NCBI GenBank assembly: GCA_016195815.1
Contig: JACPYX010000018.1
Span: forward strand, 124,001 to 188,000
DNA: 64,000 bases
Reading direction: 5' to 3'
Source of the DNA: Chloroflexota bacterium
Lineage (GTDB): Bacteria; Chloroflexota; Anaerolineae; Anaerolineales; Villigracilaceae
Shown in pieces: positions 1 to 64,000 of the stretch; positions within the stretch are counted from its first letter, which is position 1, and each line of letters starts with the position of its first letter. The notes under the pieces were generated by a model. The model was not told the origin of the DNA. It saw only the letters and a list, made by a program, of their open reading frames with translations, and did no database searches. The translations under genes were made by a program, and so were the position numbers.

Positions 1-97
1 ATTTCAAGTTTTGAAGACTACCCGCACGTCTCTTGTGGAACTCTCCAATGTTTCCTTCAACAAAGTTGACAACGTCATTTAGATTTACCGGCCTCAT
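1..97 (-). CDS. Type II restriction endonuclease, N-terminal fragment (PmeII-like), cut by window edge
   Basis: Only the first 32 codons lie in the window, read leftward from the ATG at 97. The peptide begins MRPVNLNDVVNFVEGNIG and continues with a basic HKRR stretch. It resembles, from memory, the start of PmeII-family type II restriction endonucleases. It overlaps the 3' end of the DNA methyltransferase gene by 23 bp in another frame, which is typical of translationally coupled restriction-modification pairs. The catalytic core is outside the window, so the enzyme assignment rests on this short N-terminus and on its neighbour. Confidence 0.5.
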   Translation of the reverse strand, partial: MRPVNLNDVVNFVEGNIGEFHKRRAGSLQNLK

Positions 98-956
98 ATT
101 TTCCCTTCCTTTCAAGCAATGCAAGTTGTGCGGGACGTGCTTCAACAACAGGCTTTACATTTTGCTGCGCCGCTTTGAAATACTCAGGCAGGAGTTCAAT
201 TCCTACTACATTTCGTTCCATACGTTGAGCGACAAAAATAGTAGTGCCCGAACCCATAAATGGGTCTAAAACAAGATCACCTTTTTTTGTAAACAACTTG
301 ATAAACCATTCTGGCAAGTCTTCTGGGAAGACAGCACTGTGGTTTCTGTTTTTTGTTTCTGTTGCCATATGTAACACATTGGTGGGAAATGCCTTTTCTC
401 GACCTACCCAGTTTGAAATTTTTTTTCCAAAACCACTGCCAACGCGAGAAGGGTCCCGAACCTTATCTGTTTCACTTAAGTTTCTAAGCCGCCTGTTTGC
501 CCAATCTCCCATTGGAACCATAACTTCTTCTTGATACATATGAAATTGTCGATCTTTATTAAACTGCAATAACCTTTCCCATGAATCTCGAAAACGATTC
601 GGCCATTTGCCAGGATAGGAATTTTTCTTGTGCCAAATAAACTCTTCTGTCCAAAGCCATCCTTGTTTACGCATTTCCAATATAAGCTCAATTACGTATG
701 TATGACGCTCTCCATTTACAACCTTTTCTTTTATATTCAAGACAAAGGTCCCGGTTGGCTTTACGACACGCAACAACTCTGCAGAAATGGGAAGAAACCA
801 TTCCACATACTTATCTGGGCGCACTCCACCATATGTATGCGAACGGCTATCTGCATATGGTGGTGATGTAAATATCAAATCAACCGAGTTATCTTCCAGT
901 TTTTTGAGTTCTTTACGGCAATCGCCAAGTAATAAACGGGCTTCAACTTGTTTCAT
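75..956 (-). CDS. Site-specific DNA methyltransferase, beta class, probably N4-cytosine
   Basis: The 293-residue protein has a catalytic motif TSPPY near residue 30 and a SAM-binding motif DPFMGSGTT near residue 235. Catalytic motif before the SAM motif is the beta-class order, and SPPY (rather than D/NPPY) points to N4-cytosine methylation, although N6-adenine enzymes can look similar. It should protect host DNA from the endonuclease whose gene overlaps its 3' end. The start at 956 lies about 9 bases after a minus-strand TATAAT and has no clear Shine-Dalgarno, so the mRNA may be leaderless. The target sequence cannot be read from the protein. Confidence 0.88.
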   Translation of the reverse strand: MKQVEARLLLGDCRKELKKLEDNSVDLIFTSPPYADSRSHTYGGVRPDKYVEWFLPISAELLRVVKPTGTFVLNIKEKVVNGERHTYVIELILEMRKQGWLWTEEFIWHKKNSYPGKWPNRFRDSWERLLQFNKDRQFHMYQEEVMVPMGDWANRRLRNLSETDKVRDPSRVGSGFGKKISNWVGREKAFPTNVLHMATETKNRNHSAVFPEDLPEWFIKLFTKKGDLVLDPFMGSGTTIFVAQRMERNVVGIELLPEYFKAAQQNVKPVVEARPAQLALLERKGKYEAGKSK

Positions 957-964
957 AATTCTAA

Positions 965-972
965 ATTATACT
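965..972. promoter_or_regulatory. Overlapping divergent -10 boxes for the methyltransferase and queA
   Basis: On the plus strand TATACT occupies 967-972. On the minus strand TATAAT is read from 970 to 965. The two -10 elements overlap by four bases. The methyltransferase ATG is about 9 bases from its box and the queA ATG about 18 bases from its box. No convincing -35 hexamer is visible on either side, so this is a -10-only call. Confidence 0.5.
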
Positions 973-990
973 CGTTGCAATGCTGAATAT

Positions 991-2001
991 ATGAAAACCT
1001 CCGACTTCGATTACCACCTCCCCGAATCTTCCATCGCGCAGACTCCCGTCGAGCCGCGCGATTCTTCGCGCCTTTTGATTCTCCATCGCGATTCGGGGCA
1101 GATCGAACACCGCATCTTTCGGGACCTCGGCCTTTATCTGCGCCCGAACGATCTCCTCGTCTTGAATCAGACGCGCGTCATTCCGGCGCGCATCTTCGCC
1201 CGCAAGCCCACGGGCGGACGAATCGAATTGCTTTTGCTCCGCCGCCGCGACGCGTTAACGTGGGAGGCTTTGGTGGGCGGGAAAGGTTTGAAAACGGCCA
1301 GCAGGTTCAAGGTCGAGGAAGGACCCGAAGCCGAAGTCGTGGAAATCCTTGCAGGCTCACAGCGGCTGATCAGATTCTCTGATCCGATCGAGTCATATTT
1401 TTCCAAAGTGGGGAACGTCCCGCTTCCACCATACATCCACGAAAAATTGAGCGACCCGGAGCGCTATCAAACTGTCTATGCCCACGAGCCGGGTTCCGCG
1501 GCCGCGCCGACGGCTGGCTTGCATTTCACGCCGCGTTTGCTGGATGAGTTGAAGTCGAACGGAGTGAAGATTGCTTACGTCACGCTCCATGTTGGGCTGG
1601 ATACCTTTGCGCCCGTCACCGAAGAGAATCCTGAAGAACATAAAATTCACACCGAGTGGTGTGAATTGAGTCAGGAAACAGCAGAGGCGATTAATCAAAC
1701 AAAAAAATCGGGCGGCAGAGTCATTGCGGTTGGAACCACATCAGTGCGAACGTTGGAGTCGGCTATGGTAGGGCGGGATGCTATCTTGCCCTACATTGAA
1801 TCAACTTCTTTGTTCATTTTGCCAGGCTATCAATTCAAGATCGTGGATGCGGTAATCACGAATTTTCATCTACCCAAGTCCACGCTGATTATGCTGGTCA
1901 GCGCCTTCGCGGGGCGTGAGCGGATTTTGCAGGCGTATGAGGTTGCGAAGAGCGAAGGCTATCGCTTTTTTTCGTTTGGGGATGCAATGCTGATCCTCTA
2001 A
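991..2001 (+). CDS. queA: S-adenosylmethionine:tRNA ribosyltransferase-isomerase QueA
   Basis: QueA transfers and isomerises the ribosyl group of SAM onto 7-aminomethyl-7-deazaguanine in tRNA, forming epoxyqueuosine. The 336-residue product has the usual family length and hallmarks: an N-terminal FDYHLPESSIAQ start, the LLVLNQTRVIPARI segment, PTAGLHFTP in the middle and a C-terminal ITNFHLPKSTLIMLVSAFAG. I chose the ATG at 991 because the family begins at that Met; the frame stays open for about 200 bases upstream but that part is antisense to the methyltransferase gene. It stands alone here, without other queuosine genes. Confidence 0.95.
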   Translation: MKTSDFDYHLPESSIAQTPVEPRDSSRLLILHRDSGQIEHRIFRDLGLYLRPNDLLVLNQTRVIPARIFARKPTGGRIELLLLRRRDALTWEALVGGKGLKTASRFKVEEGPEAEVVEILAGSQRLIRFSDPIESYFSKVGNVPLPPYIHEKLSDPERYQTVYAHEPGSAAAPTAGLHFTPRLLDELKSNGVKIAYVTLHVGLDTFAPVTEENPEEHKIHTEWCELSQETAEAINQTKKSGGRVIAVGTTSVRTLESAMVGRDAILPYIESTSLFILPGYQFKIVDAVITNFHLPKSTLIMLVSAFAGRERILQAYEVAKSEGYRFFSFGDAMLIL

Positions 2002-2069
2002 GTGCCATGTGTCGCGCCAAGTGTCAGGTACAATTGCATTCAACTACTTGACACCTGATACCGGATCAC

Positions 2070-2795
2070 ATGACACCCGATTCTCTCACCAAACTAAATC
2101 AAGAAATCATTACCTGCCGCAAATGTCCGCGCCTTGTGCAATGGCGCGAGGAAGTGGCGCGCACAAAACGCAAAGCCTATCTTGATTGGGAATATTGGGG
2201 CAAGCCTGTTCCTGGATTTGGAGACCCGCAGGCGCGCGTATTGGTTGTTGGGCTGGCGCCCGGCGCGCACGGTTCGAACCGCACCGGGCGACAATTCACG
2301 GGTGATGCCTCGGGCGGTTTTCTTTTCCCGGCGTTGTGTCGCGCCGGATTCGCGAGTCGACCAGACGCAACAGGACGCGCTGATGGCTTGATTTTGCGCG
2401 ATATGTATATCACTGCCTCGGCCCGTTGTGCGCCGCCCGCTAACAAACCTGCGCCCGAAGAACTCAATAATTGTCAACCTTATCTCGAACGCGAAATTCG
2501 TTTGCTTCAGCCCAAAGTGATTGTTTGTTTGGGACGGGTTGCATTTGAGCGCGTCTTGAAAATATTTTCCCAACCACCGACCGCGCATGGTAGACAGTTG
2601 ACCGCCTTCAGTCCACGGTCTATGGTCTTTGCTCACAGTGCGGTTTACGATCTCCCATCTTCATCTTTCAATCTTCATCCTTTGTCCCTGCTCTGTTCCT
2701 ATCACCCCAGCCAGCAAAATACGTTGACCGGCAAATTGACAGTTGCCATGTTCGATGAAATTTGGAAGAAAGCAAAAGAATTGACCAATGGCTGA
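2070..2795 (+). CDS. Uracil-DNA glycosylase, family 5 (UDGb type)
   Basis: The product removes uracil or other deaminated bases from DNA. The 241-residue protein has two N-terminal cysteines (CRKC, near residue 17) that would join later cysteines in an iron-sulfur site. It has the family 5 motif GLAPGAHGSNRTGRQFTGD near residue 64, where the usual catalytic Asp/Asn of motif 1 is Ala-containing as known for UDGb, and a C-terminal HPSQQNTLTG motif 2. It overlaps the peroxiredoxin start by 8 bp, suggesting co-translation. The start follows a spacer with imperfect inverted copies of a gtgtcaggt-like sequence whose role is unclear. Confidence 0.88.
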   Translation: MTPDSLTKLNQEIITCRKCPRLVQWREEVARTKRKAYLDWEYWGKPVPGFGDPQARVLVVGLAPGAHGSNRTGRQFTGDASGGFLFPALCRAGFASRPDATGRADGLILRDMYITASARCAPPANKPAPEELNNCQPYLEREIRLLQPKVIVCLGRVAFERVLKIFSQPPTAHGRQLTAFSPRSMVFAHSAVYDLPSSSFNLHPLSLLCSYHPSQQNTLTGKLTVAMFDEIWKKAKELTNG

Positions 2796-3264
2796 ATTAT
2801 TACACCCAGGCGAACCTGCGCCCGAATTTGAACTCGAAGATGCCAATGGACGTCTCGTCCGCCTTTCGGATTATCGCGGCAAACCGGTTGTATTGGTTTT
2901 CCTGCGCGGCTTTCTCTGACCATACTGCCGCGCGCAGTTGGCGCGCCTCAGAGATGAATATGGTTTGTTCACTGGCCGCGGCGCGGATGTTCTCGCCATT
3001 GGCCCAGACGGAGCGTATGCTTTTCAAGCATATTGGAATGAACAGAGAATCCCTTTCGTTGGCTTGCCTGATCCAACGCATGTTGTCGCCAGGCGTTATA
3101 AACAGAAGGTGAATATCTTCAGGCTTGGGCGCATGCCGCTTGTGTCCATCGTTGATCAAAACGGAATCATTCGATATTTTCATCAAGGCGAGTCCATGTC
3201 GGATATCCCTGAAAACAAAATTTTGCTTGAGGTAATAGACAAGTTAAACGCGGCATCCAAATAG
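2788..3264 (+). CDS. Peroxiredoxin-like (AhpC/TSA family) protein, probable selenoprotein with in-frame TGA at residue 44
   Basis: Reading from the ATG at 2788 to the TAG at 3262-3264 gives one continuous 158-residue thioredoxin-fold protein interrupted only by TGA at 2917-2919. Around the TGA the sequence reads LVFLRGFL-(TGA)-PYCRAQLARLR. Homologues of this family, as I recall them, have RGFWCPFCRAQLA there, so the TGA sits exactly at the peroxidatic cysteine and forms a U-x-x-C motif with Cys47. The downstream half keeps the family motifs DVLAIGPDG and SMSDIPENK with no frameshift, which argues against decay. It would reduce peroxides using Sec or Cys plus the resolving Cys. The gene overlaps the upstream glycosylase and is 1 base from the next start. 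Selenocysteine genes (selA, selB, selC, selD) are not in the window. Confidence 0.72.
2917..2946 (+). promoter_or_regulatory. Candidate bacterial SECIS element after the in-frame TGA
   Basis: Starting 10 bases after the TGA codon (2917-2919) is a six-pair GCGCGC stem (2930-2935 with 2941-2946) closed by a five-base loop AGTTG (2936-2940). The loop G at 2937 is 18 bases after the TGA, inside the 16-37 base window known for bacterial SECIS loops. The stem is palindromic and GC-rich, so it could be coincidence in this GC-rich coding sequence. Confidence 0.45.
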
Positions 3265-3265
3265 C

Positions 3266-4312
3266 ATGGCATTAGGAAAAATCGCTTTTCTTGGTTCCGG
3301 TGAAACGTCGCTGGCTGGCGGGCGAATCTTTGAGACGTTAGCGCGCTCTTTGCCTCAGCCATTGCGGGTCGCCATTTTGGAAACCCCCGCGGGCTTTGAG
3401 CTTAACTCGCATCAGGTCGCGGCGCGCGTCGCAGATTTTCTCAAGGCGCGGCTTCAAAATTATTCTCCCGCGATCGACATCATCCCGGCTCGCAAGCTCG
3501 GCACGCCTTTGAGTCCCGATGATCCTCAAGTTGTCAAACCGCTGTTATCTGCCGATTTGATCTTCATGGGTCCTGGCAGTCCCACATACACTGCCCGGCA
3601 ATTGCGCGGTTCGCTCGCCTGGGATATCATCCGCGCCCGCCACCGGCTCGGCGCGACTCTCGCGTTTGCCTCTGCCGCGACCATCTCCATCGGCGCGTGG
3701 GCCTTGCCCGTTTATGAGATATATAAAGTGGGCGAGGATGTCCACACCAAAACCGGCCTGAATCTTTTCGGCGATTTTGGACTGCACCTTTCTTTTATCC
3801 CACATTGGAATAACGTGGATGGCGGTGCGGAACTGGATACCAGCCGTTGTTTTATTGGTAAAGAACGTTTTGACTTATGGCAAAAAGAATTGCCGGACGA
3901 GAACATAACCATTGGCCTCGATGAGCATACCGGTGTCATAATAGACTTTGCGACAGGCTGGTGTGAGGTCGGCGGCGTCAGTTCGGTTTCGATTGTGCGA
4001 AATGGGAAGATCGATATTTTTCCAACTGGCGCAAAATTCGCATTAAGTGAGTTCGGAACGTTAAGCATACCTGAACCACTGGAGCGCAGCATTCCGCTCG
4101 AGATCTGGAACAATGTGATCAACGCGCCGTTGCTAGGTGAAGATAAGCCCTCGGATGATGTATTAGCCCTGCTTGAGCAACGCGAGCAGGCGCGCGCGGA
4201 TAAGAATTGGGCCGAGTCAGATCGCCTCCGCGACCAGATCGCGGCACTGAGTTGGGCCGTGCAAGATACGAAAGATGGGCAGAAATTGGTGAAAACCGAT
4301 CATGGGCCATAG
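3266..4312 (+). CDS. Peptidase S51/glutamine-amidotransferase-like protein with a CysRS-type C-terminal tail
   Basis: The first ~270 of 348 residues form a class I amidotransferase/S51-like fold: KIAFLGSGETS at the start, LIFMGPGSPTYTARQL near residue 100 and FASAATISIGAWALPVYEI near 135. The last ~60 residues, with the run LEQREQARADKNWAESDRL, copy the C-terminal helical tail of cysteinyl-tRNA synthetases, although the synthetase catalytic domain is absent. In the S51 nucleophile region Ser occurs as SAATIS rather than the classical GxSAG, so activity is uncertain. The start is 1 base after the peroxiredoxin stop, placing it in the same operon. A role in tRNA or amino-acid metabolism is only a guess. 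Confidence 0.7.
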   Translation: MALGKIAFLGSGETSLAGGRIFETLARSLPQPLRVAILETPAGFELNSHQVAARVADFLKARLQNYSPAIDIIPARKLGTPLSPDDPQVVKPLLSADLIFMGPGSPTYTARQLRGSLAWDIIRARHRLGATLAFASAATISIGAWALPVYEIYKVGEDVHTKTGLNLFGDFGLHLSFIPHWNNVDGGAELDTSRCFIGKERFDLWQKELPDENITIGLDEHTGVIIDFATGWCEVGGVSSVSIVRNGKIDIFPTGAKFALSEFGTLSIPEPLERSIPLEIWNNVINAPLLGEDKPSDDVLALLEQREQARADKNWAESDRLRDQIAALSWAVQDTKDGQKLVKTDHGP

Positions 4313-4416
4313 CCCATAAACCCACATTTATTCCCATGTTTTTTCTTTTCTGCGAATATTCATCCATCACCGCGGCTCATTGTTTTTTTGCGATAAAATG
4401 AGGGGAGGAGAATTGT

Positions 4417-5712
4417 ATGCGCGCTGTGGATATCATTATAAAAAAACGCGAAAAAGGGGAACTGACCCAGGAAGAAATCAACTTCTTTGTACAGGGATTT
4501 GTCAAAGGCGACATTCCCGATTATCAAGTCTCAGCTTGGGCGATGGCCGTCCTGCTCAACGGCATGACGCCTCAGGAAACCACCGATCTGACTCTGGCTA
4601 TGGTTCTTTCCGGCCGGATTCTTGATTTAACCGGCGTGGTTGATATAGCTGTGGACAAGCATTCATCCGGCGGCGTCGGTGATAAAACGACGCTGGTGGT
4701 TTTGCCCATCGTTGCGGCTTGCGGCCTGCCCGTTGGAAAAATGTCCGGCCGCGGACTGGGCTTCAGCGGCGGCACGCTCGATAAAATGGAATCCATCCCC
4801 GGCTATCGCGTGGACTTGAACACCGATGAATTCAAGAGACAACTCAAAGAAAAGGGCATTGTGCTAACCGGTCAATCCCTGGACCTGGCGCCGGCGGACG
4901 GCAAACTATATTCCCTGCGCGATGTGACGGGGACTGTGCCGTCCATTCCATTGATCGCTTCATCCATTATGAGCAAAAAAATTGCGGCTGGCGCGCAAGC
5001 CATTGTGTTGGATGTCAAAGTCGGTAACGGCGCATTCATGGAAACGCTGGATATGGCTCGTGAGCTTTCGGCCTTGATGGTGCAGATTGGCGATTTGGCC
5101 GGACGTAAAACGATCTGCCTGCTCTCAGACATGAACCAGCCGCTCGGCCATGCTGTTGGCAATGCGCTGGAGGTGAAAGAGGCAATTGACACGCTCAAAG
5201 GCGACGGCCCGGCGGATTTTCGAGAGCATTGTCTGCACGTAAGCGCTTATATGCTGGTGGTTGGCAAACGCGCCAAAGATTTAAACGAAGGCCGTGGAAT
5301 GGCGGAAAAGGCCATCGCGAACGGTTCGGCTTTCGAGAAGTTTCGTGTGCTGGTGGCGGCGCAGGGCGGCGATGTCTCTTATGTGGATGATTCTGACAGG
5401 ATGGCGCGCGCAAAATTCGTCGAGGTGGTGAAGGCGCCTTGCAGTGGATTCCTGTCTCGGGTCGATGCAAGAGGCGTGGGCGAGGCTTCTGTCGCGCTTG
5501 GGGCTGGCCGCGCCAAAAAGTCGGACGCGGTGGATCATGCCGTCGGCTTTATCATCCATCATAAAGTCGGCGAGCGGGTCGAGCAGGGCGAGCCGTTGTT
5601 CACGATCCATGCCAATGACGAGAGGAAGCTGGCTGAGGCGCGTGCAAGCGTTTTAAGCGCGCACATTATCGGTAATGCAATTGTTCCCCCGCTTCCCCTG
5701 TTTTACGAGTAG
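4417..5712 (+). CDS. pdp: Pyrimidine-nucleoside phosphorylase (thymidine phosphorylase family)
   Basis: The enzyme splits uridine or thymidine with phosphate to the free base and (deoxy)ribose-1-phosphate in cytosolic pyrimidine salvage. The 431-residue length is typical. The family signature lies near residues 80-120: DKHSSGGVGDKTTLVVLP followed by SGRGLGFSGGTLDKMESIPG, with the phosphate-binding region SIMSKKIAAGA near 185. A strong Shine-Dalgarno (GGGGAGGAG) stands 6-7 bases before the ATG. I cannot tell pdp from deoA specificity by eye; the KMSG region and length favour the bacterial Pdp type. Confidence 0.92.
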   Translation: MRAVDIIIKKREKGELTQEEINFFVQGFVKGDIPDYQVSAWAMAVLLNGMTPQETTDLTLAMVLSGRILDLTGVVDIAVDKHSSGGVGDKTTLVVLPIVAACGLPVGKMSGRGLGFSGGTLDKMESIPGYRVDLNTDEFKRQLKEKGIVLTGQSLDLAPADGKLYSLRDVTGTVPSIPLIASSIMSKKIAAGAQAIVLDVKVGNGAFMETLDMARELSALMVQIGDLAGRKTICLLSDMNQPLGHAVGNALEVKEAIDTLKGDGPADFREHCLHVSAYMLVVGKRAKDLNEGRGMAEKAIANGSAFEKFRVLVAAQGGDVSYVDDSDRMARAKFVEVVKAPCSGFLSRVDARGVGEASVALGAGRAKKSDAVDHAVGFIIHHKVGERVEQGEPLFTIHANDERKLAEARASVLSAHIIGNAIVPPLPLFYE

Positions 5713-5774
5713 AATATCGTATCGGCTTGCATATTTTTTAAGAATCAGGCATACTTGTAGCGGAGCGCTCTTTT

Positions 5775-8249
5775 ATGGCAAAAGTTTCCCTGCGTATTTA
5801 TAACCGCGAAATCGAGAGGCTGATCGAACAAGGTCAGATTGATCAGGCGATCGCACATTGCCGTCATATTCTCAAGACTTTTTCGAAACATCTTGAGACA
5901 TACCGCTTGCTCGGCAAGGCGTATCTCGAATCAAAACGGTATAAGGAGGCGGTGGATATTTTTCAGCGTGTGCTGCTGTCGGTGCCGGATGATTTTGTTT
6001 CGCACGTTGGTATGAGCATTATCAGCGATGAACAAAACAGACTGGACGATGCCATCTGGCACATGCAAAATGCCTTTGAAGTTCAACCTTCGAATGCCGC
6101 CATTCAAGGCGAGTTGCAGCGCCTGTTTGGCCGGCGCGACGGCGTCGAGCCTGCGAAGATCCGGCTGACGCGCGGCGCACTGGCGCACATGTATGTTCAG
6201 GGTGAACTCTATACTCAGGCCATCGCTGAAATCCGCGCCGTGCTTGACGGCGATGCCCAGCGAACAGATATGCAAGTGCTGCTCGCCAAGGCGTATTTCC
6301 GCAACGGTCAGAAGACCGAAGCGACCGACCTTTGTTCGCAGTTGCTGCGTCGTTTTCCGTTTTGCTTCGAAGCCAATCGAATTATGGTGGAGATCTTGCC
6401 GGGTACGCAACGCGCAGAATCTACGCAGGTGTATCGTCATCGCGTCAGTGAGCTCGATCCTTATGCGGCCTTTGCGCAAGATTCTATTTTCCGTTCGGAT
6501 GAGGTGGCTGACGCTGCCGTAAGCCTTGAACGTTTCGAATATACAGGAGACGCCAGCGATAGCGGTCCGAATTGGGGTCAGACGCTTGGGCTTGGTTTGG
6601 AATCCGACGCGGCGGTTATGGAGTCTGCCTCTTCTTCTCAACCTGATTGGTTAAAAGCCGCCTCAGCCCCGCCCCCCGAGCCGGCTCCCGCTTCACCGGC
6701 TCAAGAAAATATTCCCGATTTTATTCGCCAGGCTGGCTGGTCAGAGTCGAGCGGGCAGTTCGAAGAAACTCCCGCACCTTTCGATAACGAATCAGATTCG
6801 TCTGAGGCGGTGCAAGCCGACCTGCCCGATTGGGTCAAGGCCATGGCCCCGGCCAATAGCGCGCCTTCAGTTGAATCATCCCCTGCGCCTCAGCCTGCTC
6901 CTTCGCCGGAAACGCCCGATTGGTTGAAAGATTTGGGCGCGCCGGTTTCATCTGGTGCAGTGCCGGCAGCCCAGATGTCTCAAGATGTCCCTGACTGGCT
7001 CAAAGGGTTGGATGAGCAGGGTGCGACGCCAATTCCAAAGCCGGTTGACAACCAGCCAAAATCAGAGAACCCCGCTCCGCCTCAACCTGCGCAAGATAAT
7101 TCCGATTTTGTTTCATCTTCCACAACGGGTTCTACGCCGGGTACTCTTGGCGATCTCGGCACGAGTTCGAAAGAGCAGGATGATGCAATGGCCTGGCTTG
7201 AGGGCCTGGCCAGCAAGCATGGCGCAAAAGCTGAAGAGCTTGTTACTGATCCCAACGCGCGCACGGAAGTTGCGCCCGATTGGGTGGATAAAGCCAAGGC
7301 GATAGGAGAAGCTCCGCCTGTGGAGCAGCCCGCCGCGCCGTCCGCGGATGAGACGGGGATGTGGCTCCGCAGTCTGGAACAAAGCGAGGCCGATGCTAAT
7401 GTTGCAAAACAAAACGAGCCCGCGTTCAGCGAAACGCCTGATTGGTTGAGTGGGCTGTCACCCCAGGATGCTTTCACCAATATCGAGGCGGCGCCTGAAA
7501 TAGAAGAAACTCCGATGCCCGCCCCCGATTCTGCGCCTGATTGGTTAAGTGAGCTTGGCCCTGTGCCAACTGACCCGGCTGGCGCGCGCGAAGATATGCC
7601 TGATTGGCTGCACGGCAGTTCTTCACAACCTGCCAGCCCGGAACCAGCGGCCTCACAAGATTTTTCTTTTGACCCGAATTCTGCCGCGGCCCTGCCCGAT
7701 TGGCTGGCCGGGCTTGATAAAAATGAAAATGAACCGCGCCCAACCGAACCAAGAAATGATCTGCCTTCGTGGCTGCAGAATGATGCCGAGCCTGAAACGA
7801 CAGAGCCTGCCAACCCGGCTGATTGGCATCCGGTAGAGGCAAAAGAGCCATTGGCAGAACCGGTGAATTCGCCCAGGCCTTCCATTCGAGAGATGGACTT
7901 TGCTTATGAAGAGCCAAAGCCATCACCGAAACCTGCTCCGAAGCCCGAGAAAAAAGCTGCGCCGCGTTTGAAACAGACGAGCGCCCTCCAGCCGAGATCG
8001 GTTGATTCGCTTTTCAGCGCGCAGGCCGAAATGGGCCGCGGCAATATTTCGACTGCGTTGGAAGTTTATTCAAAATTGATTCGCAAGGGTAAATTTCTTG
8101 AGGAGATCATCCGCGATTTGCGTGATGCGCTCTATCGTTATCCGGTGGAAGTTGCGATCTGGCAGGCGCTCGGTGACGCGTACATGCGCGGCAATCGTCT
8201 GCAAGAGGCACTGGACGCATACACCAAAGCCGAAGAACTGCTTCGCTAA
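5775..8249 (+). CDS. TPR protein with a disordered PDWL-motif repeat region
   Basis: The 824-residue protein has three parts. Residues 1-250 are tetratricopeptide repeats (for example AYLESKRYKEAVDIFQRVLL). Residues ~280-720 are Pro/Ala/Glu-rich and probably disordered, carrying about a dozen spaced short motifs of the form PDWL/V followed by a small loop (LPDWVKAM, TPDWLKDLG, VPDWLKGLD, APDWLSELG, MPDWLHG, LPDWLAGLD). Residues ~760-824 are again TPR-like. No signal peptide or membrane segment is seen, so it is likely a cytoplasmic scaffold. The motifs look like a multivalent docking array, but the partner is unknown. It is followed by a strong terminator, so it is probably monocistronic. Confidence 0.8.
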   Translation: MAKVSLRIYNREIERLIEQGQIDQAIAHCRHILKTFSKHLETYRLLGKAYLESKRYKEAVDIFQRVLLSVPDDFVSHVGMSIISDEQNRLDDAIWHMQNAFEVQPSNAAIQGELQRLFGRRDGVEPAKIRLTRGALAHMYVQGELYTQAIAEIRAVLDGDAQRTDMQVLLAKAYFRNGQKTEATDLCSQLLRRFPFCFEANRIMVEILPGTQRAESTQVYRHRVSELDPYAAFAQDSIFRSDEVADAAVSLERFEYTGDASDSGPNWGQTLGLGLESDAAVMESASSSQPDWLKAASAPPPEPAPASPAQENIPDFIRQAGWSESSGQFEETPAPFDNESDSSEAVQADLPDWVKAMAPANSAPSVESSPAPQPAPSPETPDWLKDLGAPVSSGAVPAAQMSQDVPDWLKGLDEQGATPIPKPVDNQPKSENPAPPQPAQDNSDFVSSSTTGSTPGTLGDLGTSSKEQDDAMAWLEGLASKHGAKAEELVTDPNARTEVAPDWVDKAKAIGEAPPVEQPAAPSADETGMWLRSLEQSEADANVAKQNEPAFSETPDWLSGLSPQDAFTNIEAAPEIEETPMPAPDSAPDWLSELGPVPTDPAGAREDMPDWLHGSSSQPASPEPAASQDFSFDPNSAAALPDWLAGLDKNENEPRPTEPRNDLPSWLQNDAEPETTEPANPADWHPVEAKEPLAEPVNSPRPSIREMDFAYEEPKPSPKPAPKPEKKAAPRLKQTSALQPRSVDSLFSAQAEMGRGNISTALEVYSKLIRKGKFLEEIIRDLRDALYRYPVEVAIWQALGDAYMRGNRLQEALDAYTKAEELLR

Positions 8250-8253
8250 TTAA

Positions 8254-8279
8254 ACGGGGCGACCGAAAAGTCGCCCCGT
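8254..8279 (+). terminator. Intrinsic terminator after the TPR gene
   Basis: A perfect ten-pair stem, ACGGGGCGAC at 8254-8263 with GTCGCCCCGT at 8270-8279, encloses a six-base loop and is followed by CATTTTG. It lies 5 bases after the TPR stop codon. Confidence 0.85.
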
Positions 8280-8306
8280 CATTTTGTATATTGGAGAAAA
8301 GAATCA

Positions 8307-8759
8307 ATGGAACGAACTCTCGTGCTTGTAAAACCCGATGGCGTACAGCGCGCACTGGTGGGGGAAGTCATTGCCCGCCTCGAGCGCCGCGGACTTCGGC
8401 TGGTCGCCGCTAAATTCATGCAGGTTGGTAAAGAACTGGCCGAGACTCATTATGCCGTTCATAAAGGCAAGCCGTTTTATGATGGATTGATTTCGTACAT
8501 CATTTCTGCGCCGGTGATGGCGATGGTATGGGAAGGCCCCAACGCTGTGGCCGCCGTGCGGCAGACGATGGGCTCGACGAAGCCGACCGAAGCCGCGCCT
8601 GGCACACTACGCCACGATTTTGCCCTCGAAGTGGGCCGCAACCTGACCCACGCTTCGGATAGTCCTGAGAATGGCGAAAATGAAATCAGGCTGTGGTTCA
8701 AGAAGGAAGAGCTGGTCGAGTGGAAGCGCGAAGTTGATAAATGGGTTTTTGAGAAATAA
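8307..8759 (+). CDS. ndk: Nucleoside diphosphate kinase
   Basis: Ndk equilibrates NTP and dNTP pools by a phospho-histidine mechanism. The 150-residue protein starts with ERTLVLVKPDGVQRALVG and has the active-site segment THASDSPENGENEIRLWF, where the His is the phosphorylated residue (normally NxxHGSDS; here Gly is Ala). A GGAG Shine-Dalgarno precedes the ATG. It lies between two terminators and is therefore probably transcribed alone. Confidence 0.96.
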   Translation: MERTLVLVKPDGVQRALVGEVIARLERRGLRLVAAKFMQVGKELAETHYAVHKGKPFYDGLISYIISAPVMAMVWEGPNAVAAVRQTMGSTKPTEAAPGTLRHDFALEVGRNLTHASDSPENGENEIRLWFKKEELVEWKREVDKWVFEK

Positions 8760-8762
8760 ATA

Positions 8763-8798
8763 AAGAATGACGGAACTTCCAAAGGTTCCGTCATTCTT
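8763..8798. terminator. Bidirectional terminator between ndk and the minus-strand rsfS group
   Basis: A perfect 14-pair stem (8763-8776 with 8785-8798) has an eight-base loop. A-rich sequence lies on its left and T-rich sequence on its right, so it can serve both convergent transcription units. Confidence 0.85.
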
Positions 8799-8829
8799 AT
8801 TATGCACCGCGGGGAATCTGTAAAACCGG

Positions 8830-9213
8830 CTACATTGAAGAAAGTTTTTCGTGAAGCTCTCTGGATTGACTGCGCAGAGTCTGATAAATGTTCAGGCTGT
8901 TTTCCTGGGCATGGATAATCGCATTGACAAAAAGAGTCACATCTGGGTTATTCATCCGGCTAGCCAGATCCAGCAGCGCGGCGCGGCGGATTTTTTCTTT
9001 GGGATGTGTCTCGCCTTTTTCGCCAGCCGCTTTCAATGCGTTGGTATATTCCCTGAAGGCAGACGAAAGATCATCATCCAATCTGTCTGCGTATTCTTTA
9101 ATAGAAAAATCGAATCCGACCCAGCCGGCGCCGATCGTGTCTGATAGAAAATCTACTGCTCCCAAAAGCGATTTGGTGATTTCGCGGTCTCTGTCGTTTT
9201 GTAAATTTTGCAT
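8830..9213 (-). CDS. Soluble protein resembling half of a type II secretion F (TadC) domain
   Basis: The 127-residue protein is not annotated by strong motifs. Its second half, NNPDVTLFVNAIIHAQENS followed by LNIYQTLRSQSRELHEKL, matches the pattern of the cytoplasmic helical bundle of TadC/GspF proteins (P-x-L-x-x-FV-x-AI-x-QA ... LRxQSxxLR). The middle part (EYADRLDDDLSSAFREY) also fits that domain. There is no transmembrane helix, which real TadC proteins have. It starts 8 bases downstream of the rsfS stop and is likely co-transcribed. It may have been captured from a pilus-assembly gene; an Flp pilin gene occurs at 12831-12986. Confidence 0.5.
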   Translation of the reverse strand: MQNLQNDRDREITKSLLGAVDFLSDTIGAGWVGFDFSIKEYADRLDDDLSSAFREYTNALKAAGEKGETHPKEKIRRAALLDLASRMNNPDVTLFVNAIIHAQENSLNIYQTLRSQSRELHEKLSSM

Positions 9214-9221
9214 GGAATATG

Positions 9222-9566
9222 CTACTGCACTCTCACCAGAACCTTGCCTTCGTTCCAGAGTTCTTCGAGATCATAATGATCGCGCTGGTCAGGCGAAAAA
9301 AGATGGACAACCACATCGCCGTAATCCACAATGACCCAGCCTTCGCGAGATTCGCCCTGCTTCTTACCCTTTTTGCGGTGCTTCGTGCGGACGGCATCCA
9401 TGGAGCCTTCGGCCAGCGCATCCAACATGCGGTCGCTGGTGCCGTTGCAGATTACAAAGTAATCAGTAAATGAGGCGATCCCTTTGATGTCAAGCAGAAG
9501 GATGTCCTCGCCTTTTTTATCTTCGAGCGCATCTACAATCGTATGGGCTAATTCAAGTGCATTCAG
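9222..9566 (-). CDS. rsfS: Ribosomal silencing factor RsfS, apparent CTG start
   Basis: RsfS binds L14 of the large ribosomal subunit and blocks subunit joining when nutrients are low. The 114-residue product has the full family: NALELAHTIVDALEDKKGED, TDYFVICNGTSDRMLDALAE, WVIVDYGDVVVHLFSPD and a C-terminal WNEGKVLV. In frame, the only codon that can start the conserved N-terminus is CTG at 9566-9564: a TGA stop is two codons upstream, and the next ATG (9428) would remove the first third of the domain. A GAGGTG Shine-Dalgarno at 9576-9571 fits the CTG. A sequencing error is the alternative. Confidence 0.85.
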   Translation of the reverse strand: MNALELAHTIVDALEDKKGEDILLLDIKGIASFTDYFVICNGTSDRMLDALAEGSMDAVRTKHRKKGKKQGESREGWVIVDYGDVVVHLFSPDQRDHYDLEELWNEGKVLVRVQ

Positions 9567-9619
9567 TTTTCACCTCGTCAGTTGCTTGGACGCGTCCAAT
9601 TCGGGTGGCATTGAGAGTA

Positions 9620-10201
9620 TTATCTTCTCAATGGCGCTGTGAATAAGCGGGTGTAGACAGAGCCGCCCGGCTGGAGATCGCTTTTAAAAAGATGGATCGC
9701 GTTGATATGGCCCGTACCCAGGCTGCCAATCTTCGTATCTTCAAGCGCCATGTGTATCTTTTGTAAATCGGCGCTGGACGGATTTTGGCGGACGCGGCCA
9801 ATCGTCAGGTGGGGAGAGAAACCGTGTTCTTCGGCTGGATAACCCAGCCTGGCCGAGGCGGTTTCGATGCCGCGCTGCAAGGATGCGAAGGAGGCCGGCA
9901 GGTTGAGTCCAACCCATAGAACGCGCGGCCGCCGCGGGGTCGGAAATGAGCCGATGCCTTCCACGCTCATGTCAAAGCATGGATATTGAGCGGTCTCTAT
10001 CGCCAGCATTTCCTTGATGATCTCTATATTGGCCGGAGATACGTCGCCTAGAAATTTCAATGTCAGGTGAATGTTGGTTGCAGGCGTCCAGCGGACCAGG
10101 TCGGAGCCAAGTGTTTTACGAATCTCAGCCGTGGCTGTTTGGATCGCGTCATGAAGAGGGGTGGGGACTTCAAGGGCTATGAACGCGCGCACAAGATTCA
10201 T
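9620..10201 (-). CDS. thpR: RNA 2',3'-cyclic phosphodiesterase
   Basis: The protein belongs to the 2H phosphoesterase superfamily and opens 2',3'-cyclic phosphates at RNA ends. Both signature H-x-T/S-x motifs are present in the 193 residues: HLTLKF at residue 45 and HLTIGR near residue 131. The N-terminus RAFIALEVP is typical of ThpR/LigT. It lies between a response regulator gene and rsfS, all on the minus strand with small gaps, so the four genes probably form one transcript. Confidence 0.9.
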   Translation of the reverse strand: MNLVRAFIALEVPTPLHDAIQTATAEIRKTLGSDLVRWTPATNIHLTLKFLGDVSPANIEIIKEMLAIETAQYPCFDMSVEGIGSFPTPRRPRVLWVGLNLPASFASLQRGIETASARLGYPAEEHGFSPHLTIGRVRQNPSSADLQKIHMALEDTKIGSLGTGHINAIHLFKSDLQPGGSVYTRLFTAPLRR

Positions 10202-10208
10202 GGCGTGC

Positions 10209-10589
10209 TTACAGGCTTTGGGTTACGCGGTCCACCGCGTTCTTCAGGTCAACATAGCCGACAGGTTTGGTGAGATAGATTGATGCGCCTGCATTCAGTC
10301 CATCGCGCACGTCTGATGGCATGCTTTTGGCTGAAACCACGATGACCGGAATCTGCGCCAGTTCAGGTGCGCCGCGCATGTATTGAAGCACTTCGATGCC
10401 GGAGACGTCGGGCATCATAATGTCGAGAATGATGAGGTCGGGCTTTTCCTGTGCGATCAGAGTCATGGCCGGTGTGCTGGTGTACGTCTTGATCACGCGG
10501 AAGCCGCTGACTCGCATCATTTCTGCGAACAATTCAGCGGCATCCGGCTCGTCCTCGATGATCATTACTGTTTTTTGATTATTTGCCAT
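10209..10589 (-). CDS. Single-domain response regulator
   Basis: The 126-residue protein is a stand-alone CheY-like receiver: acidic pair EDE near residue 11, phospho-acceptor Asp in LIILDIMMPD near residue 55, Ser in VVSAKS near 84 and Lys in LTKPVG near 107. There is no output domain. I chose the ATG at 10589 because an AAGGA Shine-Dalgarno stands 6 bases upstream; the frame continues 9 codons further without ribosome-binding sequence. No partner kinase is adjacent. Confidence 0.9.
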   Translation of the reverse strand: MANNQKTVMIIEDEPDAAELFAEMMRVSGFRVIKTYTSTPAMTLIAQEKPDLIILDIMMPDVSGIEVLQYMRGAPELAQIPVIVVSAKSMPSDVRDGLNAGASIYLTKPVGYVDLKNAVDRVTQSL

Positions 10590-10756
10590 TGTTATCCTTG
10601 TCGTATAAAATAGCATAAGATAGGCGAATTTGCAAGGGGAGTGATAATATTAATCCTGGCTTCATTGTATATAACCAATTCTTTTGTCTTGACTACCTTG
10701 CGATTTTGTATAATATGGCTGTTGGTTTCTTAATAATGTCTATCAGGAGAGATTCC

Positions 10757-12736
10757 ATGTCTGACCAATTTAATTTTGGCGGTGAGATCGTCTGGCGGCC
10801 AACGACGGAATATATCGAGCGCGCTCATTTGACTGCGTTCATGCGCCGGCATGAGATCAAGGATTTCAATGAACTGATGCGGCGCTCCACAGCAGACGTG
10901 GCCTGGTTCACAGATGCGGTCATCAAATATCTCGGCGTCGAATTTTATAAACCATATTCGCATGTGGTGGATCTTTCGGCGGGCATCCAGTTCCCGAAAT
11001 GGTGTGTGGGTGGGAAGATGAACATCGTCCATAATTGCGTGGACAAATGGCAAGCCACAGACATTCGACGACGCAACGCGCTGATTTGGGAAGGCGAAGA
11101 AGGCGCGGCCAAAACGTTGACTTATAGAGAACTCTACCAGGAAATCAATCGCTGCGCCAACGCGCTCCGTTCGCTGGGACTCGGCAAAGGCGACTCGATC
11201 GGTCTGTTCATGCCGATGACACCCGAAATCGTCATCGCACTATTGGCGATTGCAAAGATCGGCGGCATCATCCTGCCGCTCTTTAGCGGCTACGGCGCGG
11301 GCGCGGTCGTGAGCCGCCTCAATGATGCGGGGGCAAAAGCTTTGTTCACCGCCGACGGTTCATTTAGGCGCGGAAAGGAAGTCGAGATGAAATCCATCGC
11401 CGACGAAGCCGCCGCGCAAGTTCCAAGTTTGAAGCACATGATCGTTTTGAAAAGAACTGATCAGGAAATCTCGATGAAACAAGGCCGCGATTACTGGTGG
11501 CACGAATTGGTCGCCAGGCAGGACGCGCAAAGCGACACGGAAAAAATTCCGGCGGAAACACCGTTGATGCTCATCTATACTTCGGGCACCACCGGCAAAC
11601 CAAAAGGCGCGGTTCACACGCATTGTGGTTTTCCAATCAAGGCCGCACAGGACATGGCGTTCGGCACCGACGTGCATCCCTTCGACGCGGCCAATGCCCG
11701 CCCGAGTGACGTGATGTTTTGGATGACTGACATGGGTTGGATGATGGGTCCGTGGCTGGTGTTCGGGACTTTGCTTTTGGGCGCGACGATGTTTATCTAT
11801 GACGGCGCGCCAGACTTTCCCGCGCCCGATCGAATCTGGGAAATGGTCGAACGGCACAAAATTACCCAACTCGGACTCTCGCCAACTTTTGTGCGGACGA
11901 TGATCCCGCACGGATCGGAGATGGCGACCAAACACGATCTATCTTCACTGCGCTTCTTTGCCTCGACGGGTGAGCCGTGGAACCCGGACCCGTGGCTTTG
12001 GCTTTTCACTGACGTCGGACTCCGCCAACGCCCGATCATCAATTATTCGGGCGGCACGGAAATCTCCGGCGGCATTGTGATGGGCAATCCGCTCGTGCCG
12101 CTCAAACCGTGCGCCTTCGCCGCGCCTTGTCCCGGTATGGCCGCGGACGTGGTGGATGAAGATGGAAAATCAATCCGCAACGCTGTCGGCGAACTGGTCA
12201 TCAAAGCGCCATGGATCGGGATGACGCGCGGCTTCTGGAAAGATCCTCAGCGCTATCTCGATACATACTGGTCGCGTTTTGAAAACGTATGGGTGCACGG
12301 CGACTTCGCCGCCATTGACGCGGATGGCTTGTGGTACATTCTTGGCCGCTCGGACGATACGTTGAAAATCGCAGGCAAGCGGCTGGGCCCGGCGGAAGTC
12401 GAATCGATTTTAGTGCATCATGATCATGTAATTGAATCTGCCGCGATTGGAATCCCGGATGAAATCAAAGGCATGGCGCTGGTTGTCTTTTGTGTGTTGA
12501 AGAAAAATGTCGCGCCTGATGAAAAATTGCGAAAAGAATTAAAGCAAATGATCGTGAATGAAATAGGCAAGCCGCTGGCGCCGAAGGCTGTTTTATTTGT
12601 CAGTGACTTGCCAAAAACGCGCAACGCGAAAGTGATGCGGCGCATGATCCGCTTGGCGTATCTTGGGCAGGAATTGGGCGATATGTCCTCGCTGGTCAAT
12701 CCCGAAGCTGTGGAAGAGATCAAGATGGCGATCTGA
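10757..12736 (+). CDS. AMP-dependent acyl-CoA synthetase (acetyl-CoA synthetase-like)
   Basis: The enzyme activates a short carboxylic acid with ATP and CoA through an acyl-adenylate. Of 659 residues, the P-loop-like motif LIYTSGTTGKPKGAVHTH lies near 275, the adenylate region NYSGGTEISGG near 430, and the hinge GRSDDTLKIAGKRLGPAEVE near 535. The C-terminal catalytic Lys segment is KTRNAKVMRRM, the site often acetylated in AcsA. The N-terminus has an Acs-like extension. AGGAGAG precedes the ATG at 10757, which is why the upstream in-frame ATGs were not used. A TATAAT at about 10708 is a plausible -10. Substrate (acetate or propionate) cannot be fixed from sequence. Confidence 0.85.
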   Translation: MSDQFNFGGEIVWRPTTEYIERAHLTAFMRRHEIKDFNELMRRSTADVAWFTDAVIKYLGVEFYKPYSHVVDLSAGIQFPKWCVGGKMNIVHNCVDKWQATDIRRRNALIWEGEEGAAKTLTYRELYQEINRCANALRSLGLGKGDSIGLFMPMTPEIVIALLAIAKIGGIILPLFSGYGAGAVVSRLNDAGAKALFTADGSFRRGKEVEMKSIADEAAAQVPSLKHMIVLKRTDQEISMKQGRDYWWHELVARQDAQSDTEKIPAETPLMLIYTSGTTGKPKGAVHTHCGFPIKAAQDMAFGTDVHPFDAANARPSDVMFWMTDMGWMMGPWLVFGTLLLGATMFIYDGAPDFPAPDRIWEMVERHKITQLGLSPTFVRTMIPHGSEMATKHDLSSLRFFASTGEPWNPDPWLWLFTDVGLRQRPIINYSGGTEISGGIVMGNPLVPLKPCAFAAPCPGMAADVVDEDGKSIRNAVGELVIKAPWIGMTRGFWKDPQRYLDTYWSRFENVWVHGDFAAIDADGLWYILGRSDDTLKIAGKRLGPAEVESILVHHDHVIESAAIGIPDEIKGMALVVFCVLKKNVAPDEKLRKELKQMIVNEIGKPLAPKAVLFVSDLPKTRNAKVMRRMIRLAYLGQELGDMSSLVNPEAVEEIKMAI

Positions 12737-12775
12737 TATTCAGATGGATCGAATCGTTTCGTTATTAATTAAAAA

Positions 12776-12809
12776 AAACAGGACACCGTCATCAGACAAT
12801 GTCCTGTTT
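12776..12809. terminator. Bidirectional terminator between the acyl-CoA synthetase and pilin genes
   Basis: AAACAGGACA at 12776-12785 pairs with TGTCCTGTTT at 12800-12809. A long A-run precedes it and T-rich bases follow, suiting both convergent genes. Confidence 0.75.
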
Positions 12810-12830
12810 GCTTTCCGTGAGCGTATAAAA

Positions 12831-12986
12831 TTACACGCTGGAGAGGCTGCTGTTGATCGTGCTGAATGAGTTGCCGATGATCGGCCCCAAAACCATCAGA
12901 GCAGCGATAACAACGATAGCAACTAAAACGAGGATCAGAGCATATTCAACTAAACCTTGGCCTTTTTCTTTCGGTGCGAATAACAT
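12831..12986 (-). CDS. Flp/Fap-type class IVb pilin
   Basis: The 51-residue prepilin has a short basic leader (FAPKEKGQG), the conserved GLVEYAL segment with the +5 Glu, a long hydrophobic helix (ILVLVAIVVIAALMVLGPII) and a short polar tail. A prepilin peptidase should cut near the GQG. An AAAGGAGAG Shine-Dalgarno stands just before the ATG at 12986, inside an upstream in-frame extension, which fixes the start. No tad assembly genes lie next to it, so this is an orphan pilin that depends on machinery elsewhere. Confidence 0.88.
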   Translation of the reverse strand: MLFAPKEKGQGLVEYALILVLVAIVVIAALMVLGPIIGNSFSTINSSLSSV

Positions 12987-13265
12987 GGTGTTTTTCTCTC
13001 CTTTCTTCATATTTTTTCGGAAGCTTGTTTCCGAAACTATTTGTATTATATTCAAATGACATCATCTGGCAAGGGAAGCCTCTTAACACTTACGTTAAGT
13101 CGAACGGCGATTGGCGAAATATTTTGTTCCTATTGTATGCCTGCGCGCCTTTGGCGAATGGCGGGCAGTTCTCTCGTCCCTATGGGGGAATGGTAGCCGG
13201 ATGAAACTGCATATAATATTGAGTGTGCGTATGACATGCGTAACCATCTTTAGAGAGGAGATGTT

Positions 13266-14870
13266 ATGAAACACTTGCGTTCCAGTTTTTTGATCAGCAT
13301 AGTGTTTTTGATTCTGCTGGCTGCCTGTGCGCCGCAGACTGCGCCGATAGCGTCGCAGGCGCCTGTGACGAGCGCACCCGCCGCGACAGAAACACCTGCG
13401 CCAACCCCAACTGAAGCGCCAATCACTCCATCCCTGGCGCCGGTTGTCTTGTCCGGTCCGCCGATGGAAGTCGGCTCGATGTGGCCGTATGTTGACGGCA
13501 GTATTTTAGTGGCAGTCCCGGGCGGGCCGTTCACCATGGGGCATGGGGGATCGGATAATCCCGAGCATACGGTTACGTTGAGCGATTTTTGGATCTACCA
13601 GGCCAAAGTCACGAACCAGCAATATGCTTTTTGTGTAAATGCTGGAAAATGTAAGCCGCCGGATTTGATAGACAATTTGGGCTACAACGATGTAATGCGC
13701 GCCAATGACCCTGTGGTCGGCGTGAATTGGGATCAAGCATCATCTTATTGTTCGTTTGTGAATGGCACCTTGCCGACTGAGGCTCAATGGGAGAAGACCG
13801 CCCGCGGTCCGGATGCAAATATTTATCCATGGGGTAGCGGCGCGCCCACCTGCGATTATTTGAACTTCAACAACTGCGTGGGCAAGACCACGAATGTGAC
13901 TAAATACCCGCCGGGTCAGAGCTATTACCGCGCGTTGGATATGGAAGGGAATACCTATGAGTGGGTTAATGATTGGTATAACGCGTTGTATTACAAAAAC
14001 GCTTCGCTTCAGGATCCGCTTGGCCCGGATTCTGGTCAGCAGCGCTCAATACGTTCGTCCAGTTACAAGAGCAAAATTGACCAGATTCCGGCATCGACGC
14101 GTTTTTTTGATTTTCCGAACAGCCATCGCCGCGATCTGGGCTTCCGCTGTGTGGTTGTTAATCCAACCTTCTTTGCGCCAACGTGCCAGGCAATCGGACT
14201 ATTTGGCACAGCCCCAGCCGGCGGCTCAAGCGCGGGCGCGCTCCAGTCAGATTGTCCGAAGGTGGGCATCGGTTTGACCTCGATATGCAAGGCGGGTGTT
14301 GTTCGCGTTACTTTCACCGATGATCGTCCCAATGATCCAAATGCTGTAATCAGCGGAGTTGGTTCCTGTACTCCGGTTTCTGTAACGCCGGGAGTTTTTC
14401 CCCAGGTCTATGATTGCAGTTCCACAACTACTGTGGCTATAGAATCCAAATGCACCTCCACGGGCGGAACCATCCAGTGTGCCTCTAACTATAATTTGAA
14501 TCCAAAAACCGGCGTATGCGAATGGGATGGAACTGGCACGCAGGGGAATCAATGCCTGCCGGGATATACGTATGATTCGGCCAACTTGTGCTGCACATCT
14601 CAAACAAGCAGCGGCTTGAACTTTTGTCCAGTGGGTACAACTTTAGGGTATGATTCTAATAGCAATCCAGTCTGCGTGCCCAACGATCAGGCAAATAATA
14701 AGCCTTATAAGAGCGAGTTGGTTCTGCCTCCCGATCCGGCTTCTTGTACGGGCGGTGGAAATCCGGACGGTGGAACTCCCTCCACAGGTAGTTGCAGTCA
14801 ATATGCTTACCCGTCTTGTCCGACATGGTGCCGCGCTGATCCTAAAAACAAAATATGTGTTGGACCATAA
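13266..14870 (+). CDS. Lipoprotein with SUMF1 (formylglycine-generating-like) domain and Cys-rich tail
   Basis: Of 534 residues, the first 21 form a lipoprotein signal ending in LLAAC, followed by a Thr/Pro/Ala linker. Residues ~75-300 are a SUMF1/FGE-sulfatase-type domain: GPFTMGHGG, WIYQAKVTNQQYAFCV, LPTEAQWEKTARG, EWVNDWYN and RDLGFRCVV. The rest is Cys-rich, with a GYTYDSANLCC element shared with the two downstream genes. The catalytic Cys pair of true formylglycine enzymes (GFRC context) is only partly present, so it may be a binding or structural module. It would sit on the outer face of the membrane. A GAGGAG Shine-Dalgarno precedes the ATG. Confidence 0.82.
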   Translation: MKHLRSSFLISIVFLILLAACAPQTAPIASQAPVTSAPAATETPAPTPTEAPITPSLAPVVLSGPPMEVGSMWPYVDGSILVAVPGGPFTMGHGGSDNPEHTVTLSDFWIYQAKVTNQQYAFCVNAGKCKPPDLIDNLGYNDVMRANDPVVGVNWDQASSYCSFVNGTLPTEAQWEKTARGPDANIYPWGSGAPTCDYLNFNNCVGKTTNVTKYPPGQSYYRALDMEGNTYEWVNDWYNALYYKNASLQDPLGPDSGQQRSIRSSSYKSKIDQIPASTRFFDFPNSHRRDLGFRCVVVNPTFFAPTCQAIGLFGTAPAGGSSAGALQSDCPKVGIGLTSICKAGVVRVTFTDDRPNDPNAVISGVGSCTPVSVTPGVFPQVYDCSSTTTVAIESKCTSTGGTIQCASNYNLNPKTGVCEWDGTGTQGNQCLPGYTYDSANLCCTSQTSSGLNFCPVGTTLGYDSNSNPVCVPNDQANNKPYKSELVLPPDPASCTGGGNPDGGTPSTGSCSQYAYPSCPTWCRADPKNKICVGP

Positions 14871-14897
14871 AATTTATTTCGCCGTTGCAATGAATAC

Positions 14898-14934
14898 AGC
14901 CCCTGCTATGTTTATCAGGCAGGGGCTTTTTGTT
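14898..14934 (+). terminator. Intrinsic terminator between the SUMF1 lipoproteins
   Basis: AGCCCCTGC (14898-14906) pairs with GCAGGGGCT (14919-14927) and is followed by TTTTTGTT. A new TATAAT starts at about 14941, so the next gene has its own promoter. Confidence 0.85.
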
Positions 14935-14969
14935 ACGGGGTATAATTTTAAGCCAACAGGAGAAAACGA

Positions 14970-16712
14970 ATGAAACGCTTAACCTGGATTTTACTGGGGG
15001 TTGTGTTGATTCTGGCAGCCTGTGCGCCCGCTTCAACTCCAATATCGGCTCCCACTATCGGGCCGAGTCCGACTTCAGAGCCGCCGACCGCGGTTGTTCC
15101 ACCGACTTCGATTCCGGTGTCATTAGCCGGCCCGCAGGCTGGTTCCACGATGACCTGGCTCGACGGCTCACAATTGGTCTATGTTCCGGCTGGGGACTTT
15201 GTGATGGGATTGGGATATGGGACTACTCCGCAAAAAACCATTTCACTGGACAGCTACTGGATTTACAAGACCGATGTCACTAATAAAATGTATGCTCAAT
15301 GCGTAGCCGCCGGCAATTGCGCCGCCCCCGCGCAGGAACTTGGCACGCCCGATTATATAAACCCCGATTATGGTGATTACCCAGTCGTCGGCGTGACGTG
15401 GGATATGGCTTCCAATTATTGTCAGTGGAGTCAGGGTCAGTTGCCGAGCGAGGCCCAATGGGAGAAGGCCGCTCGCGGTCCGGGTGGAAACGTCTATCCA
15501 TGGGGTAATGACAAGCCGGCCTGCGATCTGCTCAATATCCAGGGCTGTCTTGGTCACACCAGCGGCGTCAACGATTATCCCGCGGGAAAGAGTCCGTATG
15601 GGTTGTTGGACATGGCAGGCAACGTCTTTCAATGGGTTAATGATTTCTATGCCGAGAATTATTACGATACTATGCCTGCACTCAATCCCACCGGTCCGGT
15701 CTCTGGCGACATGCGCGTGATCCGCGGCTCGAGTTTCGAAAGCGAGGCATCCCAAACTTTGGCCGGCGTGCGCCGTCCTGCCGCGCCTGCATATACCAGC
15801 CGCGATGTGGGGTTTCGTTGCGTAGTGCCGCAGCCCAAAGTGATCGCTCCTTATTGCCAGACCAGTTCCTACCTGCCGATTGGCGGAGCGCCTTCGGCCA
15901 CCTGCCAGGCACCCGACGCGAAGGTCAATGGCAACTATTGCGCGGGCGGTTCCGGCTTTACCACTATTGATATTCCACCGGGCGCGGTGTATGAAGTGCA
16001 AACCAAAGGCTACACCTGTAGTGAAGCCGTGGTTAATGGACAGCGCGTCCTGACGTGCAGCGGCCCAAACAACTCCAGCGGCGAAGTGACAGTCTGTAAC
16101 TCAACTTGCAGCGGCGCGCCAAATACAGCAAACGCTACGCCGGTCTGTGATCCTGGCTATTCGCTGAATCCTTCCACAGGTCAATGCGTTTATGCGCCCA
16201 TCGCCAGCCAGCCTGGCGCGGCCGGTTGTCCGGCGGGATATAACTTAATCGAGCGCGGCGGACAAAAGGTTTGTGCGGTGGGGCTGAATCAAAACGGCCA
16301 GTGCCCGGCCGGACTTTATTTCGATACTCAATATGGCGCGTGTGTCCCGCCTTCGGGCAACGTTGATGCGCCCTTTGGCATTGATAATTCCGGGCGGGCG
16401 GCGCAAACTTATCAAGGTTGCGCGCCGGGATATTCTTATGATCAGAATTCTCAGTGCTGTACGGCCCAAACCGGCGCGGCCTATCAGGGTTGTCCGCTCG
16501 GTTTCAAGTTCGATTCAACACAGAATACCTGTGTTCCAACTCAAGTGCGGTTGAGCGGGCCGGGCTGTGTGACGGTCTCGCTCAATATCGCCAAATGCAG
16601 CCAGCCTGTTGATGTTTGCAGCAAGATCACCCAGGAAGCAGTCTGCCTCCGCAACTCTTACGCCTGCGAGTGGAATGATAAAGTTGGCATTTGCAGTTTG
16701 AAGAAGAAGTAG
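14970..16712 (+). CDS. Second SUMF1-domain lipoprotein with Cys-rich tail
   Basis: This 580-residue paralogue of the preceding gene starts with a lipobox LILAAC and a short Pro/Thr linker. The SUMF1 domain (residues ~60-290) includes AGDFVMGLGYG, WIYKTDVTNKMYAQCV, LPSEAQWEKAARGPGG, FQWVNDFYAE and RDVGFRCVV. The tail has repeated Cys-rich units, including GYSLNPSTGQC and GYSYDQNSQCC, and ends in a cluster of cysteines. A TATAAT at ~14941 and an AGGAG Shine-Dalgarno precede the ATG. Secreted and lipid-anchored by inference; the function is unknown. Confidence 0.82.
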   Translation: MKRLTWILLGVVLILAACAPASTPISAPTIGPSPTSEPPTAVVPPTSIPVSLAGPQAGSTMTWLDGSQLVYVPAGDFVMGLGYGTTPQKTISLDSYWIYKTDVTNKMYAQCVAAGNCAAPAQELGTPDYINPDYGDYPVVGVTWDMASNYCQWSQGQLPSEAQWEKAARGPGGNVYPWGNDKPACDLLNIQGCLGHTSGVNDYPAGKSPYGLLDMAGNVFQWVNDFYAENYYDTMPALNPTGPVSGDMRVIRGSSFESEASQTLAGVRRPAAPAYTSRDVGFRCVVPQPKVIAPYCQTSSYLPIGGAPSATCQAPDAKVNGNYCAGGSGFTTIDIPPGAVYEVQTKGYTCSEAVVNGQRVLTCSGPNNSSGEVTVCNSTCSGAPNTANATPVCDPGYSLNPSTGQCVYAPIASQPGAAGCPAGYNLIERGGQKVCAVGLNQNGQCPAGLYFDTQYGACVPPSGNVDAPFGIDNSGRAAQTYQGCAPGYSYDQNSQCCTAQTGAAYQGCPLGFKFDSTQNTCVPTQVRLSGPGCVTVSLNIAKCSQPVDVCSKITQEAVCLRNSYACEWNDKVGICSLKKK

Positions 16713-16726
16713 AAACAAAATAATAC

Positions 16727-16755
16727 ACAGCCTCCGTCGCCGACGGAGGCTGTGC
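16727..16755 (+). terminator. Intrinsic terminator after the second SUMF1 lipoprotein
   Basis: A perfect 13-pair stem (16727-16739 with 16743-16755) encloses a three-base loop; the downstream T-tract is weak (CTATCCTTG). Confidence 0.75.
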
Positions 16756-16796
16756 TATCCTTGTAAAACAGTTCGAATTTGACGATAGGGAGATCG

Positions 16797-17381
16797 GTGC
16801 GTTCTCTTATGCAGTTCATTCGAGCGATGGCGATTTTCTTTCTGCTCCTGTTAGCGGCTTGTGGGACCTCGCCTTTGACATCAACTCCCGCGCCGACTGC
16901 GACTCTTGCGCCGATTCCCAGTTCAACCCTGGCGCCAACGCTTCTTCCCACGCTGACTCCGACTGCGCTGCCCCAGGCATTCTTCTGTGTGGCGCCTGTC
17001 ACGCCGACACCTGCGCCTGGTTGCAGCCTGCCAACCGGTCAGGAGCGCGATCGCACTTGTGTTCGTAAAGTGCCTTATACACTGATCGCCATACCGCCTG
17101 ATGTGACCTATCAGGTAATATCGCCAAATTTCTTCTGCGCGGATGGCGGCATACGCGGCGGCAGCCGCTTGTTATCATGCAGCGGGCCGCAATCATTTAC
17201 TTTCCTGGTCAAGGTCTGCCGGCCGGGTTGTGTGGCCGCCGCCCCGCTGCAAAGCGGACCGAAAGGCTATTGTACGTCAGGCTATAATTACGACCCAGCC
17301 AATAATTGTTGCCAGTCAGCCGCTACGGACCCGAACGGTTGCATTACACTTAAATTCGATACCCGATCTTGTGGGAACTAG
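16797..17381 (+). CDS. Small Cys-rich lipoprotein related to the SUMF1 lipoprotein tails
   Basis: The 194-residue product has a signal peptide ending in LLLAAC, a Thr/Pro-rich linker and a Cys-rich domain. It lacks the SUMF1 domain but shares the tail unit GYNYDPANNCC and the VTYQV/CSGP strands of the two upstream proteins, so it looks like a free-standing tail module. I chose GTG at 16797 because AGGGAGA lies 5 bases upstream; ATG 16809 is the alternative. Its stop overlaps the stop of the convergent amidase in a shared CTAG, with no terminator between them. Confidence 0.7.
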   Translation: MRSLMQFIRAMAIFFLLLLAACGTSPLTSTPAPTATLAPIPSSTLAPTLLPTLTPTALPQAFFCVAPVTPTPAPGCSLPTGQERDRTCVRKVPYTLIAIPPDVTYQVISPNFFCADGGIRGGSRLLSCSGPQSFTFLVKVCRPGCVAAAPLQSGPKGYCTSGYNYDPANNCCQSAATDPNGCITLKFDTRSCGN

Positions 17382-18736
17382 ACGATAGGCGGGCGACGCG
17401 CGCCCCAATTTGTTTCCCGTTCGTAAGCCAGGCCCGCGCGCAGCACAGACGATTCATTCCACGCCCGCGATACAATCTGCAACCCGATTGGTAAACCATC
17501 TTTGCTGAAGCCGCCGGGCAGTGAAAGAGCCGGCAGGCCTGTCAAATTAAAGGGCGCTGTAAAACGCGTCAATTTGCGTGCCTGTTCGACGGCGTCGCTG
17601 CCTTCGATCAATGGCGCTGCGATGGGTGTGGATGGCAAAAGCAGAAGATCGTACTGCTCGAAGAAATTTTCCATGCGGCGTTTCATTTCAGTTTGCGTGT
17701 GGCGCGCCAGGCTGTATTCTGTGGATGTGGAATTGCGCCCGGTTTCCAGGCGCTGACGAACGTCTGCACCGAAGTTTTCGGGTGCTTCGGACAGGCGTTC
17801 GCGATGATAAGCTGCCCCGTCTGCCTGCACCATCACGCCGTTGGCAAACGCTGCATCGCGCAGGAATGACATATTCACCTGTTCGATCATTGCCCCCGCC
17901 TTTTTAAATATTTTTGCGGCCTCATGGATTGCCTGCAGAATATCTGTATCCGAGTCTTCGATATATTCTCCGACGGCCAGCACGATTCGCATATCTTTGA
18001 CGCCCTCTTCGATGCGCAGCAGATAGTCGTCTATGGGGATGTTTATAGACGCCGCGTCTTTGTCGTCGTAGCCTGCCATTACTTGCAGAAGCAGGGCCGC
18101 GTCTTTGACTGAACGAGTCAACGGGCCGGCGTGGTCCAGATTCCACGAGAGGGGAAAGATTCCGCGCAGGCTGACTCGCCCGAACGTTGGCTTGAATCCC
18201 ACCACGCCGCACAGCGAAGCCGGAATGCGGATCGAACCGCCGGTATCCGTGCCGAGGGCGGCCAGCGCCATGCCGGCTGCAACAGCAACCGCCGATCCGC
18301 CGGATGAGCCGCCGGGGATACGCGTTATATCCCACGGATTGCGCGTGATGCCATAGTGCGGGTTCACGGTCGTCACACCCAGCGCGATTTCATGTGTGTT
18401 GGTTTTCCCCATTACAATTGCGCCCGCAGATTTGATTTTTTGCACGGCGGCGGCATCTTCAGTTGGGACATAGTCTTTGAAGAACAACGATCCGGCTGTT
18501 GTTTTTATTCCAGCGGTCTCGAACAGATCTTTGACGGCTATGGGTATGCCAGCCAGCTTTCCTGCAGATAACTGACCGTTGACGGGCGGCTGTTGTATCG
18601 TAATGAACGCATTCAACGTCGGGTTGAGACGCTCGATTTGACGGAAGCAGGCCCCGGTCAAGGAATGAGGCGGGAGCGTCCCGTCATGCAGAAGCGGGGC
18701 GGCTTCGTGAATGGAGAGAAAATTTAGGTCGGCCAT
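17378..18736 (-). CDS. Amidase (GatA-like amidase-signature enzyme)
   Basis: The 452-residue enzyme belongs to the amidase-signature family, which hydrolyses amides with a Ser-cisSer-Lys triad. The Lys lies in [14 protein letters not shown] near residue 70, and the Ser-rich core is [17 protein letters not shown], near residue 145, with [16 protein letters not shown] following. It resembles GatA of the Glu-tRNA(Gln) amidotransferase, but gatB and gatC are not adjacent, so a stand-alone amidase is as likely. I start it at 18736, 8 bases after a minus-strand TATAAT; the in-frame ATG at 18745 overlaps that box. It diverges from the membrane protein gene. Confidence 0.82.
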
Positions 18737-18743
18737 GCAATCC

Positions 18744-18751
18744 ATTATAAT
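18744..18751. promoter_or_regulatory. Palindromic -10 element driving two divergent leaderless genes
   Basis: ATTATAAT at 18744-18751 sits inside the perfect palindrome CCATTATAATGG. It reads as TATAAT on the plus strand (18746-18751) and on the minus strand (18749-18744). The plus-strand gene starts at 18760 and the minus-strand gene at 18736, each about 8 bases beyond its box, so transcription should begin at or next to both start codons. Confidence 0.65.
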
Positions 18752-18759
18752 GGCTGTCT

Positions 18760-20337
18760 ATGTTCAAGAGTCTATCTGCTGAAAATAAATTTCGGATTTA
18801 CCTTTCCCTGCTGTCTTTCGCGGGGCTTGCATTTATTTGGTTGACCACGTCGAAATATGGCGCGGGCGTTTCGTCGGACGCGGGGCGTAATCTTTCTACC
18901 GCCGAAAACTTGTTGAAGGGCGCGGGCTTCGTTGATTTTGCCGGTTCTCCATTTGTTTTGTGGCCGCCGCTTTATCCGCTCGTCATGGCGGGGCTGAGCC
19001 TGCTGACAAAGTGGAGCGTGTTTCAGTCGGCGTGGTATTTGAATGTGGCGTTATACGCCTTGAACATTTGGTTGTCTGGCTGGCTGCTCTATCAAACTTT
19101 CAAAAGTAAACCGGTATATGCCTGGGTCGGCGCGTTGATGTTCCTGCTTTCGCGTTCGACCCTTCGTATTTATGCCAACATCGCTTCGGAACCGCTGTTC
19201 GTAACTTTTATGTTGATCTTCTTCTTCGCCGCGGCGCAATATTTGCGCGGTGATTCGCGGCGCGCCTTGTGGTTGATGTTCATCATGGCCGGGCTGGCAA
19301 CATTCCAGCGTTATCTCGGTGTGGTGTTGTTTGGCGTGGGTGGGATAGTCGTTCTTTACAAGGCAGGCCGGCGCGGTGTCAGGTATGCAATTCTTCCGGC
19401 CCTCATCTCGGCCATGCCCATCGCCGCATGGGCTTTGCTCCATAACTATCCGATCAGCGGCGCGCCCTTTGGTCCGCGCATTTTTGGCGACATGTTTCCG
19501 CTCCAGAACATTAACCTTGCGTTGACAAAAATGTTGTGGTGGTTTATCCCCCGGCTTTCCTTTCTCGACCCGCTTCTTCTGCGGCCCTGGATCGCTCTGA
19601 TCGGTTTGATTTTATTTCTGGTCGCAATAAATAGAAGGACGAATTGGCTCAACTGGCTGAAGGAACTCTCCGGTATTTATGTTTGGCCTGCCTTGCTGTT
19701 TTCCGTCGTTTACTTTTTCCTGTTGGCCTTTACCGTCGTGACTGCCGATCATCTCGACCTGACGTCTGATCGCTATTATGTCATCATCCTGCCGGTTATA
19801 TTGGTTCTTGTTTTCATTACTTTGGATAAATTGGTATTCAGTCACTTCAACTTCAATAACCGCATTGTCTCATATGGCCTGGCAGCCCTGGTCGTGATCT
19901 GGTTTGTCTATCCGGTTTACAGTATACAGGAATATATTCGTTTAGCCCTGGTACAGGGCGAGCCGACCAATTACAACATTGCCAATTCGGCTAACTTCCG
20001 CGAGATGAGCGTGGTCAAAGCTGCGCAAAAAATATTGGATGCCGACCCTTCGGCCGCTCTTTACAGCAATTACCTGAACATCGTCTGGTTCATTTACCAG
20101 CGTCCGGTCACGACGCTTCCCTTCGTGGACGCAAGCCTGCCGCGTGATCAACAGATTTTATCCCTGCCTTCGAATTACCCTGCCTGGCCGCCGCAAAGCG
20201 GTTATATCATTTGGTTTACGCCCAATCAGTATCGTCACATTGCCGCCCCGGATGAACTGGCAACAATTGCGAATTTGAAACTGCTATATCGGGATAAAAC
20301 CGGACAGATATATTATGTTCAAGCCAGGACGCCGTAA
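18760..20337 (+). CDS. Polytopic membrane protein, probable lipid-linked glycosyltransferase (GT-C type)
   Basis: The 525-residue protein has about 10-11 hydrophobic helices and a C-terminal extracytoplasmic domain (~residues 400-525). The early loop SSDAGRNLSTAENLLKGAGF followed by WPPLYPLVMAG matches the first extracytoplasmic loop of ArnT/PMT-like GT-C enzymes, with an acidic residue in the expected place. Such enzymes use polyprenyl-phosphate sugars to modify proteins or lipids at the outer face of the membrane. No sugar pathway genes are nearby. A palindromic -10 lies 8 bases upstream. Confidence 0.7.
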   Translation: MFKSLSAENKFRIYLSLLSFAGLAFIWLTTSKYGAGVSSDAGRNLSTAENLLKGAGFVDFAGSPFVLWPPLYPLVMAGLSLLTKWSVFQSAWYLNVALYALNIWLSGWLLYQTFKSKPVYAWVGALMFLLSRSTLRIYANIASEPLFVTFMLIFFFAAAQYLRGDSRRALWLMFIMAGLATFQRYLGVVLFGVGGIVVLYKAGRRGVRYAILPALISAMPIAAWALLHNYPISGAPFGPRIFGDMFPLQNINLALTKMLWWFIPRLSFLDPLLLRPWIALIGLILFLVAINRRTNWLNWLKELSGIYVWPALLFSVVYFFLLAFTVVTADHLDLTSDRYYVIILPVILVLVFITLDKLVFSHFNFNNRIVSYGLAALVVIWFVYPVYSIQEYIRLALVQGEPTNYNIANSANFREMSVVKAAQKILDADPSAALYSNYLNIVWFIYQRPVTTLPFVDASLPRDQQILSLPSNYPAWPPQSGYIIWFTPNQYRHIAAPDELATIANLKLLYRDKTGQIYYVQARTP

Positions 20338-20377
20338 TCAAAAGGCTGGAAGAAGAATTCCTTCCAGCCTTTTGATT
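20336..20377. terminator. Strong bidirectional terminator between convergent genes
   Basis: A perfect 17-pair stem (20336-20352 with 20361-20377) with an eight-base loop carries AAAA on the left arm and TTTT on the right arm, so it can end transcripts from both sides. Confidence 0.9.
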
Positions 20378-20393
20378 CTACTCTTCAACCGAT

Positions 20394-22415
20394 CTAGAAT
20401 AATCCAACTACTTTGCCTGTCTTCAAATCCAGGTCAACATCGTAGAACACAGGCCGCGTTGGCAGGCCGGGCATGGTGCGCATTTCGCCCAATAATGGAT
20501 ATAGGAATCCGGCGCCCACGCTTGCGCGAATATCGCGGATCATCACGCGGAATCCGGCTGGCGCGCCCTTGAGCGCCGCGTCCGTGCTGAATGATAGGTG
20601 GGTCTTCGCCATGCAAAGCGGCAGGTTGTCAAAGCCGAGTTTGGTATAAAGTTCGATCTTGGCTTCAGCCTCGGGGCTGTAATCCACGCCATCGGCGCGG
20701 TAGATTTCGCGGCAAATCGTCTCGATCTTTTCCTTAATTGGGCGGTTCAACTCATAGAGGAACTTGAACTTACTGGGTTGTTCTGCCGCTTTGACAACGG
20801 CTTTGGCCAGCGCCAGCGCGCCCGTACCGCCGTCGGCCCAGTGGGTGGACACAATGGCATCCATCGCGCCGAATTCGAGCGCGGATTTGCGGATCAGTTC
20901 CACTTCGGCGGGCGTATCCGTCGCAAACGAGTTGACCGCCACGACCACATTCACACCATACTTGAGCGCGTTTTGCACGTGGCGTTCAAGATTCGGCAAG
21001 CCCTTGCGAAGCAGATCGAGATTTTCGTCGGTGTATTCAGATGCGAGCGGCTTGCCGGCTACAACCTTCGGGCCGCCGCCGTGCATCTTGAGAGCGCGCA
21101 CAGTTGCGACCATCACAACCACCTGCGGGATCAGGCCCGAGTAGCGGCATTTGATGTCGAAGAATTTTTCCATGCCTATATCCGCGCCGAAGCCCGATTC
21201 CGTGACAACGTAATCTGCCAGTTTGAGCGCGATCTTGTCGGCGATGATGGAAGATTGCCCATGAGCGATATTGGCAAACGGTCCCGCGTGAACGAAAGCC
21301 GGGGTCCCTTCGAGGGTCTGCATGAGATTCGGCTTGATGGCGTCTTTCATCAAAACGGTGATAGCCCCAGCCACGCCCAAATCTTCCGCGGTAACGGCTT
21401 CGCCGCGTTTATTGGTGGCGACTACCATGCGGCCAAAGCGTTCGCGCATATCTTCAAGGCCGGTGGTCAGCGCCAGCACGGCCATGATCTCGGATGCAAC
21501 CGTGATGTCATAACCGGAGCGATGCTCGAAGCCCGCTTCATCCTTGCCGAGGCCGACCTGGACTTCGCGCAGAAATCGGTCGTTGATATCAATCACGCGC
21601 CGCCAGCTGATTCCGTTCGGATCAATATCGAGACGGGCAAAGCGGGTCCGTTCTTCGGGTGTCAGATCGTTTGGGTTGGTTTTGTTGATGCCGAGTCTTT
21701 TTAATCGGCGCAGCATGGTGGGAGCAAATTTGCGATTGCCCTTCTTGTCGGGCGGGCAAAGCGCATCGAAGAGCTTTCCATCATCCGGGGTTAGGGTCTC
21801 GTGCATCATGCGGGCGTCCAGCGCCGCCGATGTTAGGTTGTGTGCGGCGGTGATGGCGTGAATGTCGCCGGTCAGATGCAGGTTGAAATCTTCCATCGGA
21901 ATGATCTGCGAATAACCGCCGCCGGCCGCGCCGCCTTTGATGCCAAAGGTCGGGCCTTGCGATGGCTGGCGGATAGCTGTGATGACCTTCTTGCCCAAAT
22001 GTGCACCCAGTGCTTGTGACAGGCCAACCGTAGTCGTGGTTTTGCCTTCGCCGAGCGGAGTGGGAGTGATGGCTGTCACATCCACATATTTGCCGTTCGG
22101 ACGTTTTGCAAGCCGCTCCAGGATTTCAAGTTTCACTTTTGCCTTGTACGGCCCATAGAGTTCGAGCTCGTTTTCGCGGATGCCAAGTTCTGCGGCGACT
22201 TGCAGAATGGGCTTGAGTTTGGCTTCCTGCGCGATCTCGATATCTGAAGGCACGGGCCGGCGCAGTTTTAGTTTGGTTGGCGCGAAGCCAGCCACAGCCT
22301 TTAACACTACTTTCTTTTGGACTGGTTTACCTGTTTGGGCTTTTTTCGCTGTATTTTTTTTTGCGATGACTTTCTTCCCCTTGGTTGTTTTTGTTGCTTT
22401 TACTTTGGTGGCCAT
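20394..22415 (-). CDS. fhs: Formate--tetrahydrofolate ligase with basic N-terminal extension
   Basis: Fhs makes 10-formyltetrahydrofolate from formate, THF and ATP for one-carbon metabolism or the Wood-Ljungdahl methyl branch. The core has [20 protein letters not shown] (ATP loop, near residue 120), [19 protein letters not shown] and [13 protein letters not shown]. The 673-residue length exceeds the usual ~560-630 because of a ~45-residue Lys/Ala/Thr-rich leader. AGGAG lies 6 bases before the ATG at 22415, so the leader appears to be translated. The leader could be a disordered, nucleic-acid-binding or stabilising tail; its role is unknown. No other Wood-Ljungdahl gene is adjacent. Confidence 0.95.
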
Positions 22416-22504
22416 TTCATCTCCTTGTTGTCGTTAAGATGCCAGTTCATTTTCGGCTATTTTTATTTTTTTGGCAATAGATTTCCATCCCCGGTTTTTT
22501 GTAT

Positions 22505-23305
22505 TTAATCACTTGCAATCAACGTGCCCAATTGCCTGCCCTGCAAGACTTTTTCAAGATTCCCGGCTTCTTCGCCCGAAAATATTTGCACGGTCATTTG
22601 TGGAAATTTTCCGACAAGTCGCAGCATCTGTTCGACTTTGGACTTCATCCCGCCGGTGACATCTGCCCCATGCGACCCGCCGACTTTGCCTGCGATGGCA
22701 TCGTACGTTTTCGGCGTCACTTTCCCGACCATCTGCTGGCGGGCCGGAAAATCGGACCATACCCCCGCCTCTAGCCCCGCCAGTAAAATGCGGGCAGGTG
22801 CTAGCTGGTGTGCGAGATATTCAAAAAGATCCTCCGTGGAAAGGATTGTCCCGCCGCGCAGTTCATCGAATATTGTGTCGCCATAGACTACGGGTGAAAT
22901 TCCATTCGACAGCGCCTTAAGGATGGGAGCTACATCCCATGTCAATACTTTTGCGTCGTGTGCAATCGCGCCAGCCGATGGTTGAATTGACATTGCGGGA
23001 ATATTTGCTTTATGTAAAGCTTGCATCACAAAGTGATTCAGCGTTCCCGCCTGAAAGCGGACTTCTGCAAAGCCGCGCCACTCTTTCTCATTATGAACGC
23101 CATTACGCGTCCCGTGCAAGTTTGCGGCGGTGTGCCCAAAGGAGCCGGCTCCATGTCCCAAAACAAGGCGCAGATTCGGGGTCCGGGTTTGAGCGGCGTG
23201 GATTTCGTCCACGAGCCGGGCTAGTTTATCCGATCGAATTTTGTACGGCGTTGTTTTATCTGTGATAAGTGAGCCGCCCAATTTAAGAAAGACGAGTTCG
23301 GTCAT
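22505..23305 (-). CDS. Isopentenyl phosphate kinase
   Basis: The 266-residue amino-acid-kinase-fold protein matches archaeal-type isopentenyl phosphate kinases, which phosphorylate isopentenyl phosphate to IPP at the end of the alternative mevalonate pathway. Key parts are FLKLGGSLITDKTTPY at the N-terminus, LGHGAGSFGH near residue 50 with the catalytic His, and VTGGMKSKVEQM near residue 215. The family is known in Archaea and in Chloroflexi such as Roseiflexus, so it also hints at the host phylum. Other mevalonate-pathway genes are not in the window. It lies just upstream of fhs on the same strand, about 90 bp apart. Confidence 0.9.
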   Translation of the reverse strand: MTELVFLKLGGSLITDKTTPYKIRSDKLARLVDEIHAAQTRTPNLRLVLGHGAGSFGHTAANLHGTRNGVHNEKEWRGFAEVRFQAGTLNHFVMQALHKANIPAMSIQPSAGAIAHDAKVLTWDVAPILKALSNGISPVVYGDTIFDELRGGTILSTEDLFEYLAHQLAPARILLAGLEAGVWSDFPARQQMVGKVTPKTYDAIAGKVGGSHGADVTGGMKSKVEQMLRLVGKFPQMTVQIFSGEEAGNLEKVLQGRQLGTLIASD

Positions 23306-23393
23306 GTGTCTGTTTTACCATGAAAATGTTTGAACCGTCTAGCCGCGATAGGCGGGCGTCGAAACCCCAAACGTTAATGCTATAATCCCGCGC

Positions 23394-24371
23394 ATGGATA
23401 TTCGTTCGGGAATTATTGCTACCATTATTTTGTTGGCGTTGTTTGCGGTTTTCAGCTTCTGGCGTGGCATGCGCACGCTCCAATCAGCCCGCAAGATGAC
23501 CTTTTATCGCCTGCGCCGTCAACGCGAAGCCGGCGGCTGGCGTTTATTGGGGTTGGCGATTATTCTGGTCGCGCTGGCCATCTGGCTGCCTCTGTTCGGC
23601 GAGCCGATCGCTTACGATTATTTTCCGCCTTCTCCCACACCGTCGCTGACGCCAACTGTCACCATTGTCCCAACGATTACGCTGTCTCCAACCATCACGC
23701 TGACTCCGACCATTACCGATACTCCGGCGGTGACCGATACGCCGACCATCACACCGACGCCTTTCCTGCCGCTTGCCATGCAAGCCTTGTTCCAAAGTTC
23801 CGTTACACCCAACCCAGGGGCAATCTTTTCGCCGCTTCTTTTTTCCACCAAATTGGATAACTCCCAGGCCGTAGATCCAACGACAGTATTCCAAAATCCG
23901 GTCGGCCACATGTATGCGGTATTTTCTTATGACCAGATGTCGCCTGGCGCGCAATGGACTGCGCTCTGGATCCGCAATGGCGAGATCGTTCATTACGAGA
24001 CCAAACCATGGGATGGCGCTACCGGAGGTTTTGGTTTTACTGATTGGAATCCAACATCCGATCAGTGGCTGGCAGGGAAATATGAAGTTCAGGTTTTCGT
24101 TGGCCTTGAATGGAAGGTTGTGGGGCGTTTCCTGGTGCAAGGCGACCCCCCGACCGCCGTTCCAACCATCACGCCGACTGCAACGGCTACGCCTTCGCGA
24201 ACTCGCACGCCTACATTGACAGTCACTCCTTCATTCACTCCGACATCAAGTAAAACGCCTTTGCCAACAAAAACTTCTTCTCCAACCAAAACTTCGGCCC
24301 CGTCTTCAACGCCAAAGCCGTCTTCAACGCCAAAACCGAGCGCAACACCTTCGCCTACGAGGACACCCTGA
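23394..24371 (+). CDS. Membrane-anchored protein with two Thr/Pro-rich linkers
   Basis: The 325-residue protein has a hydrophobic N-terminal helix, a basic loop (RKMTFYRLRRQREAGGWR), a second helix (residues ~52-68), then a Thr/Pro linker, a folded beta-type domain of ~130 residues (MYAVFSYDQMSPGAQWTALW to GLEWKVVGRFLV) and a long Ser/Thr/Pro/Lys tail. The folded part resembles extracytoplasmic ligand or wall-associated domains but I do not recognise a family. TATAAT at 23381-23386 ends 7 bases before the ATG, suggesting a leaderless mRNA. It starts an apparent operon running to 26892. Confidence 0.7.
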   Translation: MDIRSGIIATIILLALFAVFSFWRGMRTLQSARKMTFYRLRRQREAGGWRLLGLAIILVALAIWLPLFGEPIAYDYFPPSPTPSLTPTVTIVPTITLSPTITLTPTITDTPAVTDTPTITPTPFLPLAMQALFQSSVTPNPGAIFSPLLFSTKLDNSQAVDPTTVFQNPVGHMYAVFSYDQMSPGAQWTALWIRNGEIVHYETKPWDGATGGFGFTDWNPTSDQWLAGKYEVQVFVGLEWKVVGRFLVQGDPPTAVPTITPTATATPSRTRTPTLTVTPSFTPTSSKTPLPTKTSSPTKTSAPSSTPKPSSTPKPSATPSPTRTP

Positions 24372-24373
24372 CC

Positions 24374-24862
24374 ATGCCTGATTCGTCCTTTCAAGATTAT
24401 TATCCCGACCACATGGCGCATTGTTATGGCTGCGGACGATTGAACGAATTCGGACATCAAATCAAAAGTTACTGGGATGGCGAAGAATCAGTTTGTCACT
24501 TCCAACCGGACGCGCATCACATCTCCATTCCCGGTTATGTTTATGGCGGGCTACTGGCTTCGCTGATTGATTGCCACGGCACAGGCACAGCCGCCGCGGC
24601 GGGTTATCGCGCCGAGAAGCGCGCCATGGATTCCGAACCCGCGTTGCGTTATCTGACCGCTTCGCTGCATGTGGATTATCTCAAGCCCACGCCGCTCGGC
24701 ATCCTGCTTGAGGTGCGCGGCAGGGTTAAGGAAGTCAAAGGCCGCAAGGTGGTTATCGAAGAATGGATCAATGCCAACGGCGTGATTACCGTGCGCGGCG
24801 AGTTGGTCGCCGTTCAAGTTCCCGATCAATTGGTGCTGGAATTATTGGGACAGAAAAAATAA
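24374..24862 (+). CDS. Hotdog-fold thioesterase (PaaI-like)
   Basis: The 162-residue protein has a CYGCGRLNEFGHQIKSYW start and a PGYVYGGLLASLIDCHGTG helix, with the Asp/His pattern typical of PaaI-type hotdog thioesterases, and a C-terminal strand set with VIEEWINANG. It would hydrolyse an acyl-CoA thioester in the cytosol; the substrate is unknown. It starts 2 bases after the preceding stop and is followed within 3 bases by the next gene. Confidence 0.78.
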   Translation: MPDSSFQDYYPDHMAHCYGCGRLNEFGHQIKSYWDGEESVCHFQPDAHHISIPGYVYGGLLASLIDCHGTGTAAAAGYRAEKRAMDSEPALRYLTASLHVDYLKPTPLGILLEVRGRVKEVKGRKVVIEEWINANGVITVRGELVAVQVPDQLVLELLGQKK

Positions 24863-24865
24863 ATC

Positions 24866-26104
24866 GTGGCACAAAATCTTCTTGCTTCATTATCCGACTC
24901 GCAGCTCGATTTGCTTCACCGCCTCGCGGACGAATCTGCCGCGCTCGGATTCCCCATCTATATCGTCGGAGGCTTCGTTCGGGACCTCGTACTGGGCCGT
25001 CCAAGCCTCGACTTCGATCTCGTCCTCGAAGGGGATGCCATCTCGCTGGGGCGTTCTCTCGTTTCGAAATTCGGCGGCAAGCTGACGGTGCACACAAAAT
25101 TCAAAACCGCGAAATGGTTCCCCGGCCTTTCGGCCTTTCGACCTTCCAACCTTCCGACCTTTATTGATTTAATCTCTGCTCGTTCTGAAACCTACAAACA
25201 CCCCGCCGCTCTTCCGACTGTGAAATTGGGAACTGTGGCTGATGATATTCGACGCCGCGACTTTACACTCAACGCTCTTGCCATTTGCTTGGACGGCGAA
25301 TATTTCGGCGAACTGCGCGATGAACTCGGCGGCCTGGATGACCTGCAAAACGGTCTGGTGCGCGTTTTACATCCGCGCTCGTTTGTAGATGATCCAACGC
25401 GCCTATTCCGCGCGGCGCGATACGAGAAGCGTTACGATTTCAAGATCGAGCCGCAGACGCTGGCCCTCATCCCAGAAGCGCGGCCGTTGATCGCGAAACT
25501 CTCCGCACAACGCATCCGCCACGAATTGGATTTGATCCTCGGCGAACCAAACGCTTTATCCATACTGGCGCGGCTCGGTGATTTGGATCTGCTCAAGCCC
25601 ATCCATCCCTCGTTGACCTGGGACGTGACCACCTGGGCGCGCTTTCAGCATAAGGTCAACTCGGCTAATGAGCGCTGGCTCTTGTGGTTGATGTCGCTCA
25701 CCGAAACGGAAATCGCTTCTTTAAACCAGCGCCTGAAATTCACAGCATCGTTGTTGAAATCTCTTTATGCTTCCTCGAAAATATTTGCGGCGCTATCAGC
25801 CTTCGAGGATTTGAAACCCAGCCAATGTGTGGAGCGGCTCAACGGTTTTCCGTTAAACGCTGTTTCAGCCGCGGCTCTTATCGCGCAGGGAAAGTCTCGT
25901 CAGAATCTCGAGAAATATTTATCCGAGTGGCGACACATCAAGCCAAAAACAACCGGTGATGATTTGAAAAATCTTGGCATCGCGCCAGGCCCAAAATACC
26001 AGGAGATTTTGTCGCGCTTGCGGAACGCATGGCTGGATGGGGAAGTGGACAGCGAGAATGAAGAAAAGAGATTAATAGAAAATTTTCTAAAGGAAACCGG
26101 ATGA
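24866..26104 (+). CDS. CCA tRNA nucleotidyltransferase / poly(A) polymerase family protein
   Basis: The class II nucleotidyltransferase core is clear in the first ~200 of 412 residues: YIVGGFVRDLVLGRPSLDFD with the DFDLV metal-binding carboxylates, RRRDFTLNALAICL, and DDPTRLFRAARYEKRYDF. It would add or repair the CCA end of tRNA, or polyadenylate RNA. The C-terminal half is divergent and helical. The start is GTG at 24866, 3 bases after the upstream stop. Its stop overlaps the next ATG (ATGA), indicating coupled translation. I cannot separate CCA-adding from A-adding activity. Confidence 0.88.
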   Translation: MAQNLLASLSDSQLDLLHRLADESAALGFPIYIVGGFVRDLVLGRPSLDFDLVLEGDAISLGRSLVSKFGGKLTVHTKFKTAKWFPGLSAFRPSNLPTFIDLISARSETYKHPAALPTVKLGTVADDIRRRDFTLNALAICLDGEYFGELRDELGGLDDLQNGLVRVLHPRSFVDDPTRLFRAARYEKRYDFKIEPQTLALIPEARPLIAKLSAQRIRHELDLILGEPNALSILARLGDLDLLKPIHPSLTWDVTTWARFQHKVNSANERWLLWLMSLTETEIASLNQRLKFTASLLKSLYASSKIFAALSAFEDLKPSQCVERLNGFPLNAVSAAALIAQGKSRQNLEKYLSEWRHIKPKTTGDDLKNLGIAPGPKYQEILSRLRNAWLDGEVDSENEEKRLIENFLKETG

Positions 26105-26892
26105 ATTATCAACCCTACCTTAACTTCACAAAACAACTTGCTTACCGCGCCGGGCGGATTACGCTCAGTTATTTCGATAAAGGCATTCGCGCCGATTTCA
26201 AATCGGACGAATCGCCCGTCACTGCGGCGGACCGCGCCGCGGAGGAATTCATTCGCGGCGAGATCGAGAAGACATATCCGGCCCACGCGATTGTGGGGGA
26301 GGAGTTCGGCGAAAAAGCGGGGAGCGGCAATCCGTTCCGCTGGATTGTTGATCCGATTGATGGGACCAAATCTTTCATTCGCGGCATCCCGCTGTATTCG
26401 GTGTTGATCGCATTGGAGGTTGAGGGTGTAGTGCGCGCCAGCGCCGTTTGTTTTCCCGCGCTGGACGAACTTCTCTACGCGGCAGATGGACTCGGTGCGT
26501 GGAATAATGGCCGCCGCGTGCATGTGTCTGAGGTCCGTCGGTTGAAAGAAGCTGTTTTTACTTTTACAAGCTGGTCTGGTTTTCGCACCCGCAAACGGCT
26601 GGATGTGTTTGAAAATTTGCACAAGGAATGTTTCTTCTGCCGCGGCTGGAGCGATGCGTACGGTTATTTCCTTGTGGCAACCGGCCGCGCCGAGATAAAT
26701 CTCGACCCCGGCATCAAGATTTGGGATGTGGCTCCGTTCCCGGTCATCCTGCGCGAAGCGGGAGGTTTCTTCGGCTCATGGGAAGGCAAAGAGGGTCACA
26801 CGTTCGGAGAGGGATTGGCCGTTAACGCCGCGCTCCGCGCACAGGTTCTGAAGTTGACGCGCAGTAAAAAAACTGCAACTAAAAAACGATGA
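26101..26892 (+). CDS. Inositol-monophosphatase family phosphatase (possibly histidinol-phosphatase HisN)
   Basis: The 263-residue enzyme has the metal-binding motifs of the family: GEEFGEK near residue 64, WIVDPIDGTKSFIRGIP near residue 82 and IKIWDVAPFPVILREAGG near residue 205. These place it among Mg-dependent, lithium-sensitive phosphatases that act on inositol-1-phosphate, histidinol phosphate or PAP. The WIVDPIDGTKSF form is common in HisN-type histidinol-phosphatases, but there is no his gene nearby. It is translationally coupled to the upstream gene. Confidence 0.85.
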   Translation: MNYQPYLNFTKQLAYRAGRITLSYFDKGIRADFKSDESPVTAADRAAEEFIRGEIEKTYPAHAIVGEEFGEKAGSGNPFRWIVDPIDGTKSFIRGIPLYSVLIALEVEGVVRASAVCFPALDELLYAADGLGAWNNGRRVHVSEVRRLKEAVFTFTSWSGFRTRKRLDVFENLHKECFFCRGWSDAYGYFLVATGRAEINLDPGIKIWDVAPFPVILREAGGFFGSWEGKEGHTFGEGLAVNAALRAQVLKLTRSKKTATKKR

Positions 26893-26933
26893 TCAGAAGC
26901 CATGCCAACGAACAACCTCACCGGCATTGCATG

Positions 26934-26962
26934 TTGATTTTCCTGCCCGCATGGCCTATAAT
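26934..26962 (+). promoter_or_regulatory. Promoter of a leaderless mRNA
   Basis: TTGATT at 26934-26939 and TATAAT at 26957-26962 are separated by 17 bases. The ATG begins at 26969, 6 bases after the -10 box, where transcription is expected to start. There is no Shine-Dalgarno sequence. Confidence 0.7.
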
Positions 26963-26968
26963 TTTCAC

Positions 26969-27589
26969 ATGACAGATTCAGGGTCGAAATCATCGGTAAA
27001 AACGGAGAGCGAATCTCTCCCTTATCGTTTGCGCGAACGTTTTCTTTCAACGCCGGAGATTGCGTTGTACCATGCCCTGATGGAGATGGCGGGAGGACGT
27101 TACGTTGTGTATGCCAAAGTGGCACTTAACGATATTTTTTTGATTGTGCGTCCCAATGAGAATGTTCACTTCTTTAATAAAATATTTCGCAAGCACGTTG
27201 ACTTTTTGTTGTGCGAACCGCTCTCGCTCAAGCCGGAGATCGGCGTTGAATTGGTGAAGCCGGTCGGCCGCAGTGAAACACGCGCGAACGACCAATTTAT
27301 GGAAGACCTGTTCCTGACGGCCGGTTTGCCCCTGGTACATATTCCATCCAGCGAGCATTATGTAATCTCGGATCTCATTTTGCTTTTTCAACTGGCTGTG
27401 ACCAAATCCAAAAACGCGCCGAGCGTGGATGTTTCGCGCGACTCTGTTCCCATGTGTCCGGTCTGTGGAAAAATGATGGTGCTTCGCACCTATCGTAGCG
27501 GGCCTCAGAATGGACAACTTTACTATGGGTGCATGGACAACCCTCATTGTCCCGGCACAGTGCCGATCTCGAACAAAAGCTCCGGTTGA
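26969..27589 (+). CDS. DUF2726-like protein with a C-terminal topoisomerase-type zinc ribbon
   Basis: The 206-residue protein has a DUF2726-like domain (RERFLSTPEIALYHALMEM at ~25-45, FLLCEPLSLKPEIGVEL near 95), a fold related to restriction-endonuclease domains. Residues ~165-200 form a four-Cys zinc ribbon (MCPVCGKMMVLRTYRSG ... YYGCMDNPHCPGT) like that at the C-terminus of topoisomerase I. A DNA-related role is suggested but not shown. The ATG at 26969 is chosen because a consensus promoter ends 6 bases upstream; an earlier in-frame Met lies upstream of that promoter. Confidence 0.75.
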   Translation: MTDSGSKSSVKTESESLPYRLRERFLSTPEIALYHALMEMAGGRYVVYAKVALNDIFLIVRPNENVHFFNKIFRKHVDFLLCEPLSLKPEIGVELVKPVGRSETRANDQFMEDLFLTAGLPLVHIPSSEHYVISDLILLFQLAVTKSKNAPSVDVSRDSVPMCPVCGKMMVLRTYRSGPQNGQLYYGCMDNPHCPGTVPISNKSSG

Positions 27590-27610
27590 TTTATTCCCGG
27601 AGCTTTTGTT
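27572..27610. terminator. Bidirectional terminator between convergent genes
   Basis: AACAAAAGCTCCGG (27572-27585) pairs with CCGGAGCTTTTGTT (27597-27610), with A-rich and T-rich flanks (TTTTTTT after). It separates the zinc-ribbon gene from the minus-strand oxidoreductase. Confidence 0.85.
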
Positions 27611-27613
27611 TTT

Positions 27614-28519
27614 TTACTTGAAATGTCTTTCCAGTTCGGAAGCATATCGCCTGCCGACGCGCCCATTATTCGCTTCCAGCCAGTCGCGCAAGCTGGTCTT
27701 TCCACGCGGCGGTTCTTTTGAAACCAGCAGATCCGCCATCAGGCCGTCTACTTCTTCGGGCGTGAGCAGCACATCGCCCAAAAAGAGACTCAGAAACTGC
27801 GCGGCCAGCAGCGCTAATTTTGGCGGCAGGGGAATCAATAATCTTTTTGAGCCGGTTTTTTCTCCGATCAATTCCACCATTTCCTTGAATGTGAAAATAT
27901 CCGGCCCGACCGCATCGGTCACATAATTATTTTTTGCGTACACGCCTTCAACAATCAGGTCTGCCAGGTCGTCCACGCAGATCGGCTGCAGGCGATAGGA
28001 TCCATCGCCGGGCAATGCGAATATAGGAAAGCGCCGCATCAGAAAAGCAATGTTGTTGATCAGAATATCTTCCGCGCCAACCAAAACCGTTGGCCGCAGA
28101 ATCGCATAAGACATTCCCGACTCGATCACGGCTTTTTCGTTGGCGGCCTTTCCCCAGAAATAGGGCAGGGGCGAATCTGCTGACGGGTTGGTGATGCTGA
28201 TATGGACGATGCGCTTCACGCCCGCGGCTTTTGCGGCGTTGACCAGTTTGCGCGTATTTTCCACGGCGCGCGGCTGAGTGTTCGCGCCTTTATCGAAACG
28301 CACCCAATAAGTGTTCACGAATACGTCTGCGCCTTTCAACGATTCAGTCAGCCCGCGCTCATCGTTGAAGTCCAGCGGGCAGGTTTTCACTTTGCCGTTG
28401 AATGGATCGGGACGATTCGGATGGCCCGTCAGCGTGATGATTTCTTCGCCGCGCGCCAACAAACGCTGTGCGGCATATTTTCCCGAATAACTAAAAGCGC
28501 CCGTAACTGCAATTTTCAT
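27614..28519 (-). CDS. NAD(P)-binding atypical short-chain dehydrogenase / epimerase-like protein
   Basis: The 301-residue Rossmann protein starts KIAVTGAFSYSGKYAAQRLL, a GxxxxSGxxxA nucleotide-binding turn. It has HISITNPSADSPLPYFWGKA in place of the usual catalytic Tyr-Lys region and ends with a helical part (LLTPEEVDGLMADLLVS). Proteins of this type are often annotated as NDUFA9- or ubiquinone-biosynthesis-associated epimerases. It lies 8 bases downstream of a MarR/GbsR regulator gene on the same strand and is probably its target. Confidence 0.8.
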   Translation of the reverse strand: MKIAVTGAFSYSGKYAAQRLLARGEEIITLTGHPNRPDPFNGKVKTCPLDFNDERGLTESLKGADVFVNTYWVRFDKGANTQPRAVENTRKLVNAAKAAGVKRIVHISITNPSADSPLPYFWGKAANEKAVIESGMSYAILRPTVLVGAEDILINNIAFLMRRFPIFALPGDGSYRLQPICVDDLADLIVEGVYAKNNYVTDAVGPDIFTFKEMVELIGEKTGSKRLLIPLPPKLALLAAQFLSLFLGDVLLTPEEVDGLMADLLVSKEPPRGKTSLRDWLEANNGRVGRRYASELERHFK

Positions 28520-28527
28520 TTTGACTC

Positions 28528-29058
28528 CTATTTCAATATTTTTAAAATATTCTGAACGGTTGATATTCCCAGGCTGTCAAGTTTCGAGACGGCGCGCGAC
28601 AAGGCGTCAATCGCGTCGAAGAAATCCTGCAAAGCCTGCACGCGCTCGATCAGGAATTTTCTTTCCGCCTCCTGCATGGACCCTTTAGCGGCTTGCAGTT
28701 TCTCCAGCGTTTCCTGCACCGACCGCACCGCGCGGTCGAACTCGCGGTTCTGCCGTTCGCCGAGGATCGAACGGATGGCTTTATAGAAATCCGTCTCGGC
28801 TTCGTAATAATCCTTGCGGTCGCCGAGCTTTGCCGAGCGGCGGACGAGTCCCAGGCGCGCCAGGGCGCGCACATTCGTGCTGACCGCGCCCTTGGTCAGC
28901 CCGCTTTGCGTGACGAGTTCGTCCAGCGAGAGCGGAGCAGGGGAAAGATACAGCACGGCGAACACCGCGCCGACGCCTTTTGGGAATCCCCAGAAATGGC
29001 TGATGTGACTCAAGCCCTCGGTAAAACTTTGTTTGATCTGCGCGGTTTCTTTTGTCAT
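28528..29058 (-). CDS. MarR/GbsR-family transcriptional regulator
   Basis: The 176-residue protein has a winged helix-turn-helix in residues ~20-95 (AVLYLSPAPLSLDELVTQSG, LTKGAVSTNVRALARLGLV) and a long C-terminal coiled region for dimerisation. The pattern matches GbsR-type regulators. A perfect palindrome lies 16 bp upstream of its ATG, so autoregulation together with the downstream oxidoreductase is likely. An AAGGAAAG Shine-Dalgarno precedes the ATG. The effector is unknown. Confidence 0.85.
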   Translation of the reverse strand: MTKETAQIKQSFTEGLSHISHFWGFPKGVGAVFAVLYLSPAPLSLDELVTQSGLTKGAVSTNVRALARLGLVRRSAKLGDRKDYYEAETDFYKAIRSILGERQNREFDRAVRSVQETLEKLQAAKGSMQEAERKFLIERVQALQDFFDAIDALSRAVSKLDSLGISTVQNILKILK

Positions 29059-29074
29059 TGTCTTTCCTTTAGAA

Positions 29075-29094
29075 CGTTTAGTATTTACTAAACG
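29075..29094. promoter_or_regulatory. Palindromic operator upstream of the MarR/GbsR regulator
   Basis: CGTTTAGTA-TT-TACTAAACG is a perfect 9-2-9 palindrome located just upstream of the regulator start. Size and position fit a winged-helix dimer site. Binding by this regulator is inferred. Confidence 0.65.
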
Positions 29095-29129
29095 AAATAT
29101 ATGCTAGAAGCTTCATTCTGTCAAGGTAA

Positions 29130-29155
29130 AAAACAGCCCCGGCCGGGGCTGTTTT
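29130..29155. terminator. Intrinsic terminator downstream of the minus-strand lipoprotein gene
   Basis: AAAACAGCCCCGG and CCGGGGCTGTTTT form a perfect 13-pair palindromic stem with essentially no loop (the central pairs must open). Position just 3' of the lipoprotein gene at 29178 supports a minus-strand terminator. Confidence 0.75.
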
Positions 29156-29177
29156 GGGAATCTCGCAACGGGATTTC

Positions 29178-29777
29178 TCACGGATTGTTGTAAAAATATC
29201 CAAACAGTTCCGCACCTTGCAAATCCTGCGCCTGCTTTCGATATTCGTCCAGTGAAACGTTCAAGTATAAATTTTCAATTTCGCTCTTGACGAACTTGAA
29301 TTGCACCATGCCGGGTTGCCCGCCCTGGATTTCTTCGGGCGGGAGGTTTTCGATGACTTGCAGGATTTTGTACATCCATTCCCCGAGGGCCTTTTTGTTT
29401 TTGATGTCTGCAACTCTTACCTCGACGCTGAAGTCGGTTTCCATTGCGCCAAATGTGGCGCGGCCGTCTGCGTAAACGCAATTCTCACCGTAAGCATAGG
29501 CGCGGCCCGTTGCATTTTTGTCAATGGCTTGCAAAGCGTCGTTGAATTTCTTGGAGAGTTCAGGCAGGTCCTGCGATGCCCAAGCGAAGTAACAACCTTC
29601 ATAAATGGGCGTGCCTTCCGGGGTGCCGGTGGATTCTGCTGGAGTGTTCGGTTTTGAGATGCTGTCTTGCGGTGTGATCGGGCTGTCAGTATATGCGGGC
29701 AGGTAATTACAAGCCGTAAGCAGGGCAAGATAGAAAATGAGCAAGATCGCGAATATCGTAAAGGTACGTTTGGTCAT
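29178..29777 (-). CDS. Lipoprotein of unknown function
   Basis: The 199-residue protein has a signal peptide with lipobox LLTAC at residue ~23, a Pro/Thr/Ser linker, then a globular domain of ~140 residues with two cysteines (YEGCYFAWAS and YGENCVYAD) that could form a disulfide. I recognise no family. It is monocistronic, ending before a terminator at 29130. Confidence 0.7.
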   Translation of the reverse strand: MTKRTFTIFAILLIFYLALLTACNYLPAYTDSPITPQDSISKPNTPAESTGTPEGTPIYEGCYFAWASQDLPELSKKFNDALQAIDKNATGRAYAYGENCVYADGRATFGAMETDFSVEVRVADIKNKKALGEWMYKILQVIENLPPEEIQGGQPGMVQFKFVKSEIENLYLNVSLDEYRKQAQDLQGAELFGYFYNNP

Positions 29778-29837
29778 AGGGCCTCGTATCCTATTTTACC
29801 TTTTTCGGTCTCCAAATTCCCCATGCATAATCTGGCC

Positions 29838-30091
29838 TGTAGCGACCCCCAAAAACTGGACACTACCTGTAGGGTAGAGAATTGATAACAAGGAAAGATG
29901 TCTCCGATGGTCAAGAGACGAAACTTTAGTGGCGAGTTCAAAGCCAGAGTGGTGCTGGAACTGATCAGTGGGAAGAAAAGTCTGGCGGAAGCCAGTCGCG
30001 AATACAGCATCAAAGACAGCGTGCCATCGCGCTGGAAGCAGGAATTTGTGGAACGAGCGGGCGAGATCTTTGAACAGCCGAAAGAACTGCC
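29838..30091 (+). mobile_element. Left end of an IS3-family insertion sequence, truncated
   Basis: The sequence TGTAGCGACCCCCAAAAACT beginning at 29838 has the form of IS3-family terminal inverted repeats. About 60 bases later an orfA reading frame starts. The element has no orfB and no visible right end; its sequence stops where half an attC-like repeat begins at ~30092. Confidence 0.7.
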
Positions 30092-30191
30092 AAAGCTTGG
30101 AACAAGCCTCGAAAAACGCGCCGAGTCCCAGCCGTCCGGTGCACGCTTTGTTGGGCGGGAACGGTCATTCGATTTCTGCAAGCGAAATTAG
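29898..30191 (+). pseudogene. IS3 orfA transposase fragment fused in frame to repeat sequence
   Basis: The first ~62 residues are a typical IS3 OrfA helix-turn-helix: RRNFSGEFKARVVLELISG, LAEASREYSIKDSVPSRWKQ and EIFEQPKEL. From about 30092 the frame continues through the 3' half of an attC-like repeat, giving a non-homologous tail ending CKRN. Real OrfA continues with a leucine-zipper and overlaps OrfB; both are missing. It is a remnant left at the edge of the cassette island. Confidence 0.78.
30092..30156 (-). repeat. attC-like repeat, right-hand half only
   Basis: The last ~65 bases of the repeat family are present, ending GCACGCTTTGTTGGGC with the heptamer GTTGGGC. The left half is replaced by the IS3 fragment. 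In cassette terms it is the site 3' of the lipoprotein gene at 30347-30985. Confidence 0.7.
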
Positions 30192-30346
30192 ATCGAACAT
30201 AAGCAGAGAAATGAGCATCATTCCAATTTTGACTTCCACGTTGGTACGAAATGGAGAACGAATCGCAATCCTTTCGAAATTGCTTAATGTTGTTCCAGTA
30301 CATTCCAAACAATACCTGGCATGTCATCAGCAAAGCGCGATCCACT

Positions 30347-30985
30347 TTACTTGGAGTTAATCAGTTGTCCATTTTGCAGGCGAAACTGCAATGTTGTCAA
30401 TTGGCTGGGACAGCATAGCGGATCATTCGGTCCCAAGGTACGCACGGTGATGATAATCTCTCCCGATTGAATTTGGAGACCTTCCACGGCTACCGGCGAC
30501 CCGATATCCACGGTCGAGACGTTATAGGGCTGACCGTTCTGGTTGAGAAGCGCTGCTAATTCTTTCGTATCTCCATTGCCTCCATTGTGAGTTTGTAGAA
30601 TGACCACGGCGTCCTCAATTCTATCCGTATTCAAGTCTCCATAGGCGACAGAATCGAAAAGTTTGGTGGAATAGACATCAGGAGAAGCGTTGGGCTCGTT
30701 CGGAGTGCGGTAATAAATTCCGTTGGTTAAGTGAAATGTGCCCCAGAGAGGGGAATTAAATTGCGCATTTTCGATCAATAACATCGAAAGCCTTTGCACA
30801 TCCGGAGGCAAAGTCGCCGTTGGCAACTCAGAAGAGGGGATGAACTGTACAGCTGTGGGAGTCCACTCGAGTGGATCTGAAGACGCCGGTAGCGTAGGTG
30901 TACTGTCGAGGCCTCCCAACTGGAATGACCCCTGGCATGCGATCTGCAAAAGAAGCGCTACAATAAGCAAAATAAATTTTTTCAT
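30347..30985 (-). CDS. Lipoprotein of unknown function (cassette gene)
   Basis: The 212-residue protein has a lipobox LLLQIAC at residue ~17 and a Pro/Ser/Thr linker. Its domain (ENAQFNSPLWGTFHLTNGIY, DLNTDRIEDAVVILQTHNGG, VRTLGPNDPLCCPSQLTT) is of a kind seen in uncharacterised bacterial lipoproteins. The DLNTDRIEDAVV stretch looks like an FG-GAP/calcium-type loop. It is the leftmost gene of the cassette island; a partial attC-like site lies 190 bases beyond its stop. That spacer has no gene I can support. Confidence 0.7.
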   Translation of the reverse strand: MKKFILLIVALLLQIACQGSFQLGGLDSTPTLPASSDPLEWTPTAVQFIPSSELPTATLPPDVQRLSMLLIENAQFNSPLWGTFHLTNGIYYRTPNEPNASPDVYSTKLFDSVAYGDLNTDRIEDAVVILQTHNGGNGDTKELAALLNQNGQPYNVSTVDIGSPVAVEGLQIQSGEIIITVRTLGPNDPLCCPSQLTTLQFRLQNGQLINSK

Positions 30986-31131
30986 GATTGTGCGTCCCTT
31001 CGATGTAATATATTTACATGCATCTAGGCGTAGAGGAATTGTTGAATCCGGAACGTTTGCAGTGCCTTTAGGAAATAATACGCTTCAGAAAGGAAATTCG
31101 TTCCTCCAATCTTCATCTAGCAGATACGGCC

Positions 31132-31260
31132 GCCCAACGGCTGGCGTTAGCCGCAGGTGGGCGGGCGTGGATTCTGTTTGGGAGCAGGAAAAACCTGAAG
31201 CCAGAAAACTGCCTGAAAAACGCGGCGACTCCCACCCGTCAGGTGCGCGCCGTGTTGGGC
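31132..31260 (-). repeat. attC-like site 1 (full length, 129 bp)
   Basis: Bounded by GCCCAAC (31132-31138) and GTTGGGC (31254-31260). The arms are imperfectly complementary: GGTGGGC near the left end pairs with CCCACC near the right end. It lies 16 bases after the stop of the acetyltransferase gene. Confidence 0.8.
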
Positions 31261-31276
31261 GACTTCGATTTTATAA

Positions 31277-31717
31277 TCACTGCACTTCCTTGTACATGAA
31301 TATTACATGCTCAGCCACTGTATAGCCGTTTTTCTCATAAAACAACTTTGCAGGATGATATTTGTTGGTTAGCAGAGTTACTCCTCCCAGGCCTAATTCT
31401 TTCGAGAGTTCTTCAGCTCGGTTCATCAACATTTTTCCATAGCCATGACGCTGTCGATCTGGCTTTATGAATAATTCATCAATGAATATTTCATCGTTCG
31501 TCCACCATGTTTTTCGGTGAGCAAACATAGCCCCGACGATCTCATCGGCCTCGATGGCTACATATCCTATGAAATTGCGGTTCGATATAAAATCTGACAA
31601 ATACTTTTTACCCGTTTCCTTAGTCCAATGATCGTTCCAGGGAGGCGGGTTATAAGCTGCTCTCAACACTTCTACACACGTATCAATATCTTCGGGAAGT
31701 AGTTCTCTGATCTTCAA
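31277..31717 (-). CDS. GNAT-family N-acetyltransferase, TTG start (cassette gene)
   Basis: The 146-residue protein has the GNAT acetyl-CoA site: IDELFIKPDRQRHGYGKMLM, the R/Q-x-x-G-Y-G pyrophosphate loop, followed by NKYHPAKLFYEKNGY. The substrate is unknown; antibiotic or small-molecule acetylation is possible but not shown. The start is taken as TTG at 31717 because a near-perfect AAGGAGG lies 6 bases upstream and no ATG occurs in frame before the conserved KIRELLPED; frame upstream of this runs into an attC-like repeat. It forms a single-gene cassette with site 1. Confidence 0.82.
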   Translation of the reverse strand: MKIRELLPEDIDTCVEVLRAAYNPPPWNDHWTKETGKKYLSDFISNRNFIGYVAIEADEIVGAMFAHRKTWWTNDEIFIDELFIKPDRQRHGYGKMLMNRAEELSKELGLGGVTLLTNKYHPAKLFYEKNGYTVAEHVIFMYKEVQ

Positions 31718-31757
31718 TTCAGTCCTCCTTTTCTTTTCATGCTGATTGATGCGAAGT

Positions 31758-31890
31758 GCCCAACGGTGTGCGTTACCCGCTGGTGGGCGGGACGAGAGAA
31801 CGCCACTTTGCCGGGACCAACTTCGAGCCACGCAAACCGCCTGAAAACGCTGCGACTCCCACCCGTCAGGTGCACCACGCTTTGTTAGCC
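31758..31890 (-). repeat. attC-like site 2 (full length, 133 bp)
   Basis: Starts GCCCAAC and ends GTTAGCC, with the shared CGTTACCCGCTGGTGGGCGG arm on the left and CCCACCCGTCAGGTGCACCA on the right. It lies 40 bases after the stop of the DUF4386 gene. Confidence 0.78.
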
Positions 31891-31930
31891 ACTGCCATTG
31901 CCCTGAAAGGCTTTGCGGATAGGATGTGAG

Positions 31931-32674
31931 TTAGTTATTTTTCAGGCTTCCCAGTTGAAAGAGCCTGATTGTAAACATAACCATCCAAGCCATGACTAAA
32001 AGTCCGCCTGGCATAGCAAAGGCTGTAGCCATATCTTTTATGTCAGGCGCAAAAGTTACCAGAACAATATAGAGTAGTATTAAGGCGCTTCCCACAATTC
32101 CTAAATATGACGTGATTTTGCTAAAAACCTTTCCTGTTAGCATAGTGAGCGACATGATAAGACCTGCAATATTTGGCAATACAAAGCCTATAAACACTGC
32201 CAAACTGCCATGTGTACCCCTTGCAAGCATGGCTTCACCTGCGGCAGCAAGCAAAGTTTTCTGGGACTCTGTTGTCGTGGTGGTGTATTTCTGACTCAGT
32301 TCAAGCATGGGTAGAGCTGTATTTGTCGTGACAAAAATCGTCGTCCCTACCAGAAAGACAATCAGGGCAAGCAGGGCATAAACAATGTTTGTTTTGCGAT
32401 GGGCAGCATAAAGCGCAAAGTAAGCAGGAATCAAAATTATTTGATTGATGATATTCAATAGGTCGAGGGTGTAAAGACCGAGCAGGGGATTCTCTTGAAA
32501 TAGAGCGAACCTATCTATGGCTGTTTGTGGCAGGGCAGATAAATTGCCGCCCGTCACGATGCCAAAGATTACATCAAGCAAAATCCCGATTAGTCCGATA
32601 ATGGTGGCAATACCGCCAAGAATATAGACGCTATTCCATTGGGCTTCGTTGCTTATATTTTTTGTCTCAGACAT
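31931..32674 (-). CDS. DUF4386-like membrane protein (cassette gene)
   Basis: The 247-residue protein has about six hydrophobic helices (for example VYILGGIATIIGLIGILLDV and YALLALIVFLVGTTIFV) and a Thr-rich loop (KYTTTTTESQKTLL). This pattern matches the DUF4386 family of integral membrane proteins of unknown function. GGAG stands 8 bases before the ATG at 32674, so the longer upstream frame, which overlaps the flavodoxin gene, is not used. It probably shares a cassette and transcript with the flavodoxin-like gene upstream. Confidence 0.75.
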   Translation of the reverse strand: MSETKNISNEAQWNSVYILGGIATIIGLIGILLDVIFGIVTGGNLSALPQTAIDRFALFQENPLLGLYTLDLLNIINQIILIPAYFALYAAHRKTNIVYALLALIVFLVGTTIFVTTNTALPMLELSQKYTTTTTESQKTLLAAAGEAMLARGTHGSLAVFIGFVLPNIAGLIMSLTMLTGKVFSKITSYLGIVGSALILLYIVLVTFAPDIKDMATAFAMPGGLLVMAWMVMFTIRLFQLGSLKNN

Positions 32675-32703
32675 TTGCATTGCTCCTTCTTGGAAAAAGG
32701 CGG

Positions 32704-33225
32704 TTATTTCGACAGAAGCAGTTTCAATTGAACCGCCCATTCTTTAATGGCATTCCAATTACGATGGTCGCCTTCCTTCCACACGCCAAACATCACACTC
32801 ACACGAAACATCAATCTGTCGCTGAACGATTCGATTTTACTGATATTCAATCCGCCTGCAAAGAATTCCACACTGACGGGCTTGACCAGCGTGCGTACAG
32901 GATCAAGCCATGTGGATATGTGCGAGCGATAATTTTCTCCGTTTGGCATTGCCAGAGTCATGCAGACTAAAAATGCGGCGAAGGGTTTGCGTTTCAATTC
33001 GTCTTGGTGTGTACGGATGAATTGCACTGCTTCGGGCAACCATGTTTTGTTGCGAACGGCGCTTCCCGCCACCACTGCGTTATATGTTGAAAGGTCTTTT
33101 ACTTCTTTCATGGGAATTACATCCGCTTGCATGCCGTTTTCAGCAAGCGTTTTTCCAATTGCTTCTGCCACCCCGACTGTCCAACCTGTTCGACTGGAAT
33201 AAGTTACAAGAACTTTATTATTCAT
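32704..33225 (-). CDS. Flavodoxin-domain protein (HemG-like) (cassette gene)
   Basis: The 173-residue protein starts KVLVTYSSRTGWTVGVAEAIG, an FMN phosphate-binding loop, and continues with VVAGSAVRNKTWLPEAVQFI and a final amphipathic segment. It resembles the flavodoxin domain of menaquinone-dependent protoporphyrinogen oxidases, but a simple flavodoxin-like redox role is equally possible. An AAAAGGAAA ribosome site precedes the ATG at 33225. It lies 30 bases upstream of the DUF4386 gene. Confidence 0.78.
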   Translation of the reverse strand: MNNKVLVTYSSRTGWTVGVAEAIGKTLAENGMQADVIPMKEVKDLSTYNAVVAGSAVRNKTWLPEAVQFIRTHQDELKRKPFAAFLVCMTLAMPNGENYRSHISTWLDPVRTLVKPVSVEFFAGGLNISKIESFSDRLMFRVSVMFGVWKEGDHRNWNAIKEWAVQLKLLLSK

Positions 33226-33267
33226 CAGATTTCCTTTTTTGAAGACATACTTAATTTTCAACGAGGT

Positions 33268-33394
33268 GGCTAACAGTGTGCGTTACCCGCTGGTGGGCGG
33301 GCATGGACTCGGTTCGAGAGCAGGTAAAACTTGAAGCGAGGAAAATGCTTAAAAACCGCAGAATCCCCAGCGTCCAATGCACGCTTTGTTGGAC
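33268..33394 (-). repeat. attC-like site 3 (full length, 127 bp)
   Basis: Starts GGCTAAC and ends GTTGGAC, which fits GTTRRRY exactly. It shares its left arm with site 2 (GTGTGCGTTACCCGCTGGTG). The next gene to the right ends 132 bases away. Confidence 0.8.
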
Positions 33395-33485
33395 AACCAC
33401 GATGAACGCAAGACTCGCCGCCTGAAAAAAGGCACCATCGCCAACTTGACTAGATTTTATACTCAGCTCAATCTTTGGCAACCAC
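33395..33485. repeat. Spacer repeat A, related to the sequence at 46143-46240
   Basis: The bases after site 3 (GATGAACGCAAGACTCGCCG, then CTTGAC and TTTGGCAAC) can be aligned with those after the last attC-like site at 46143 (TTGAACGCCAGACTCGAAGC, then CTTGAC and TTTGGCAAC). The two are diverged but colinear over ~90 bases. Function unknown. Confidence 0.5.
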
Positions 33486-33526
33486 TTGATCCCCAAAGAT
33501 GTCGTTAATCTTTAGGGTCTATCGAT

Positions 33527-34063
33527 TCATCCGTGATGATGTTTTCCTTCTTCCTCGCGCCCTTTTGCCGTTGCGGTGAGATACACTTTGTGCGACCACA
33601 CCTGCAATCCAAGCATGGATTCAACGTACTCGCGCGCCATATCCACGCTTTCATCAGTGTGTCGCTTTAGATGTTGCATGTGTTCAAAGCGCTTCTCGAC
33701 TTCACTCCCAACAAAATCCATGAGGGTCTTTTTCAGCTCATCAACGGAACCTGTCTCGATGGCTTTCTCTGCAATCGGGATGACGGGACCTTCGTCTACA
33801 CCAGCAGGTTTGAGTCCAGTGTAGGGTGCGCCTTCGCCCGCGCGGTGCAGACGGACGACTGTTTCAAAGAAGAAGGTATCAGCGATTTCGTGTGCGCCGT
33901 TTGGCTGTTGATGCAAAGGCAGTACTTTTTTGAATGCCGCGATGATTTCACCTTCGCTTTCCTTCGGAACGTACGGAAGGATAAAGTTGACATTTCCGGT
34001 TTCAAGGGCTTTCTTTGCCATCCTGACGACTGGTCCGCTAATTGAATCACAATGCGGAGGCAT
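33527..34063 (-). CDS. DUF6448-like protein (cassette gene)
   Basis: The 178-residue soluble protein begins PPHCDSISGPVVRMAKKAL and has the run GEGAPYTGLKPAG in the middle, which matches a conserved bacterial family annotated DUF6448. It ends with a His-rich tail (GKHHHG), which together with the N-terminal HCD could bind metal. A purine-rich GGAAAGGAAAAAAT ribosome site precedes the ATG. The function is unknown. Confidence 0.75.
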   Translation of the reverse strand: MPPHCDSISGPVVRMAKKALETGNVNFILPYVPKESEGEIIAAFKKVLPLHQQPNGAHEIADTFFFETVVRLHRAGEGAPYTGLKPAGVDEGPVIPIAEKAIETGSVDELKKTLMDFVGSEVEKRFEHMQHLKRHTDESVDMAREYVESMLGLQVWSHKVYLTATAKGREEEGKHHHG

Positions 34064-34428
34064 GATATTTTTTCCTTTCCTTTTATCATTTACATCCTTG
34101 CCAAGTGTGTAAGTTACAGCCTTGAGTTGCTTGGCTTTTTATTTGTTGGAACTTTTGTTTTCTATTTATTTGTATACTCCTTTAAACCGTGAACAGGTTA
34201 TGAACCTCCTAATCTTTGTATTCACTTTACTTATCGTGATACAGGCAAGGTTGCCCCAATATAGAATCAAGGCGGCTATTAGAACTAAAACTCCGCTAGC
34301 CCTATAGTGATGCCTTTCACAAGTAGTGTAGCATTTATTTTTGGTGTTTTCAATAGGTTCCTAAAAATGAACTTGACCAACCCCCAGAAACTGTGATTCG
34401 GAAATGACTTTGATTTATGAGACAGGTT
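34064..34428. other. Gene-free stretch within the cassette island
   Basis: This 365 bp AT-rich stretch holds the upstream region of the DUF6448 gene and no coding sequence I can support. A short plus-strand frame at 34122-34307 lacks a ribosome site and homology. The bases ACCAACCCCCAGAAACTG near 34377 faintly resemble the IS3 terminus at 29838 but too weakly to call. Confidence 0.5.
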
Positions 34429-34583
34429 GCTCAACGGTGTGCGTTACCCGCGGGTGGGGCGGGGTGAGATAAAACTCCGAGAGCAGAATTCTGTTCGGGT
34501 GTAGAAAAGCCCGAAAATGCCGCAGAATCCCCACCATCCACTGAGGCGCGCAGCGCCGAGTCGATTGCATGCCGTTGTTAGCC
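34429..34583 (-). repeat. attC-like site 4, second subfamily (155 bp)
   Basis: Starts GCTCAAC and ends GTTAGCC. Its right arm carries CTGAGGCGCGCAGCGCCGAG, which the main family lacks but site 7 has. It ends 16 bases before the stop of the hydrolase gene. Confidence 0.75.
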
Positions 34584-34599
34584 CGCCTACAAAGAGCAC

Positions 34600-35343
34600 C
34601 TAAGGTATACAAGACGCAAGAAATTTTACCGTGGCATCCGTTGTTTGCTGCCATTGGCTTTCCGCGGAAATCATGGCGGCCTTATCCCCAGGTTGAGGCC
34701 CATAATCACCAAACTGCCCATGGTTACCACCTTGAATAACGACAAATTGGGTATCGGCTGGTTCAAAGGCTTTGTATTGCTCGATCTTTGCCCCGTTGTC
34801 CAAACTGCCATCCTCCGTGCCGTAGATGGATAGCATCTTGATACCAGAATATTTTAGTCGGTCATCAGCTGGATAGGATGCCCAAAAGACTATCCCTTTT
34901 ATCTCCGGATGATTATAGGCAAAATAGGCCGATGCCACACCACCCAGAGAGTGTCCCCCGGTAACCCAACAGGCAACTTGAGGATAATCTTTCAGAACCG
35001 GCGCCCCTGCTTCAATATCAAAAAGCGCGAGATTGAGATTCACGCGTACCAGGATAACCAGATAGCCCTGTTCGGCAATACGATGCAAGATGGGGGAATA
35101 AGCACGAAAATCCACATGGCCACCGGGGTAAAAGAGGAACGCTGTCGCGGTTTTTTGTCCAGTAGGTTCAAAGGAAATGTAATTGCCATGATCAATAACG
35201 TGTACCACGCTATCAGACTTGAGTGCAGCAAGAGCATTTGTGCCAGCTTGGGAGGGCGTCTGCGCCCAAACGACAAATCCAATGGCAGATATAACGAGGA
35301 GGGCAATCAAACCTAAGACAAAGCGTTGGATAAATCGTCTCAT
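34600..35343 (-). CDS. Alpha/beta-hydrolase family protein with N-terminal membrane anchor (cassette gene)
   Basis: The 247-residue protein has one N-terminal hydrophobic helix (FVLGLIALLVISAIGFVVW) and then a hydrolase fold. The nucleophile elbow is TGGHSLGGVASAYF, an oxyanion region FLFYPGGHVDFRAY precedes it, and the acid and His are probably in IYGTEDGSLDNG and QGGNHGQFGDYG. The fold fits dienelactone-hydrolase-like esterases exported to the outer face of the membrane. The ATG at 35343 follows a GGAAG site; the longer frame upstream has none. The substrate is unknown. Confidence 0.83.
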   Translation of the reverse strand: MRRFIQRFVLGLIALLVISAIGFVVWAQTPSQAGTNALAALKSDSVVHVIDHGNYISFEPTGQKTATAFLFYPGGHVDFRAYSPILHRIAEQGYLVILVRVNLNLALFDIEAGAPVLKDYPQVACWVTGGHSLGGVASAYFAYNHPEIKGIVFWASYPADDRLKYSGIKMLSIYGTEDGSLDNGAKIEQYKAFEPADTQFVVIQGGNHGQFGDYGPQPGDKAAMISAESQWQQTTDATVKFLASCIP

Positions 35344-35459
35344 TCTCAATCTTCCTTTTTTGGCTATATAAAATTGCCTTTTTTCTATCTTGTTCTTGCA
35401 AATCATTTAATGCCTTTTCACCGCCCCGCCCTCTGTGACTTTAATGATGAGACACTTGT

Positions 35460-35604
35460 GCTCAACAATTTAGTGTGCAGGGCGCGGGAGAAGGTGTAGA
35501 TGTAGTTGCAGGCGTGACAGGCAGGGACGCGTCCGCGCTTCCACAGGCAGTAATCAAAATGAAAAGTACTGACGAGAGAAGTAAAATCTTTTTCATATTA
35601 TTTC
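35460..35604 (-). pseudogene. Disrupted attC start followed by a duplicated lipoprotein N-terminus
   Basis: GCTCAAC at 35460 begins like site 4 but the repeat is broken after a few bases. From 35480 to 35604 follows a copy, about 94% identical by eye, of 36746-36870, the 5' end of the neighbouring lipoprotein gene. Read on the minus strand from 35596 it gives MKKILLLSSVLFILITACGS and a short Pro/Thr linker, then a stop. It is a truncated duplicate in the place where the attC of the 35627-36862 cassette should be. Confidence 0.75.
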
Positions 35605-35626
35605 TGTCTTCTATCATCAAGTGCTA

Positions 35627-36862
35627 TTATTTTCTCGCAAAAGAAAGAGGTAGTAACATTTTTTGAAGCCCTATATCTATTGAAATATAATATTCTGAGC
35701 CTATTAGATCAGTCTGAGCTTTTTCCAAACCAACAACATCGTCTCGATTTATTATGGGGCCAATATTTTTTAATGTTCCTGGATCATTTCCCGGCTGGCT
35801 AAGAAGTGCGTCAAGGTTGGAAACAGGGCCAAAAGGAGGGACTCCTACTTTTTCAAAATAATTACCTCTTGATGCAAACTGTATCAATGGTAGAACTCCG
35901 TCCCATCCCCCTGCTTCAGGTAAGAAAAAATTTTCAAGCAAAGCCCCATAATCTCCATGTTTTCCATTTTCATCATTTCCTATCAACACTCCGGGGTCTC
36001 CTGTCAAAATCATTGTCTCTTTCCCGCTCACTTTTTTTGAATCGGCTGGATTCAAAAGTCTTAATGATAACGATTTACTAACGATTCCTTCTTTTATTGT
36101 CTTCCAAATAAGTGGATTTCCATCCGGGCCACGGACTATTTCGATTTGATTTAGATTTCTTGGTTGGAGCTGTGCATGACTGCTATCAGTTGCTTTATTA
36201 TATTCAAAGAATATCGAATAACCGGCAAAGTTTATCACGGCATCACTGTCATCGGCAAAAACCTTATTAAGCTCAGGATTTAGAAGGATCGTTTCTAGAA
36301 TTAAGTCTTGTCTACCTGGGGGATAAAAGCTTCCACTTGCCCTATCAGTATTAACCGATAGCGAAGCGACCCATTCTTTGCCTGTTTCATTCCAGTGAAG
36401 AACTCTTCCCTGCTTATCAACTACAGTTGCTACGCCATTCACATAACCGAGATTATGGATATCCTGTGAGATCGGTTTGCCGTTGGCGTCTTTTAAGATA
36501 TTGCCTTGAAAGTCCGTCTGAAAGTTTATCCCTGAGGCAACAATCTTGACATCTTTTTCAACTATAGCTGTCCCGTCGGGATTATAGCCCACGGTTACTG
36601 ACTTGATTGTCCCATTCTCGTTGAATGATTTATTAATTCCCTCTCTGTCTAATTTCCGAGCAAATTCAGGAGAAACACCGACAAGTGTACTGGTAAATTT
36701 TGCGGGGGCGGGAGTGGCAGTTTCGGTGGGGCTTGGAGTCGAACCGGGCGCGGGAGAAGGTGTAGATGTGGTTGCAGGCGTGGCAGGCAGAGACGCGCCC
36801 GCGCTTCCGCAGGCAGTAATCAAAATGAAAAGTACTGACGAGAGAAGTAAAATCTTTTTCAT
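35627..36862 (-). CDS. Lipoprotein of unknown function (cassette gene)
   Basis: The 411-residue protein has a lipobox LITAC at residue ~18, a long Thr/Pro/Ala linker and a large soluble domain of ~350 residues. The domain has repeated beta-type strands (GKPISQDIHNLGYVNGVATV, VDKQGRVLHWNETGKEW) and no family I recognise. It should sit on the outer face of the membrane. The start is at 36862; its 5' 125 bp are duplicated just beyond its 3' end. Confidence 0.72.
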   Translation of the reverse strand: MKKILLLSSVLFILITACGSAGASLPATPATTSTPSPAPGSTPSPTETATPAPAKFTSTLVGVSPEFARKLDREGINKSFNENGTIKSVTVGYNPDGTAIVEKDVKIVASGINFQTDFQGNILKDANGKPISQDIHNLGYVNGVATVVDKQGRVLHWNETGKEWVASLSVNTDRASGSFYPPGRQDLILETILLNPELNKVFADDSDAVINFAGYSIFFEYNKATDSSHAQLQPRNLNQIEIVRGPDGNPLIWKTIKEGIVSKSLSLRLLNPADSKKVSGKETMILTGDPGVLIGNDENGKHGDYGALLENFFLPEAGGWDGVLPLIQFASRGNYFEKVGVPPFGPVSNLDALLSQPGNDPGTLKNIGPIINRDDVVGLEKAQTDLIGSEYYISIDIGLQKMLLPLSFARK

Positions 36863-36870
36863 ATTATTTT
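36746..36870 (-). repeat. Intact copy of a 125 bp direct repeat (lipoprotein 5' end)
   Basis: This segment, containing the first ~39 codons of the lipoprotein gene, is repeated in the same orientation at 35480-35604. The copies differ at only a few positions, mostly in the linker codons. Confidence 0.85.
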
Positions 36871-37056
36871 CCCATACCAAACGGTTTTACATTTGCTTCC
36901 ACCATACGCCCGTGCATTCGGGCAGAATGACAGACTGTTTCTCGCGAACCTGATTAGCCATTTCTTCACCGAAGAAGGATCTTGCCAGATTCAAACAGGA
37001 CAATATAACTGTTTGCCGCAGGACGCCAAGACAGGACTGGGAGTAAATGAATAAGC

Positions 37057-37090
37057 CAATATTACCAGTCCGGTGTGCGTTTTGTTGGGT
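37057..37090 (-). repeat. Degenerate attC-like right end
   Basis: CAGTCCGGTGTGCGTTTTGT leads into GTTGGGT at 37084-37090, matching the right arm of sites 0 and 3. A left arm is not clear; the ~160 bases to the left have no gene. It ends 12 bases before the stop of the MDR oxidoreductase gene. Confidence 0.5.
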
Positions 37091-37102
37091 GGCAGTTTGA
37101 GT

Positions 37103-38134
37103 TTAACCGTCGAGTCTGACTTCCTGCGGATTTGCCACTAACAATATTTTCCCTGCACTCATATGGTTGATGTATGTTTCAAGCGCTTTTTGCGCTTCCC
37201 CTAATGCAAAATGTTTGTAGATTGGAGATTGCAAGTCGCTTGCCACAAGGGATTGCGCTTGCTGAGAGAGTTGTAGAATCTGGATGAGATTCTTTTTGCC
37301 CACCCAGTTTGAAAGAAACCAGCCATCAAAATGCAAACCTTTGACTAACGCAGTTCGCGCATCAATAATGCATTCTTCATCTGACAATCGCGAATATAAC
37401 AGAATGGTACTGCCTGCCGGCGCCGCATCGGCAAGTTGCTGTGTCATACTGCCGCTAATGGCATCTAGCAACAAGGTTGCTTTTAATTTGTGCGCCATTT
37501 TCTGCAATTGCTCAACAAAATCTGTGTCGCTGCTGTTTAAAATATATTCGCCTCCAAGCTTGCGCACTGAATCTACCTGAGCTTGACGTCGCACGACATG
37601 GATAATCGGAATATTGAGTTTCTTTCCCAAACGCAAAATCATGCCTCCCAAAGCGCTTGCGGCGGCGGTGCTGACAATAGCACGATGTTTGCCGCGTTGC
37701 GCAATGTCTAAAATGGCAAGTGCGCTTAATGGATTCACCACAAGCATTGAACCTTGTTCTAAACTCACATTTTTATTGAGTGGAATGCATAATTGCGCAG
37801 ATGTGACCATATATTCTGCCCACGTTCCATTTCCTGTCAACAATGCAGAGCATGCGACGCGACGTCCGTTTAACAAACGCGGCATTATGCCGTCACCTGC
37901 TTCAACGACGGTTCCACTTCCTTCCAACCCTGGGGTAAAAGGAAATTGACGTTTGCCGCTATAACTCATGCCCGACAGTGCGCCAAGGTCTGACGGGTTA
38001 ATTGGCGCAGCCGCCATGCGAATGAGAACCTGTCCTGCCTGCGGTCGAGGCGCAGGAATTTCGCGCAACGTTAAAATACCATTTGGTTGATCTAATTGAA
38101 CAGCGTGCATTGTGGATGGAATAGCGTGATTCAT
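37103..38134 (-). CDS. MDR-superfamily NADPH:quinone oxidoreductase-like protein (cassette gene)
   Basis: The 343-residue protein is a zinc-independent medium-chain dehydrogenase: GROES-like N-terminus with PAPRPQAGQVLIRMAAAPIN and PGLEGSGTVVEAG, then a Rossmann domain with STAAASALGGMILRL. It lacks the Cys/His zinc ligands, as in quinone oxidoreductases and 2-enoyl reductases. The C-terminal HFALGEAQKALETYI is the usual closing helix. The ATG at 38134 was chosen because conserved sequence begins soon after; the frame upstream reaches into an attC-like repeat. The substrate is unknown. Confidence 0.83.
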   Translation of the reverse strand: MNHAIPSTMHAVQLDQPNGILTLREIPAPRPQAGQVLIRMAAAPINPSDLGALSGMSYSGKRQFPFTPGLEGSGTVVEAGDGIMPRLLNGRRVACSALLTGNGTWAEYMVTSAQLCIPLNKNVSLEQGSMLVVNPLSALAILDIAQRGKHRAIVSTAAASALGGMILRLGKKLNIPIIHVVRRQAQVDSVRKLGGEYILNSSDTDFVEQLQKMAHKLKATLLLDAISGSMTQQLADAAPAGSTILLYSRLSDEECIIDARTALVKGLHFDGWFLSNWVGKKNLIQILQLSQQAQSLVASDLQSPIYKHFALGEAQKALETYINHMSAGKILLVANPQEVRLDG

Positions 38135-38194
38135 TTTATGCTTGTCTCTCTGCCTGTAATTAATATGCAGGCTCTCCATATCTATAAATGAGCC

Positions 38195-38275
38195 GCCTAA
38201 CGGAAAAAAGCTGAGGTGCGGAAAATGCTTGAAAACGCGCAGACTCCCCAACGTCGGTTGCGCGCTGTGTTAGCC
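38195..38275 (-). repeat. attC-like site 6 (short form, 81 bp)
   Basis: Starts GCCTAAC and ends GTTAGCC, but about 45 bases of the left arm are missing compared with the main family. The right arm (GCTTGAAAACGCGCAGACTC) is intact. It ends 12 bases before the stop of the adjoining gene. Confidence 0.75.
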
Positions 38276-38287
38276 TGCTTTTTGTTT

Positions 38288-39190
38288 TCAAAACTCTGCA
38301 TGCTTGAATAACCTAAGTCCATCAAGTGTAATCCACTTGCTTGGTTGGTTGCGTTTCTCAATGGGCCAAGTACGGGAAACAGAGCCACACAACCATCGTC
38401 CTTGTCTATCTTGACGACTTAGAAATAATTCAAGCAGAGGCGCGAACCGTGGGTCGCGGGCATAGTTATGAGCGGCAAGAGCCTTGAGCGCACTCAGCAA
38501 GTCCCATGCACGAGGTACGCCGAAAGTAAGCCAACGTTTGTGTTCGGCCTTGAAATCATATTTGGCGTCCAGCAGCACATTCGCGAGGCGCTTCACCACT
38601 CGTTTGGACTGTGCTGATCGCATGTCAGCGGGAAGCACAGCCAAGCCGGTGAGCGCTGCAATTGCGCCCCACAAGCAATCTCGATGCTGGTAGCGTCCGC
38701 AATCGAGAGCGTCTTCACTAGACATTTCTTCGATAAGAAAAGCGAAGGCAGACTGCACACGGGGATCGTCGTCCAAGCCGTAGTAAATCAAAAAAGGAAG
38801 ATGCAGACTCGTGGTACAGGGGAAGATCCCGCTACGAAGAGTCTTGGTCATTGAAAAGCCGCCGCTCTCATGCTGGCAGAATTTCAGAAAGGAATCACAG
38901 CCTGCAATAGTGCGTTTATCGGGAGGAACGCCTAGCATGTATAGCAAGGAGAGCACAGTTCCGGTTCCCTGGGCGGTGTGCGGTTTTGTTTCCTCGCCCC
39001 AAAAGCCTTTGGCGTGTTGAAGGGCAAATAACTCCTTCACCAACGGTTGTTGAACGATAGCGGCCCTGGCTTCTTGCACTTCAGGGTCATTTGCAGGTCG
39101 ATCAAGAATATCAACCAGTGTCCAGTAGCGGACGGATGGATTTTCTGGATTGAGTAGCCAAGGAAGTGAGGCGGTAATCAGATTTTGCAT
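38288..39190 (-). CDS. Alpha/alpha-toroid (terpene cyclase/prenyltransferase-fold) protein (cassette gene)
   Basis: The 300-residue protein has repeated helix pairs with QGxG/GGF-type turns (KGFWGEETKPHTAQGTGTVL, HESGGFSMTKTL, DCGRYQHRDCLWGAIAAL), the pattern of the squalene-cyclase/prenyltransferase alpha-toroid. The DxDD acid motif of real cyclases is not obvious, so an enzymatic role is uncertain. A second protein with the same architecture is encoded in another cassette at 45057-45998. Confidence 0.72.
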   Translation of the reverse strand: MQNLITASLPWLLNPENPSVRYWTLVDILDRPANDPEVQEARAAIVQQPLVKELFALQHAKGFWGEETKPHTAQGTGTVLSLLYMLGVPPDKRTIAGCDSFLKFCQHESGGFSMTKTLRSGIFPCTTSLHLPFLIYYGLDDDPRVQSAFAFLIEEMSSEDALDCGRYQHRDCLWGAIAALTGLAVLPADMRSAQSKRVVKRLANVLLDAKYDFKAEHKRWLTFGVPRAWDLLSALKALAAHNYARDPRFAPLLELFLSRQDRQGRWLCGSVSRTWPIEKRNQPSKWITLDGLRLFKHAEF

Positions 39191-39232
39191 TGCGAACCTT
39201 TTGTCATATGCAGTATTGCTTTCAGCGAAGCA

Positions 39233-39367
39233 GGCTAACGGCGTGCGTTACTGGCGCTGGGGCGGTTGTCGGCCTGAAACCAACTTTGAGACAAACACCA
39301 CGCGAACCCTAAACGCCCGTTCGCTGAGGCGCGAAGCGCCGCGTCGCTGTGCAGGCGGTTGTTGGCC
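39233..39367 (-). repeat. attC-like site 7, second subfamily (135 bp)
   Basis: Starts GGCTAAC and ends GTTGGCC. Its right arm contains CTGAGGCGCGAAGCGCCGCG, as in site 4. It ends 78 bases before the stop of the DUF1295 gene. Confidence 0.75.
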
Positions 39368-39445
39368 CGTTTTGCCCGGGAAAACGCTGATATTTGCTCA
39401 ATCCTTTGTACATCGCTCTCCAAATTGAACTGTCGTGGGCTAGAA

Positions 39446-40312
39446 TCAAAGTCGCGGAATTAATACAGGAGTTTTCTTTTTGTAAGATTCGTAATCTTCC
39501 TGCCCGCCCCATTTTTTATCCGCTTTTTTCTCAAGTAAAGGAACTCCACTGACGCGCGTAAGAAGCAAGGTGACAAAGACGGGAGAAATCAAAGCAACCC
39601 ACTGCCAGCCTTGCAGAATCGGTAAAGCGATGATGGCTACACCGACCCAGAGAACGATTTCGCCAAAGTAATTGGGATGACGGGATCGAGACCATAAACC
39701 GGCTTGAATGAACTTGCCCTTGTTGTCCGGATTTGCATTGAAACGACTCTTTTGGAAGTCGGCTACAACTTCAATGGTAAAGCCGAAAGTCCATACCAGA
39801 AAACCGACCAGGGCAAATAAATCCAGTTCTTTTCTGTTGGCGGTTGTAATGGCGACCAGCGCAGCAGCCATGGTGAACGTTACCCATAAACCCTGGATCG
39901 TCCAAACGCTTAGGAACCGGACAAAAGAAGGTTTGATTTCATCGAACCGGTCATCTTTTCCTGCTTTTTTGATGCGACTGAACAAGAAAGTTCCCAGGCG
40001 GATTGCCCAGATTACTACCAGCGCCCATAGAAGAATTGATCGAGCATCAACACCGGTACTAAAAAAAACTGCGATTGTGATTATAGAAATATAAGTGATA
40101 CTTCCCGTCAGATCAAAGAATTTTTCGGTTTGTAACACATATGCGGGGATAAAGGCCAGCCACTGAATTGAAAAAGTCAATCCGACCAATAAAGCAAATA
40201 ATGGAACCCCAGCAATCAGGGTCCCGTTTTGACTGCCGGCTAAAGCGAACAGGAGGCCAATCAATATCAAAATGGGTATTGCAATTAGTGAGTTGCGATC
40301 TGTTGTTTTCAT
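39446..40312 (-). CDS. DUF1295 / steroid 5-alpha-reductase-like membrane protein (cassette gene)
   Basis: The 288-residue protein has six to seven membrane helices. Near residue 210 it has the segment LWSRSRHPNYFGEIVLWVGV, the hallmark of the DUF1295/ICMT-like family of reductases or methyltransferases, which bind NADPH or SAM from the cytosolic side. The C-terminus EDYESYKKKTPVLIP is typical. Substrates in bacteria are unknown. Confidence 0.85.
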   Translation of the reverse strand: MKTTDRNSLIAIPILILIGLLFALAGSQNGTLIAGVPLFALLVGLTFSIQWLAFIPAYVLQTEKFFDLTGSITYISIITIAVFFSTGVDARSILLWALVVIWAIRLGTFLFSRIKKAGKDDRFDEIKPSFVRFLSVWTIQGLWVTFTMAAALVAITTANRKELDLFALVGFLVWTFGFTIEVVADFQKSRFNANPDNKGKFIQAGLWSRSRHPNYFGEIVLWVGVAIIALPILQGWQWVALISPVFVTLLLTRVSGVPLLEKKADKKWGGQEDYESYKKKTPVLIPRL

Positions 40313-40425
40313 GAAAACTTGTCCTTGTATAAACTTCTATCGAACGTAGATTAAAACCCGCATCACCGACCTTGCATCGAGACTGGCTGTCGTTGCGGCA
40401 TTCTTACAGCCGTTCGCGATACTTG

Positions 40426-40752
40426 TCAGGCATGCTTCCCCAACCAGAATTTGCGCCAGTCGTTTCCACTGGATTGCAGGGCAATGAAGGCATACAGACT
40501 GCCAGCGAAAAATCCCAGCGTCATCATGGCAATTGCCCACAGGATAGCAAGGGGCAGGGACTTTTCGCGGTAGATGATCCAGCACGAGAATAGAATGAAG
40601 CCCGTGTACAGATCAACGAGCGAGACAATGCCCCAGGGCATGGCAAAGAGTTGGCTGCCTTCGCCAAAGAAGTCGCCACGTGTGAAGCCATTGACAAGCA
40701 CGGCGGTCATAGCGAGGACACCGAGAATGGAAATGAGTTTTGCAAATTTCAT
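40426..40752 (-). CDS. DUF1475-like small membrane protein (cassette gene)
   Basis: The 108-residue protein has three to four hydrophobic helices. The segment MPWGIVSLVDLYTGFILFSC followed by WIIYREKSLPLAILWA matches the DUF1475 family known from plants and bacteria. It begins 4 bases after the DegV stop and is probably co-transcribed with it. No attC-like site is visible between this gene's end and the DUF1295 gene start at 40312, so the two neighbouring cassettes may have fused. Confidence 0.75.
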   Translation of the reverse strand: MKFAKLISILGVLAMTAVLVNGFTRGDFFGEGSQLFAMPWGIVSLVDLYTGFILFSCWIIYREKSLPLAILWAIAMMTLGFFAGSLYAFIALQSSGNDWRKFWLGKHA

Positions 40753-40756
40753 GAAT

Positions 40757-41593
40757 TTACTCCTTTGAGATGCAGGCAAACCCGAGCGCGCCTACGCCAA
40801 GATGCACGCCGAGGACAGGTGTGATTTGCGCAATAAGAACTTCGCCTTGCGGAAAATAAGAGAGCACCTGCTGATACAAGGCTTCGGCTTCTTCCTGAAC
40901 ACCCGCGTGCAGGATGGCGAATTTTTCGTAGGGTGCATATTCTGCCAGCCATTCGAGCAGGCGGGCCGTGGCGCGCTTTTGTGTGCGCGTGCGGTGCGCG
41001 CTGGCTTTGCCCATATTCATGTGAAGCAAAGGCTTGATTTGCAACGTTTCGCCAAACTTTGCCAGCGCAACATGCATCCGTCCACTGCGGCGCAGATATT
41101 TGAGCGTTTTCAGCGAAGCGAAGACGTAGGTGCGCTTCATCAGATCATTCAAGGCGGAGATAATTTCCTGCACTTCTTTTCCCGACTCGGCCAACTGCGC
41201 GGCGCGTTCGACGATGAACCCCAGCCCAAGACTGAGTTGGCTTGAATCCAGCACGGCGACAGGGATACGCACGAACTGTTCCGCCGCAATGCGAGCCGAG
41301 TTGACAGTAGCGCTCAAAGTCTCCGAGATGTGAATGGACAGAATGGCTTGCGCGCCTTCATGTGCGAGATGCTCGAAGACTTGCGTGAAAACTTCGGGGC
41401 CAGGCGCGGCAGTTTTAGGATGCGGATTGAAATCGGGTAGTCGGGTGTAGAACTCACTGCGCGTCAGGTCAACGCCATCTAGGAAAGATTTGTCGCCCAC
41501 ATTGATCGCCAGCGGGATGACAGAAATGGCATGTCGGCTGACAATCTCTTCGGGCAAATCACAAGTGCTGTCGGTAACAATGCGAATGTTCAT
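40757..41593 (-). CDS. DegV-family fatty-acid-binding protein (cassette gene)
   Basis: The 278-residue protein starts IRIVTDSTCDLPEEIV and has DFNPHPKTAAPGPEVFTQ near residue 55 and LSIHISETLSATVNSARIAA near residue 90, all hallmarks of DegV/FakB proteins. These hold a fatty acid that a FakA kinase phosphorylates. It ends GVHLGVGALGFACI, also typical. No fakA is present nearby. GC-rich codon use looks closer to the chromosomal flanks than to the other cassettes. Confidence 0.88.
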   Translation of the reverse strand: MNIRIVTDSTCDLPEEIVSRHAISVIPLAINVGDKSFLDGVDLTRSEFYTRLPDFNPHPKTAAPGPEVFTQVFEHLAHEGAQAILSIHISETLSATVNSARIAAEQFVRIPVAVLDSSQLSLGLGFIVERAAQLAESGKEVQEIISALNDLMKRTYVFASLKTLKYLRRSGRMHVALAKFGETLQIKPLLHMNMGKASAHRTRTQKRATARLLEWLAEYAPYEKFAILHAGVQEEAEALYQQVLSYFPQGEVLIAQITPVLGVHLGVGALGFACISKE

Positions 41594-41651
41594 TTTTTCC
41601 TTTTACGTTCCTGGCTGGCTTATGTTTTCAACCAATCTTTTGCAATGAGGC

Positions 41652-41776
41652 GACTAACGCATACCGTTAGCCGCAAGTGAGCGTGGACAAGGCTTGGAAG
41701 CAGGATCCTGCTGAGGTGTTGAAAACTGCCAACAAACGCGGCGCATCCCACTTGTCGGTTGTACGCTGTGTTAGGT
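41652..41776 (-). repeat. attC-like site 8 (125 bp)
   Basis: Starts GACTAAC, ends GTTAGGT, with the main-family right arm GGCGCATCCCACTTGTCGGT. It ends 41 bases before the stop of the SDR-like gene. Confidence 0.78.
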
Positions 41777-41817
41777 GCGGTTTTGTTAAAAGACTCGCCT
41801 GCTGTAGGATGGACTCA

Positions 41818-42447
41818 CTAATAACTTACCAATGGCAATTTTCCGAGCCACTTCCTTTCGGTCAATTCCTTCAACACAAAATCAGCCCCATCGGCGCGGG
41901 AAAGTTGTGTACCTGACTCTTTGCCAACAAAACCAATTTGATATTTGCGCGTGTGTTTGCCATCTATCAAACGCGGATAACGTACAATCGTCCATTCCAA
42001 ATCAGAAGCTTGAATTACTTTTGCATTCTCGGCGGAATCTAGTATTACATCTTTTGCCAGAAGATTAAGCGAGAAACCAATAAAATGGTCAATAAATTTT
42101 GGCTTATCTTCGGGCTGACGAACACCTGCGCCCGTTGTCGAAACCAGACGGCGTACTCCATGCTTTTTCATCCCCGCCACAATATTTTTTGCGGATGTTT
42201 CCATCATGTGGGGAATTGGCGGACGCGTCGGTCCCAACGCGCTGATTACCGCTTCTTGTCCCGCAATTGCATTTTCGACTGCGGCGGCGTCCATTGAATC
42301 GCCTTTGAACACGATTAGATTTATGTGTTTGACCCCGAATTTTTCTGGCGAACGGACAAATGCAGTTACCGTATGTCCTGCTTCCAACGCTTGCTCCACA
42401 ACTTTCAATCCAACTCCGCGAGATGCTCCAAACACAACGATTTTCAT
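41818..42447 (-). CDS. NAD(P)-binding SDR-like oxidoreductase (cassette gene)
   Basis: The 209-residue Rossmann protein starts KIVVFGASRGVGLKVVEQAL and has HGVRRLVSTTGAGV in the middle and DLEWTIVRYPRLIDG near residue 155, the pattern of YwnB/NmrA-like atypical SDRs. It follows the TetR-family regulator gene on the same strand with a 20-base gap and is probably regulated by it. Confidence 0.83.
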   Translation of the reverse strand: MKIVVFGASRGVGLKVVEQALEAGHTVTAFVRSPEKFGVKHINLIVFKGDSMDAAAVENAIAGQEAVISALGPTRPPIPHMMETSAKNIVAGMKKHGVRRLVSTTGAGVRQPEDKPKFIDHFIGFSLNLLAKDVILDSAENAKVIQASDLEWTIVRYPRLIDGKHTRKYQIGFVGKESGTQLSRADGADFVLKELTERKWLGKLPLVSY

Positions 42448-42467
42448 TTTCTTTTCCTTTTTTGAAT

Positions 42468-43028
42468 TTATTGCGACAATAACACCTTGAGGTATTTTGC
42501 TGCTGTCCGCAAGGGATTACCCGAATGATATGTGCGGCTCAATATGATGCCGCCTTCCACTGTGGCGGTGATAAACGTGCCTAATTCTTCCGCCTTTAAT
42601 TTTGTAAACCCGCTTTCAAGCAATTTTTCTTTGAATGCTGTTTCCAGCAAGGTGTATGCTTCTCGGCAGGCTGAATTAATGCGTTCGGATTTTGTAGCAG
42701 TTTCCATCGCCACTGCGGTTAGTGGACTGCCCGCCGCGAATCCTGACGATTCCACATGGTCAGCGATATTCAATATAAAGTCATGGATTGCTTTTGCCGC
42801 ATTGCTGTTGCTGCTTAATCCATTTTGTATCCGCTCGGCAGTCGCTTTTCCTGATTGCAAGACCGCTTCAGAAGTGATTTGTTCTTTGCCTTCAGGGAAA
42901 TAATGGTACAGAGAACCTTTCGGAGCGCCGCTCTCTTTAACGATTTCATTCAAGCCTGTGCCGTAATAGCCTTGTTTTTCCATCAAGTCGCAAGTAGTTT
43001 GTAGGATATGCTCGCGGGCGTTGCTCAT
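42468..43028 (-). CDS. TetR/AcrR-family regulator (cassette gene)
   Basis: The 186-residue protein has the N-terminal helix-turn-helix REHILQTTCDLMEKQGYYGT, then SGAPKGSLYHYFPEGKEQI, and a C-terminal domain of the LmrA/YxaF type. It probably represses both its own operon and the divergent NmrA-like gene; an imperfect dyad lies between them at 43100-43117. The ligand may be an electrophile or quinone, to judge from the reductase-type targets, but this is inference. Confidence 0.88.
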   Translation of the reverse strand: MSNAREHILQTTCDLMEKQGYYGTGLNEIVKESGAPKGSLYHYFPEGKEQITSEAVLQSGKATAERIQNGLSSNSNAAKAIHDFILNIADHVESSGFAAGSPLTAVAMETATKSERINSACREAYTLLETAFKEKLLESGFTKLKAEELGTFITATVEGGIILSRTYHSGNPLRTAAKYLKVLLSQ

Positions 43029-43099
43029 TTCAACCTCATTTCTCTATCTGAATAAACAATGTCATTTGTCATCTTTTCAAAATTGCGCGACGATGTTAT

Positions 43100-43117
43100 T
43101 ATAACGACTGGTCTATA
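43100..43117. promoter_or_regulatory. Imperfect dyad, candidate TetR-family operator
   Basis: TATAACGACTGGTCTATA lies in the 115 bp between the divergent regulator and NmrA-like genes. Its right half resembles the GGTCTA half-site used by several electrophile-sensing TetR-family repressors such as NemR. Binding is not shown. Confidence 0.45.
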
Positions 43118-43143
43118 TAACGTCAAGCACAGGAGAAAAGGGA

Positions 43144-44001
43144 ATGTCAGTCCCAATTTTAGTTATCGGTGCGCTCGGCAATGTGGGCACGGAGGTTGTC
43201 AAGCACATTTTAGCCAAAGGCGGCACAGTTCGCGCGGCAGATATTGATGTGAGAAAAATCAAGGAAAGATTTGGCGATTCGGTGGAATCGGTTCGCTTTG
43301 ATTTTACAGACCCCACTACTTACGTGGCGACTTTTCAAGGCGTAAAGAAAATGTTCTACATGCGTCCGCCACACCTAACGAACATACAGCGCGATATGAA
43401 TCCATCTATGGACGCGGCAAAACAGGCGGGCGTAACGCATGTTGTCTTTCTTTCATTGATTGGTATTGAAAACGCGAAGTATGTTCCCCATTACAAAGTA
43501 GAAACATACCTGCATAAAATCAACCTGCAAACCACCTTTCTGCGGTGTAGTTTTTTTATGCAGAACTTGAATACCACTCACCGCAAAGAAATCAAAGAAC
43601 GAAATGAAATATTTGTCCCTGTGGGAAATGCCAAAACCAGTTTTATCGACGCCCGTGATATTGGTGCGGTTGCGGCTATGACATTGACCGAGGAAGGACA
43701 TGCAGGAAAAAATTATGATTTGACAGGTAGTGAGGCTCTTGATTATTGGGAAGCAACAAGAATAATGAGCGAAGTACTTGGGCGCAAAATTATTTATCGC
43801 AATCCCAATCCCTTTTATTTTCTCATTGAGACCATACGCAGGGGAACGCCGTTTATGTTCGCTCTCGTGCAGATGGGGTTATACACATCTACAAGATTCG
43901 GAATGGCAGAAAATGTAACTCGTGAAGTAGAAAATTTGACGAGGCGTAAGCCGATCGTGTTCAGGCAATATGTGATTGATTATAAAAATAACTGGTTTTG
44001 A
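43144..44001 (+). CDS. NmrA-like NAD(P)-binding protein (cassette gene, opposite strand)
   Basis: The 285-residue protein has a Rossmann turn VIGALGNVGTEVVKHILAKG, then AGVTHVVFLSLIG and FLRCSFFMQNL, typical of NmrA/azoreductase-type atypical SDRs. It is the only plus-strand coding gene inside the island and diverges from the TetR regulator. An AGGAG site precedes the ATG and a strong terminator follows, so it is a self-contained unit carried in a multi-gene cassette. Confidence 0.85.
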   Translation: MSVPILVIGALGNVGTEVVKHILAKGGTVRAADIDVRKIKERFGDSVESVRFDFTDPTTYVATFQGVKKMFYMRPPHLTNIQRDMNPSMDAAKQAGVTHVVFLSLIGIENAKYVPHYKVETYLHKINLQTTFLRCSFFMQNLNTTHRKEIKERNEIFVPVGNAKTSFIDARDIGAVAAMTLTEEGHAGKNYDLTGSEALDYWEATRIMSEVLGRKIIYRNPNPFYFLIETIRRGTPFMFALVQMGLYTSTRFGMAENVTREVENLTRRKPIVFRQYVIDYKNNWF

Positions 44002-44013
44002 TTGTGGTGATAT

Positions 44014-44042
44014 GCAAGCCTCTCCATTATGGAGAGGCTTGC
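44014..44042 (+). terminator. Intrinsic terminator after the NmrA-like gene
   Basis: GCAAGCCTCTCC (44014-44025) pairs perfectly with GGAGAGGCTTGC (44031-44042) around a five-base loop, followed by TCTTGTTCTTG. Confidence 0.85.
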
Positions 44043-44078
44043 TCTTGTTCTTGTATTACTCTTGGTTTTCAGCGAAGC

Positions 44079-44206
44079 ACCTAACGGTTTGCGTTAGCCG
44101 CAAGTGGGCAGGCGCGGATTCGGCTTGGGAGCAGAAAAAACCTGAAGCTAGAAAACCGCTTGAAAACGCGGCGCATCCTACTTGTCCGTTGCGCGCGGTG
44201 TTAGGC
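44079..44206 (-). repeat. attC-like site 9 (128 bp)
   Basis: Starts ACCTAAC, ends GTTAGGC. Centre: GGGAGCAGAAAAAACCTGAA and GCTTGAAAACGCGGCGCATC, identical in long stretches to sites 10 and 11. It ends 143 bases before the stop of the glycosylase gene; the gap has only a doubtful 29-40-codon minus-strand frame. Confidence 0.82.
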
Positions 44207-44349
44207 CCGTTTTCAACCATGAAGACTTCACTTGAACTTACTCGGATGATTTTGCCGTTAACTTGTGCTTTTGACGACAAAGATGAGCCAGTTTTCTGTA
44301 GCTCTACACTTGCTTTCATAGCTTATAGCTCAGCATAAGTTGATAAAGG

Positions 44350-44796
44350 CTACCTGGCATCGTCTGGTACCACTTTCTCCCATGCTTCTACTTCTCCTCT
44401 TACTGCTCGAAATAACGGATGTGGCTCTGGTACTTCTACCGAAGCAATCTTCATATATAGCTCTCTATTCCGTTCCTTTAGTTTTTCCTTCAAGTGCATC
44501 AACTCATACTCAAGTTGTCCATCCGTAACTTCTATCTTTTCCTCTGCGTTTCCCACTCCTATCTTATCTCGATTGAAGCGATACCCACGTTTCTTCGCTT
44601 CTTCATACACACCCAACAAATATGCATCTATCATCCTTACCGGATCAATTTGCCTTTTGAAACGCTCCAATTGAGGATGCCTCCGATAGCCTGTAGTTTC
44701 GCCTCGCAATACTTTACGTGCCAGCAAGCCTTCCCGCCAACATGCTACTAACCCTTTTGTATCGAGGTAACCGGGGTGAATACTCCACAATCGCAT
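44350..44796 (-). CDS. Pyrimidine-dimer DNA glycosylase / endonuclease V-like protein (cassette gene)
   Basis: The 148-residue protein starts MRLWSIHPGYLDTKGLVACW and continues with RHPQLERFKRQIDPVRMIDA and LLGVYEEAKKRGY, the hallmark sequence of the bacterial family related to T4 endonuclease V. It should cut at UV photoproducts through an N-terminal nucleophile; maturation and activity are not shown. It is a single-gene cassette with site 9. Confidence 0.88.
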   Translation of the reverse strand: MRLWSIHPGYLDTKGLVACWREGLLARKVLRGETTGYRRHPQLERFKRQIDPVRMIDAYLLGVYEEAKKRGYRFNRDKIGVGNAEEKIEVTDGQLEYELMHLKEKLKERNRELYMKIASVEVPEPHPLFRAVRGEVEAWEKVVPDDAR

Positions 44797-44919
44797 TTGT
44801 TTTTTGCTCTCTTAAGTTTTTGTGAGTTCGGTAGTTAAGAACAATGACCCTGTCATCAAATTATATCGCCTGAGCCTTCATAGGGCCTTGCGGAGAATCA
44901 ATTATCTCAACTCTCGAGG

Positions 44920-45047
44920 GCCTAACGACAGGCGTTAGCGGCAAGTAGGCGGGACTGGATTCGGCTTGAGAGCAGTATAAACCCGAAGCTAGAAAACCGC
45001 TTGAAAACGCGGCGCATCCCACTTGTCGGCTGCACGCTGTGTTAGGC
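44920..45047 (-). repeat. attC-like site 10 (128 bp)
   Basis: Starts GCCTAAC, ends GTTAGGC, so the outer heptamers are exact complements. The right arm is GGCGCATCCCACTTGTCGGC. It ends 9 bases before the stop of the toroid-fold gene. Confidence 0.85.
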
Positions 45048-45056
45048 GTTTTTGTA

Positions 45057-45998
45057 TCATTCGCCAAAATGAGTGATGACTCTCAATGCTCGCAACGTAT
45101 TCCAGCGGCTTGGGGCGCCTGTTTTCTCCATGTCAATATGGGTTTGCCCTGGATGTTTTGCTTGAATGACCCATTTGCCATCTTCCCGCCGTTTCTTTTT
45201 CAATATATCCAGCGCCTCCCGCATCCGTGGATCGTAGCTGATCCCAGCGAATTGAAAATGATCTAGTGCGCGCAGTATATCGTATTTCCAACGCGATGGA
45301 TAAGAAAGCATCAGCATTTTTTTATCGATAATATTCCCAGTTCGATGAGATCGAAATAACCGATGCTGCAAAATGAATTCTCTTGCTCTATCCGCCGCTC
45401 TTTGCAGTTCCTCAATCCTGTACCTATAGCTATTATTTGTGTATTCCAATATTCCTTCCAGAACGGATATCGTAGAATGAAGTGAGCTATGTGTAGCACC
45501 TGTCATATTAGAATTGCAATTGAAGCCTCCATCCTGCATATGTTCTTTGAGGAGGAAATCTACAATTGATTTCAATTTGTCCTGATGGTTTCTGAAATAT
45601 GCAGCATAATTTAAAAACATGCCGTTTACGCAAACATCACTTTTCTTTGCTGCTCCACTACACAAAATTCCTCCATCGGGACCTTTTAGGTTTTCTAGTA
45701 CTTGTGAAATGGATTGCCTGATTTCGGCGTTTTTGGGCGATATGGCGAGGTTCTTTAGATCTAGAATTGTATAATGTGTTGAAATCCATTTCGGCTGATA
45801 AAAACGATCTCCCCAGTGTCCTTCTTTCTTACGGTAACTTAGAAACTGAGCACCCCATCCTTCGGTTGCGATGCGGTCTTGCAAATCTTGCTTTTTGATT
45901 GCTAGCAAGTCACGATGAACCTGATACTGAATCGAAACATCCCCTTCCAGCAGCCAATCGATGAGTTGAGGGTCATATAATGCGACTGAAGATTTCAT
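45057..45998 (-). CDS. Second alpha/alpha-toroid fold protein (cassette gene)
   Basis: The 313-residue protein has the same architecture as the protein at 38288-39190: a VSIQYQVHRDLLA start, glycine turns (EGHWGDRFYQPKW, MQDGGFNCNSNMTGATHSSL), a KYDILRALDHFQF helix and a C-terminal segment REDGKWVIQ followed by SRWNTLRALRVI. The ending closely parallels the QGRWLCGS...SKWITLDGLRL of the other. It is a helical-repeat protein; catalysis is not evident. The start is placed at 45998; an earlier in-frame codon at 46019 overlaps the adjoining repeat. Confidence 0.72.
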   Translation of the reverse strand: MKSSVALYDPQLIDWLLEGDVSIQYQVHRDLLAIKKQDLQDRIATEGWGAQFLSYRKKEGHWGDRFYQPKWISTHYTILDLKNLAISPKNAEIRQSISQVLENLKGPDGGILCSGAAKKSDVCVNGMFLNYAAYFRNHQDKLKSIVDFLLKEHMQDGGFNCNSNMTGATHSSLHSTISVLEGILEYTNNSYRYRIEELQRAADRAREFILQHRLFRSHRTGNIIDKKMLMLSYPSRWKYDILRALDHFQFAGISYDPRMREALDILKKKRREDGKWVIQAKHPGQTHIDMEKTGAPSRWNTLRALRVITHFGE

Positions 45999-46013
45999 CG
46001 TTGCTTTCCAAAC

Positions 46014-46142
46014 GCCCAACGGCTTGCGTTACCTGTGTATGGGCGGGCGTGGATTCGGCTTGGGAGCAGAAAAAACCCGAAGCCAGAAAACTGCCTGAAA
46101 ATGGCGCAGAATCCCACTTGTCGGCTGCACGCTTTGTTAGGC
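46014..46142 (-). repeat. attC-like site 11 (129 bp), last copy
   Basis: Starts GCCCAAC and ends GTTAGGC, with the main-family centre GGGAGCAGAAAAAACCCGAA. It is the rightmost repeat. On its right lies no intact gene on the minus strand. Confidence 0.82.
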
Positions 46143-46453
46143 CACCGACATTGAACGCCAGACTCGAAGCCTAAAAAAAAGACACCACTGCAAGCTTGAC
46201 AAAATTATTGCACGAACCTTTGAATTTGGCAACAACCCAAAAAACCTGACCTGCCAAGACTTTGGAAAAGCAAAACCTTTGCTTGATGCGAAACTTACTT
46301 TGCCAACGTGACTTGGCCGAAAGAAAAGCCGAATACTCACAAGCCGAAATTAGCCAGAACCTTGACCAACGGCAAAACGAAAATTGAAAAGGCAAAGCTG
46401 ATTGAGAACCGAAACGAAATTGAACGAAAAAGGAAAACCCGCGAACGGCGTGA
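46143..46453. other. Gene-free junction region with spacer repeat B
   Basis: The first ~100 bases are related to the spacer at 33395-33485. The rest is A-rich and Ala/Lys/Glu-like in random frames, with no ribosome site or homology I can recognise. This is where an integron platform (attI and integrase) would be expected if the array were complete; none is seen. Confidence 0.55.
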
Positions 46454-47149
46454 CGGCTCGCTATCTCTCGGCTAACAAATTCCCATCGATCTGTCCGAAC
46501 CCCGAAGCGCTGGGAGCGGATTGTCGAAATTGCCGCGGATCACAAGTTCAATCTTCCGACCGACCCGGATTCAAAAGCGTTGGAGGAGTTTCTGGTCCAG
46601 CAAAAAGCCGCGGATCCGGTTCGATTCCCCGATTTATCCCTGGCGGTGATTAAACTTTTGGGCGCTGGCGAATACATCGCCGAACTTCCTGATGGAGATG
46701 TCCCGGGCCACTTTGGCCTGGCGGTCAAGGACTATTCCCACTCAACTGCCCCGAATCGCCGCTATTCCGACTTAGTGACACAACGCTTGTTGAAGGCCGC
46801 CCTGGACGGAAAGCCGGTCCCCTATAGCAAGGAGGAGTTGGATGCCTTAGCCACTCATTGCACGGAAGCAGAAGATGCCGCCAACAAAGTGGAAAGAAGG
46901 GTTGAAAAATCCGCGGCCGCGCTACTGCTCGAATCGAGAATCGGAGAGCAATTTGATGGAATTGTCACGGGTGCATCCGAAAAAGGGACATGGGTTCGTC
47001 TGCTGAACATGCCGGTTGAGGGCAAACTCGTACAAGGGTTTGAGGGCATGGATGTCGGCGGGGTGCAAATAATATTTCTTGCTGAGATCAAATCAACGCT
47101 GGTTTATTTCACAAAAAAAACTGGACATGCATCTTATCTGTCCAGTTGA
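46454..47149 (+). pseudogene. RNB-family exoribonuclease (RNase II/R), C-terminal fragment
   Basis: The frame opens after a stop at 46451 and reads RNB-family sequence from about 46503: RWERIVEIAADHKFNLPTDP, the run VKDYSHSTAPNRRYSDLVTQ that carries the conserved RRYxDL of the catalytic domain, and an S1-like GTWVRLLNMPVEGKLVQGFE. The N-terminal and most catalytic Asp residues are missing. At 47055 the frame enters a 166 bp repeat, so the natural end (GMDVGDxV in the family) is replaced. It is thus broken at both ends and has no ribosome site. Confidence 0.8.
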
Positions 47150-47220
47150 ATATAAAAAGTTTCTTTTGTGTTATGCCGCCTACGTGACGCCTACGGAATT
47201 TATACCCGTATACCAGATAT
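47055..47220 (+). repeat. 166 bp direct repeat, copy 1, upstream of the first sensor kinase
   Basis: This matches 58814-58980 at high identity. Its first 18 bases equal the last codons and stop of the binding-protein gene at 57407-58831. It contains a hairpin (47119-47127 with 47139-47147) preceded by eight A residues, which on the minus strand reads as a stem followed by a T-run, i.e. a minus-strand terminator facing the cassette island. Confidence 0.85.
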
Positions 47221-47375
47221 GTAACCCGCAAAATGGATTTTTGTAGCGCTTTAGAGGAAGGGCATTTAGCCAACGCTGACGCAATGTTATACGTCGGACA
47301 AATTTGATTCCGTATGAGTCTGCGGTTGGAATTTGATTTCTTCATACCACAAACAATTTCGATTATAGTTAATCC

Positions 47376-49157
47376 ATGTCTCTTCGCAAGCGGCTAATCG
47401 TCTTTGTTCTCCTTTTTGGCTCCGCAGTCCTGACCAATATTTTCGCGTTGGTGTATCTGGCGCGCTCGATCTCCGTATCATTGGATGCCATTGAGAATAT
47501 TCGCCAGCGGCAATTGGTGGCTGTGCAAATGAACGCAGATTTGCGTGATGCCGAGGCCGCATTGTATCGTTACCAGATCAACGGAGAGATTGGATTTAAA
47601 TCCCAGTTTACTGAACAACTGAATAATTTCGTCAACGATCTGGAACAATATCGCTCGCTGGCTATTGAGCCAAATGAACAGCAATGGGCTTCCACGCTCG
47701 AGATGGCATATCAACAAACATTGACCACAGGCAATGAGTTGATTGAATTGCGCGATAACCAGACCAGCCGCCTCGAGGAATTTCTGAACGCGCAATCCCA
47801 ACTTTCCATTTTTCTGTCCAATGATGTAATGCCAAACCGTTCTGAAGACCCGGAATACCAGACAATCGTTACAGAAATGCAGGATTCTTCGCGCGCCATG
47901 TTGTCTGCTGTGACAGGTTATCTGGCATCTCCTGATGAAACCAAGCGCGTGCAATTCACCGATGCCATCGTTGCATTGCAGCAGGCGGTGAATAATTTCC
48001 GCGGCATTGCGCAATCGGAAGATGAAAAACGCTGGGCGGGAGAGACTCTCGCCATCTTCAATCAATTAAAAGAGCTTGGCACCCAGTTGATCAGCGGACG
48101 CGATTTACAACAGTCTCTTTATGCTAATTTCATTTCCATTATTTTTAACGCGGGACAGCAAACCATCGTTGGACAGATCGAGCCATACGAAACCGAAAAA
48201 TTCACGCAGGAACAACAAGCCTTATTGACCGCGGTCAATACTGCCAGCGTTGCAAGCATTCTCGCGGCGGCGGTCATCTCGGGTTTTGCAATCCTGTTCA
48301 TGTTCCATCTTTCACGGCAAATCAATATGCGCGCGACGGCCCTGCTCGATGGCGCAGAGCGTGTGACACATGGAAATCTCGAAGAGCCAGTTGCGATCAT
48401 TGGCGAGGATGAATTCGGAAAACTCGCATCTTCTTTCAATACGATGATGCTCGAACTCGCCAACCGCGAAGACCGCCTGCGCGCCATGATCGGCAGGATG
48501 GCACATATTCAGGATGAAGAACGACGTCTCATTGGTCTGGACCTGCATGATGGTCTGACTCAATTGATCATCTCTGCCAACATGCATTTGAATACGCTCA
48601 ACTCACAGATCGGTTCGCGACTGAACGCGCAGACGCTTCAAGCCCTGGATGTGAGCAGGACTCTGATCAAACAGTCCATTGACGAGGCCCGCAGAGTGAT
48701 CTCTGAACTGCGCCCGACGATGGTCGAAGACCTGGGGCTGGAACGCGGACTCCGTCAATACGTGACCGAAGTTTGCGAGGAGCAAAATTGGGAATCCGAG
48801 ATCGTCACCGACACGCAGGGATTGCAAATCGAACGCTCGATGGAAGCCTCCATCTTCCGCATTGCGCAGGAGGCGTTGACCAACGCCCGCAAACACGCGC
48901 GGACTCAACGGGTGCGCGTCGAACTGTCGGTGGCGGATCAAAGCCTGGTGCTGCGGGTGCAGGACTGGGGTCAGGGGTTTGATGCGTTGTTAATCCAAAA
49001 AGATGAATCCCAACATCTGGGATTAGTCAGTATGCAGGAGCGGGCGCAGATGATTAATGGAGTCTGCAAGATCGAAAGCCAACTGGGGAAAGGGACAAGC
49101 GTCGAGGTGCGGATTCCGCTGGCGTCGCTGGCGCAGAGGAGCGAAGATGGAAAGTGA
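47376..49157 (+). CDS. NarX/LiaS-type sensor histidine kinase
   Basis: The 593-residue protein has a first membrane helix (residues ~8-30), a ~270-residue extracytoplasmic helical domain of unknown ligand, a second helix (IAAAVISGFAILFMFHL), a HAMP linker (DGAERVTHGNLEEPVAIIGE) and a HisKA_3 phospho-acceptor in LIGLDLHDGLTQLI. The ATPase has EALTNARKHARTQRVRV and VQDWGQGFD. It phosphorylates the response regulator encoded by the overlapping downstream gene (11 bp overlap). A copy of the 166 bp repeat lies upstream. Confidence 0.9.
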   Translation: MSLRKRLIVFVLLFGSAVLTNIFALVYLARSISVSLDAIENIRQRQLVAVQMNADLRDAEAALYRYQINGEIGFKSQFTEQLNNFVNDLEQYRSLAIEPNEQQWASTLEMAYQQTLTTGNELIELRDNQTSRLEEFLNAQSQLSIFLSNDVMPNRSEDPEYQTIVTEMQDSSRAMLSAVTGYLASPDETKRVQFTDAIVALQQAVNNFRGIAQSEDEKRWAGETLAIFNQLKELGTQLISGRDLQQSLYANFISIIFNAGQQTIVGQIEPYETEKFTQEQQALLTAVNTASVASILAAAVISGFAILFMFHLSRQINMRATALLDGAERVTHGNLEEPVAIIGEDEFGKLASSFNTMMLELANREDRLRAMIGRMAHIQDEERRLIGLDLHDGLTQLIISANMHLNTLNSQIGSRLNAQTLQALDVSRTLIKQSIDEARRVISELRPTMVEDLGLERGLRQYVTEVCEEQNWESEIVTDTQGLQIERSMEASIFRIAQEALTNARKHARTQRVRVELSVADQSLVLRVQDWGQGFDALLIQKDESQHLGLVSMQERAQMINGVCKIESQLGKGTSVEVRIPLASLAQRSEDGK

Positions 49158-49800
49158 AATCACGTTATTGATCGCGGACGATCATCCGATGGTGCGCGCG
49201 GGGTTGAAAAGCATGTTAAGCGATTCGCGGATTAAGATTGTGGGCGAAGCGAATAACGGACGCGAAGCGATTGAGATGGTAATGAAGCTCAAACCGATGG
49301 TGATCCTGATGGACATTCGTATGCCAGATATGGACGGCATTCAGGCGCTCGAAGCGATCAAGGCTGCGAAGTTGGACACGCGCGTCATCATGGTGACAAC
49401 GTATCGCAGTACCGCATATTTGCTGCGCTCACTTTCTGCGGGCGCGGCGGGATTTGTGTTGAAGGATATTTCGCGTGAGGAACTGCTCGCGGCGGTCTAT
49501 TCCATCGCGCAAGGGACATCGCTGGTGGACAGTCTGTTTTTGCGGGATGTTTTGCGAAACCTTGAAAGCGCGGAGAAGACGAACGAATCTCCGGAAAATT
49601 TGGTGGAGCCGCTGACCGCGCGTGAAATGGATATTTTGCGTTTAATAGTGGAAGGCTTGACCAATCAGGCGATTGGCGATGTGTTGGGACTCAGCGCGGG
49701 GACAGTGAAGGGCTACGCTCAAACGGTCATGCACAAATTGGGGACGAATGACCGCACGCAAGCGGCAGTCAAGGCGATACGGTTGGGGTTGGTGAAGTAA
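49147..49800 (+). CDS. NarL/FixJ-family response regulator
   Basis: The 217-residue protein has a receiver (LLIADDHPMVRAGL, VILMDIRMPDMDG with phospho-acceptor Asp, VLKDISREELLAAV) and a LuxR-type helix-turn-helix (LTAREMDILRLIVEGLTNQA, then LSAGTVKGYAQTVMHKLG). The start at 49147 is inside the end of the kinase gene. The adjacent target is probably the lyase and importer cluster that follows, which is inference. Confidence 0.92.
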   Translation: MESEITLLIADDHPMVRAGLKSMLSDSRIKIVGEANNGREAIEMVMKLKPMVILMDIRMPDMDGIQALEAIKAAKLDTRVIMVTTYRSTAYLLRSLSAGAAGFVLKDISREELLAAVYSIAQGTSLVDSLFLRDVLRNLESAEKTNESPENLVEPLTAREMDILRLIVEGLTNQAIGDVLGLSAGTVKGYAQTVMHKLGTNDRTQAAVKAIRLGLVK

Positions 49801-49955
49801 ACGCACAATCACAAAACTTATCCGCAGATTTGGCAGATTGAATTAAAAAAATCTGCGTAATCTGTGGATCGCATTTTCCACTCCCAAACGGGGGGACAAA
49901 ATCCAGCCGTTCGGGAGTTTTGCATTTAAACCCCAAGCTGTATCCTTTACCCAGG

Positions 49956-50831
49956 ATGACAGCTAAAGTATTTCGTAATTTACTTTCCCAGCCAGAGATT
50001 CTGGTTGTGCCGGGCGCGGCGGACGCAATGTCTGCGCGCATTGTTGAAGATGTCGGTTTCAGCGCGGTGTATGCCAGCGGAGCGGGGATTGCAAACGTGC
50101 AATTCGCTTTGCCAGATATCGGCTTGCTGACCATGACCGAAATGATCGAGCCAATTCGCCGCATTGTTGAATCAGTCAAGATTCCCGTCATCGCGGATGC
50201 GGATACTGGGTACGGCAACGCCGTCAATGTGACGCGCACGACGCAGGTCTATGAAGATGCGGGCGTCGCCGCCATGCAGCTCGAAGACCAGGTCACTCCC
50301 AAAAAATGCGGTCACTTCAACGGCAAGGAAGTCATTTCCACCGAAGAAATGATTCAAAAAATCCATGCGGCTGTCAAGGCGCGCAAGGAAATGTTGATCA
50401 TCGCCCGCACTGACAGCATTGCCACGCATGGGATCGATGAAGCCATTGAACGCGCAAATTTATATGCCCGCGCAGGCGCGGACATCATCTTCGTCGAAGC
50501 GCCCACGCAAAAAGATCAGATCGCCGAATTGCCCAAGCGAATCAAAGCGCCCCTGCTTTTCAACATGACCGAAGGCGCGAAGACACCGATCATTTCTCAC
50601 GATGAACTTCACGAGATGGGCTATCGCATTGTGATCCATCCCAACCTTGCCATGCGTGTCGCCGCCCGCGCCATGCAAAGCGCCCTGGCTGTTTTGCAAA
50701 AAGCGCGCAGCAGCGAACTGCTCATCCCCTCGATGCTCGAATGGAACGAACGCCAGCGATTGGTGCGCCTGCCCGAATGGGAGACGCTTGACAACGAATT
50801 GAGCCGCTTCGGAATAGCGGATTCAAGATAA
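49956..50831 (+). CDS. prpB: Isocitrate-lyase superfamily protein, PrpB-like (2-methylisocitrate lyase)
   Basis: The 291-residue protein has VVPGAADAMSARIVEDVGF, the Mg site VIADADTGYGN and the signature LEDQVTPKKCGHFNGKEVIS. KKCGH with the catalytic Cys is specific to isocitrate and methylisocitrate lyases and absent in PEP mutases. The size fits PrpB (cleaving methylisocitrate to pyruvate and succinate), but dimethylmalate or other acid lyases share it. ATG at 49956 is preceded by a weak site; an in-frame start lies 12 codons upstream. prpD occurs downstream, with an importer between them. Confidence 0.8.
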   Translation: MTAKVFRNLLSQPEILVVPGAADAMSARIVEDVGFSAVYASGAGIANVQFALPDIGLLTMTEMIEPIRRIVESVKIPVIADADTGYGNAVNVTRTTQVYEDAGVAAMQLEDQVTPKKCGHFNGKEVISTEEMIQKIHAAVKARKEMLIIARTDSIATHGIDEAIERANLYARAGADIIFVEAPTQKDQIAELPKRIKAPLLFNMTEGAKTPIISHDELHEMGYRIVIHPNLAMRVAARAMQSALAVLQKARSSELLIPSMLEWNERQRLVRLPEWETLDNELSRFGIADSR

Positions 50832-50855
50832 CCACATTCCAAAGGAGAAGAAAAC

Positions 50856-52019
50856 ATGAATCGCAAGCTGAACGTATTTCTTTCATTGACGCTGGCCCTG
50901 GTATTCGTACTTGCCGCCTGCGCCCCCGCTTCAACCCCGACCGAAGCGCCTGCCACTGAACCCCCAGCCACAGACGCCCCGACGGAGGCTGTCGTCGCCA
51001 CCGAAGCTCCAGCAGTTGACCCGTTGGCTGCGCTCGCCGAAGAATCCAAGAACGAAAAAGATGGCTTGTTGGTCTACTCCATCATGGGCGAAAACAACTG
51101 GGCGCCCGTCATCAAAGCATTCAACGAAAAATATCCTTGGATCACTGTCACCGCGTTGGACCTGGGCACCACCGAAACATTTGAGCGCTACTACACCGAA
51201 TCCGCGGGCGGCGCGCGCACTGCGGACATGATCATCACCTCCGCGCCTGGCGAATGGCAGGAATTCATTGCCAAGGGCGAACTCGAAGTCTACAAGCCCG
51301 TAAATCTGAAAGGTCTGCCAGATTTTGCGACTCTTGCCGACGGCATTTACGCTGTCTCGACCGACCCGTTCATCATCATCTGGAACAAGCAGTTGGTTTC
51401 CACGCCTCCCACTACCATGGCCGACATTGCCGCGCTCGCGGCTGATCCCGCCTTCGCGGGTAAGATTACCACCTACGATGCCGAGAAGAACGGCACTGGG
51501 CACGCCATCAACTGGTTCTGGACTAAAAAGATGGGCGACGCTGGTTGGGCGACGCTCGAAACGATTGGCAAATCCAATGTCAACATGCAGACCTCCGCCG
51601 GGAACATGGTGAAAGCCGTCCTGTCTGGCGAGGCCGCTGTTGGTTACTTTGTCTCTGGCATCTCGGTCTTCCCTAAATTCCCGGATGCCGATGCGGTCTT
51701 GGGTTGGACGTATGACAAGAGTGGCCAGGTCGTGATGATCCGCGGCATGGGACTCACCAAGAAGGCTGCCAGCCCCGCTTCCGCGAAATTGATGATGGAG
51801 TTTATCCTCTCATCCGAAGGTCAGCTTGCGTGGTCTGAAGGCGGTCTCACCGCTTACCGCCCCGATGTTGCCGACAAGGCTAAATATCACCTGCAAAAAG
51901 TCATCGATGCCGTCGGCGCCGACAATGTGATCTACTTCACCTTCGATCCTGAAATAGCTGTCGCTGCCAACCGCCAGGCTTTCGTGGACAAGTGGAAGAC
52001 CGCCCTGGGGCGCCCGTAA
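50856..52019 (+). CDS. ABC-importer substrate-binding lipoprotein (Fe3+/2-AEP-type cluster D fold)
   Basis: The 387-residue protein has a lipobox FVLAAC at residue ~22, a Thr/Pro/Ala linker and a type II periplasmic-binding fold: DGLLVYSIMGENNWAPVIKA, TADMIITSAPGEWQEFI and DPFIIIWNKQL. Such proteins serve transporters for ferric iron, 2-aminoethylphosphonate, or organic acids. The usual Tyr pair of ferric-binding proteins is not evident. Together with the flanking lyase and dehydratase genes, a carboxylate cargo is plausible. GGAG precedes the ATG. Confidence 0.82.
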   Translation: MNRKLNVFLSLTLALVFVLAACAPASTPTEAPATEPPATDAPTEAVVATEAPAVDPLAALAEESKNEKDGLLVYSIMGENNWAPVIKAFNEKYPWITVTALDLGTTETFERYYTESAGGARTADMIITSAPGEWQEFIAKGELEVYKPVNLKGLPDFATLADGIYAVSTDPFIIIWNKQLVSTPPTTMADIAALAADPAFAGKITTYDAEKNGTGHAINWFWTKKMGDAGWATLETIGKSNVNMQTSAGNMVKAVLSGEAAVGYFVSGISVFPKFPDADAVLGWTYDKSGQVVMIRGMGLTKKAASPASAKLMMEFILSSEGQLAWSEGGLTAYRPDVADKAKYHLQKVIDAVGADNVIYFTFDPEIAVAANRQAFVDKWKTALGRP

Positions 52020-52040
52020 TTTCTGATTGGAATTAGAGTA

Positions 52041-52071
52041 GGTGACAGTCACTTTGTAAGTGACTGTCACC
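52041..52071 (+). terminator. Attenuator hairpin between binding protein and permease
   Basis: A perfect 14-pair stem (52041-52054 with 52058-52071) with a three-base loop is followed by TTTCTT. Such partial terminators inside ABC operons let the binding protein be made in excess of the membrane parts. Confidence 0.75.
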
Positions 52072-52100
52072 TTTCTTACAAGAGAGCCGAGGAAAGATAG

Positions 52101-53807
52101 ATGACATCTGCCCCGCTTACAAAACCACGCTTTTCCTGGGATCGCGTTGTTCAGTGGAGCATGGTCGTGTTGACCATTACGCTGGTCGTGTTCCCTGCCT
52201 GGCCCATCGTATATCAAAGTTTTCTCGCCAAGCCGCTGTATGATCAAGGGCGCAATTTTACGTTTTCCAATTACACCAAAATGCTGGCGAATGAGAAGTT
52301 CTGGCATATCCTCGGATACACTGCCGCCTTTGCCATCGCCGCAACCATCCTTGCGCTGGCCATTGGCATTCTGCTCGCGGTTTTGATCAATCGCACCGAC
52401 CTGCCGCTTCGCAAGTTTTATTTCAATCTTGTCACGATCCCATATTATGTTTCACCGCTTGTGCTTGCCTTCGCATGGATGGAGATGTATGGACCCCAGG
52501 GTTTTGGAACCATTTTAGTTCGCGCGCTCAAGTTACCCACCTGGCAATTATATAGTTTTTGGGGCATCGTTGTTGTGTCGGCGATGTATTACATTCCCAA
52601 CACATTTCTCTACGCCACCTCATCGCTCGCGCTGGCTGACCCGCAACTGGAAAGCGCGGCCCGCATCGGCGGAGCGACTCCCTTCCAAACCATCCTGCGG
52701 GTGACGGTTCCCCTGCTTCGTCCCGCCATCCTTTACAGTGCGCTGCTGACTCTCGTCTCGGCATTGGAATTGCTTTCCATTCCACTGGTGCTGGGAAATG
52801 GCGTCGGGATTGACACACTCTCCACATATATCTATGTTTTGGGCGTGGTCGGCGTCAGCAAGGACTACGGCGCGATTGCCGTTGTCGCTATTTTTGTCGT
52901 CCTGCTGGTCACTGTGTTGGTATACCTGCAAGGAAAATTAACCACGCTGGAGCGCCGCTTCGTCACATTGGGCGGCAAGGCGACCCGCCCTAAATTGCTC
53001 GAGTTGGGGAAAATGAAGGGCGTGGTTTCATTCATTGTCGGGCTTTACATTTTGTTGGGCATCATCCTGCCTCTGGCTTCCATCGTGCTGGAATCCTTCG
53101 TGCCATTTCTCAGCCCGTTTGCAAACCCCCTCAAAATGCTGACCTTCGAAAATTACCAGGGCATCTTTTCCTCGCCTGCTTATCGCCAATCTGTGACCAA
53201 TAGCATCTACATTTCCATCTTCGCCGCTGGGATCGGCATCCTGTTCATGGCGTTGGTCTCGCTCACAGCCTACCGTTCCACGTTCAAGGGACGTGGCGTG
53301 GTCAAATACATGGCGCTTTATCCGCGCGCTTTTCCTGGCATCATCGTGGGCATCGGTTTTCTCTGGGCATTCCTGCTCGTTCCGGGAATTGGCTCGCTGC
53401 GAAACACATTGATCGCCATGTCCATCGCCTTCATCATGCGCTATCTCCCGCTTGGATTTAGCGCGGTCAGTCCTGCCATCATGCAAATATCCGATGAACT
53501 GGATCGCGCCGGGCGCGTGGGGGGCGCGACCTGGCTTGGAACAATTCGCCACATTCTCCTGCCCATCCTGCGTCCCGCGCTTTTGTCGGGATACATCATC
53601 CTTGCCATTTCCTTCCTGAAAGAATATGCTGTTGCGCTGTTCCTTTTCTCGGAAGGTTCGCGCGTCATCGGCACCACCATGATCGAACTGTGGAAGCAGG
53701 GTGGGGCGGAACCTGTCGCGGCGCTCTCCACCATCCAGATGGCAATCACCGCCTTCCTCATCTTTGGCAGCACCCGCCTGTTGGGAGTGAAACTCCATGG
53801 AAAATAA
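52101..53807 (+). CDS. Fused ABC-importer permease (two BPD domains)
   Basis: The 568-residue protein has about 12 membrane helices in two halves. Each half has an EAA loop for the ATPase: ESAARIGGATPFQTILRVTV near residue 185 and DELDRAGRVGGATWLGTIRH near residue 470. This duplicated permease is typical of Fe3+-type (AfuB/FbpB) importers. The ATPase gene overlaps its end by 11 bp. Confidence 0.9.
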   Translation: MTSAPLTKPRFSWDRVVQWSMVVLTITLVVFPAWPIVYQSFLAKPLYDQGRNFTFSNYTKMLANEKFWHILGYTAAFAIAATILALAIGILLAVLINRTDLPLRKFYFNLVTIPYYVSPLVLAFAWMEMYGPQGFGTILVRALKLPTWQLYSFWGIVVVSAMYYIPNTFLYATSSLALADPQLESAARIGGATPFQTILRVTVPLLRPAILYSALLTLVSALELLSIPLVLGNGVGIDTLSTYIYVLGVVGVSKDYGAIAVVAIFVVLLVTVLVYLQGKLTTLERRFVTLGGKATRPKLLELGKMKGVVSFIVGLYILLGIILPLASIVLESFVPFLSPFANPLKMLTFENYQGIFSSPAYRQSVTNSIYISIFAAGIGILFMALVSLTAYRSTFKGRGVVKYMALYPRAFPGIIVGIGFLWAFLLVPGIGSLRNTLIAMSIAFIMRYLPLGFSAVSPAIMQISDELDRAGRVGGATWLGTIRHILLPILRPALLSGYIILAISFLKEYAVALFLFSEGSRVIGTTMIELWKQGGAEPVAALSTIQMAITAFLIFGSTRLLGVKLHGK

Positions 53808-54885
53808 TCTCATCATTCAGAATTTGACCAAGCAATTCGCTGGGGTCAGTTCGGTGGCAATCTCAAACATCAACCTGACCGTCAAGGAAGGACAGCTCGC
53901 CACCTTGCTGGGACCTTCAGGTTGCGGCAAAAGCACTACCTTGAATTGCATCGCTGGTCTCGAAGAACCGACTGAAGGCGTGATCCGCGTCGGCGATTTT
54001 ACGATGACCAACACCGCCAAGGGGCTGCTCCTGCCACCCGAACAGCGTCAGTTGGGCATGGTCTTCCAATCCTACGCGCTCTGGCCGCACATGAAAGTGT
54101 TCGACAATGTGGCCTTCAGTTTGAAACTGCAAAAGGTCAAAGGCGACGAATTGAAAAAACGCGTGATGGATTCCCTCGACCTCGTGGGACTCGCCGATCT
54201 CGCCGACCGCTACCCCTTCCAACTCTCTGGCGGACAACAGCAACGCGTCGCCCTGGCGCGCGCGGTCGTGACGCGCCCGCGCCTGCTTCTGCTTGATGAG
54301 CCTTTATCAAATCTGGATGCGAAGATCCGCGAGCAGGCGCGCGTCTGGGTGCGTGAACTGCAACAGCGCGTGGGCATTACCACCGTCTACGTGACGCACG
54401 ACCAGTCCGAGGCCTTCGCCATGTCCGATATGATCGCGGTGATGAACAAGGGCGAGTTGCTCCAGTTCGCACCGCCCGAGGAGATGTATTCACATCCCGC
54501 CACGCAATTCGTGGCTGAATTCATCGGCGCGACCTCCTTCCTCAAGGGTGTGATCGCCTCAATGGACGGGAGCAGGCTCACGGTCCGCGTGGCGAACGGC
54601 GATATCCTCAAGTTGACCGACCGAAGCAGCAAGTCATGGAACGTCAATCAAAATGTGACCATCGCCATCCGCTCAGAGCGCGTCGAAATGGCTGGCGCGC
54701 AGCGCGACGGCAACATCCTCAACGCGGGCGTCAAATCTTCCACGTATCTCGGCTCGAAGTGGCAGCATGTAGTGGATACGGGTTCGGGCAGTCTTAAGGT
54801 CGAGACGGTGGACACCGCACCCAGCGAGCGCATGAGCCTGTACCTGCCGCCCGATTCGATCTTGCTCTTCCCCGAAGAAAAATAA
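53797..54885 (+). CDS. ABC-importer ATPase
   Basis: The 362-residue protein has Walker A LGPSGCGKSTT near residue 40, a signature LSGGQQQRVALARAV, Walker B LLLLDEPLSNLD, H-loop YVTHDQSEAFAM and a TOBE domain at the C-terminus (VTIAIRSERVEMAG). It energises the permease encoded immediately upstream. It belongs to the PotA/FbpC group, so by itself does not reveal the cargo. Confidence 0.93.
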   Translation: MENNLIIQNLTKQFAGVSSVAISNINLTVKEGQLATLLGPSGCGKSTTLNCIAGLEEPTEGVIRVGDFTMTNTAKGLLLPPEQRQLGMVFQSYALWPHMKVFDNVAFSLKLQKVKGDELKKRVMDSLDLVGLADLADRYPFQLSGGQQQRVALARAVVTRPRLLLLDEPLSNLDAKIREQARVWVRELQQRVGITTVYVTHDQSEAFAMSDMIAVMNKGELLQFAPPEEMYSHPATQFVAEFIGATSFLKGVIASMDGSRLTVRVANGDILKLTDRSSKSWNVNQNVTIAIRSERVEMAGAQRDGNILNAGVKSSTYLGSKWQHVVDTGSGSLKVETVDTAPSERMSLYLPPDSILLFPEEK

Positions 54886-54891
54886 TTTCAA

Positions 54892-55152
54892 TTGGGTGGT
54901 TTATGCAAACTGCCCCAATTTGCTTTTAATAAACCCGTCATTGCGAACCACGTTCTTTGCGGCGACGACATGCCGCCGCATCCGTTGATCACGGTCAATG
55001 CCATTAAGCCAAACGGCAGGATAATTAAATTTACAGGTAAAGCGTTGCTCAATACAATGATCGAAGTGAACTATTACCGCAATGGCGGAATTCTCCAGTC
55101 TGTATTTCGACATCTGATGTCTCCTCATGGAATGGACAAACCAATTACGTGA
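54892..55152 (+). pseudogene. Aconitate hydratase (AcnA/AcnD-type), C-terminal remnant
   Basis: From about 54930 the frame reads [20 protein letters not shown] and [17 protein letters not shown], which matches the C-terminal end of AcnA-type aconitases (DTPVEVDYYRHGGILxxVLRxL). Only ~60 residues of an ~890-residue enzyme remain, there is no good start, and the [4Fe-4S] Cys region is absent. Its place between the importer and prpD suggests that an AcnD-like methylcitrate dehydratase or aconitase once belonged to this cluster. Its TGA overlaps the prpD start codon. Confidence 0.75.
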
Positions 55153-56588
55153 CACACAACAACTCCTCCAACCGCCCATCTCCCGATAAAGAACTCGTCC
55201 ACATCGCCGAGTACGTGACCGATTACCAGGTCACCAGCGACCTCGCCTACGAGACCGCGCGTTACTGTCTCATGGACGCGCTCGGCTGTGCCATGCTTGC
55301 GCTCAACTTTCCCGAATGCACAAAATTACTCGGCCCGATAGTGGATGGAACCATCGTCCCCAACGGCAGCCGCGTCCCAGGCACGGGTTACATTCTTGAT
55401 CCCGTCACTGCCGCGTTCAACCTCGGCTCCATGATCCGCTGGCTCGATTACAACGACACCTGGCTCGCCGCCGAATGGGGACATCCCTCCGATAATCTTG
55501 GTGCGATTTTGTCTGTCGCCGATTATCTTAATCGAAATGAAAAACCGCTTCAAATGAAAGATGTATTGACCGCCTCCATCAAAGCCCACGAAATCCAAGG
55601 CATCCTCGCGCTCGAAAATAGTTTCAACCGCCTGGGGCTTGACCATGTGGTTTTGGTCAAAGTTGCATCCACCGCAGTTGTGACTCACATGCTCGGCGGC
55701 GATAAAGAGAAAATCATCAACGCGCTCTCAAACGCGTGGATTGACGGTCAATCCCTCCGCACATATCGTCACGCGCCCAACACAGGTTCGCGCAAATCAT
55801 GGGCGGCGGGCGACGCGGCGGCGCGCGCCGTCTGGCTTTCGCTGATGACGATGAAAGGCGAAATGGGTTATCCCTCCTCGTTGACTGCGCCGAAGTGGGG
55901 ATTTTACGATGTGTTGTTCAAAGGACAGCCGTTTAAATTCCAACGTCCGTACGAATCTTATGTAATGGAAAATGTGTTGTTCAAGATTTCCTTCCCCGCC
56001 GAATTCCACGCGCAGACCGCCGCCGAGTGTGCAATGACTCTTCATCCACAAGTCAAGGATAGAATTGAAGACATCGAGCGCGCGGTCATCACCACGCACG
56101 AGTCTGCGATTCGAATTATTGATAAAACGGGAGCGCTCCATAACCCCGCTGACCGCGATCACTGCATCCAATACATGACCGCCGTGCCGCTCATCTTCGG
56201 GCGTTTGACTGCCGACGATTACGAAGATAACGTCGCATCCGATCCGCGCATTGATTCGCTCCGCGCCAAAATGCAAGTCGTCGAAAACAAAAAATACAGC
56301 GCCGATTATCTCGACCCCGAAAAGCGTTCCATCGCCAACGCGGTGCAAATCTTCTTCAAGGATGGCACGTCCACAGAGAATATCGTTGTAGAATATCCCG
56401 TCGGTCATCGCCGCAGAAGGCAGGAAGGGATTCCATTGCTGGTCGAAAAATTCAAATCCAATCTCGCCACGAGTTTCCCGGAAGAACGCGTCGCCGCCAT
56501 CCTCAGACTTTTCTCCGACCCGGAAAGGCTGGACGCGATGCCTGTACATGAATTCATATATCTCTTCGTGCCGGAGAAAACCGCATGA
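55149..56588 (+). CDS. prpD: MmgE/PrpD-family protein (2-methylcitrate dehydratase-like)
   Basis: The 479-residue protein matches PrpD in length and sequence: [34 protein letters not shown] (the conserved WLDYNDT), [15 protein letters not shown], and a C-terminal [18 protein letters not shown]. PrpD dehydrates 2-methylcitrate to 2-methyl-cis-aconitate. The starting codon is GTG at 55149. Methylcitrate synthase (prpC) is not in the window. Relatives can act on other dicarboxylic substrates, so the exact reaction remains inferred. Confidence 0.85.
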
Positions 56589-57388
56589 TAGATTTCTCCG
56601 GCAACATCGAACGCTTCACCGGCTTTGCAGACCAGTATGATAAACATCGTCCCGCGCCGCCCACAATACTAGCGGAGGTTCTTACAGGCCTGGCGTGTGT
56701 ACCTCGCCCACGACTCGTGGTTGATCTGGGCAGCGGCACCGGATTGTCCACGCGCTACTGGGCAGACAAAGCGGAGCAAGTCATTGGGGTGGAGCCAACG
56801 CTCGATATGCGGAAACAGGCTGAGGCGCAGACAGAGGCGATGAACGTCGCGTATCGTGAAGGTTTCTCTCATCAAACAGGCTTACCCGATTCATGCGCGC
56901 AGATTGTCACCTGTTCGCAAGCACTGCATTGGATGGAGCCGCAGTCTACGTTCGAAGAGGCGCGTCGCATTCTTGTCCCCGGCGGCGTATTTGCCGCGTT
57001 CGATTATGATTGGCCTCCCACGACATCACATTGGGAGGCCGACGCCGCGTATGAAGTTTGCACGCAGAAGGTCAATGCCGCTGAAGAAAAATATCAAGTC
57101 GCACACGGTTTGCGGCGCTGGCAAAAACATGAACACCTCGCGCGTATGCGCGAGAGCGGATGTTTTCGTTATGTCAAAGAGATTGTCCTCCATCACGTTG
57201 AAACTGGAAACGCAGAGCGCTTGATCGGTTTGCTGTTCAGTCAAGGCAGCGTGATGTCGCTGCTCAAAAAAGGCGTGACCGGGCAAGAATTGGGTATTGA
57301 CGTTTTTCGCCAAACCGTCCAGCGTGCGCTTGGTGATACGCCGCAAATTTGGCATTGGAGTTCGCGCGTCCGTTATGGAATTGTTTAA
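56585..57388 (+). CDS. Class I SAM-dependent methyltransferase
   Basis: The 267-residue protein has the SAM motif [16 protein letters not shown] near residue 45 and VGVEP-like acidic strand ([10 protein letters not shown]), then [20 protein letters not shown], the post-I motifs of the COG2226-type family. It is translationally coupled to prpD (ATGA overlap). Because PrpD products can isomerise to trans-aconitate-like acids that methyltransferases detoxify in other bacteria, such a role is tempting, but sequence gives no direct proof. Confidence 0.82.
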
Positions 57389-57406
57389 GCCTGATAGAAT
57401 ACTCGC

Positions 57407-58831
57407 ATGACTTTCGACACATCTCTGTTTTCAAGAACTGCGAAACAGACGCGGATGATTCTGCTGGCGCTTTTGATTCTCGTTTCGGCATGTTCATCCA
57501 ATTCAAACAGCGCGGCGCAGACTCCGCCCGCGCCTGATTCTGTTACGATAGACTCATCCTCTCCCAAAATCATTCCTTTCTTCACCACCGAGAACGATCC
57601 GAATCAACTGGCATTCTTGCAATCCATGATTGCCAAATACCAATCCCAGCACCCCGATGTGGAAGTGGATGTCACCATCGCCTGGTCTGCCGAGCGTGGA
57701 CGTCGCTTGTTAAGCGCATTAGCATCCGGTTCCGATCTTGGGATTTTTGAAGTGGAACCTACGTTGATGCCGCGATGGGTGGAGGCTGGTTACCTCCTGC
57801 CGTTGGATGATGTTGTTTCCAATATTGGACCAGATGATTTTATGGAAGGCAGCCTCTACCAACAAAATGGACAGGTGTACGCGGTGCCGTATGCCGTCAG
57901 CGTGTATGGGCTGTGGGTACGCAAGGATCTGCTTGAACAGGCTGGCTTGCCCATTCCAAGAACGTATGATGAGGTGTTAAATGCCGCCCGTGTTTTGACC
58001 AGGGATGGCATGTACGGTATTGCGCTTCCAGCCGGACAGAATATCGCCACTGTCAATTATTTTTCGGTCTTCCTTTGGCAAAATGGCGGAGATTATTTTT
58101 CCTGCGACGGCAAGGTGGTTTTTGGGCAGCCGCAAGCTTTGGAAGCGGTGAAGCGTTGGGCTGAGTTGGCGCAATATGCTCCGCCCGGTTACAGCACGTG
58201 GAGTTACCGCGAACAAATTGACGCGTTCCTTAATCAACGAGTGGCAATGTCAATGTATGGCGGGCGCTTGGGCGTTCAACTGGAAGAGACTCATCCTGAG
58301 TTATCTGATAAAGTGACGGTGATCTTTCCGCCTTTTGGAGCTGAAAAGGTCACGCTTGGGGTGTGGAATCGCTTCGCTATTGCAACGGCAACGAAGAATA
58401 AGCAGGAAGCAAAGGATTTTTTACAATGGTTGATCAGCGACGATCAATTGCTGGGATATGATCTCACCGTGCCGGGGCAGATGATCCCCCTTTTGAAATC
58501 AATCCGTCAAAAAGCGCTCACCAGCCCGGATCCGTTCACTAGCAAACACCCGGATTGGATCCAGTCGTTTTACGATTGGTACGACTACGCCAATCATCCA
58601 GCCATGAATATGGGCTCGGTTGTGAATGGTCAATTCCAACGCTCCGATGTGGTTCCGCCCTGGGCCTGGGAGGTTTTCGGCATCCCCGGCATTGTGGATA
58701 CCATGCTGCAAAATGTGGCAAACGGAAATGATCCCGAACAAGCCTGGCAGGCGGCCGTGACTGAAATGGAACGAACAGTGCAAGCATGGAAATCCATGCG
58801 CCCTGAGTGGAAATCGGCGGGGTGCAAATAA
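57407..58831 (+). CDS. Extracellular solute-binding lipoprotein, family 1 (sugar-type)
   Basis: The 474-residue protein has an N-terminal signal ending in LLILVSAC, a Pro/Ser linker and a MalE-type fold: PFFTTENDPNQLAFLQSMIA, GSDLGIFEVEPTLMPRWVEA, VPYAVSVYGLWVRKDLLEQA and WNRFAIATATKNKQEAKDFL. It would bind a carbohydrate or related solute. No permease or ATPase of the sugar type is adjacent. TAGAAT just before the ATG suggests its own promoter. Its last six codons are the start of the 166 bp repeat. Confidence 0.85.
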   Translation: MTFDTSLFSRTAKQTRMILLALLILVSACSSNSNSAAQTPPAPDSVTIDSSSPKIIPFFTTENDPNQLAFLQSMIAKYQSQHPDVEVDVTIAWSAERGRRLLSALASGSDLGIFEVEPTLMPRWVEAGYLLPLDDVVSNIGPDDFMEGSLYQQNGQVYAVPYAVSVYGLWVRKDLLEQAGLPIPRTYDEVLNAARVLTRDGMYGIALPAGQNIATVNYFSVFLWQNGGDYFSCDGKVVFGQPQALEAVKRWAELAQYAPPGYSTWSYREQIDAFLNQRVAMSMYGGRLGVQLEETHPELSDKVTVIFPPFGAEKVTLGVWNRFAIATATKNKQEAKDFLQWLISDDQLLGYDLTVPGQMIPLLKSIRQKALTSPDPFTSKHPDWIQSFYDWYDYANHPAMNMGSVVNGQFQRSDVVPPWAWEVFGIPGIVDTMLQNVANGNDPEQAWQAAVTEMERTVQAWKSMRPEWKSAGCK

Positions 58832-58980
58832 TATTTCTTGCTGAGATCAAATCAACGCTGGTTTATTTCACAAAAAAACTGGATAGGCATCTTATCTGTC
58901 CAGTTGAATATAAAAAGTTTCTTTTGTAGTTATGCCGCCTGCGTTCGTTTACGAAACTTATACCCGTATACATGATATAT
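58814..58980 (+). repeat. 166-167 bp direct repeat, copy 2, upstream of the second sensor kinase
   Basis: It spans the end of the binding-protein gene, its stop codon, a hairpin (AACTGG...CCAGTT) and the spacer before the NarX-like kinase. Copy 1 is at 47055-47220. As it contains the natural stop of an intact gene, copy 2 is likely the original context. Confidence 0.85.
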
Positions 58981-59065
58981 GCCGCGCAGGGCAGATCCGA
59001 TTGATGTTATGAGACATGGAAAGCAAAATATTCACCCCAAGGTGAATGTTATAATCTGGCAACCC

Positions 59066-60979
59066 ATGATCCACCGTCTTCAAGTTCAACTCACCATTCT
59101 ATTTACAGCGTTCGTTCTCCTTGTGCTGGTATCTGTTGGCGTCACCTATTTGGGGCTACAGACCCAGCAACAGGATGCACTGGTCATAAACCTGGCGGGG
59201 CGTCAGCGTATGTTGATCCAGCAAATGACGCGGCTGTCGTTTCAATTACAAGATGGGGATGAATCTGCCTCTGTCACCTTGAAGGAATCGGAACAAACCT
59301 TTAGTCAGACGTTATCCGCCTTGCGGAATGGGGGAAGCGCTCCCTACCTGACAAACAGCGTGGTCAACCTGCCGATCACGCGTGACCCGCAGTTGCTCGC
59401 CGCATTGGACGAGGTGGGATCGTCCTGGAATCAATACCGCTCCACTTTGGATGCGATGGATACTTCCGCTGATTCCGTGTCATTACTAATTACCCTTGAA
59501 AAACAATCCGATAATCTGGTGCAAGAAGCGGATGCAGTGGTGCGTCTATATGAAGTGACTTCCACTGCCAAGGTGAATCGTTTGCGCTTTATTCAAATTG
59601 TGTTTTTGGTTTTCGCAATAATGTTGCTCGCAGTAGGCGCATGGATGACACGTCGCTCTCTCCTCAAGCCATTGGACGATTTGGGGTTGGCGGCAAAAAG
59701 ACTCGGCGAGAATCAGCTTGATGCGCCGATACAGGTCGAAGGCCCAGAGGAGATGCGGACGTTGTCACAAGCGTTTGATGAGATGCGATCCCGTCTCCAC
59801 ACGGCGCGTGGTGAACTCATCCAATGGAATGCCGCGCTCGAACAACGCGTTGCCCAACGCACGCACGAACTCGAAACGCTCAACGAAGTCAGCCGTGAAA
59901 TTTCTTCGCGGCTCGATATTCAACAGGTGTTGAACTCGGTCACCGAAAAGGCGCGCACATTATTGGGCGGTGAAGTGGCGTCGTTGTGCCTTGTGGATGA
60001 AAGCCAGCACTGGCTGAAACTTCAAACATTGAGCGGTCCGAAACATGCGGTCGTTGGCAACACGATGCGTGCCGATAATCAATTTGCCAATGCTGTATTG
60101 GAGAGTGATGGCGCGATGATTTGCGGAGTAGATGCGTGCCGTGGCGGTTGCCGCATGTTATCGGATGAATATCGTGTCAGTCATCTGGCGGCACCGCTTC
60201 GTATTGGTGATCGCACGATCGGCGCGTTGTGTGTGGGAAGCCCCGCGCAAAATCAATTCGCCGCAGAGTCAGCAGATATGTTAACCAAGCTCGCAAATGT
60301 CGCTGTGATTGCATTGGAGAATGCCCGCCTGTTTGCGCAGGCTGAGCGTGTGGCGACTCTTGAAGAGCGACGCCGTGTTGCCGCAGAGATGCACGATGGA
60401 CTTGGACAAACACTCAGTTATCTCGGCTTGATGACCGACCAGGTTGTGGAATTTCTTTCCGATGGCAAGGAAGTTTCGGCGCTTCAGCGTTTGCATAAAA
60501 CACGCGAGACGATCAGCAAAGCCACGAGCGATGTGCGCCGCGCCATCAACAGCTTAATGGATGAGACACCCGCAACCAAGGATTTATGCACACGCCTGCG
60601 CGATACATTGGATGAAGTCGCATCACAACATGACCTGGAATCGGTCTGGCGTTCTGACGCCGACGCTGCCCCTGATTGCTCTCCGCAAACAGCCGAGCAG
60701 GTATACAACATCACCCGCGAGGCGTTGACCAATGCGGCGCGACATGCAAATGCAAAACAGGTCAGCGTGCAGGTAGGGCGAAGCAATGAAAATTATTTCG
60801 TGACTGTCGAAGATGATGGAAACGGATTCGATATAACTCAACCCGCGCCAGGCGGACATTTTGGTTTGCAGATCATGCAGGCGCGCGCCAAACATATTGG
60901 CGGCGAAATCGAAGTTCAATCCACGCCTGGAAGTGGGACGCGCATTACACTAATGTGGCCGATAGAGGAGAGAGAGTAA
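59066..60979 (+). CDS. narX: NarX-like nitrate/nitrite sensor histidine kinase
   Basis: The 637-residue protein has a membrane helix, an extracytoplasmic PilJ/NarX-type domain with the P-box-like NLAGRQRMLIQQMTRLSFQL near residue 42, a second helix (~residues 180-200), HAMP, a GAF-like domain and a HisKA_3 kinase (RVAAEMHDGLGQTLSYLG). The GAF part ends with CGVDACRGGC, recalling the Cys cluster of E. coli NarX. I start at ATG 59066, 10 bases after a TATAAT (59050-59055); the frame upstream has no ribosome site. It is 1 base from the narL-like gene and four genes from narG. Confidence 0.85.
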   Translation: MIHRLQVQLTILFTAFVLLVLVSVGVTYLGLQTQQQDALVINLAGRQRMLIQQMTRLSFQLQDGDESASVTLKESEQTFSQTLSALRNGGSAPYLTNSVVNLPITRDPQLLAALDEVGSSWNQYRSTLDAMDTSADSVSLLITLEKQSDNLVQEADAVVRLYEVTSTAKVNRLRFIQIVFLVFAIMLLAVGAWMTRRSLLKPLDDLGLAAKRLGENQLDAPIQVEGPEEMRTLSQAFDEMRSRLHTARGELIQWNAALEQRVAQRTHELETLNEVSREISSRLDIQQVLNSVTEKARTLLGGEVASLCLVDESQHWLKLQTLSGPKHAVVGNTMRADNQFANAVLESDGAMICGVDACRGGCRMLSDEYRVSHLAAPLRIGDRTIGALCVGSPAQNQFAAESADMLTKLANVAVIALENARLFAQAERVATLEERRRVAAEMHDGLGQTLSYLGLMTDQVVEFLSDGKEVSALQRLHKTRETISKATSDVRRAINSLMDETPATKDLCTRLRDTLDEVASQHDLESVWRSDADAAPDCSPQTAEQVYNITREALTNAARHANAKQVSVQVGRSNENYFVTVEDDGNGFDITQPAPGGHFGLQIMQARAKHIGGEIEVQSTPGSGTRITLMWPIEERE

Positions 60980-60980
60980 G

Positions 60981-61631
60981 ATGGAACAAGTCCGTGTGTT
61001 ACTGGCTGACGATCATGCCCTCTTTCGCGAAGGCTTGGCAGGCATTATCAACAACCAGCCCGATATGCAGGTGGTCGGCGAAGCCAACGATGGATTGGAA
61101 GCTTTTGTCAAAGCGCAGGAATTAAAGCCAGACCTGATTCTCATGGATGTGCAAATGCCAGGCATGAATGGCATTGAGGCGGTGACGCAAATTAAACAGG
61201 TTCTGCCCGAGGTGATCATTGTCATGTTGACCGTCCGCAGCGATGATGACATGCTTTTCGAAGCTCTCAAGAATGGCGCGCAGGGTTATCTGTTGAAAGA
61301 AATCCGCTCACAAGATTTATTGGAAATGCTGCGCAGCGCTTTGCGGGGTGAAGCCGCTCTGTCGCCAATTCTGGCAGGTCGCGTGCTTTCCGAGTTTCGG
61401 CGGTTAAGCAAAGGCCGAATTGCAGAGAAGGAAGATGACAATGGTCTGACAGAACGGGAGCAACAAGTGTTGGTACGGGCATCCAATGGAGCAACGGACA
61501 AGGAAATCGCCGCCGCTTTGAACATCAGCCTGAATACAGTCAAGACTCACATACGGAATATATTGTCCAAACTTCATGTCCGCACGCGGCGCGAAGCGGC
61601 AAGAGCGGCAAAAGCCAAGGGCATTTTATAA
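60981..61631 (+). CDS. narL: NarL-like response regulator
   Basis: The 216-residue protein has a receiver (VLLADDHALFREGLAG, LILMDVQMPGMNGIEA with phospho-acceptor Asp, LLKEIRSQDLLEML) and a LuxR-type helix-turn-helix (LTEREQQVLVRASNGATDKE, LNISLNTVKTHIRNILSKLH). It follows the kinase gene with a 1-base gap and ends before a strong terminator. The nitrate-reductase-type operon downstream is its probable target. Confidence 0.9.
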   Translation: MEQVRVLLADDHALFREGLAGIINNQPDMQVVGEANDGLEAFVKAQELKPDLILMDVQMPGMNGIEAVTQIKQVLPEVIIVMLTVRSDDDMLFEALKNGAQGYLLKEIRSQDLLEMLRSALRGEAALSPILAGRVLSEFRRLSKGRIAEKEDDNGLTEREQQVLVRASNGATDKEIAAALNISLNTVKTHIRNILSKLHVRTRREAARAAKAKGIL

Positions 61632-61653
61632 AGCAGAAGAACTAATTCTTTTC

Positions 61654-61685
61654 AAAAAAGAGTGATTTAGAAATCACTCTTTTTT
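61654..61685 (+). terminator. Intrinsic terminator after narL
   Basis: A perfect 15-pair stem (61654-61668 with 61671-61685) ends in a run of T residues. It separates the regulator genes from the respiratory genes, which need their own promoter. Confidence 0.9.
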
Positions 61686-61775
61686 CATTCCAATTGCAGG
61701 ATGGGGGAGGATGGGATTGCTCATCGATTCCAAGTATCCTGTGACAAGACTTTGTTCCATTTATCACATACGATC

Positions 61776-62138
61776 ATGTCCAAGCCACGTATCCTGTTGA
61801 TCAGTTCCCAGCACCTCTTCGGCGAAAGCATGGAGACGATTCTGCGTGCGGATAAAGATGTGGAGTTGGTCGGTCCGTGGAGCCTGGGCGACAAGGATAT
61901 TTACGAGCGTTTAATTGAGGCAAGCCCATCTGTGATCGTCATTGCCGATGAAAATTTGCAAAGCGAGGCGGCGGCAGAGTTAACAAAGACCATCATCGAG
62001 AAAAGTCCAGAAGTATCGGTAATACGTACTGGGTTGAATGAGAACACCTTTCGAATTGTTTCAACACATACCCTGCCTGCCCGAGGAGCAGATCTACTCG
62101 AAACGATACACGATTGCATTGTTCGTACACAAGACTAA
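61776..62138 (+). CDS. Degenerate receiver-like protein
   Basis: The 120-residue protein follows the receiver fold (RILLISSQHLFGESMETILR, SPSVIVIADENLQSEAAAEL, a final LLETIHDCI helix), but the acidic pair DD is replaced by SS, the phospho-acceptor position aligns with Ala next to Asp (VIVIADEN), and the conserved Lys is not obvious. It is likely a non-phosphorylated pseudo-receiver. It lies between narL and the cytochrome gene. I chose the ATG at 61776 because the fold begins there; an in-frame ATG at 61701 adds 25 residues lacking homology. Confidence 0.65.
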   Translation: MSKPRILLISSQHLFGESMETILRADKDVELVGPWSLGDKDIYERLIEASPSVIVIADENLQSEAAAELTKTIIEKSPEVSVIRTGLNENTFRIVSTHTLPARGADLLETIHDCIVRTQD

Positions 62139-62216
62139 ATAGCCACAATCTTTCATAAACCAGTGGGAGAGCATTCCCGTGTTCGCCCTCATCAAAATCA
62201 GGAGTTGGCAAAACCT

Positions 62217-62795
62217 ATGATAAATCACAATGGTAAATACAGAGAGCGAACAAATCTCTTGTGGATTGTGTTGCTCGCATTTTCCCTGTTCGGGTGCGGT
62301 TCGACGCCTGATGTGAAAACCGCCCAGCCACCTTCAGTAGAGGCAATTGCCAACGGGAATGTGGAGAACGGACGAAAGTTGTTTATGGGCTATGCCCACT
62401 TTCAAAACGATGGACCTCCCTGCATGGGTTGTCATAGTGTGGGCGAGAACGGATTACTCGGCGGCGGGGTGATGGGTCCCAATCTGACAGATGTTTCCAA
62501 CAAACTGAGTCAGGATGAAATTGTTTCCTTCCTCTCGAACAGTGGAACAAAAATCTCACCAGTCATGCAGCCCATCTTTACCGAAAATCCCCTTACCGAA
62601 AGCGAGCAGGCGGATTTAATCGCCTTCATGAATGCATCCGTTGGACAACCAGAATCCAACAGGGAGATTGTAGTATTCGGTATAAGCCTGGCCGGGCTTG
62701 CAGCGGTAATTGCATTTCTTGGGTTTGTCTACCGAGATCGTTTACGGAGCATCCGCAGGGCATTGGTGAATAAAGCACAAAAGGAGTTGTTATGA
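62217..62795 (+). CDS. Membrane-anchored monohaem cytochrome c, NarC-like
   Basis: The 192-residue protein has an N-terminal lipoprotein-type signal ([14 protein letters not shown], residue ~27), one haem site CMGCH near residue 70 with a later Met (SPVMQPIF) as probable axial ligand, and a C-terminal membrane helix ([20 protein letters not shown]). A cytochrome c gene directly before narG is known in Thermus (narC) and in related nar/nxr clusters, where it carries electrons to or from the membrane enzyme. A GGAG lies upstream of the ATG at 62217; GTG at 62163 is an alternative. The stop overlaps the narG start (ATGA). Confidence 0.85.
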
Positions 62796-64000
62796 GTTGG
62801 ATTCAAGAGATCTCTAATCCGCAAGCCCGCCAGTGGGAGGAGTTTTACCGCAATCGCTGGCAACATGACAAAGTGGTACGAAGCACACACGGCGTTAACT
62901 GTACCGGCAGTTGTTCGTGGATGATCTATGTGAAAGATGGAATTGTCACCTGGGAGTTGCAGGCGTTGGACTATCCAAGCTTGCAACCGGGGTTGCCACC
63001 TTATGAACCACGTGGCTGCCAGCGCGGCATATCCTTTTCGTGGTACCAGTACAGCCCGGTGCGTGTCAAATATCCGTACATGCGCGGTGTGCTGATGGAT
63101 TTGTGGCGCAAAGCCAAAGAGGAGCACGCGGACCCGGTCGAAGCGTGGACAGCCGTCATTGAGGATGAAGCGGGGCGTAAGGCTTTTCATCAAGCGCGCG
63201 GCAAGGGAGGCTTTCGTCGCACAAGCTGGGATGAGGTGCTTGAGATCATCGCCGCCTCCACCATGTACACCGTCAAAAAATATGGACCGGATCGCATTAT
63301 CGGTTTTTCGCCGATCCCAGCCATGTCGATGTTGAGTTATGCCGGAGGCAGTCGCTTCCTGCAAATGCTGGGCGCTGTGAGCATGAGTTTTTATGATTGG
63401 TACAGCGACCTGCCGCCCGCCAGCCCCGAGACGTGGGGTGAGCAGACGGATGTAGCCGAAAGCGCCGATTGGTTCAACGCGAAGTTCATTGCTTCGGTCG
63501 GATCGAACATGAGCATGACGCGCACGCCCGATGTGCATTTCGCCGCAGAAGCGCGTCACAACGGGACCAAGCTGGTGGTCTTTGCGCCCGATTTCAATCA
63601 GGTTGCCAAGTATGCGGATTGGTGGGTTCCTGTTCATGCAGGGCAAGATGGCGCGTTTTGGATGGCGGTCAACCATGTCATCTTGAACGAATTCCATCAT
63701 CAGACCCCGACGCCTTACTTTATGGATTATGCGCGCCGCTATACGGACTCTCCCTTCCTTGTTGTGCTCAACGAGTCAAACGGCAGTTATGTGCCGGGCA
63801 GAATGTTACGCGCTGGACAAGTGGAACGCACTCGAGATGTGGAAAATGGCGAGTGGAAGTTTTTGGTTTGGGATGAACTTAGCAATGAGCCGCGCATGCC
63901 GCAAGGCAGTTTGGGATTCCGCTGGCAGAAGCAAAAGGGACAGTGGAATCTGGAACCGAAAGATGGTCTGGATGGAAGCGAGATCAGTTCCCAGTTGAGT
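62792..64000 (+). CDS. narG: Nitrate reductase / nitrite oxidoreductase alpha subunit, N-terminal 403 residues (cut by window edge)
   Basis: The gene starts at 62792 with AAAGGAG upstream and stays open to the last base. His33, Cys37, Cys41 and Cys76 ([14 protein letters not shown] ... PRGCQRG) give the H-x3-C-x3-C-x34-C pattern of the NarG FS0 cluster with the same spacing as E. coli. [20 protein letters not shown], near residue 205, contains the Asp that ligates molybdenum. It therefore is a membrane-type NarG/NxrA molybdopterin subunit that reduces nitrate or oxidises nitrite. It lacks the long N-terminal leader of E. coli NarG, starting close to the fold. The beta, delta and gamma subunits would lie beyond the edge. 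Confidence 0.93.

Follow-up and report, generated by a model that had tools for sequence, protein, structure and literature searches.

A CALIN array in an Anaerolineales bacterium (Chloroflexota), most likely derived from a sedentary chromosomal integron by truncation and relocation

Between positions 30,101 and 46,142 of the window (i.e., the whole 64,000-nucleotide stretch of DNA analyzed here), copies of a dyad repeat alternate with genes. This locus raises the question of whether these repeats are integron attC sites and of how an array with no adjoining integrase gene came to lie there. We identify the array as a CALIN (a cluster of attC sites lacking an integrase) that most likely derives, by truncation and relocation, from a sedentary chromosomal integron carried by an Anaerolineales bacterium (probability of about 0.88).

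Sites and gene order

The original prediction described 10 full-length (81 to 155 bp) and 3 partial attC copies, and a recount gave the same numbers; the expected terminal heptamers, RYYYAAC and GTTRRRY, are present in most copies. All 11 gene-to-repeat distances that it listed were reproduced (9, 12, 12, 16, 16, 40, 41, 78, 132, 143, and 190 nt), and the partial site at 35,460 adds a twelfth stop-to-site distance, 147 nt. With a threshold of 200 nt and a gene list picked by the analyst, a minus-strand stop lies no more than 190 nt before 12 of the 13 sites, whereas random placement gave a mean of 1.45 and a maximum of 7 of 13 (20,000 trials). The order of gene and then attC, in one orientation, is thus that of integron cassettes, and the repeats are not scattered without regard to the 3' ends of genes. 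The features are as follows (window coordinates; bit scores are those of the covariance model described below).

29838..30100, +, transposable-element remnant, truncated transposase OrfA (PF01527, E = 1.1e-6; weak IS66/IS3 NCBIfam matches below cut-off)
30101..30156, +, partial attC 1, R'' half only, distal array end (26.6 bits, model match 30036-30156)
30347..30985, -, cassette gene, putative lipoprotein (PF14041 below cut-off)
31132..31260, +, attC 2 (140.7 bits; training site)
31277..31720, -, cassette gene, GNAT acetyltransferase (PF00583, E = 4.9e-14)
31758..31890, +, attC 3 (101.6 bits; training site)
31931..32740, -, cassette gene, DUF4386 (PF14329, E = 9.6e-7; open reading frame as scanned, start codon provisional)
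32704..33225, -, cassette gene, flavodoxin, sharing a cassette with the DUF4386 gene (PF12724, E = 4.6e-23)
33268..33394, +, attC 4 (113.1 bits; training site)
33527..34063, -, cassette gene, DUF6448 (PF20046, E = 7.9e-51)
34429..34583, +, attC 5, 155 nt (41 bits, model match 34429-34561; outside training set)
34600..35406, -, cassette gene, alpha/beta hydrolase (PF12695, E = 2.1e-54)
35460..35479, +, partial attC 6, R' end only (by sequence)
35480..35603, truncated second copy of the 5' end of cassette gene 35627..36880 (96% identical to 36746-36869)
35627..36880, -, cassette gene, unassigned, lipoprotein by eye (no Pfam or PADLOC match)
37065..37090, +, partial attC 7, R'' end only (by sequence)
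37103..38134, -, cassette gene, alcohol dehydrogenase/quinone reductase type (PF08240, PF00107)
38195..38275, +, attC 8, shortened, 81 nt (22.5 bits, model match 38170-38275)
38288..39190, -, cassette gene, unassigned (no Pfam or PADLOC match)
39233..39367, +, attC 9 (20.2 bits)
39446..41593, -, three-gene cassette, DUF1295, DUF1475, and DegV
41652..41776, +, attC 10 (104.8 bits; training site)
41818..44001, cassette with an NAD(P)-binding protein (-), a TetR regulator (-), and an NmrA-like protein (+, 43144-44001)
44079..44206, +, attC 11 (134 bits; training site)
44350..44796, -, cassette gene, pyrimidine dimer DNA glycosylase family (PF03013, E = 6.4e-23)
44920..45047, +, attC 12 (135.2 bits; training site)
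45057..45998, -, cassette gene, unassigned (no Pfam match)
46014..46142, +, attC 13, proximal array end (135 bits; training site)
46143..46440, probable remnant of the cassette owning attC 13, cut on the right (a sequence reading; RNase R homology starts at 46,441)
46441..47149, +, RNase R gene fragment, 5'-truncated, with an 8-nt gap and a frameshift (RNB domain; BLAST to four relatives, gap relative to two)

As predicted, the NmrA-like gene is the sole plus-strand gene among the annotated cassette genes. The largest spacing between full attC sites is 3.6 kb, and the G+C content of the array is 46.7%, versus 52.7% in the window outside 30.0 to 46.5 kb. The gene order DUF1295-DUF1475-DegV recurs at another locus (L029:9858-11898; 72 to 80% identity), and the cassette gene at 45057..45998 has a 35% relative that adjoins an attC in a congener (G002, locus L164). 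PADLOC was run on 12 of the window's 17 cassette proteins and gave no match.

Structure and covariation of the attC sites

The canonical elements of an attC are an R box pair (RYYYAAC/GTTRRRY), a spacer, and an L stem, plus extrahelical bases confined to one arm of the bottom strand; the repeats have all of these. The structural argument depends on a covariance model built in this analysis (R1) and not on the IntegronFinder attC model. R1 was trained on eight sites, seven from the window and one from another contig of the genome (C5). Its 11 matches in the window all lie on the plus strand within 30.0 to 46.1 kb; seven are training sites, and the four others score 20.2 to 41 bits. Up to an E value of 1, there were two further window matches (12.8 and 12.7 bits); one of these is the site at 41,652 echoed on the minus strand. 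A scan of the window with Rfam 15 gave no gathering match. The low scores of attC 8 and attC 9 count against the CALIN reading, as does the failure of R1 to match partial attC 6 (at 35,460) and partial attC 7 (at 37,065).

In an alignment of 80 sites that was fitted to the structure, 93.9% of cells pair, compensatory changes occur in 16 of the 24 pairs, and both-side changes number 244 cells, against 90 (standard deviation, 9) in shuffled controls and 6 to 48 in slid controls. The eight founding sites alone showed no excess of covariation over shuffles, and RNAalifold recovered the L stem from the 80-site alignment but not the R box pairs. The extrahelical bases, for which the original prediction had proposed a check, are invariably present (T in 80/80 and G in 80/80 aligned sites). 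Since single-sequence DNA folding gave similar energies for both strands of each site, the strand was chosen by means of the covariance model and the extrahelical bases.

Integrase, array ends, and origin

The prediction saw neither intI nor attI to the right of the array, and neither was found in the window: a six-frame IntI profile search gave no match at E ≤ 1, and the best attI score was 5.1 bits. A complete integron, with intI and attI beside the array, is therefore absent from this locus, and the CALIN designation stands, given attC spacing of <4 kb and no IntI at the array. Extending the search for intI beyond the array, as had been suggested, revealed an IntI gene on contig C5, the only one above cut-off in this genome; the window array is therefore without an integrase only locally. 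The start of C5 carries, in order, attC (119.4 bits), a cassette, attI (26.3 bits), and IntI (TIGR02249, 457 bits versus a cut-off of 265; E = 6e-88 against the solved IntI4 chain 2a3v), i.e., a complete integron. At E ≤ 0.1, R1 detected 35 attC sites in the genome: 11 in the window array, 19 forming an array of the same attC family at the end of contig C4, 1 on C5, and 4 singletons. C4 ends 7 nt past an attC, and C5 starts inside an array of the same orientation; because the two contigs share no exact end overlap of 15 to 119 nt, we only infer their joining.

The same attC family extends to relatives. Among 80 IntI loci, R1 matched 62 sites in 24 loci, all 62 on the plus strand and upstream of intI; the 56 loci with no match, a point against the CALIN reading, include many that are cut close to intI. 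IntI above cut-off occurs in 23 of 41 related genomes and this attC family in 25, and 9 of the 41, again a point against, have IntI and no R1 site (analyst's count).

These features suggest how the array would work. Each cassette consists of a minus-strand gene or small gene group with an attC at its end, and the plus strand of the window corresponds to the cassette bottom strand. A hairpin would form when this strand is single stranded; its elements would be a 7-bp R box, a spacer left unpaired, and an L stem, with T and G as extrahelical bases. Such hairpins are predicted to be recognized by the C5-encoded IntI, which is presumably active and acts in trans on the window array, and the cassettes may still be excisable and re-insertable at attI or at another attC.

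Both ends of the array are cut by unrelated fragments, a transposase on the left and an RNase R gene on the right. The transposase remnant breaks the distal attC, and its left limit at 29838 is one that we take to be an IS3-like end. On the right, four relatives have RNase R genes whose BLAST homology to the window starts at 46,441, so attI is missing there because the array is truncated. The motif GGCTAAC at 46,470 was considered as an insertion junction and rejected, since it lies inside this homology. In its own genome, the RNase R fragment matches only itself and a 25-residue stretch (C3:182807-182881). Loss of the gene was judged by this fragment search because the family cut-off is no test of it, the open frames of relatives having 444 to 502 amino acids against a 711-position model. 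No clean G^TT junction was seen at the right edge, and the left end is lost. In a congener (G005), the blocks that flank the array on the left and on the right are both conserved; there they lie on different contigs, have other neighbors, and lack attC. The array thus sits at a synteny break. Truncation at both ends together with this break makes a relocated fragment the most likely reading, and the CALIN was presumably made by rearrangement and not by loss of a local intI.

Other origins have to be weighed against this one. Deletion may have removed the intI and attI of a complete second integron that once occupied this place, as truncation at about 46,440 and broken intI copies in relatives (e.g., G008) would allow; this is rather unlikely, as the six-frame search found no intI relic in the window and the changed neighbors of the flank blocks in the congener require a rearrangement anyway. 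We also consider it unlikely that the array arose where it now lies, with IntI acting in trans to insert cassettes off target (attC × genomic site). Such activity is described in passages of PMC10127599, and single cassettes do exist elsewhere in the genome (a TIR gene with attC beside malQ, where G005 has only a short stretch), but the 13 sites all point the same way, unrelated fragments cut the array at either end, and RNase R homology does not, as far as seen, start at a clean G^TT point.

An assembly misjoin of the flanks, with the array truly part of the C4/C5 integron, would account for the synteny break, and arrays do break contigs: a contig end lies within 2 kb on the attI side at 47 of the 80 IntI loci and on the other side at 7. 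We regard a misjoin as improbable. The right junction lies outside any repeat found and the left one in a partial attC beside the transposase remnant, an argument that is weak because transposase remnants can be repeated. Finally, the probability that the repeats belong to another palindromic class (REP or MITE type) is minimal; they are imperfect dyads between genes, as such elements would be, but their strict polarity and position after genes speak against it, and the polarity of the 62 related sites beside intI already refutes it.

Dispersed cassettes and known systems

An attI is usually expected beside intI. The unexpected part of this analysis lies outside the window: among 43 hand-picked attC loci without intI in this and related genomes, 14 have an attI-like site (at least 15 bits) on the expected strand and side, and 635 kb of control DNA contained no site of at least 15 bits. 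The interval between malQ and a tRNA-editing-domain gene holds the TIR gene cassette, with its attC and an attI-like site, in this genome; in G003, it contains a gene for undecaprenyl diphosphate synthase together with a partial attC and a site that weakly resembles attI (10.6 bits); and in G005, it is a short stretch without a cassette. On the basis of the 14 loci and these interval differences, we tentatively raise the possibility of a distributed integron in Anaerolineales, in which one intI would serve several scattered attI platforms, each holding a single exchangeable cassette or a few, with defense genes among them. If the orphan attI sites are real platforms, the expectation of attI beside intI would leave some of the system out of view, and what is currently classed as CALIN could be a place where cassettes insert. 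The term "attI-like" is used for off-target sites in part of PMC10127599.

The original prediction called a chromosomal array in this phylum notable; the array stands, but its novelty for the phylum does not. A report of intI in Chloroflexi dates from 2008 (in a passage of PMC2426708), and entries in PMC8618304 and PMC9668308 list Chloroflexota for integrons, so the window array belongs to a known kind. To a phylum in which integrons are merely listed or mentioned in these passages, it adds a well-supported array and an attC and attI family spread over related genomes.

CALIN and sedentary chromosomal integron arrays, as characterized in sections of PMC9024848 and PMC9668308, likewise have tandem gene-attC units in one orientation with spacing of <4 kb, bottom-strand hairpins, mixed cargo, and no adjoining intI. 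Here, in contrast, the host is related to Anaerolineales, the attC sites are mostly 125 to 135 nt and described by their own model, and the genome has, at other places, an intI with attI and a larger array of that attC family. The C5 integrase aligns with residues 8 to 319 of IntI4 (PDB 2a3v), which we take to be from V. cholerae, presumably covering the IntI-specific insertion; it differs in falling, in a 79-row tree, into a supported group together with 30 Chloroflexota integrases. The dispersed loci resemble genomic attG sites with single cassettes (Loot et al. 2024, as cited in a passage of PMC11023631) in that their cassettes are isolated from the main array and that a congener has a short cassette-free interval. 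A possible difference is that 14 of the 43 dispersed loci described here have a recognizable attI on the cassette-start side. The arrangement of integron parts scattered around these chromosomes looks unusual.

Structure and gene order of the attC array

The repeats expected from the initial reading of the window, namely, 10 full-length and 3 partial versions of a single imperfect dyad, were all confirmed at window positions 30,101 to 46,142. The window spans positions 124,001 to 188,000 of contig C3 (370,508 bases), which belongs to a 3.16-Mb host genome (G000) that is 97.9% complete. The gene-then-attC order claimed in the original prediction also held. Twelve of the 13 sites follow a minus-strand stop codon within 200 nt; when the same lengths were placed at random in 20,000 trials, 1.45 of 13 sites did so on average and never more than 7. 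According to Pfam-type domain calls, the cargo is mixed, including GNAT acetyltransferase, DUF4386, flavodoxin, DUF6448, alpha/beta hydrolase, alcohol dehydrogenase, DUF1295-DUF1475-DegV, an NAD(P)-binding protein with a TetR regulator and NmrA, a DNA glycosylase, a protein whose lipoprotein match is below threshold, and three proteins without a Pfam match. Two 96% identical 5' ends of a cassette gene (35480-35603 and 36746-36869) lie beside two half attC sites; these copies are a trace of duplication and deletion within the array. By eye, noncoding stretch 33395-33500 appears to resemble 46143-46250, the two adjoining attC 4 and attC 13, respectively; this apparent likeness suggests related cassette tails.

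Seven window sites and one site of contig C5 of the host genome were aligned in bottom-strand (+) orientation (alignment A3) as the basis of covariance model R1, with a written structure of a 7-bp R box, spacer, short stem, extrahelical G, L stem, extrahelical T, and 8-bp stem. R1 identified 11 window sites, all on the plus strand and all inside the array. Seven of these are training sites, and the other four scored 20.2 to 41 bits; two more matches up to E = 1 score below 13 bits, one being the minus-strand echo of the site at 41,652. Covariation among the eight founding sites was no better than in shuffles, so this small set bears little weight. In an alignment of 80 sites (E ≤ 1e-10) from the host genome and relatives (29 sources picked for having matches), 93.9% of cells pair, and both-side changes occur in 16 of 24 pairs (244 cells vs. 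90, sd 9, in shuffles and 6 to 48 in slid controls). The extrahelical bases that the original prediction had named as a feature to look for were present, with T in 80/80 and G in 80/80 sites; these figures and those for covariation lean towards the structure because the alignment was fitted to it. RNAalifold recovered the L stem from the 80 sites and did not recover the R box pairs, the first 19 columns folding on themselves.

Integrons in the host genome and its relatives

Searching the host genome with R1 (E ≤ 0.1) yielded 35 matches, including 11 in the window array, 19 on contig C4 (132.5-148.8 kb), and 1 on C5; the rest are singletons (one on C20, one on C8, and two on C12). Contig C4 ends 7 bases past an attC, and C5 starts with, in order, a partial cassette, an attC, a 500-aa cassette gene, an attI, and intI. 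The C5 integrase matches TIGR02249 at 457 bits (cut-off, 265) and the solved IntI4 chain 2a3v at E = 6e-88. Contigs C4 and C5 probably hold one broken integron; their ends share no exact overlap of 15 to 119 nt. Within the C4 array, a GmrSD_N protein gene (PADLOC NsnA / PD-T4-2_A) adjoins a HEPN protein gene (L129:10817-12345), a defense-like pair.

Relatives of the C5 integrase are encoded in 564 stretches of named genomes, of which the best 80 loci were kept (953 kb; mostly Anaerolineae or Chloroflexi, with some Cyanobacteria). A contig end lies ≤2 kb upstream of intI in 47 of the 80 loci and ≤2 kb downstream in 7. R1 detected 62 sites in 24 loci and had no match in the other 56. Every one of the 62 sites lies upstream of intI and shares its strand, which is integron geometry, and this geometry played no part in building R1. 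The IntI tree (79 rows) places 12 cyanobacterial rows on one side of a branch, its 65 Chloroflexota rows need two changes, and the C5 integrase groups with 30 Chloroflexota rows in a supported set.

The phylum named for the host in the original prediction is supported at the level of inference, as G010, of the same family, probably belongs to Anaerolineaceae (Anaerolineales, Chloroflexota). We also surveyed 41 whole genomes (the host and members of its genus, family, and order). IntI exceeded the curated cut-off in 23 genomes and attC sites of the R1 family (E ≤ 1e-5) occurred in 25; both were found in 14, attC only in 11, IntI only in 9, and neither in 7. The IntI genes of G009, G015, G017, and G022 have longer open frames (355 to 478 aa), and their family match breaks in two near position 229, which suggests an insert in the integrase. 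Genome G012, a single contig, contains two XerA/IntI-like recombinase copies in opposite orientation (L212:1165-1920 and L213:15724-16479), 34% identical to C5 IntI, bracketing a stretch in which attC sites occur in either orientation.

Dispersed cassettes and attI-like sites without intI

On contig C12, malQ (Glyco_hydro_77) and a tRNA-editing-domain gene flank a TIR protein gene (PADLOC TIR-TM, E = 1.1e-70) and a second gene with an attC. In congener G005, the same interval is just a short stretch; in G003, it holds an undecaprenyl diphosphate synthase gene together with a partial attC, and in G002, it encodes a ResIII helicase plus a DNA methylase and has no attC. Four congeners thus each have different contents after malQ (L133:5108-7317 on C12, L161, L160, and L159). 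Downstream of pnp, C12 (L132:4077-7501) and G005 (L168:1110-8955) carry different inserts, each with an attC in identical orientation relative to pnp, and G002 has ~250 nt there. On contig C20, genes for a D12-class DNA methyltransferase and a PD-(D/E)XK protein, an attC, and a phage-type integrase lie between direct repeats (L130:4811-4860 and 10674-10752) at a tRNA-Lys gene (10678-10750), which bracket a small island.

An attI-like sequence adjoins the first cassette gene at both the C12 (TIR) and C20 (methyltransferase) loci. A profile trained on 31 sites, which a motif had located upstream of intI in relatives (host genome excluded), scored the C5 attI at 26.3 bits, the C20 site at 29.1 bits, and the C12 site at 19.7 bits; it had no match at the C8 singleton or the second C12 singleton. 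The control, 635,033 bases downstream of intI, contained no match of at least 15 bits and two of at least 12 bits. Among 43 hand-picked dispersed attC loci without IntI, 14 score 15 bits or more for attI on the expected strand and side (17 score 12 bits or more), with a possible overlap between training and test genomes. The 14 loci are as follows:

L130:6565, expected strand, attI-like site on C20 of the host genome
L133:7238, expected strand, attI-like site on C12 of the host genome
L202, L175, L205, L203, L181, L197, L164, L180, L168, L201, L174, and L177, attI-like sites

In four loci, the best other match also attains 15 bits; it is the site itself read on its opposite strand in L202, L168, and L177 and an additional site in L180. 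The wrong strand outscores the expected one in L177 (22.8 vs. 15.6 bits). Of the 29 loci without a match of at least 15 bits, 8 have <1.7 kb past the last attC. A profile of 34 IntI proteins revealed no convincing intI relic in the 14 loci. It matched two sequences weakly: at 14.4 bits, the phage-type integrase of C20 and, at 7.5 bits (E = 0.85), a frame of 34 residues next to the C12 site. As a sequence pattern, attI without intI is real. These orphan sites differ from one another and from the C5 attI. They may represent platforms acting in trans, relics of lost integrons, or sideways arrivals, and their diversity fits all three.

Origin of the window array and comparison with known integrons

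At the left end of the array, a truncated transposase gene interrupts the last attC. At the right end lies a 5'-truncated RNase R gene, with BLAST homology to genes of four relatives from 46,441 and a frame broken by an 8-nt gap relative to two of them. Longer homologues of this fragment (46441-47149) occur in 4 of 24 relatives; in the host genome, it matched itself and one 25-residue stretch only (84% identical; C3:182,807-182,881, i.e., window 58807-58881), 12 kb away. The left flank genes (24.7-29.8 kb) are conserved in G005 and, from 25.7 kb, also in G002, and the right flank genes (47.3-52 kb) are conserved in G005 on another contig than the left block. Beyond the left block, G005 and G002 share one set of other genes, and other genes precede the right block in G005; no attC was found in these congener stretches. 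The array thus lies where synteny breaks, and each of its ends is truncated.

We favor an origin by relocation of an array fragment over the two other routes to an array without an integrase. Loss of a local intI is unlikely, and stepwise off-target insertion, for which dispersed single cassettes offer a parallel, is slightly less likely still. A misassembly of the contig is improbable. These gradings are rough and overlap.

A 2008 paper reported integrons in Chloroflexi on the evidence of intI (PMC2426708), PMC8618304 and PMC9668308 list Chloroflexota among the phyla with integrons, and a 2025 paper (PMC12772301) describes a Chloroflexota carrier of the integron integrase-associated gene sul4. 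Among the matches listed, the open-access literature included no paper devoted to Anaerolineales integrons and none on orphan attI; such sites might be absent from earlier literature. Chloroflexota integrons are already in the literature, and the window array is a further case of a known integron type.
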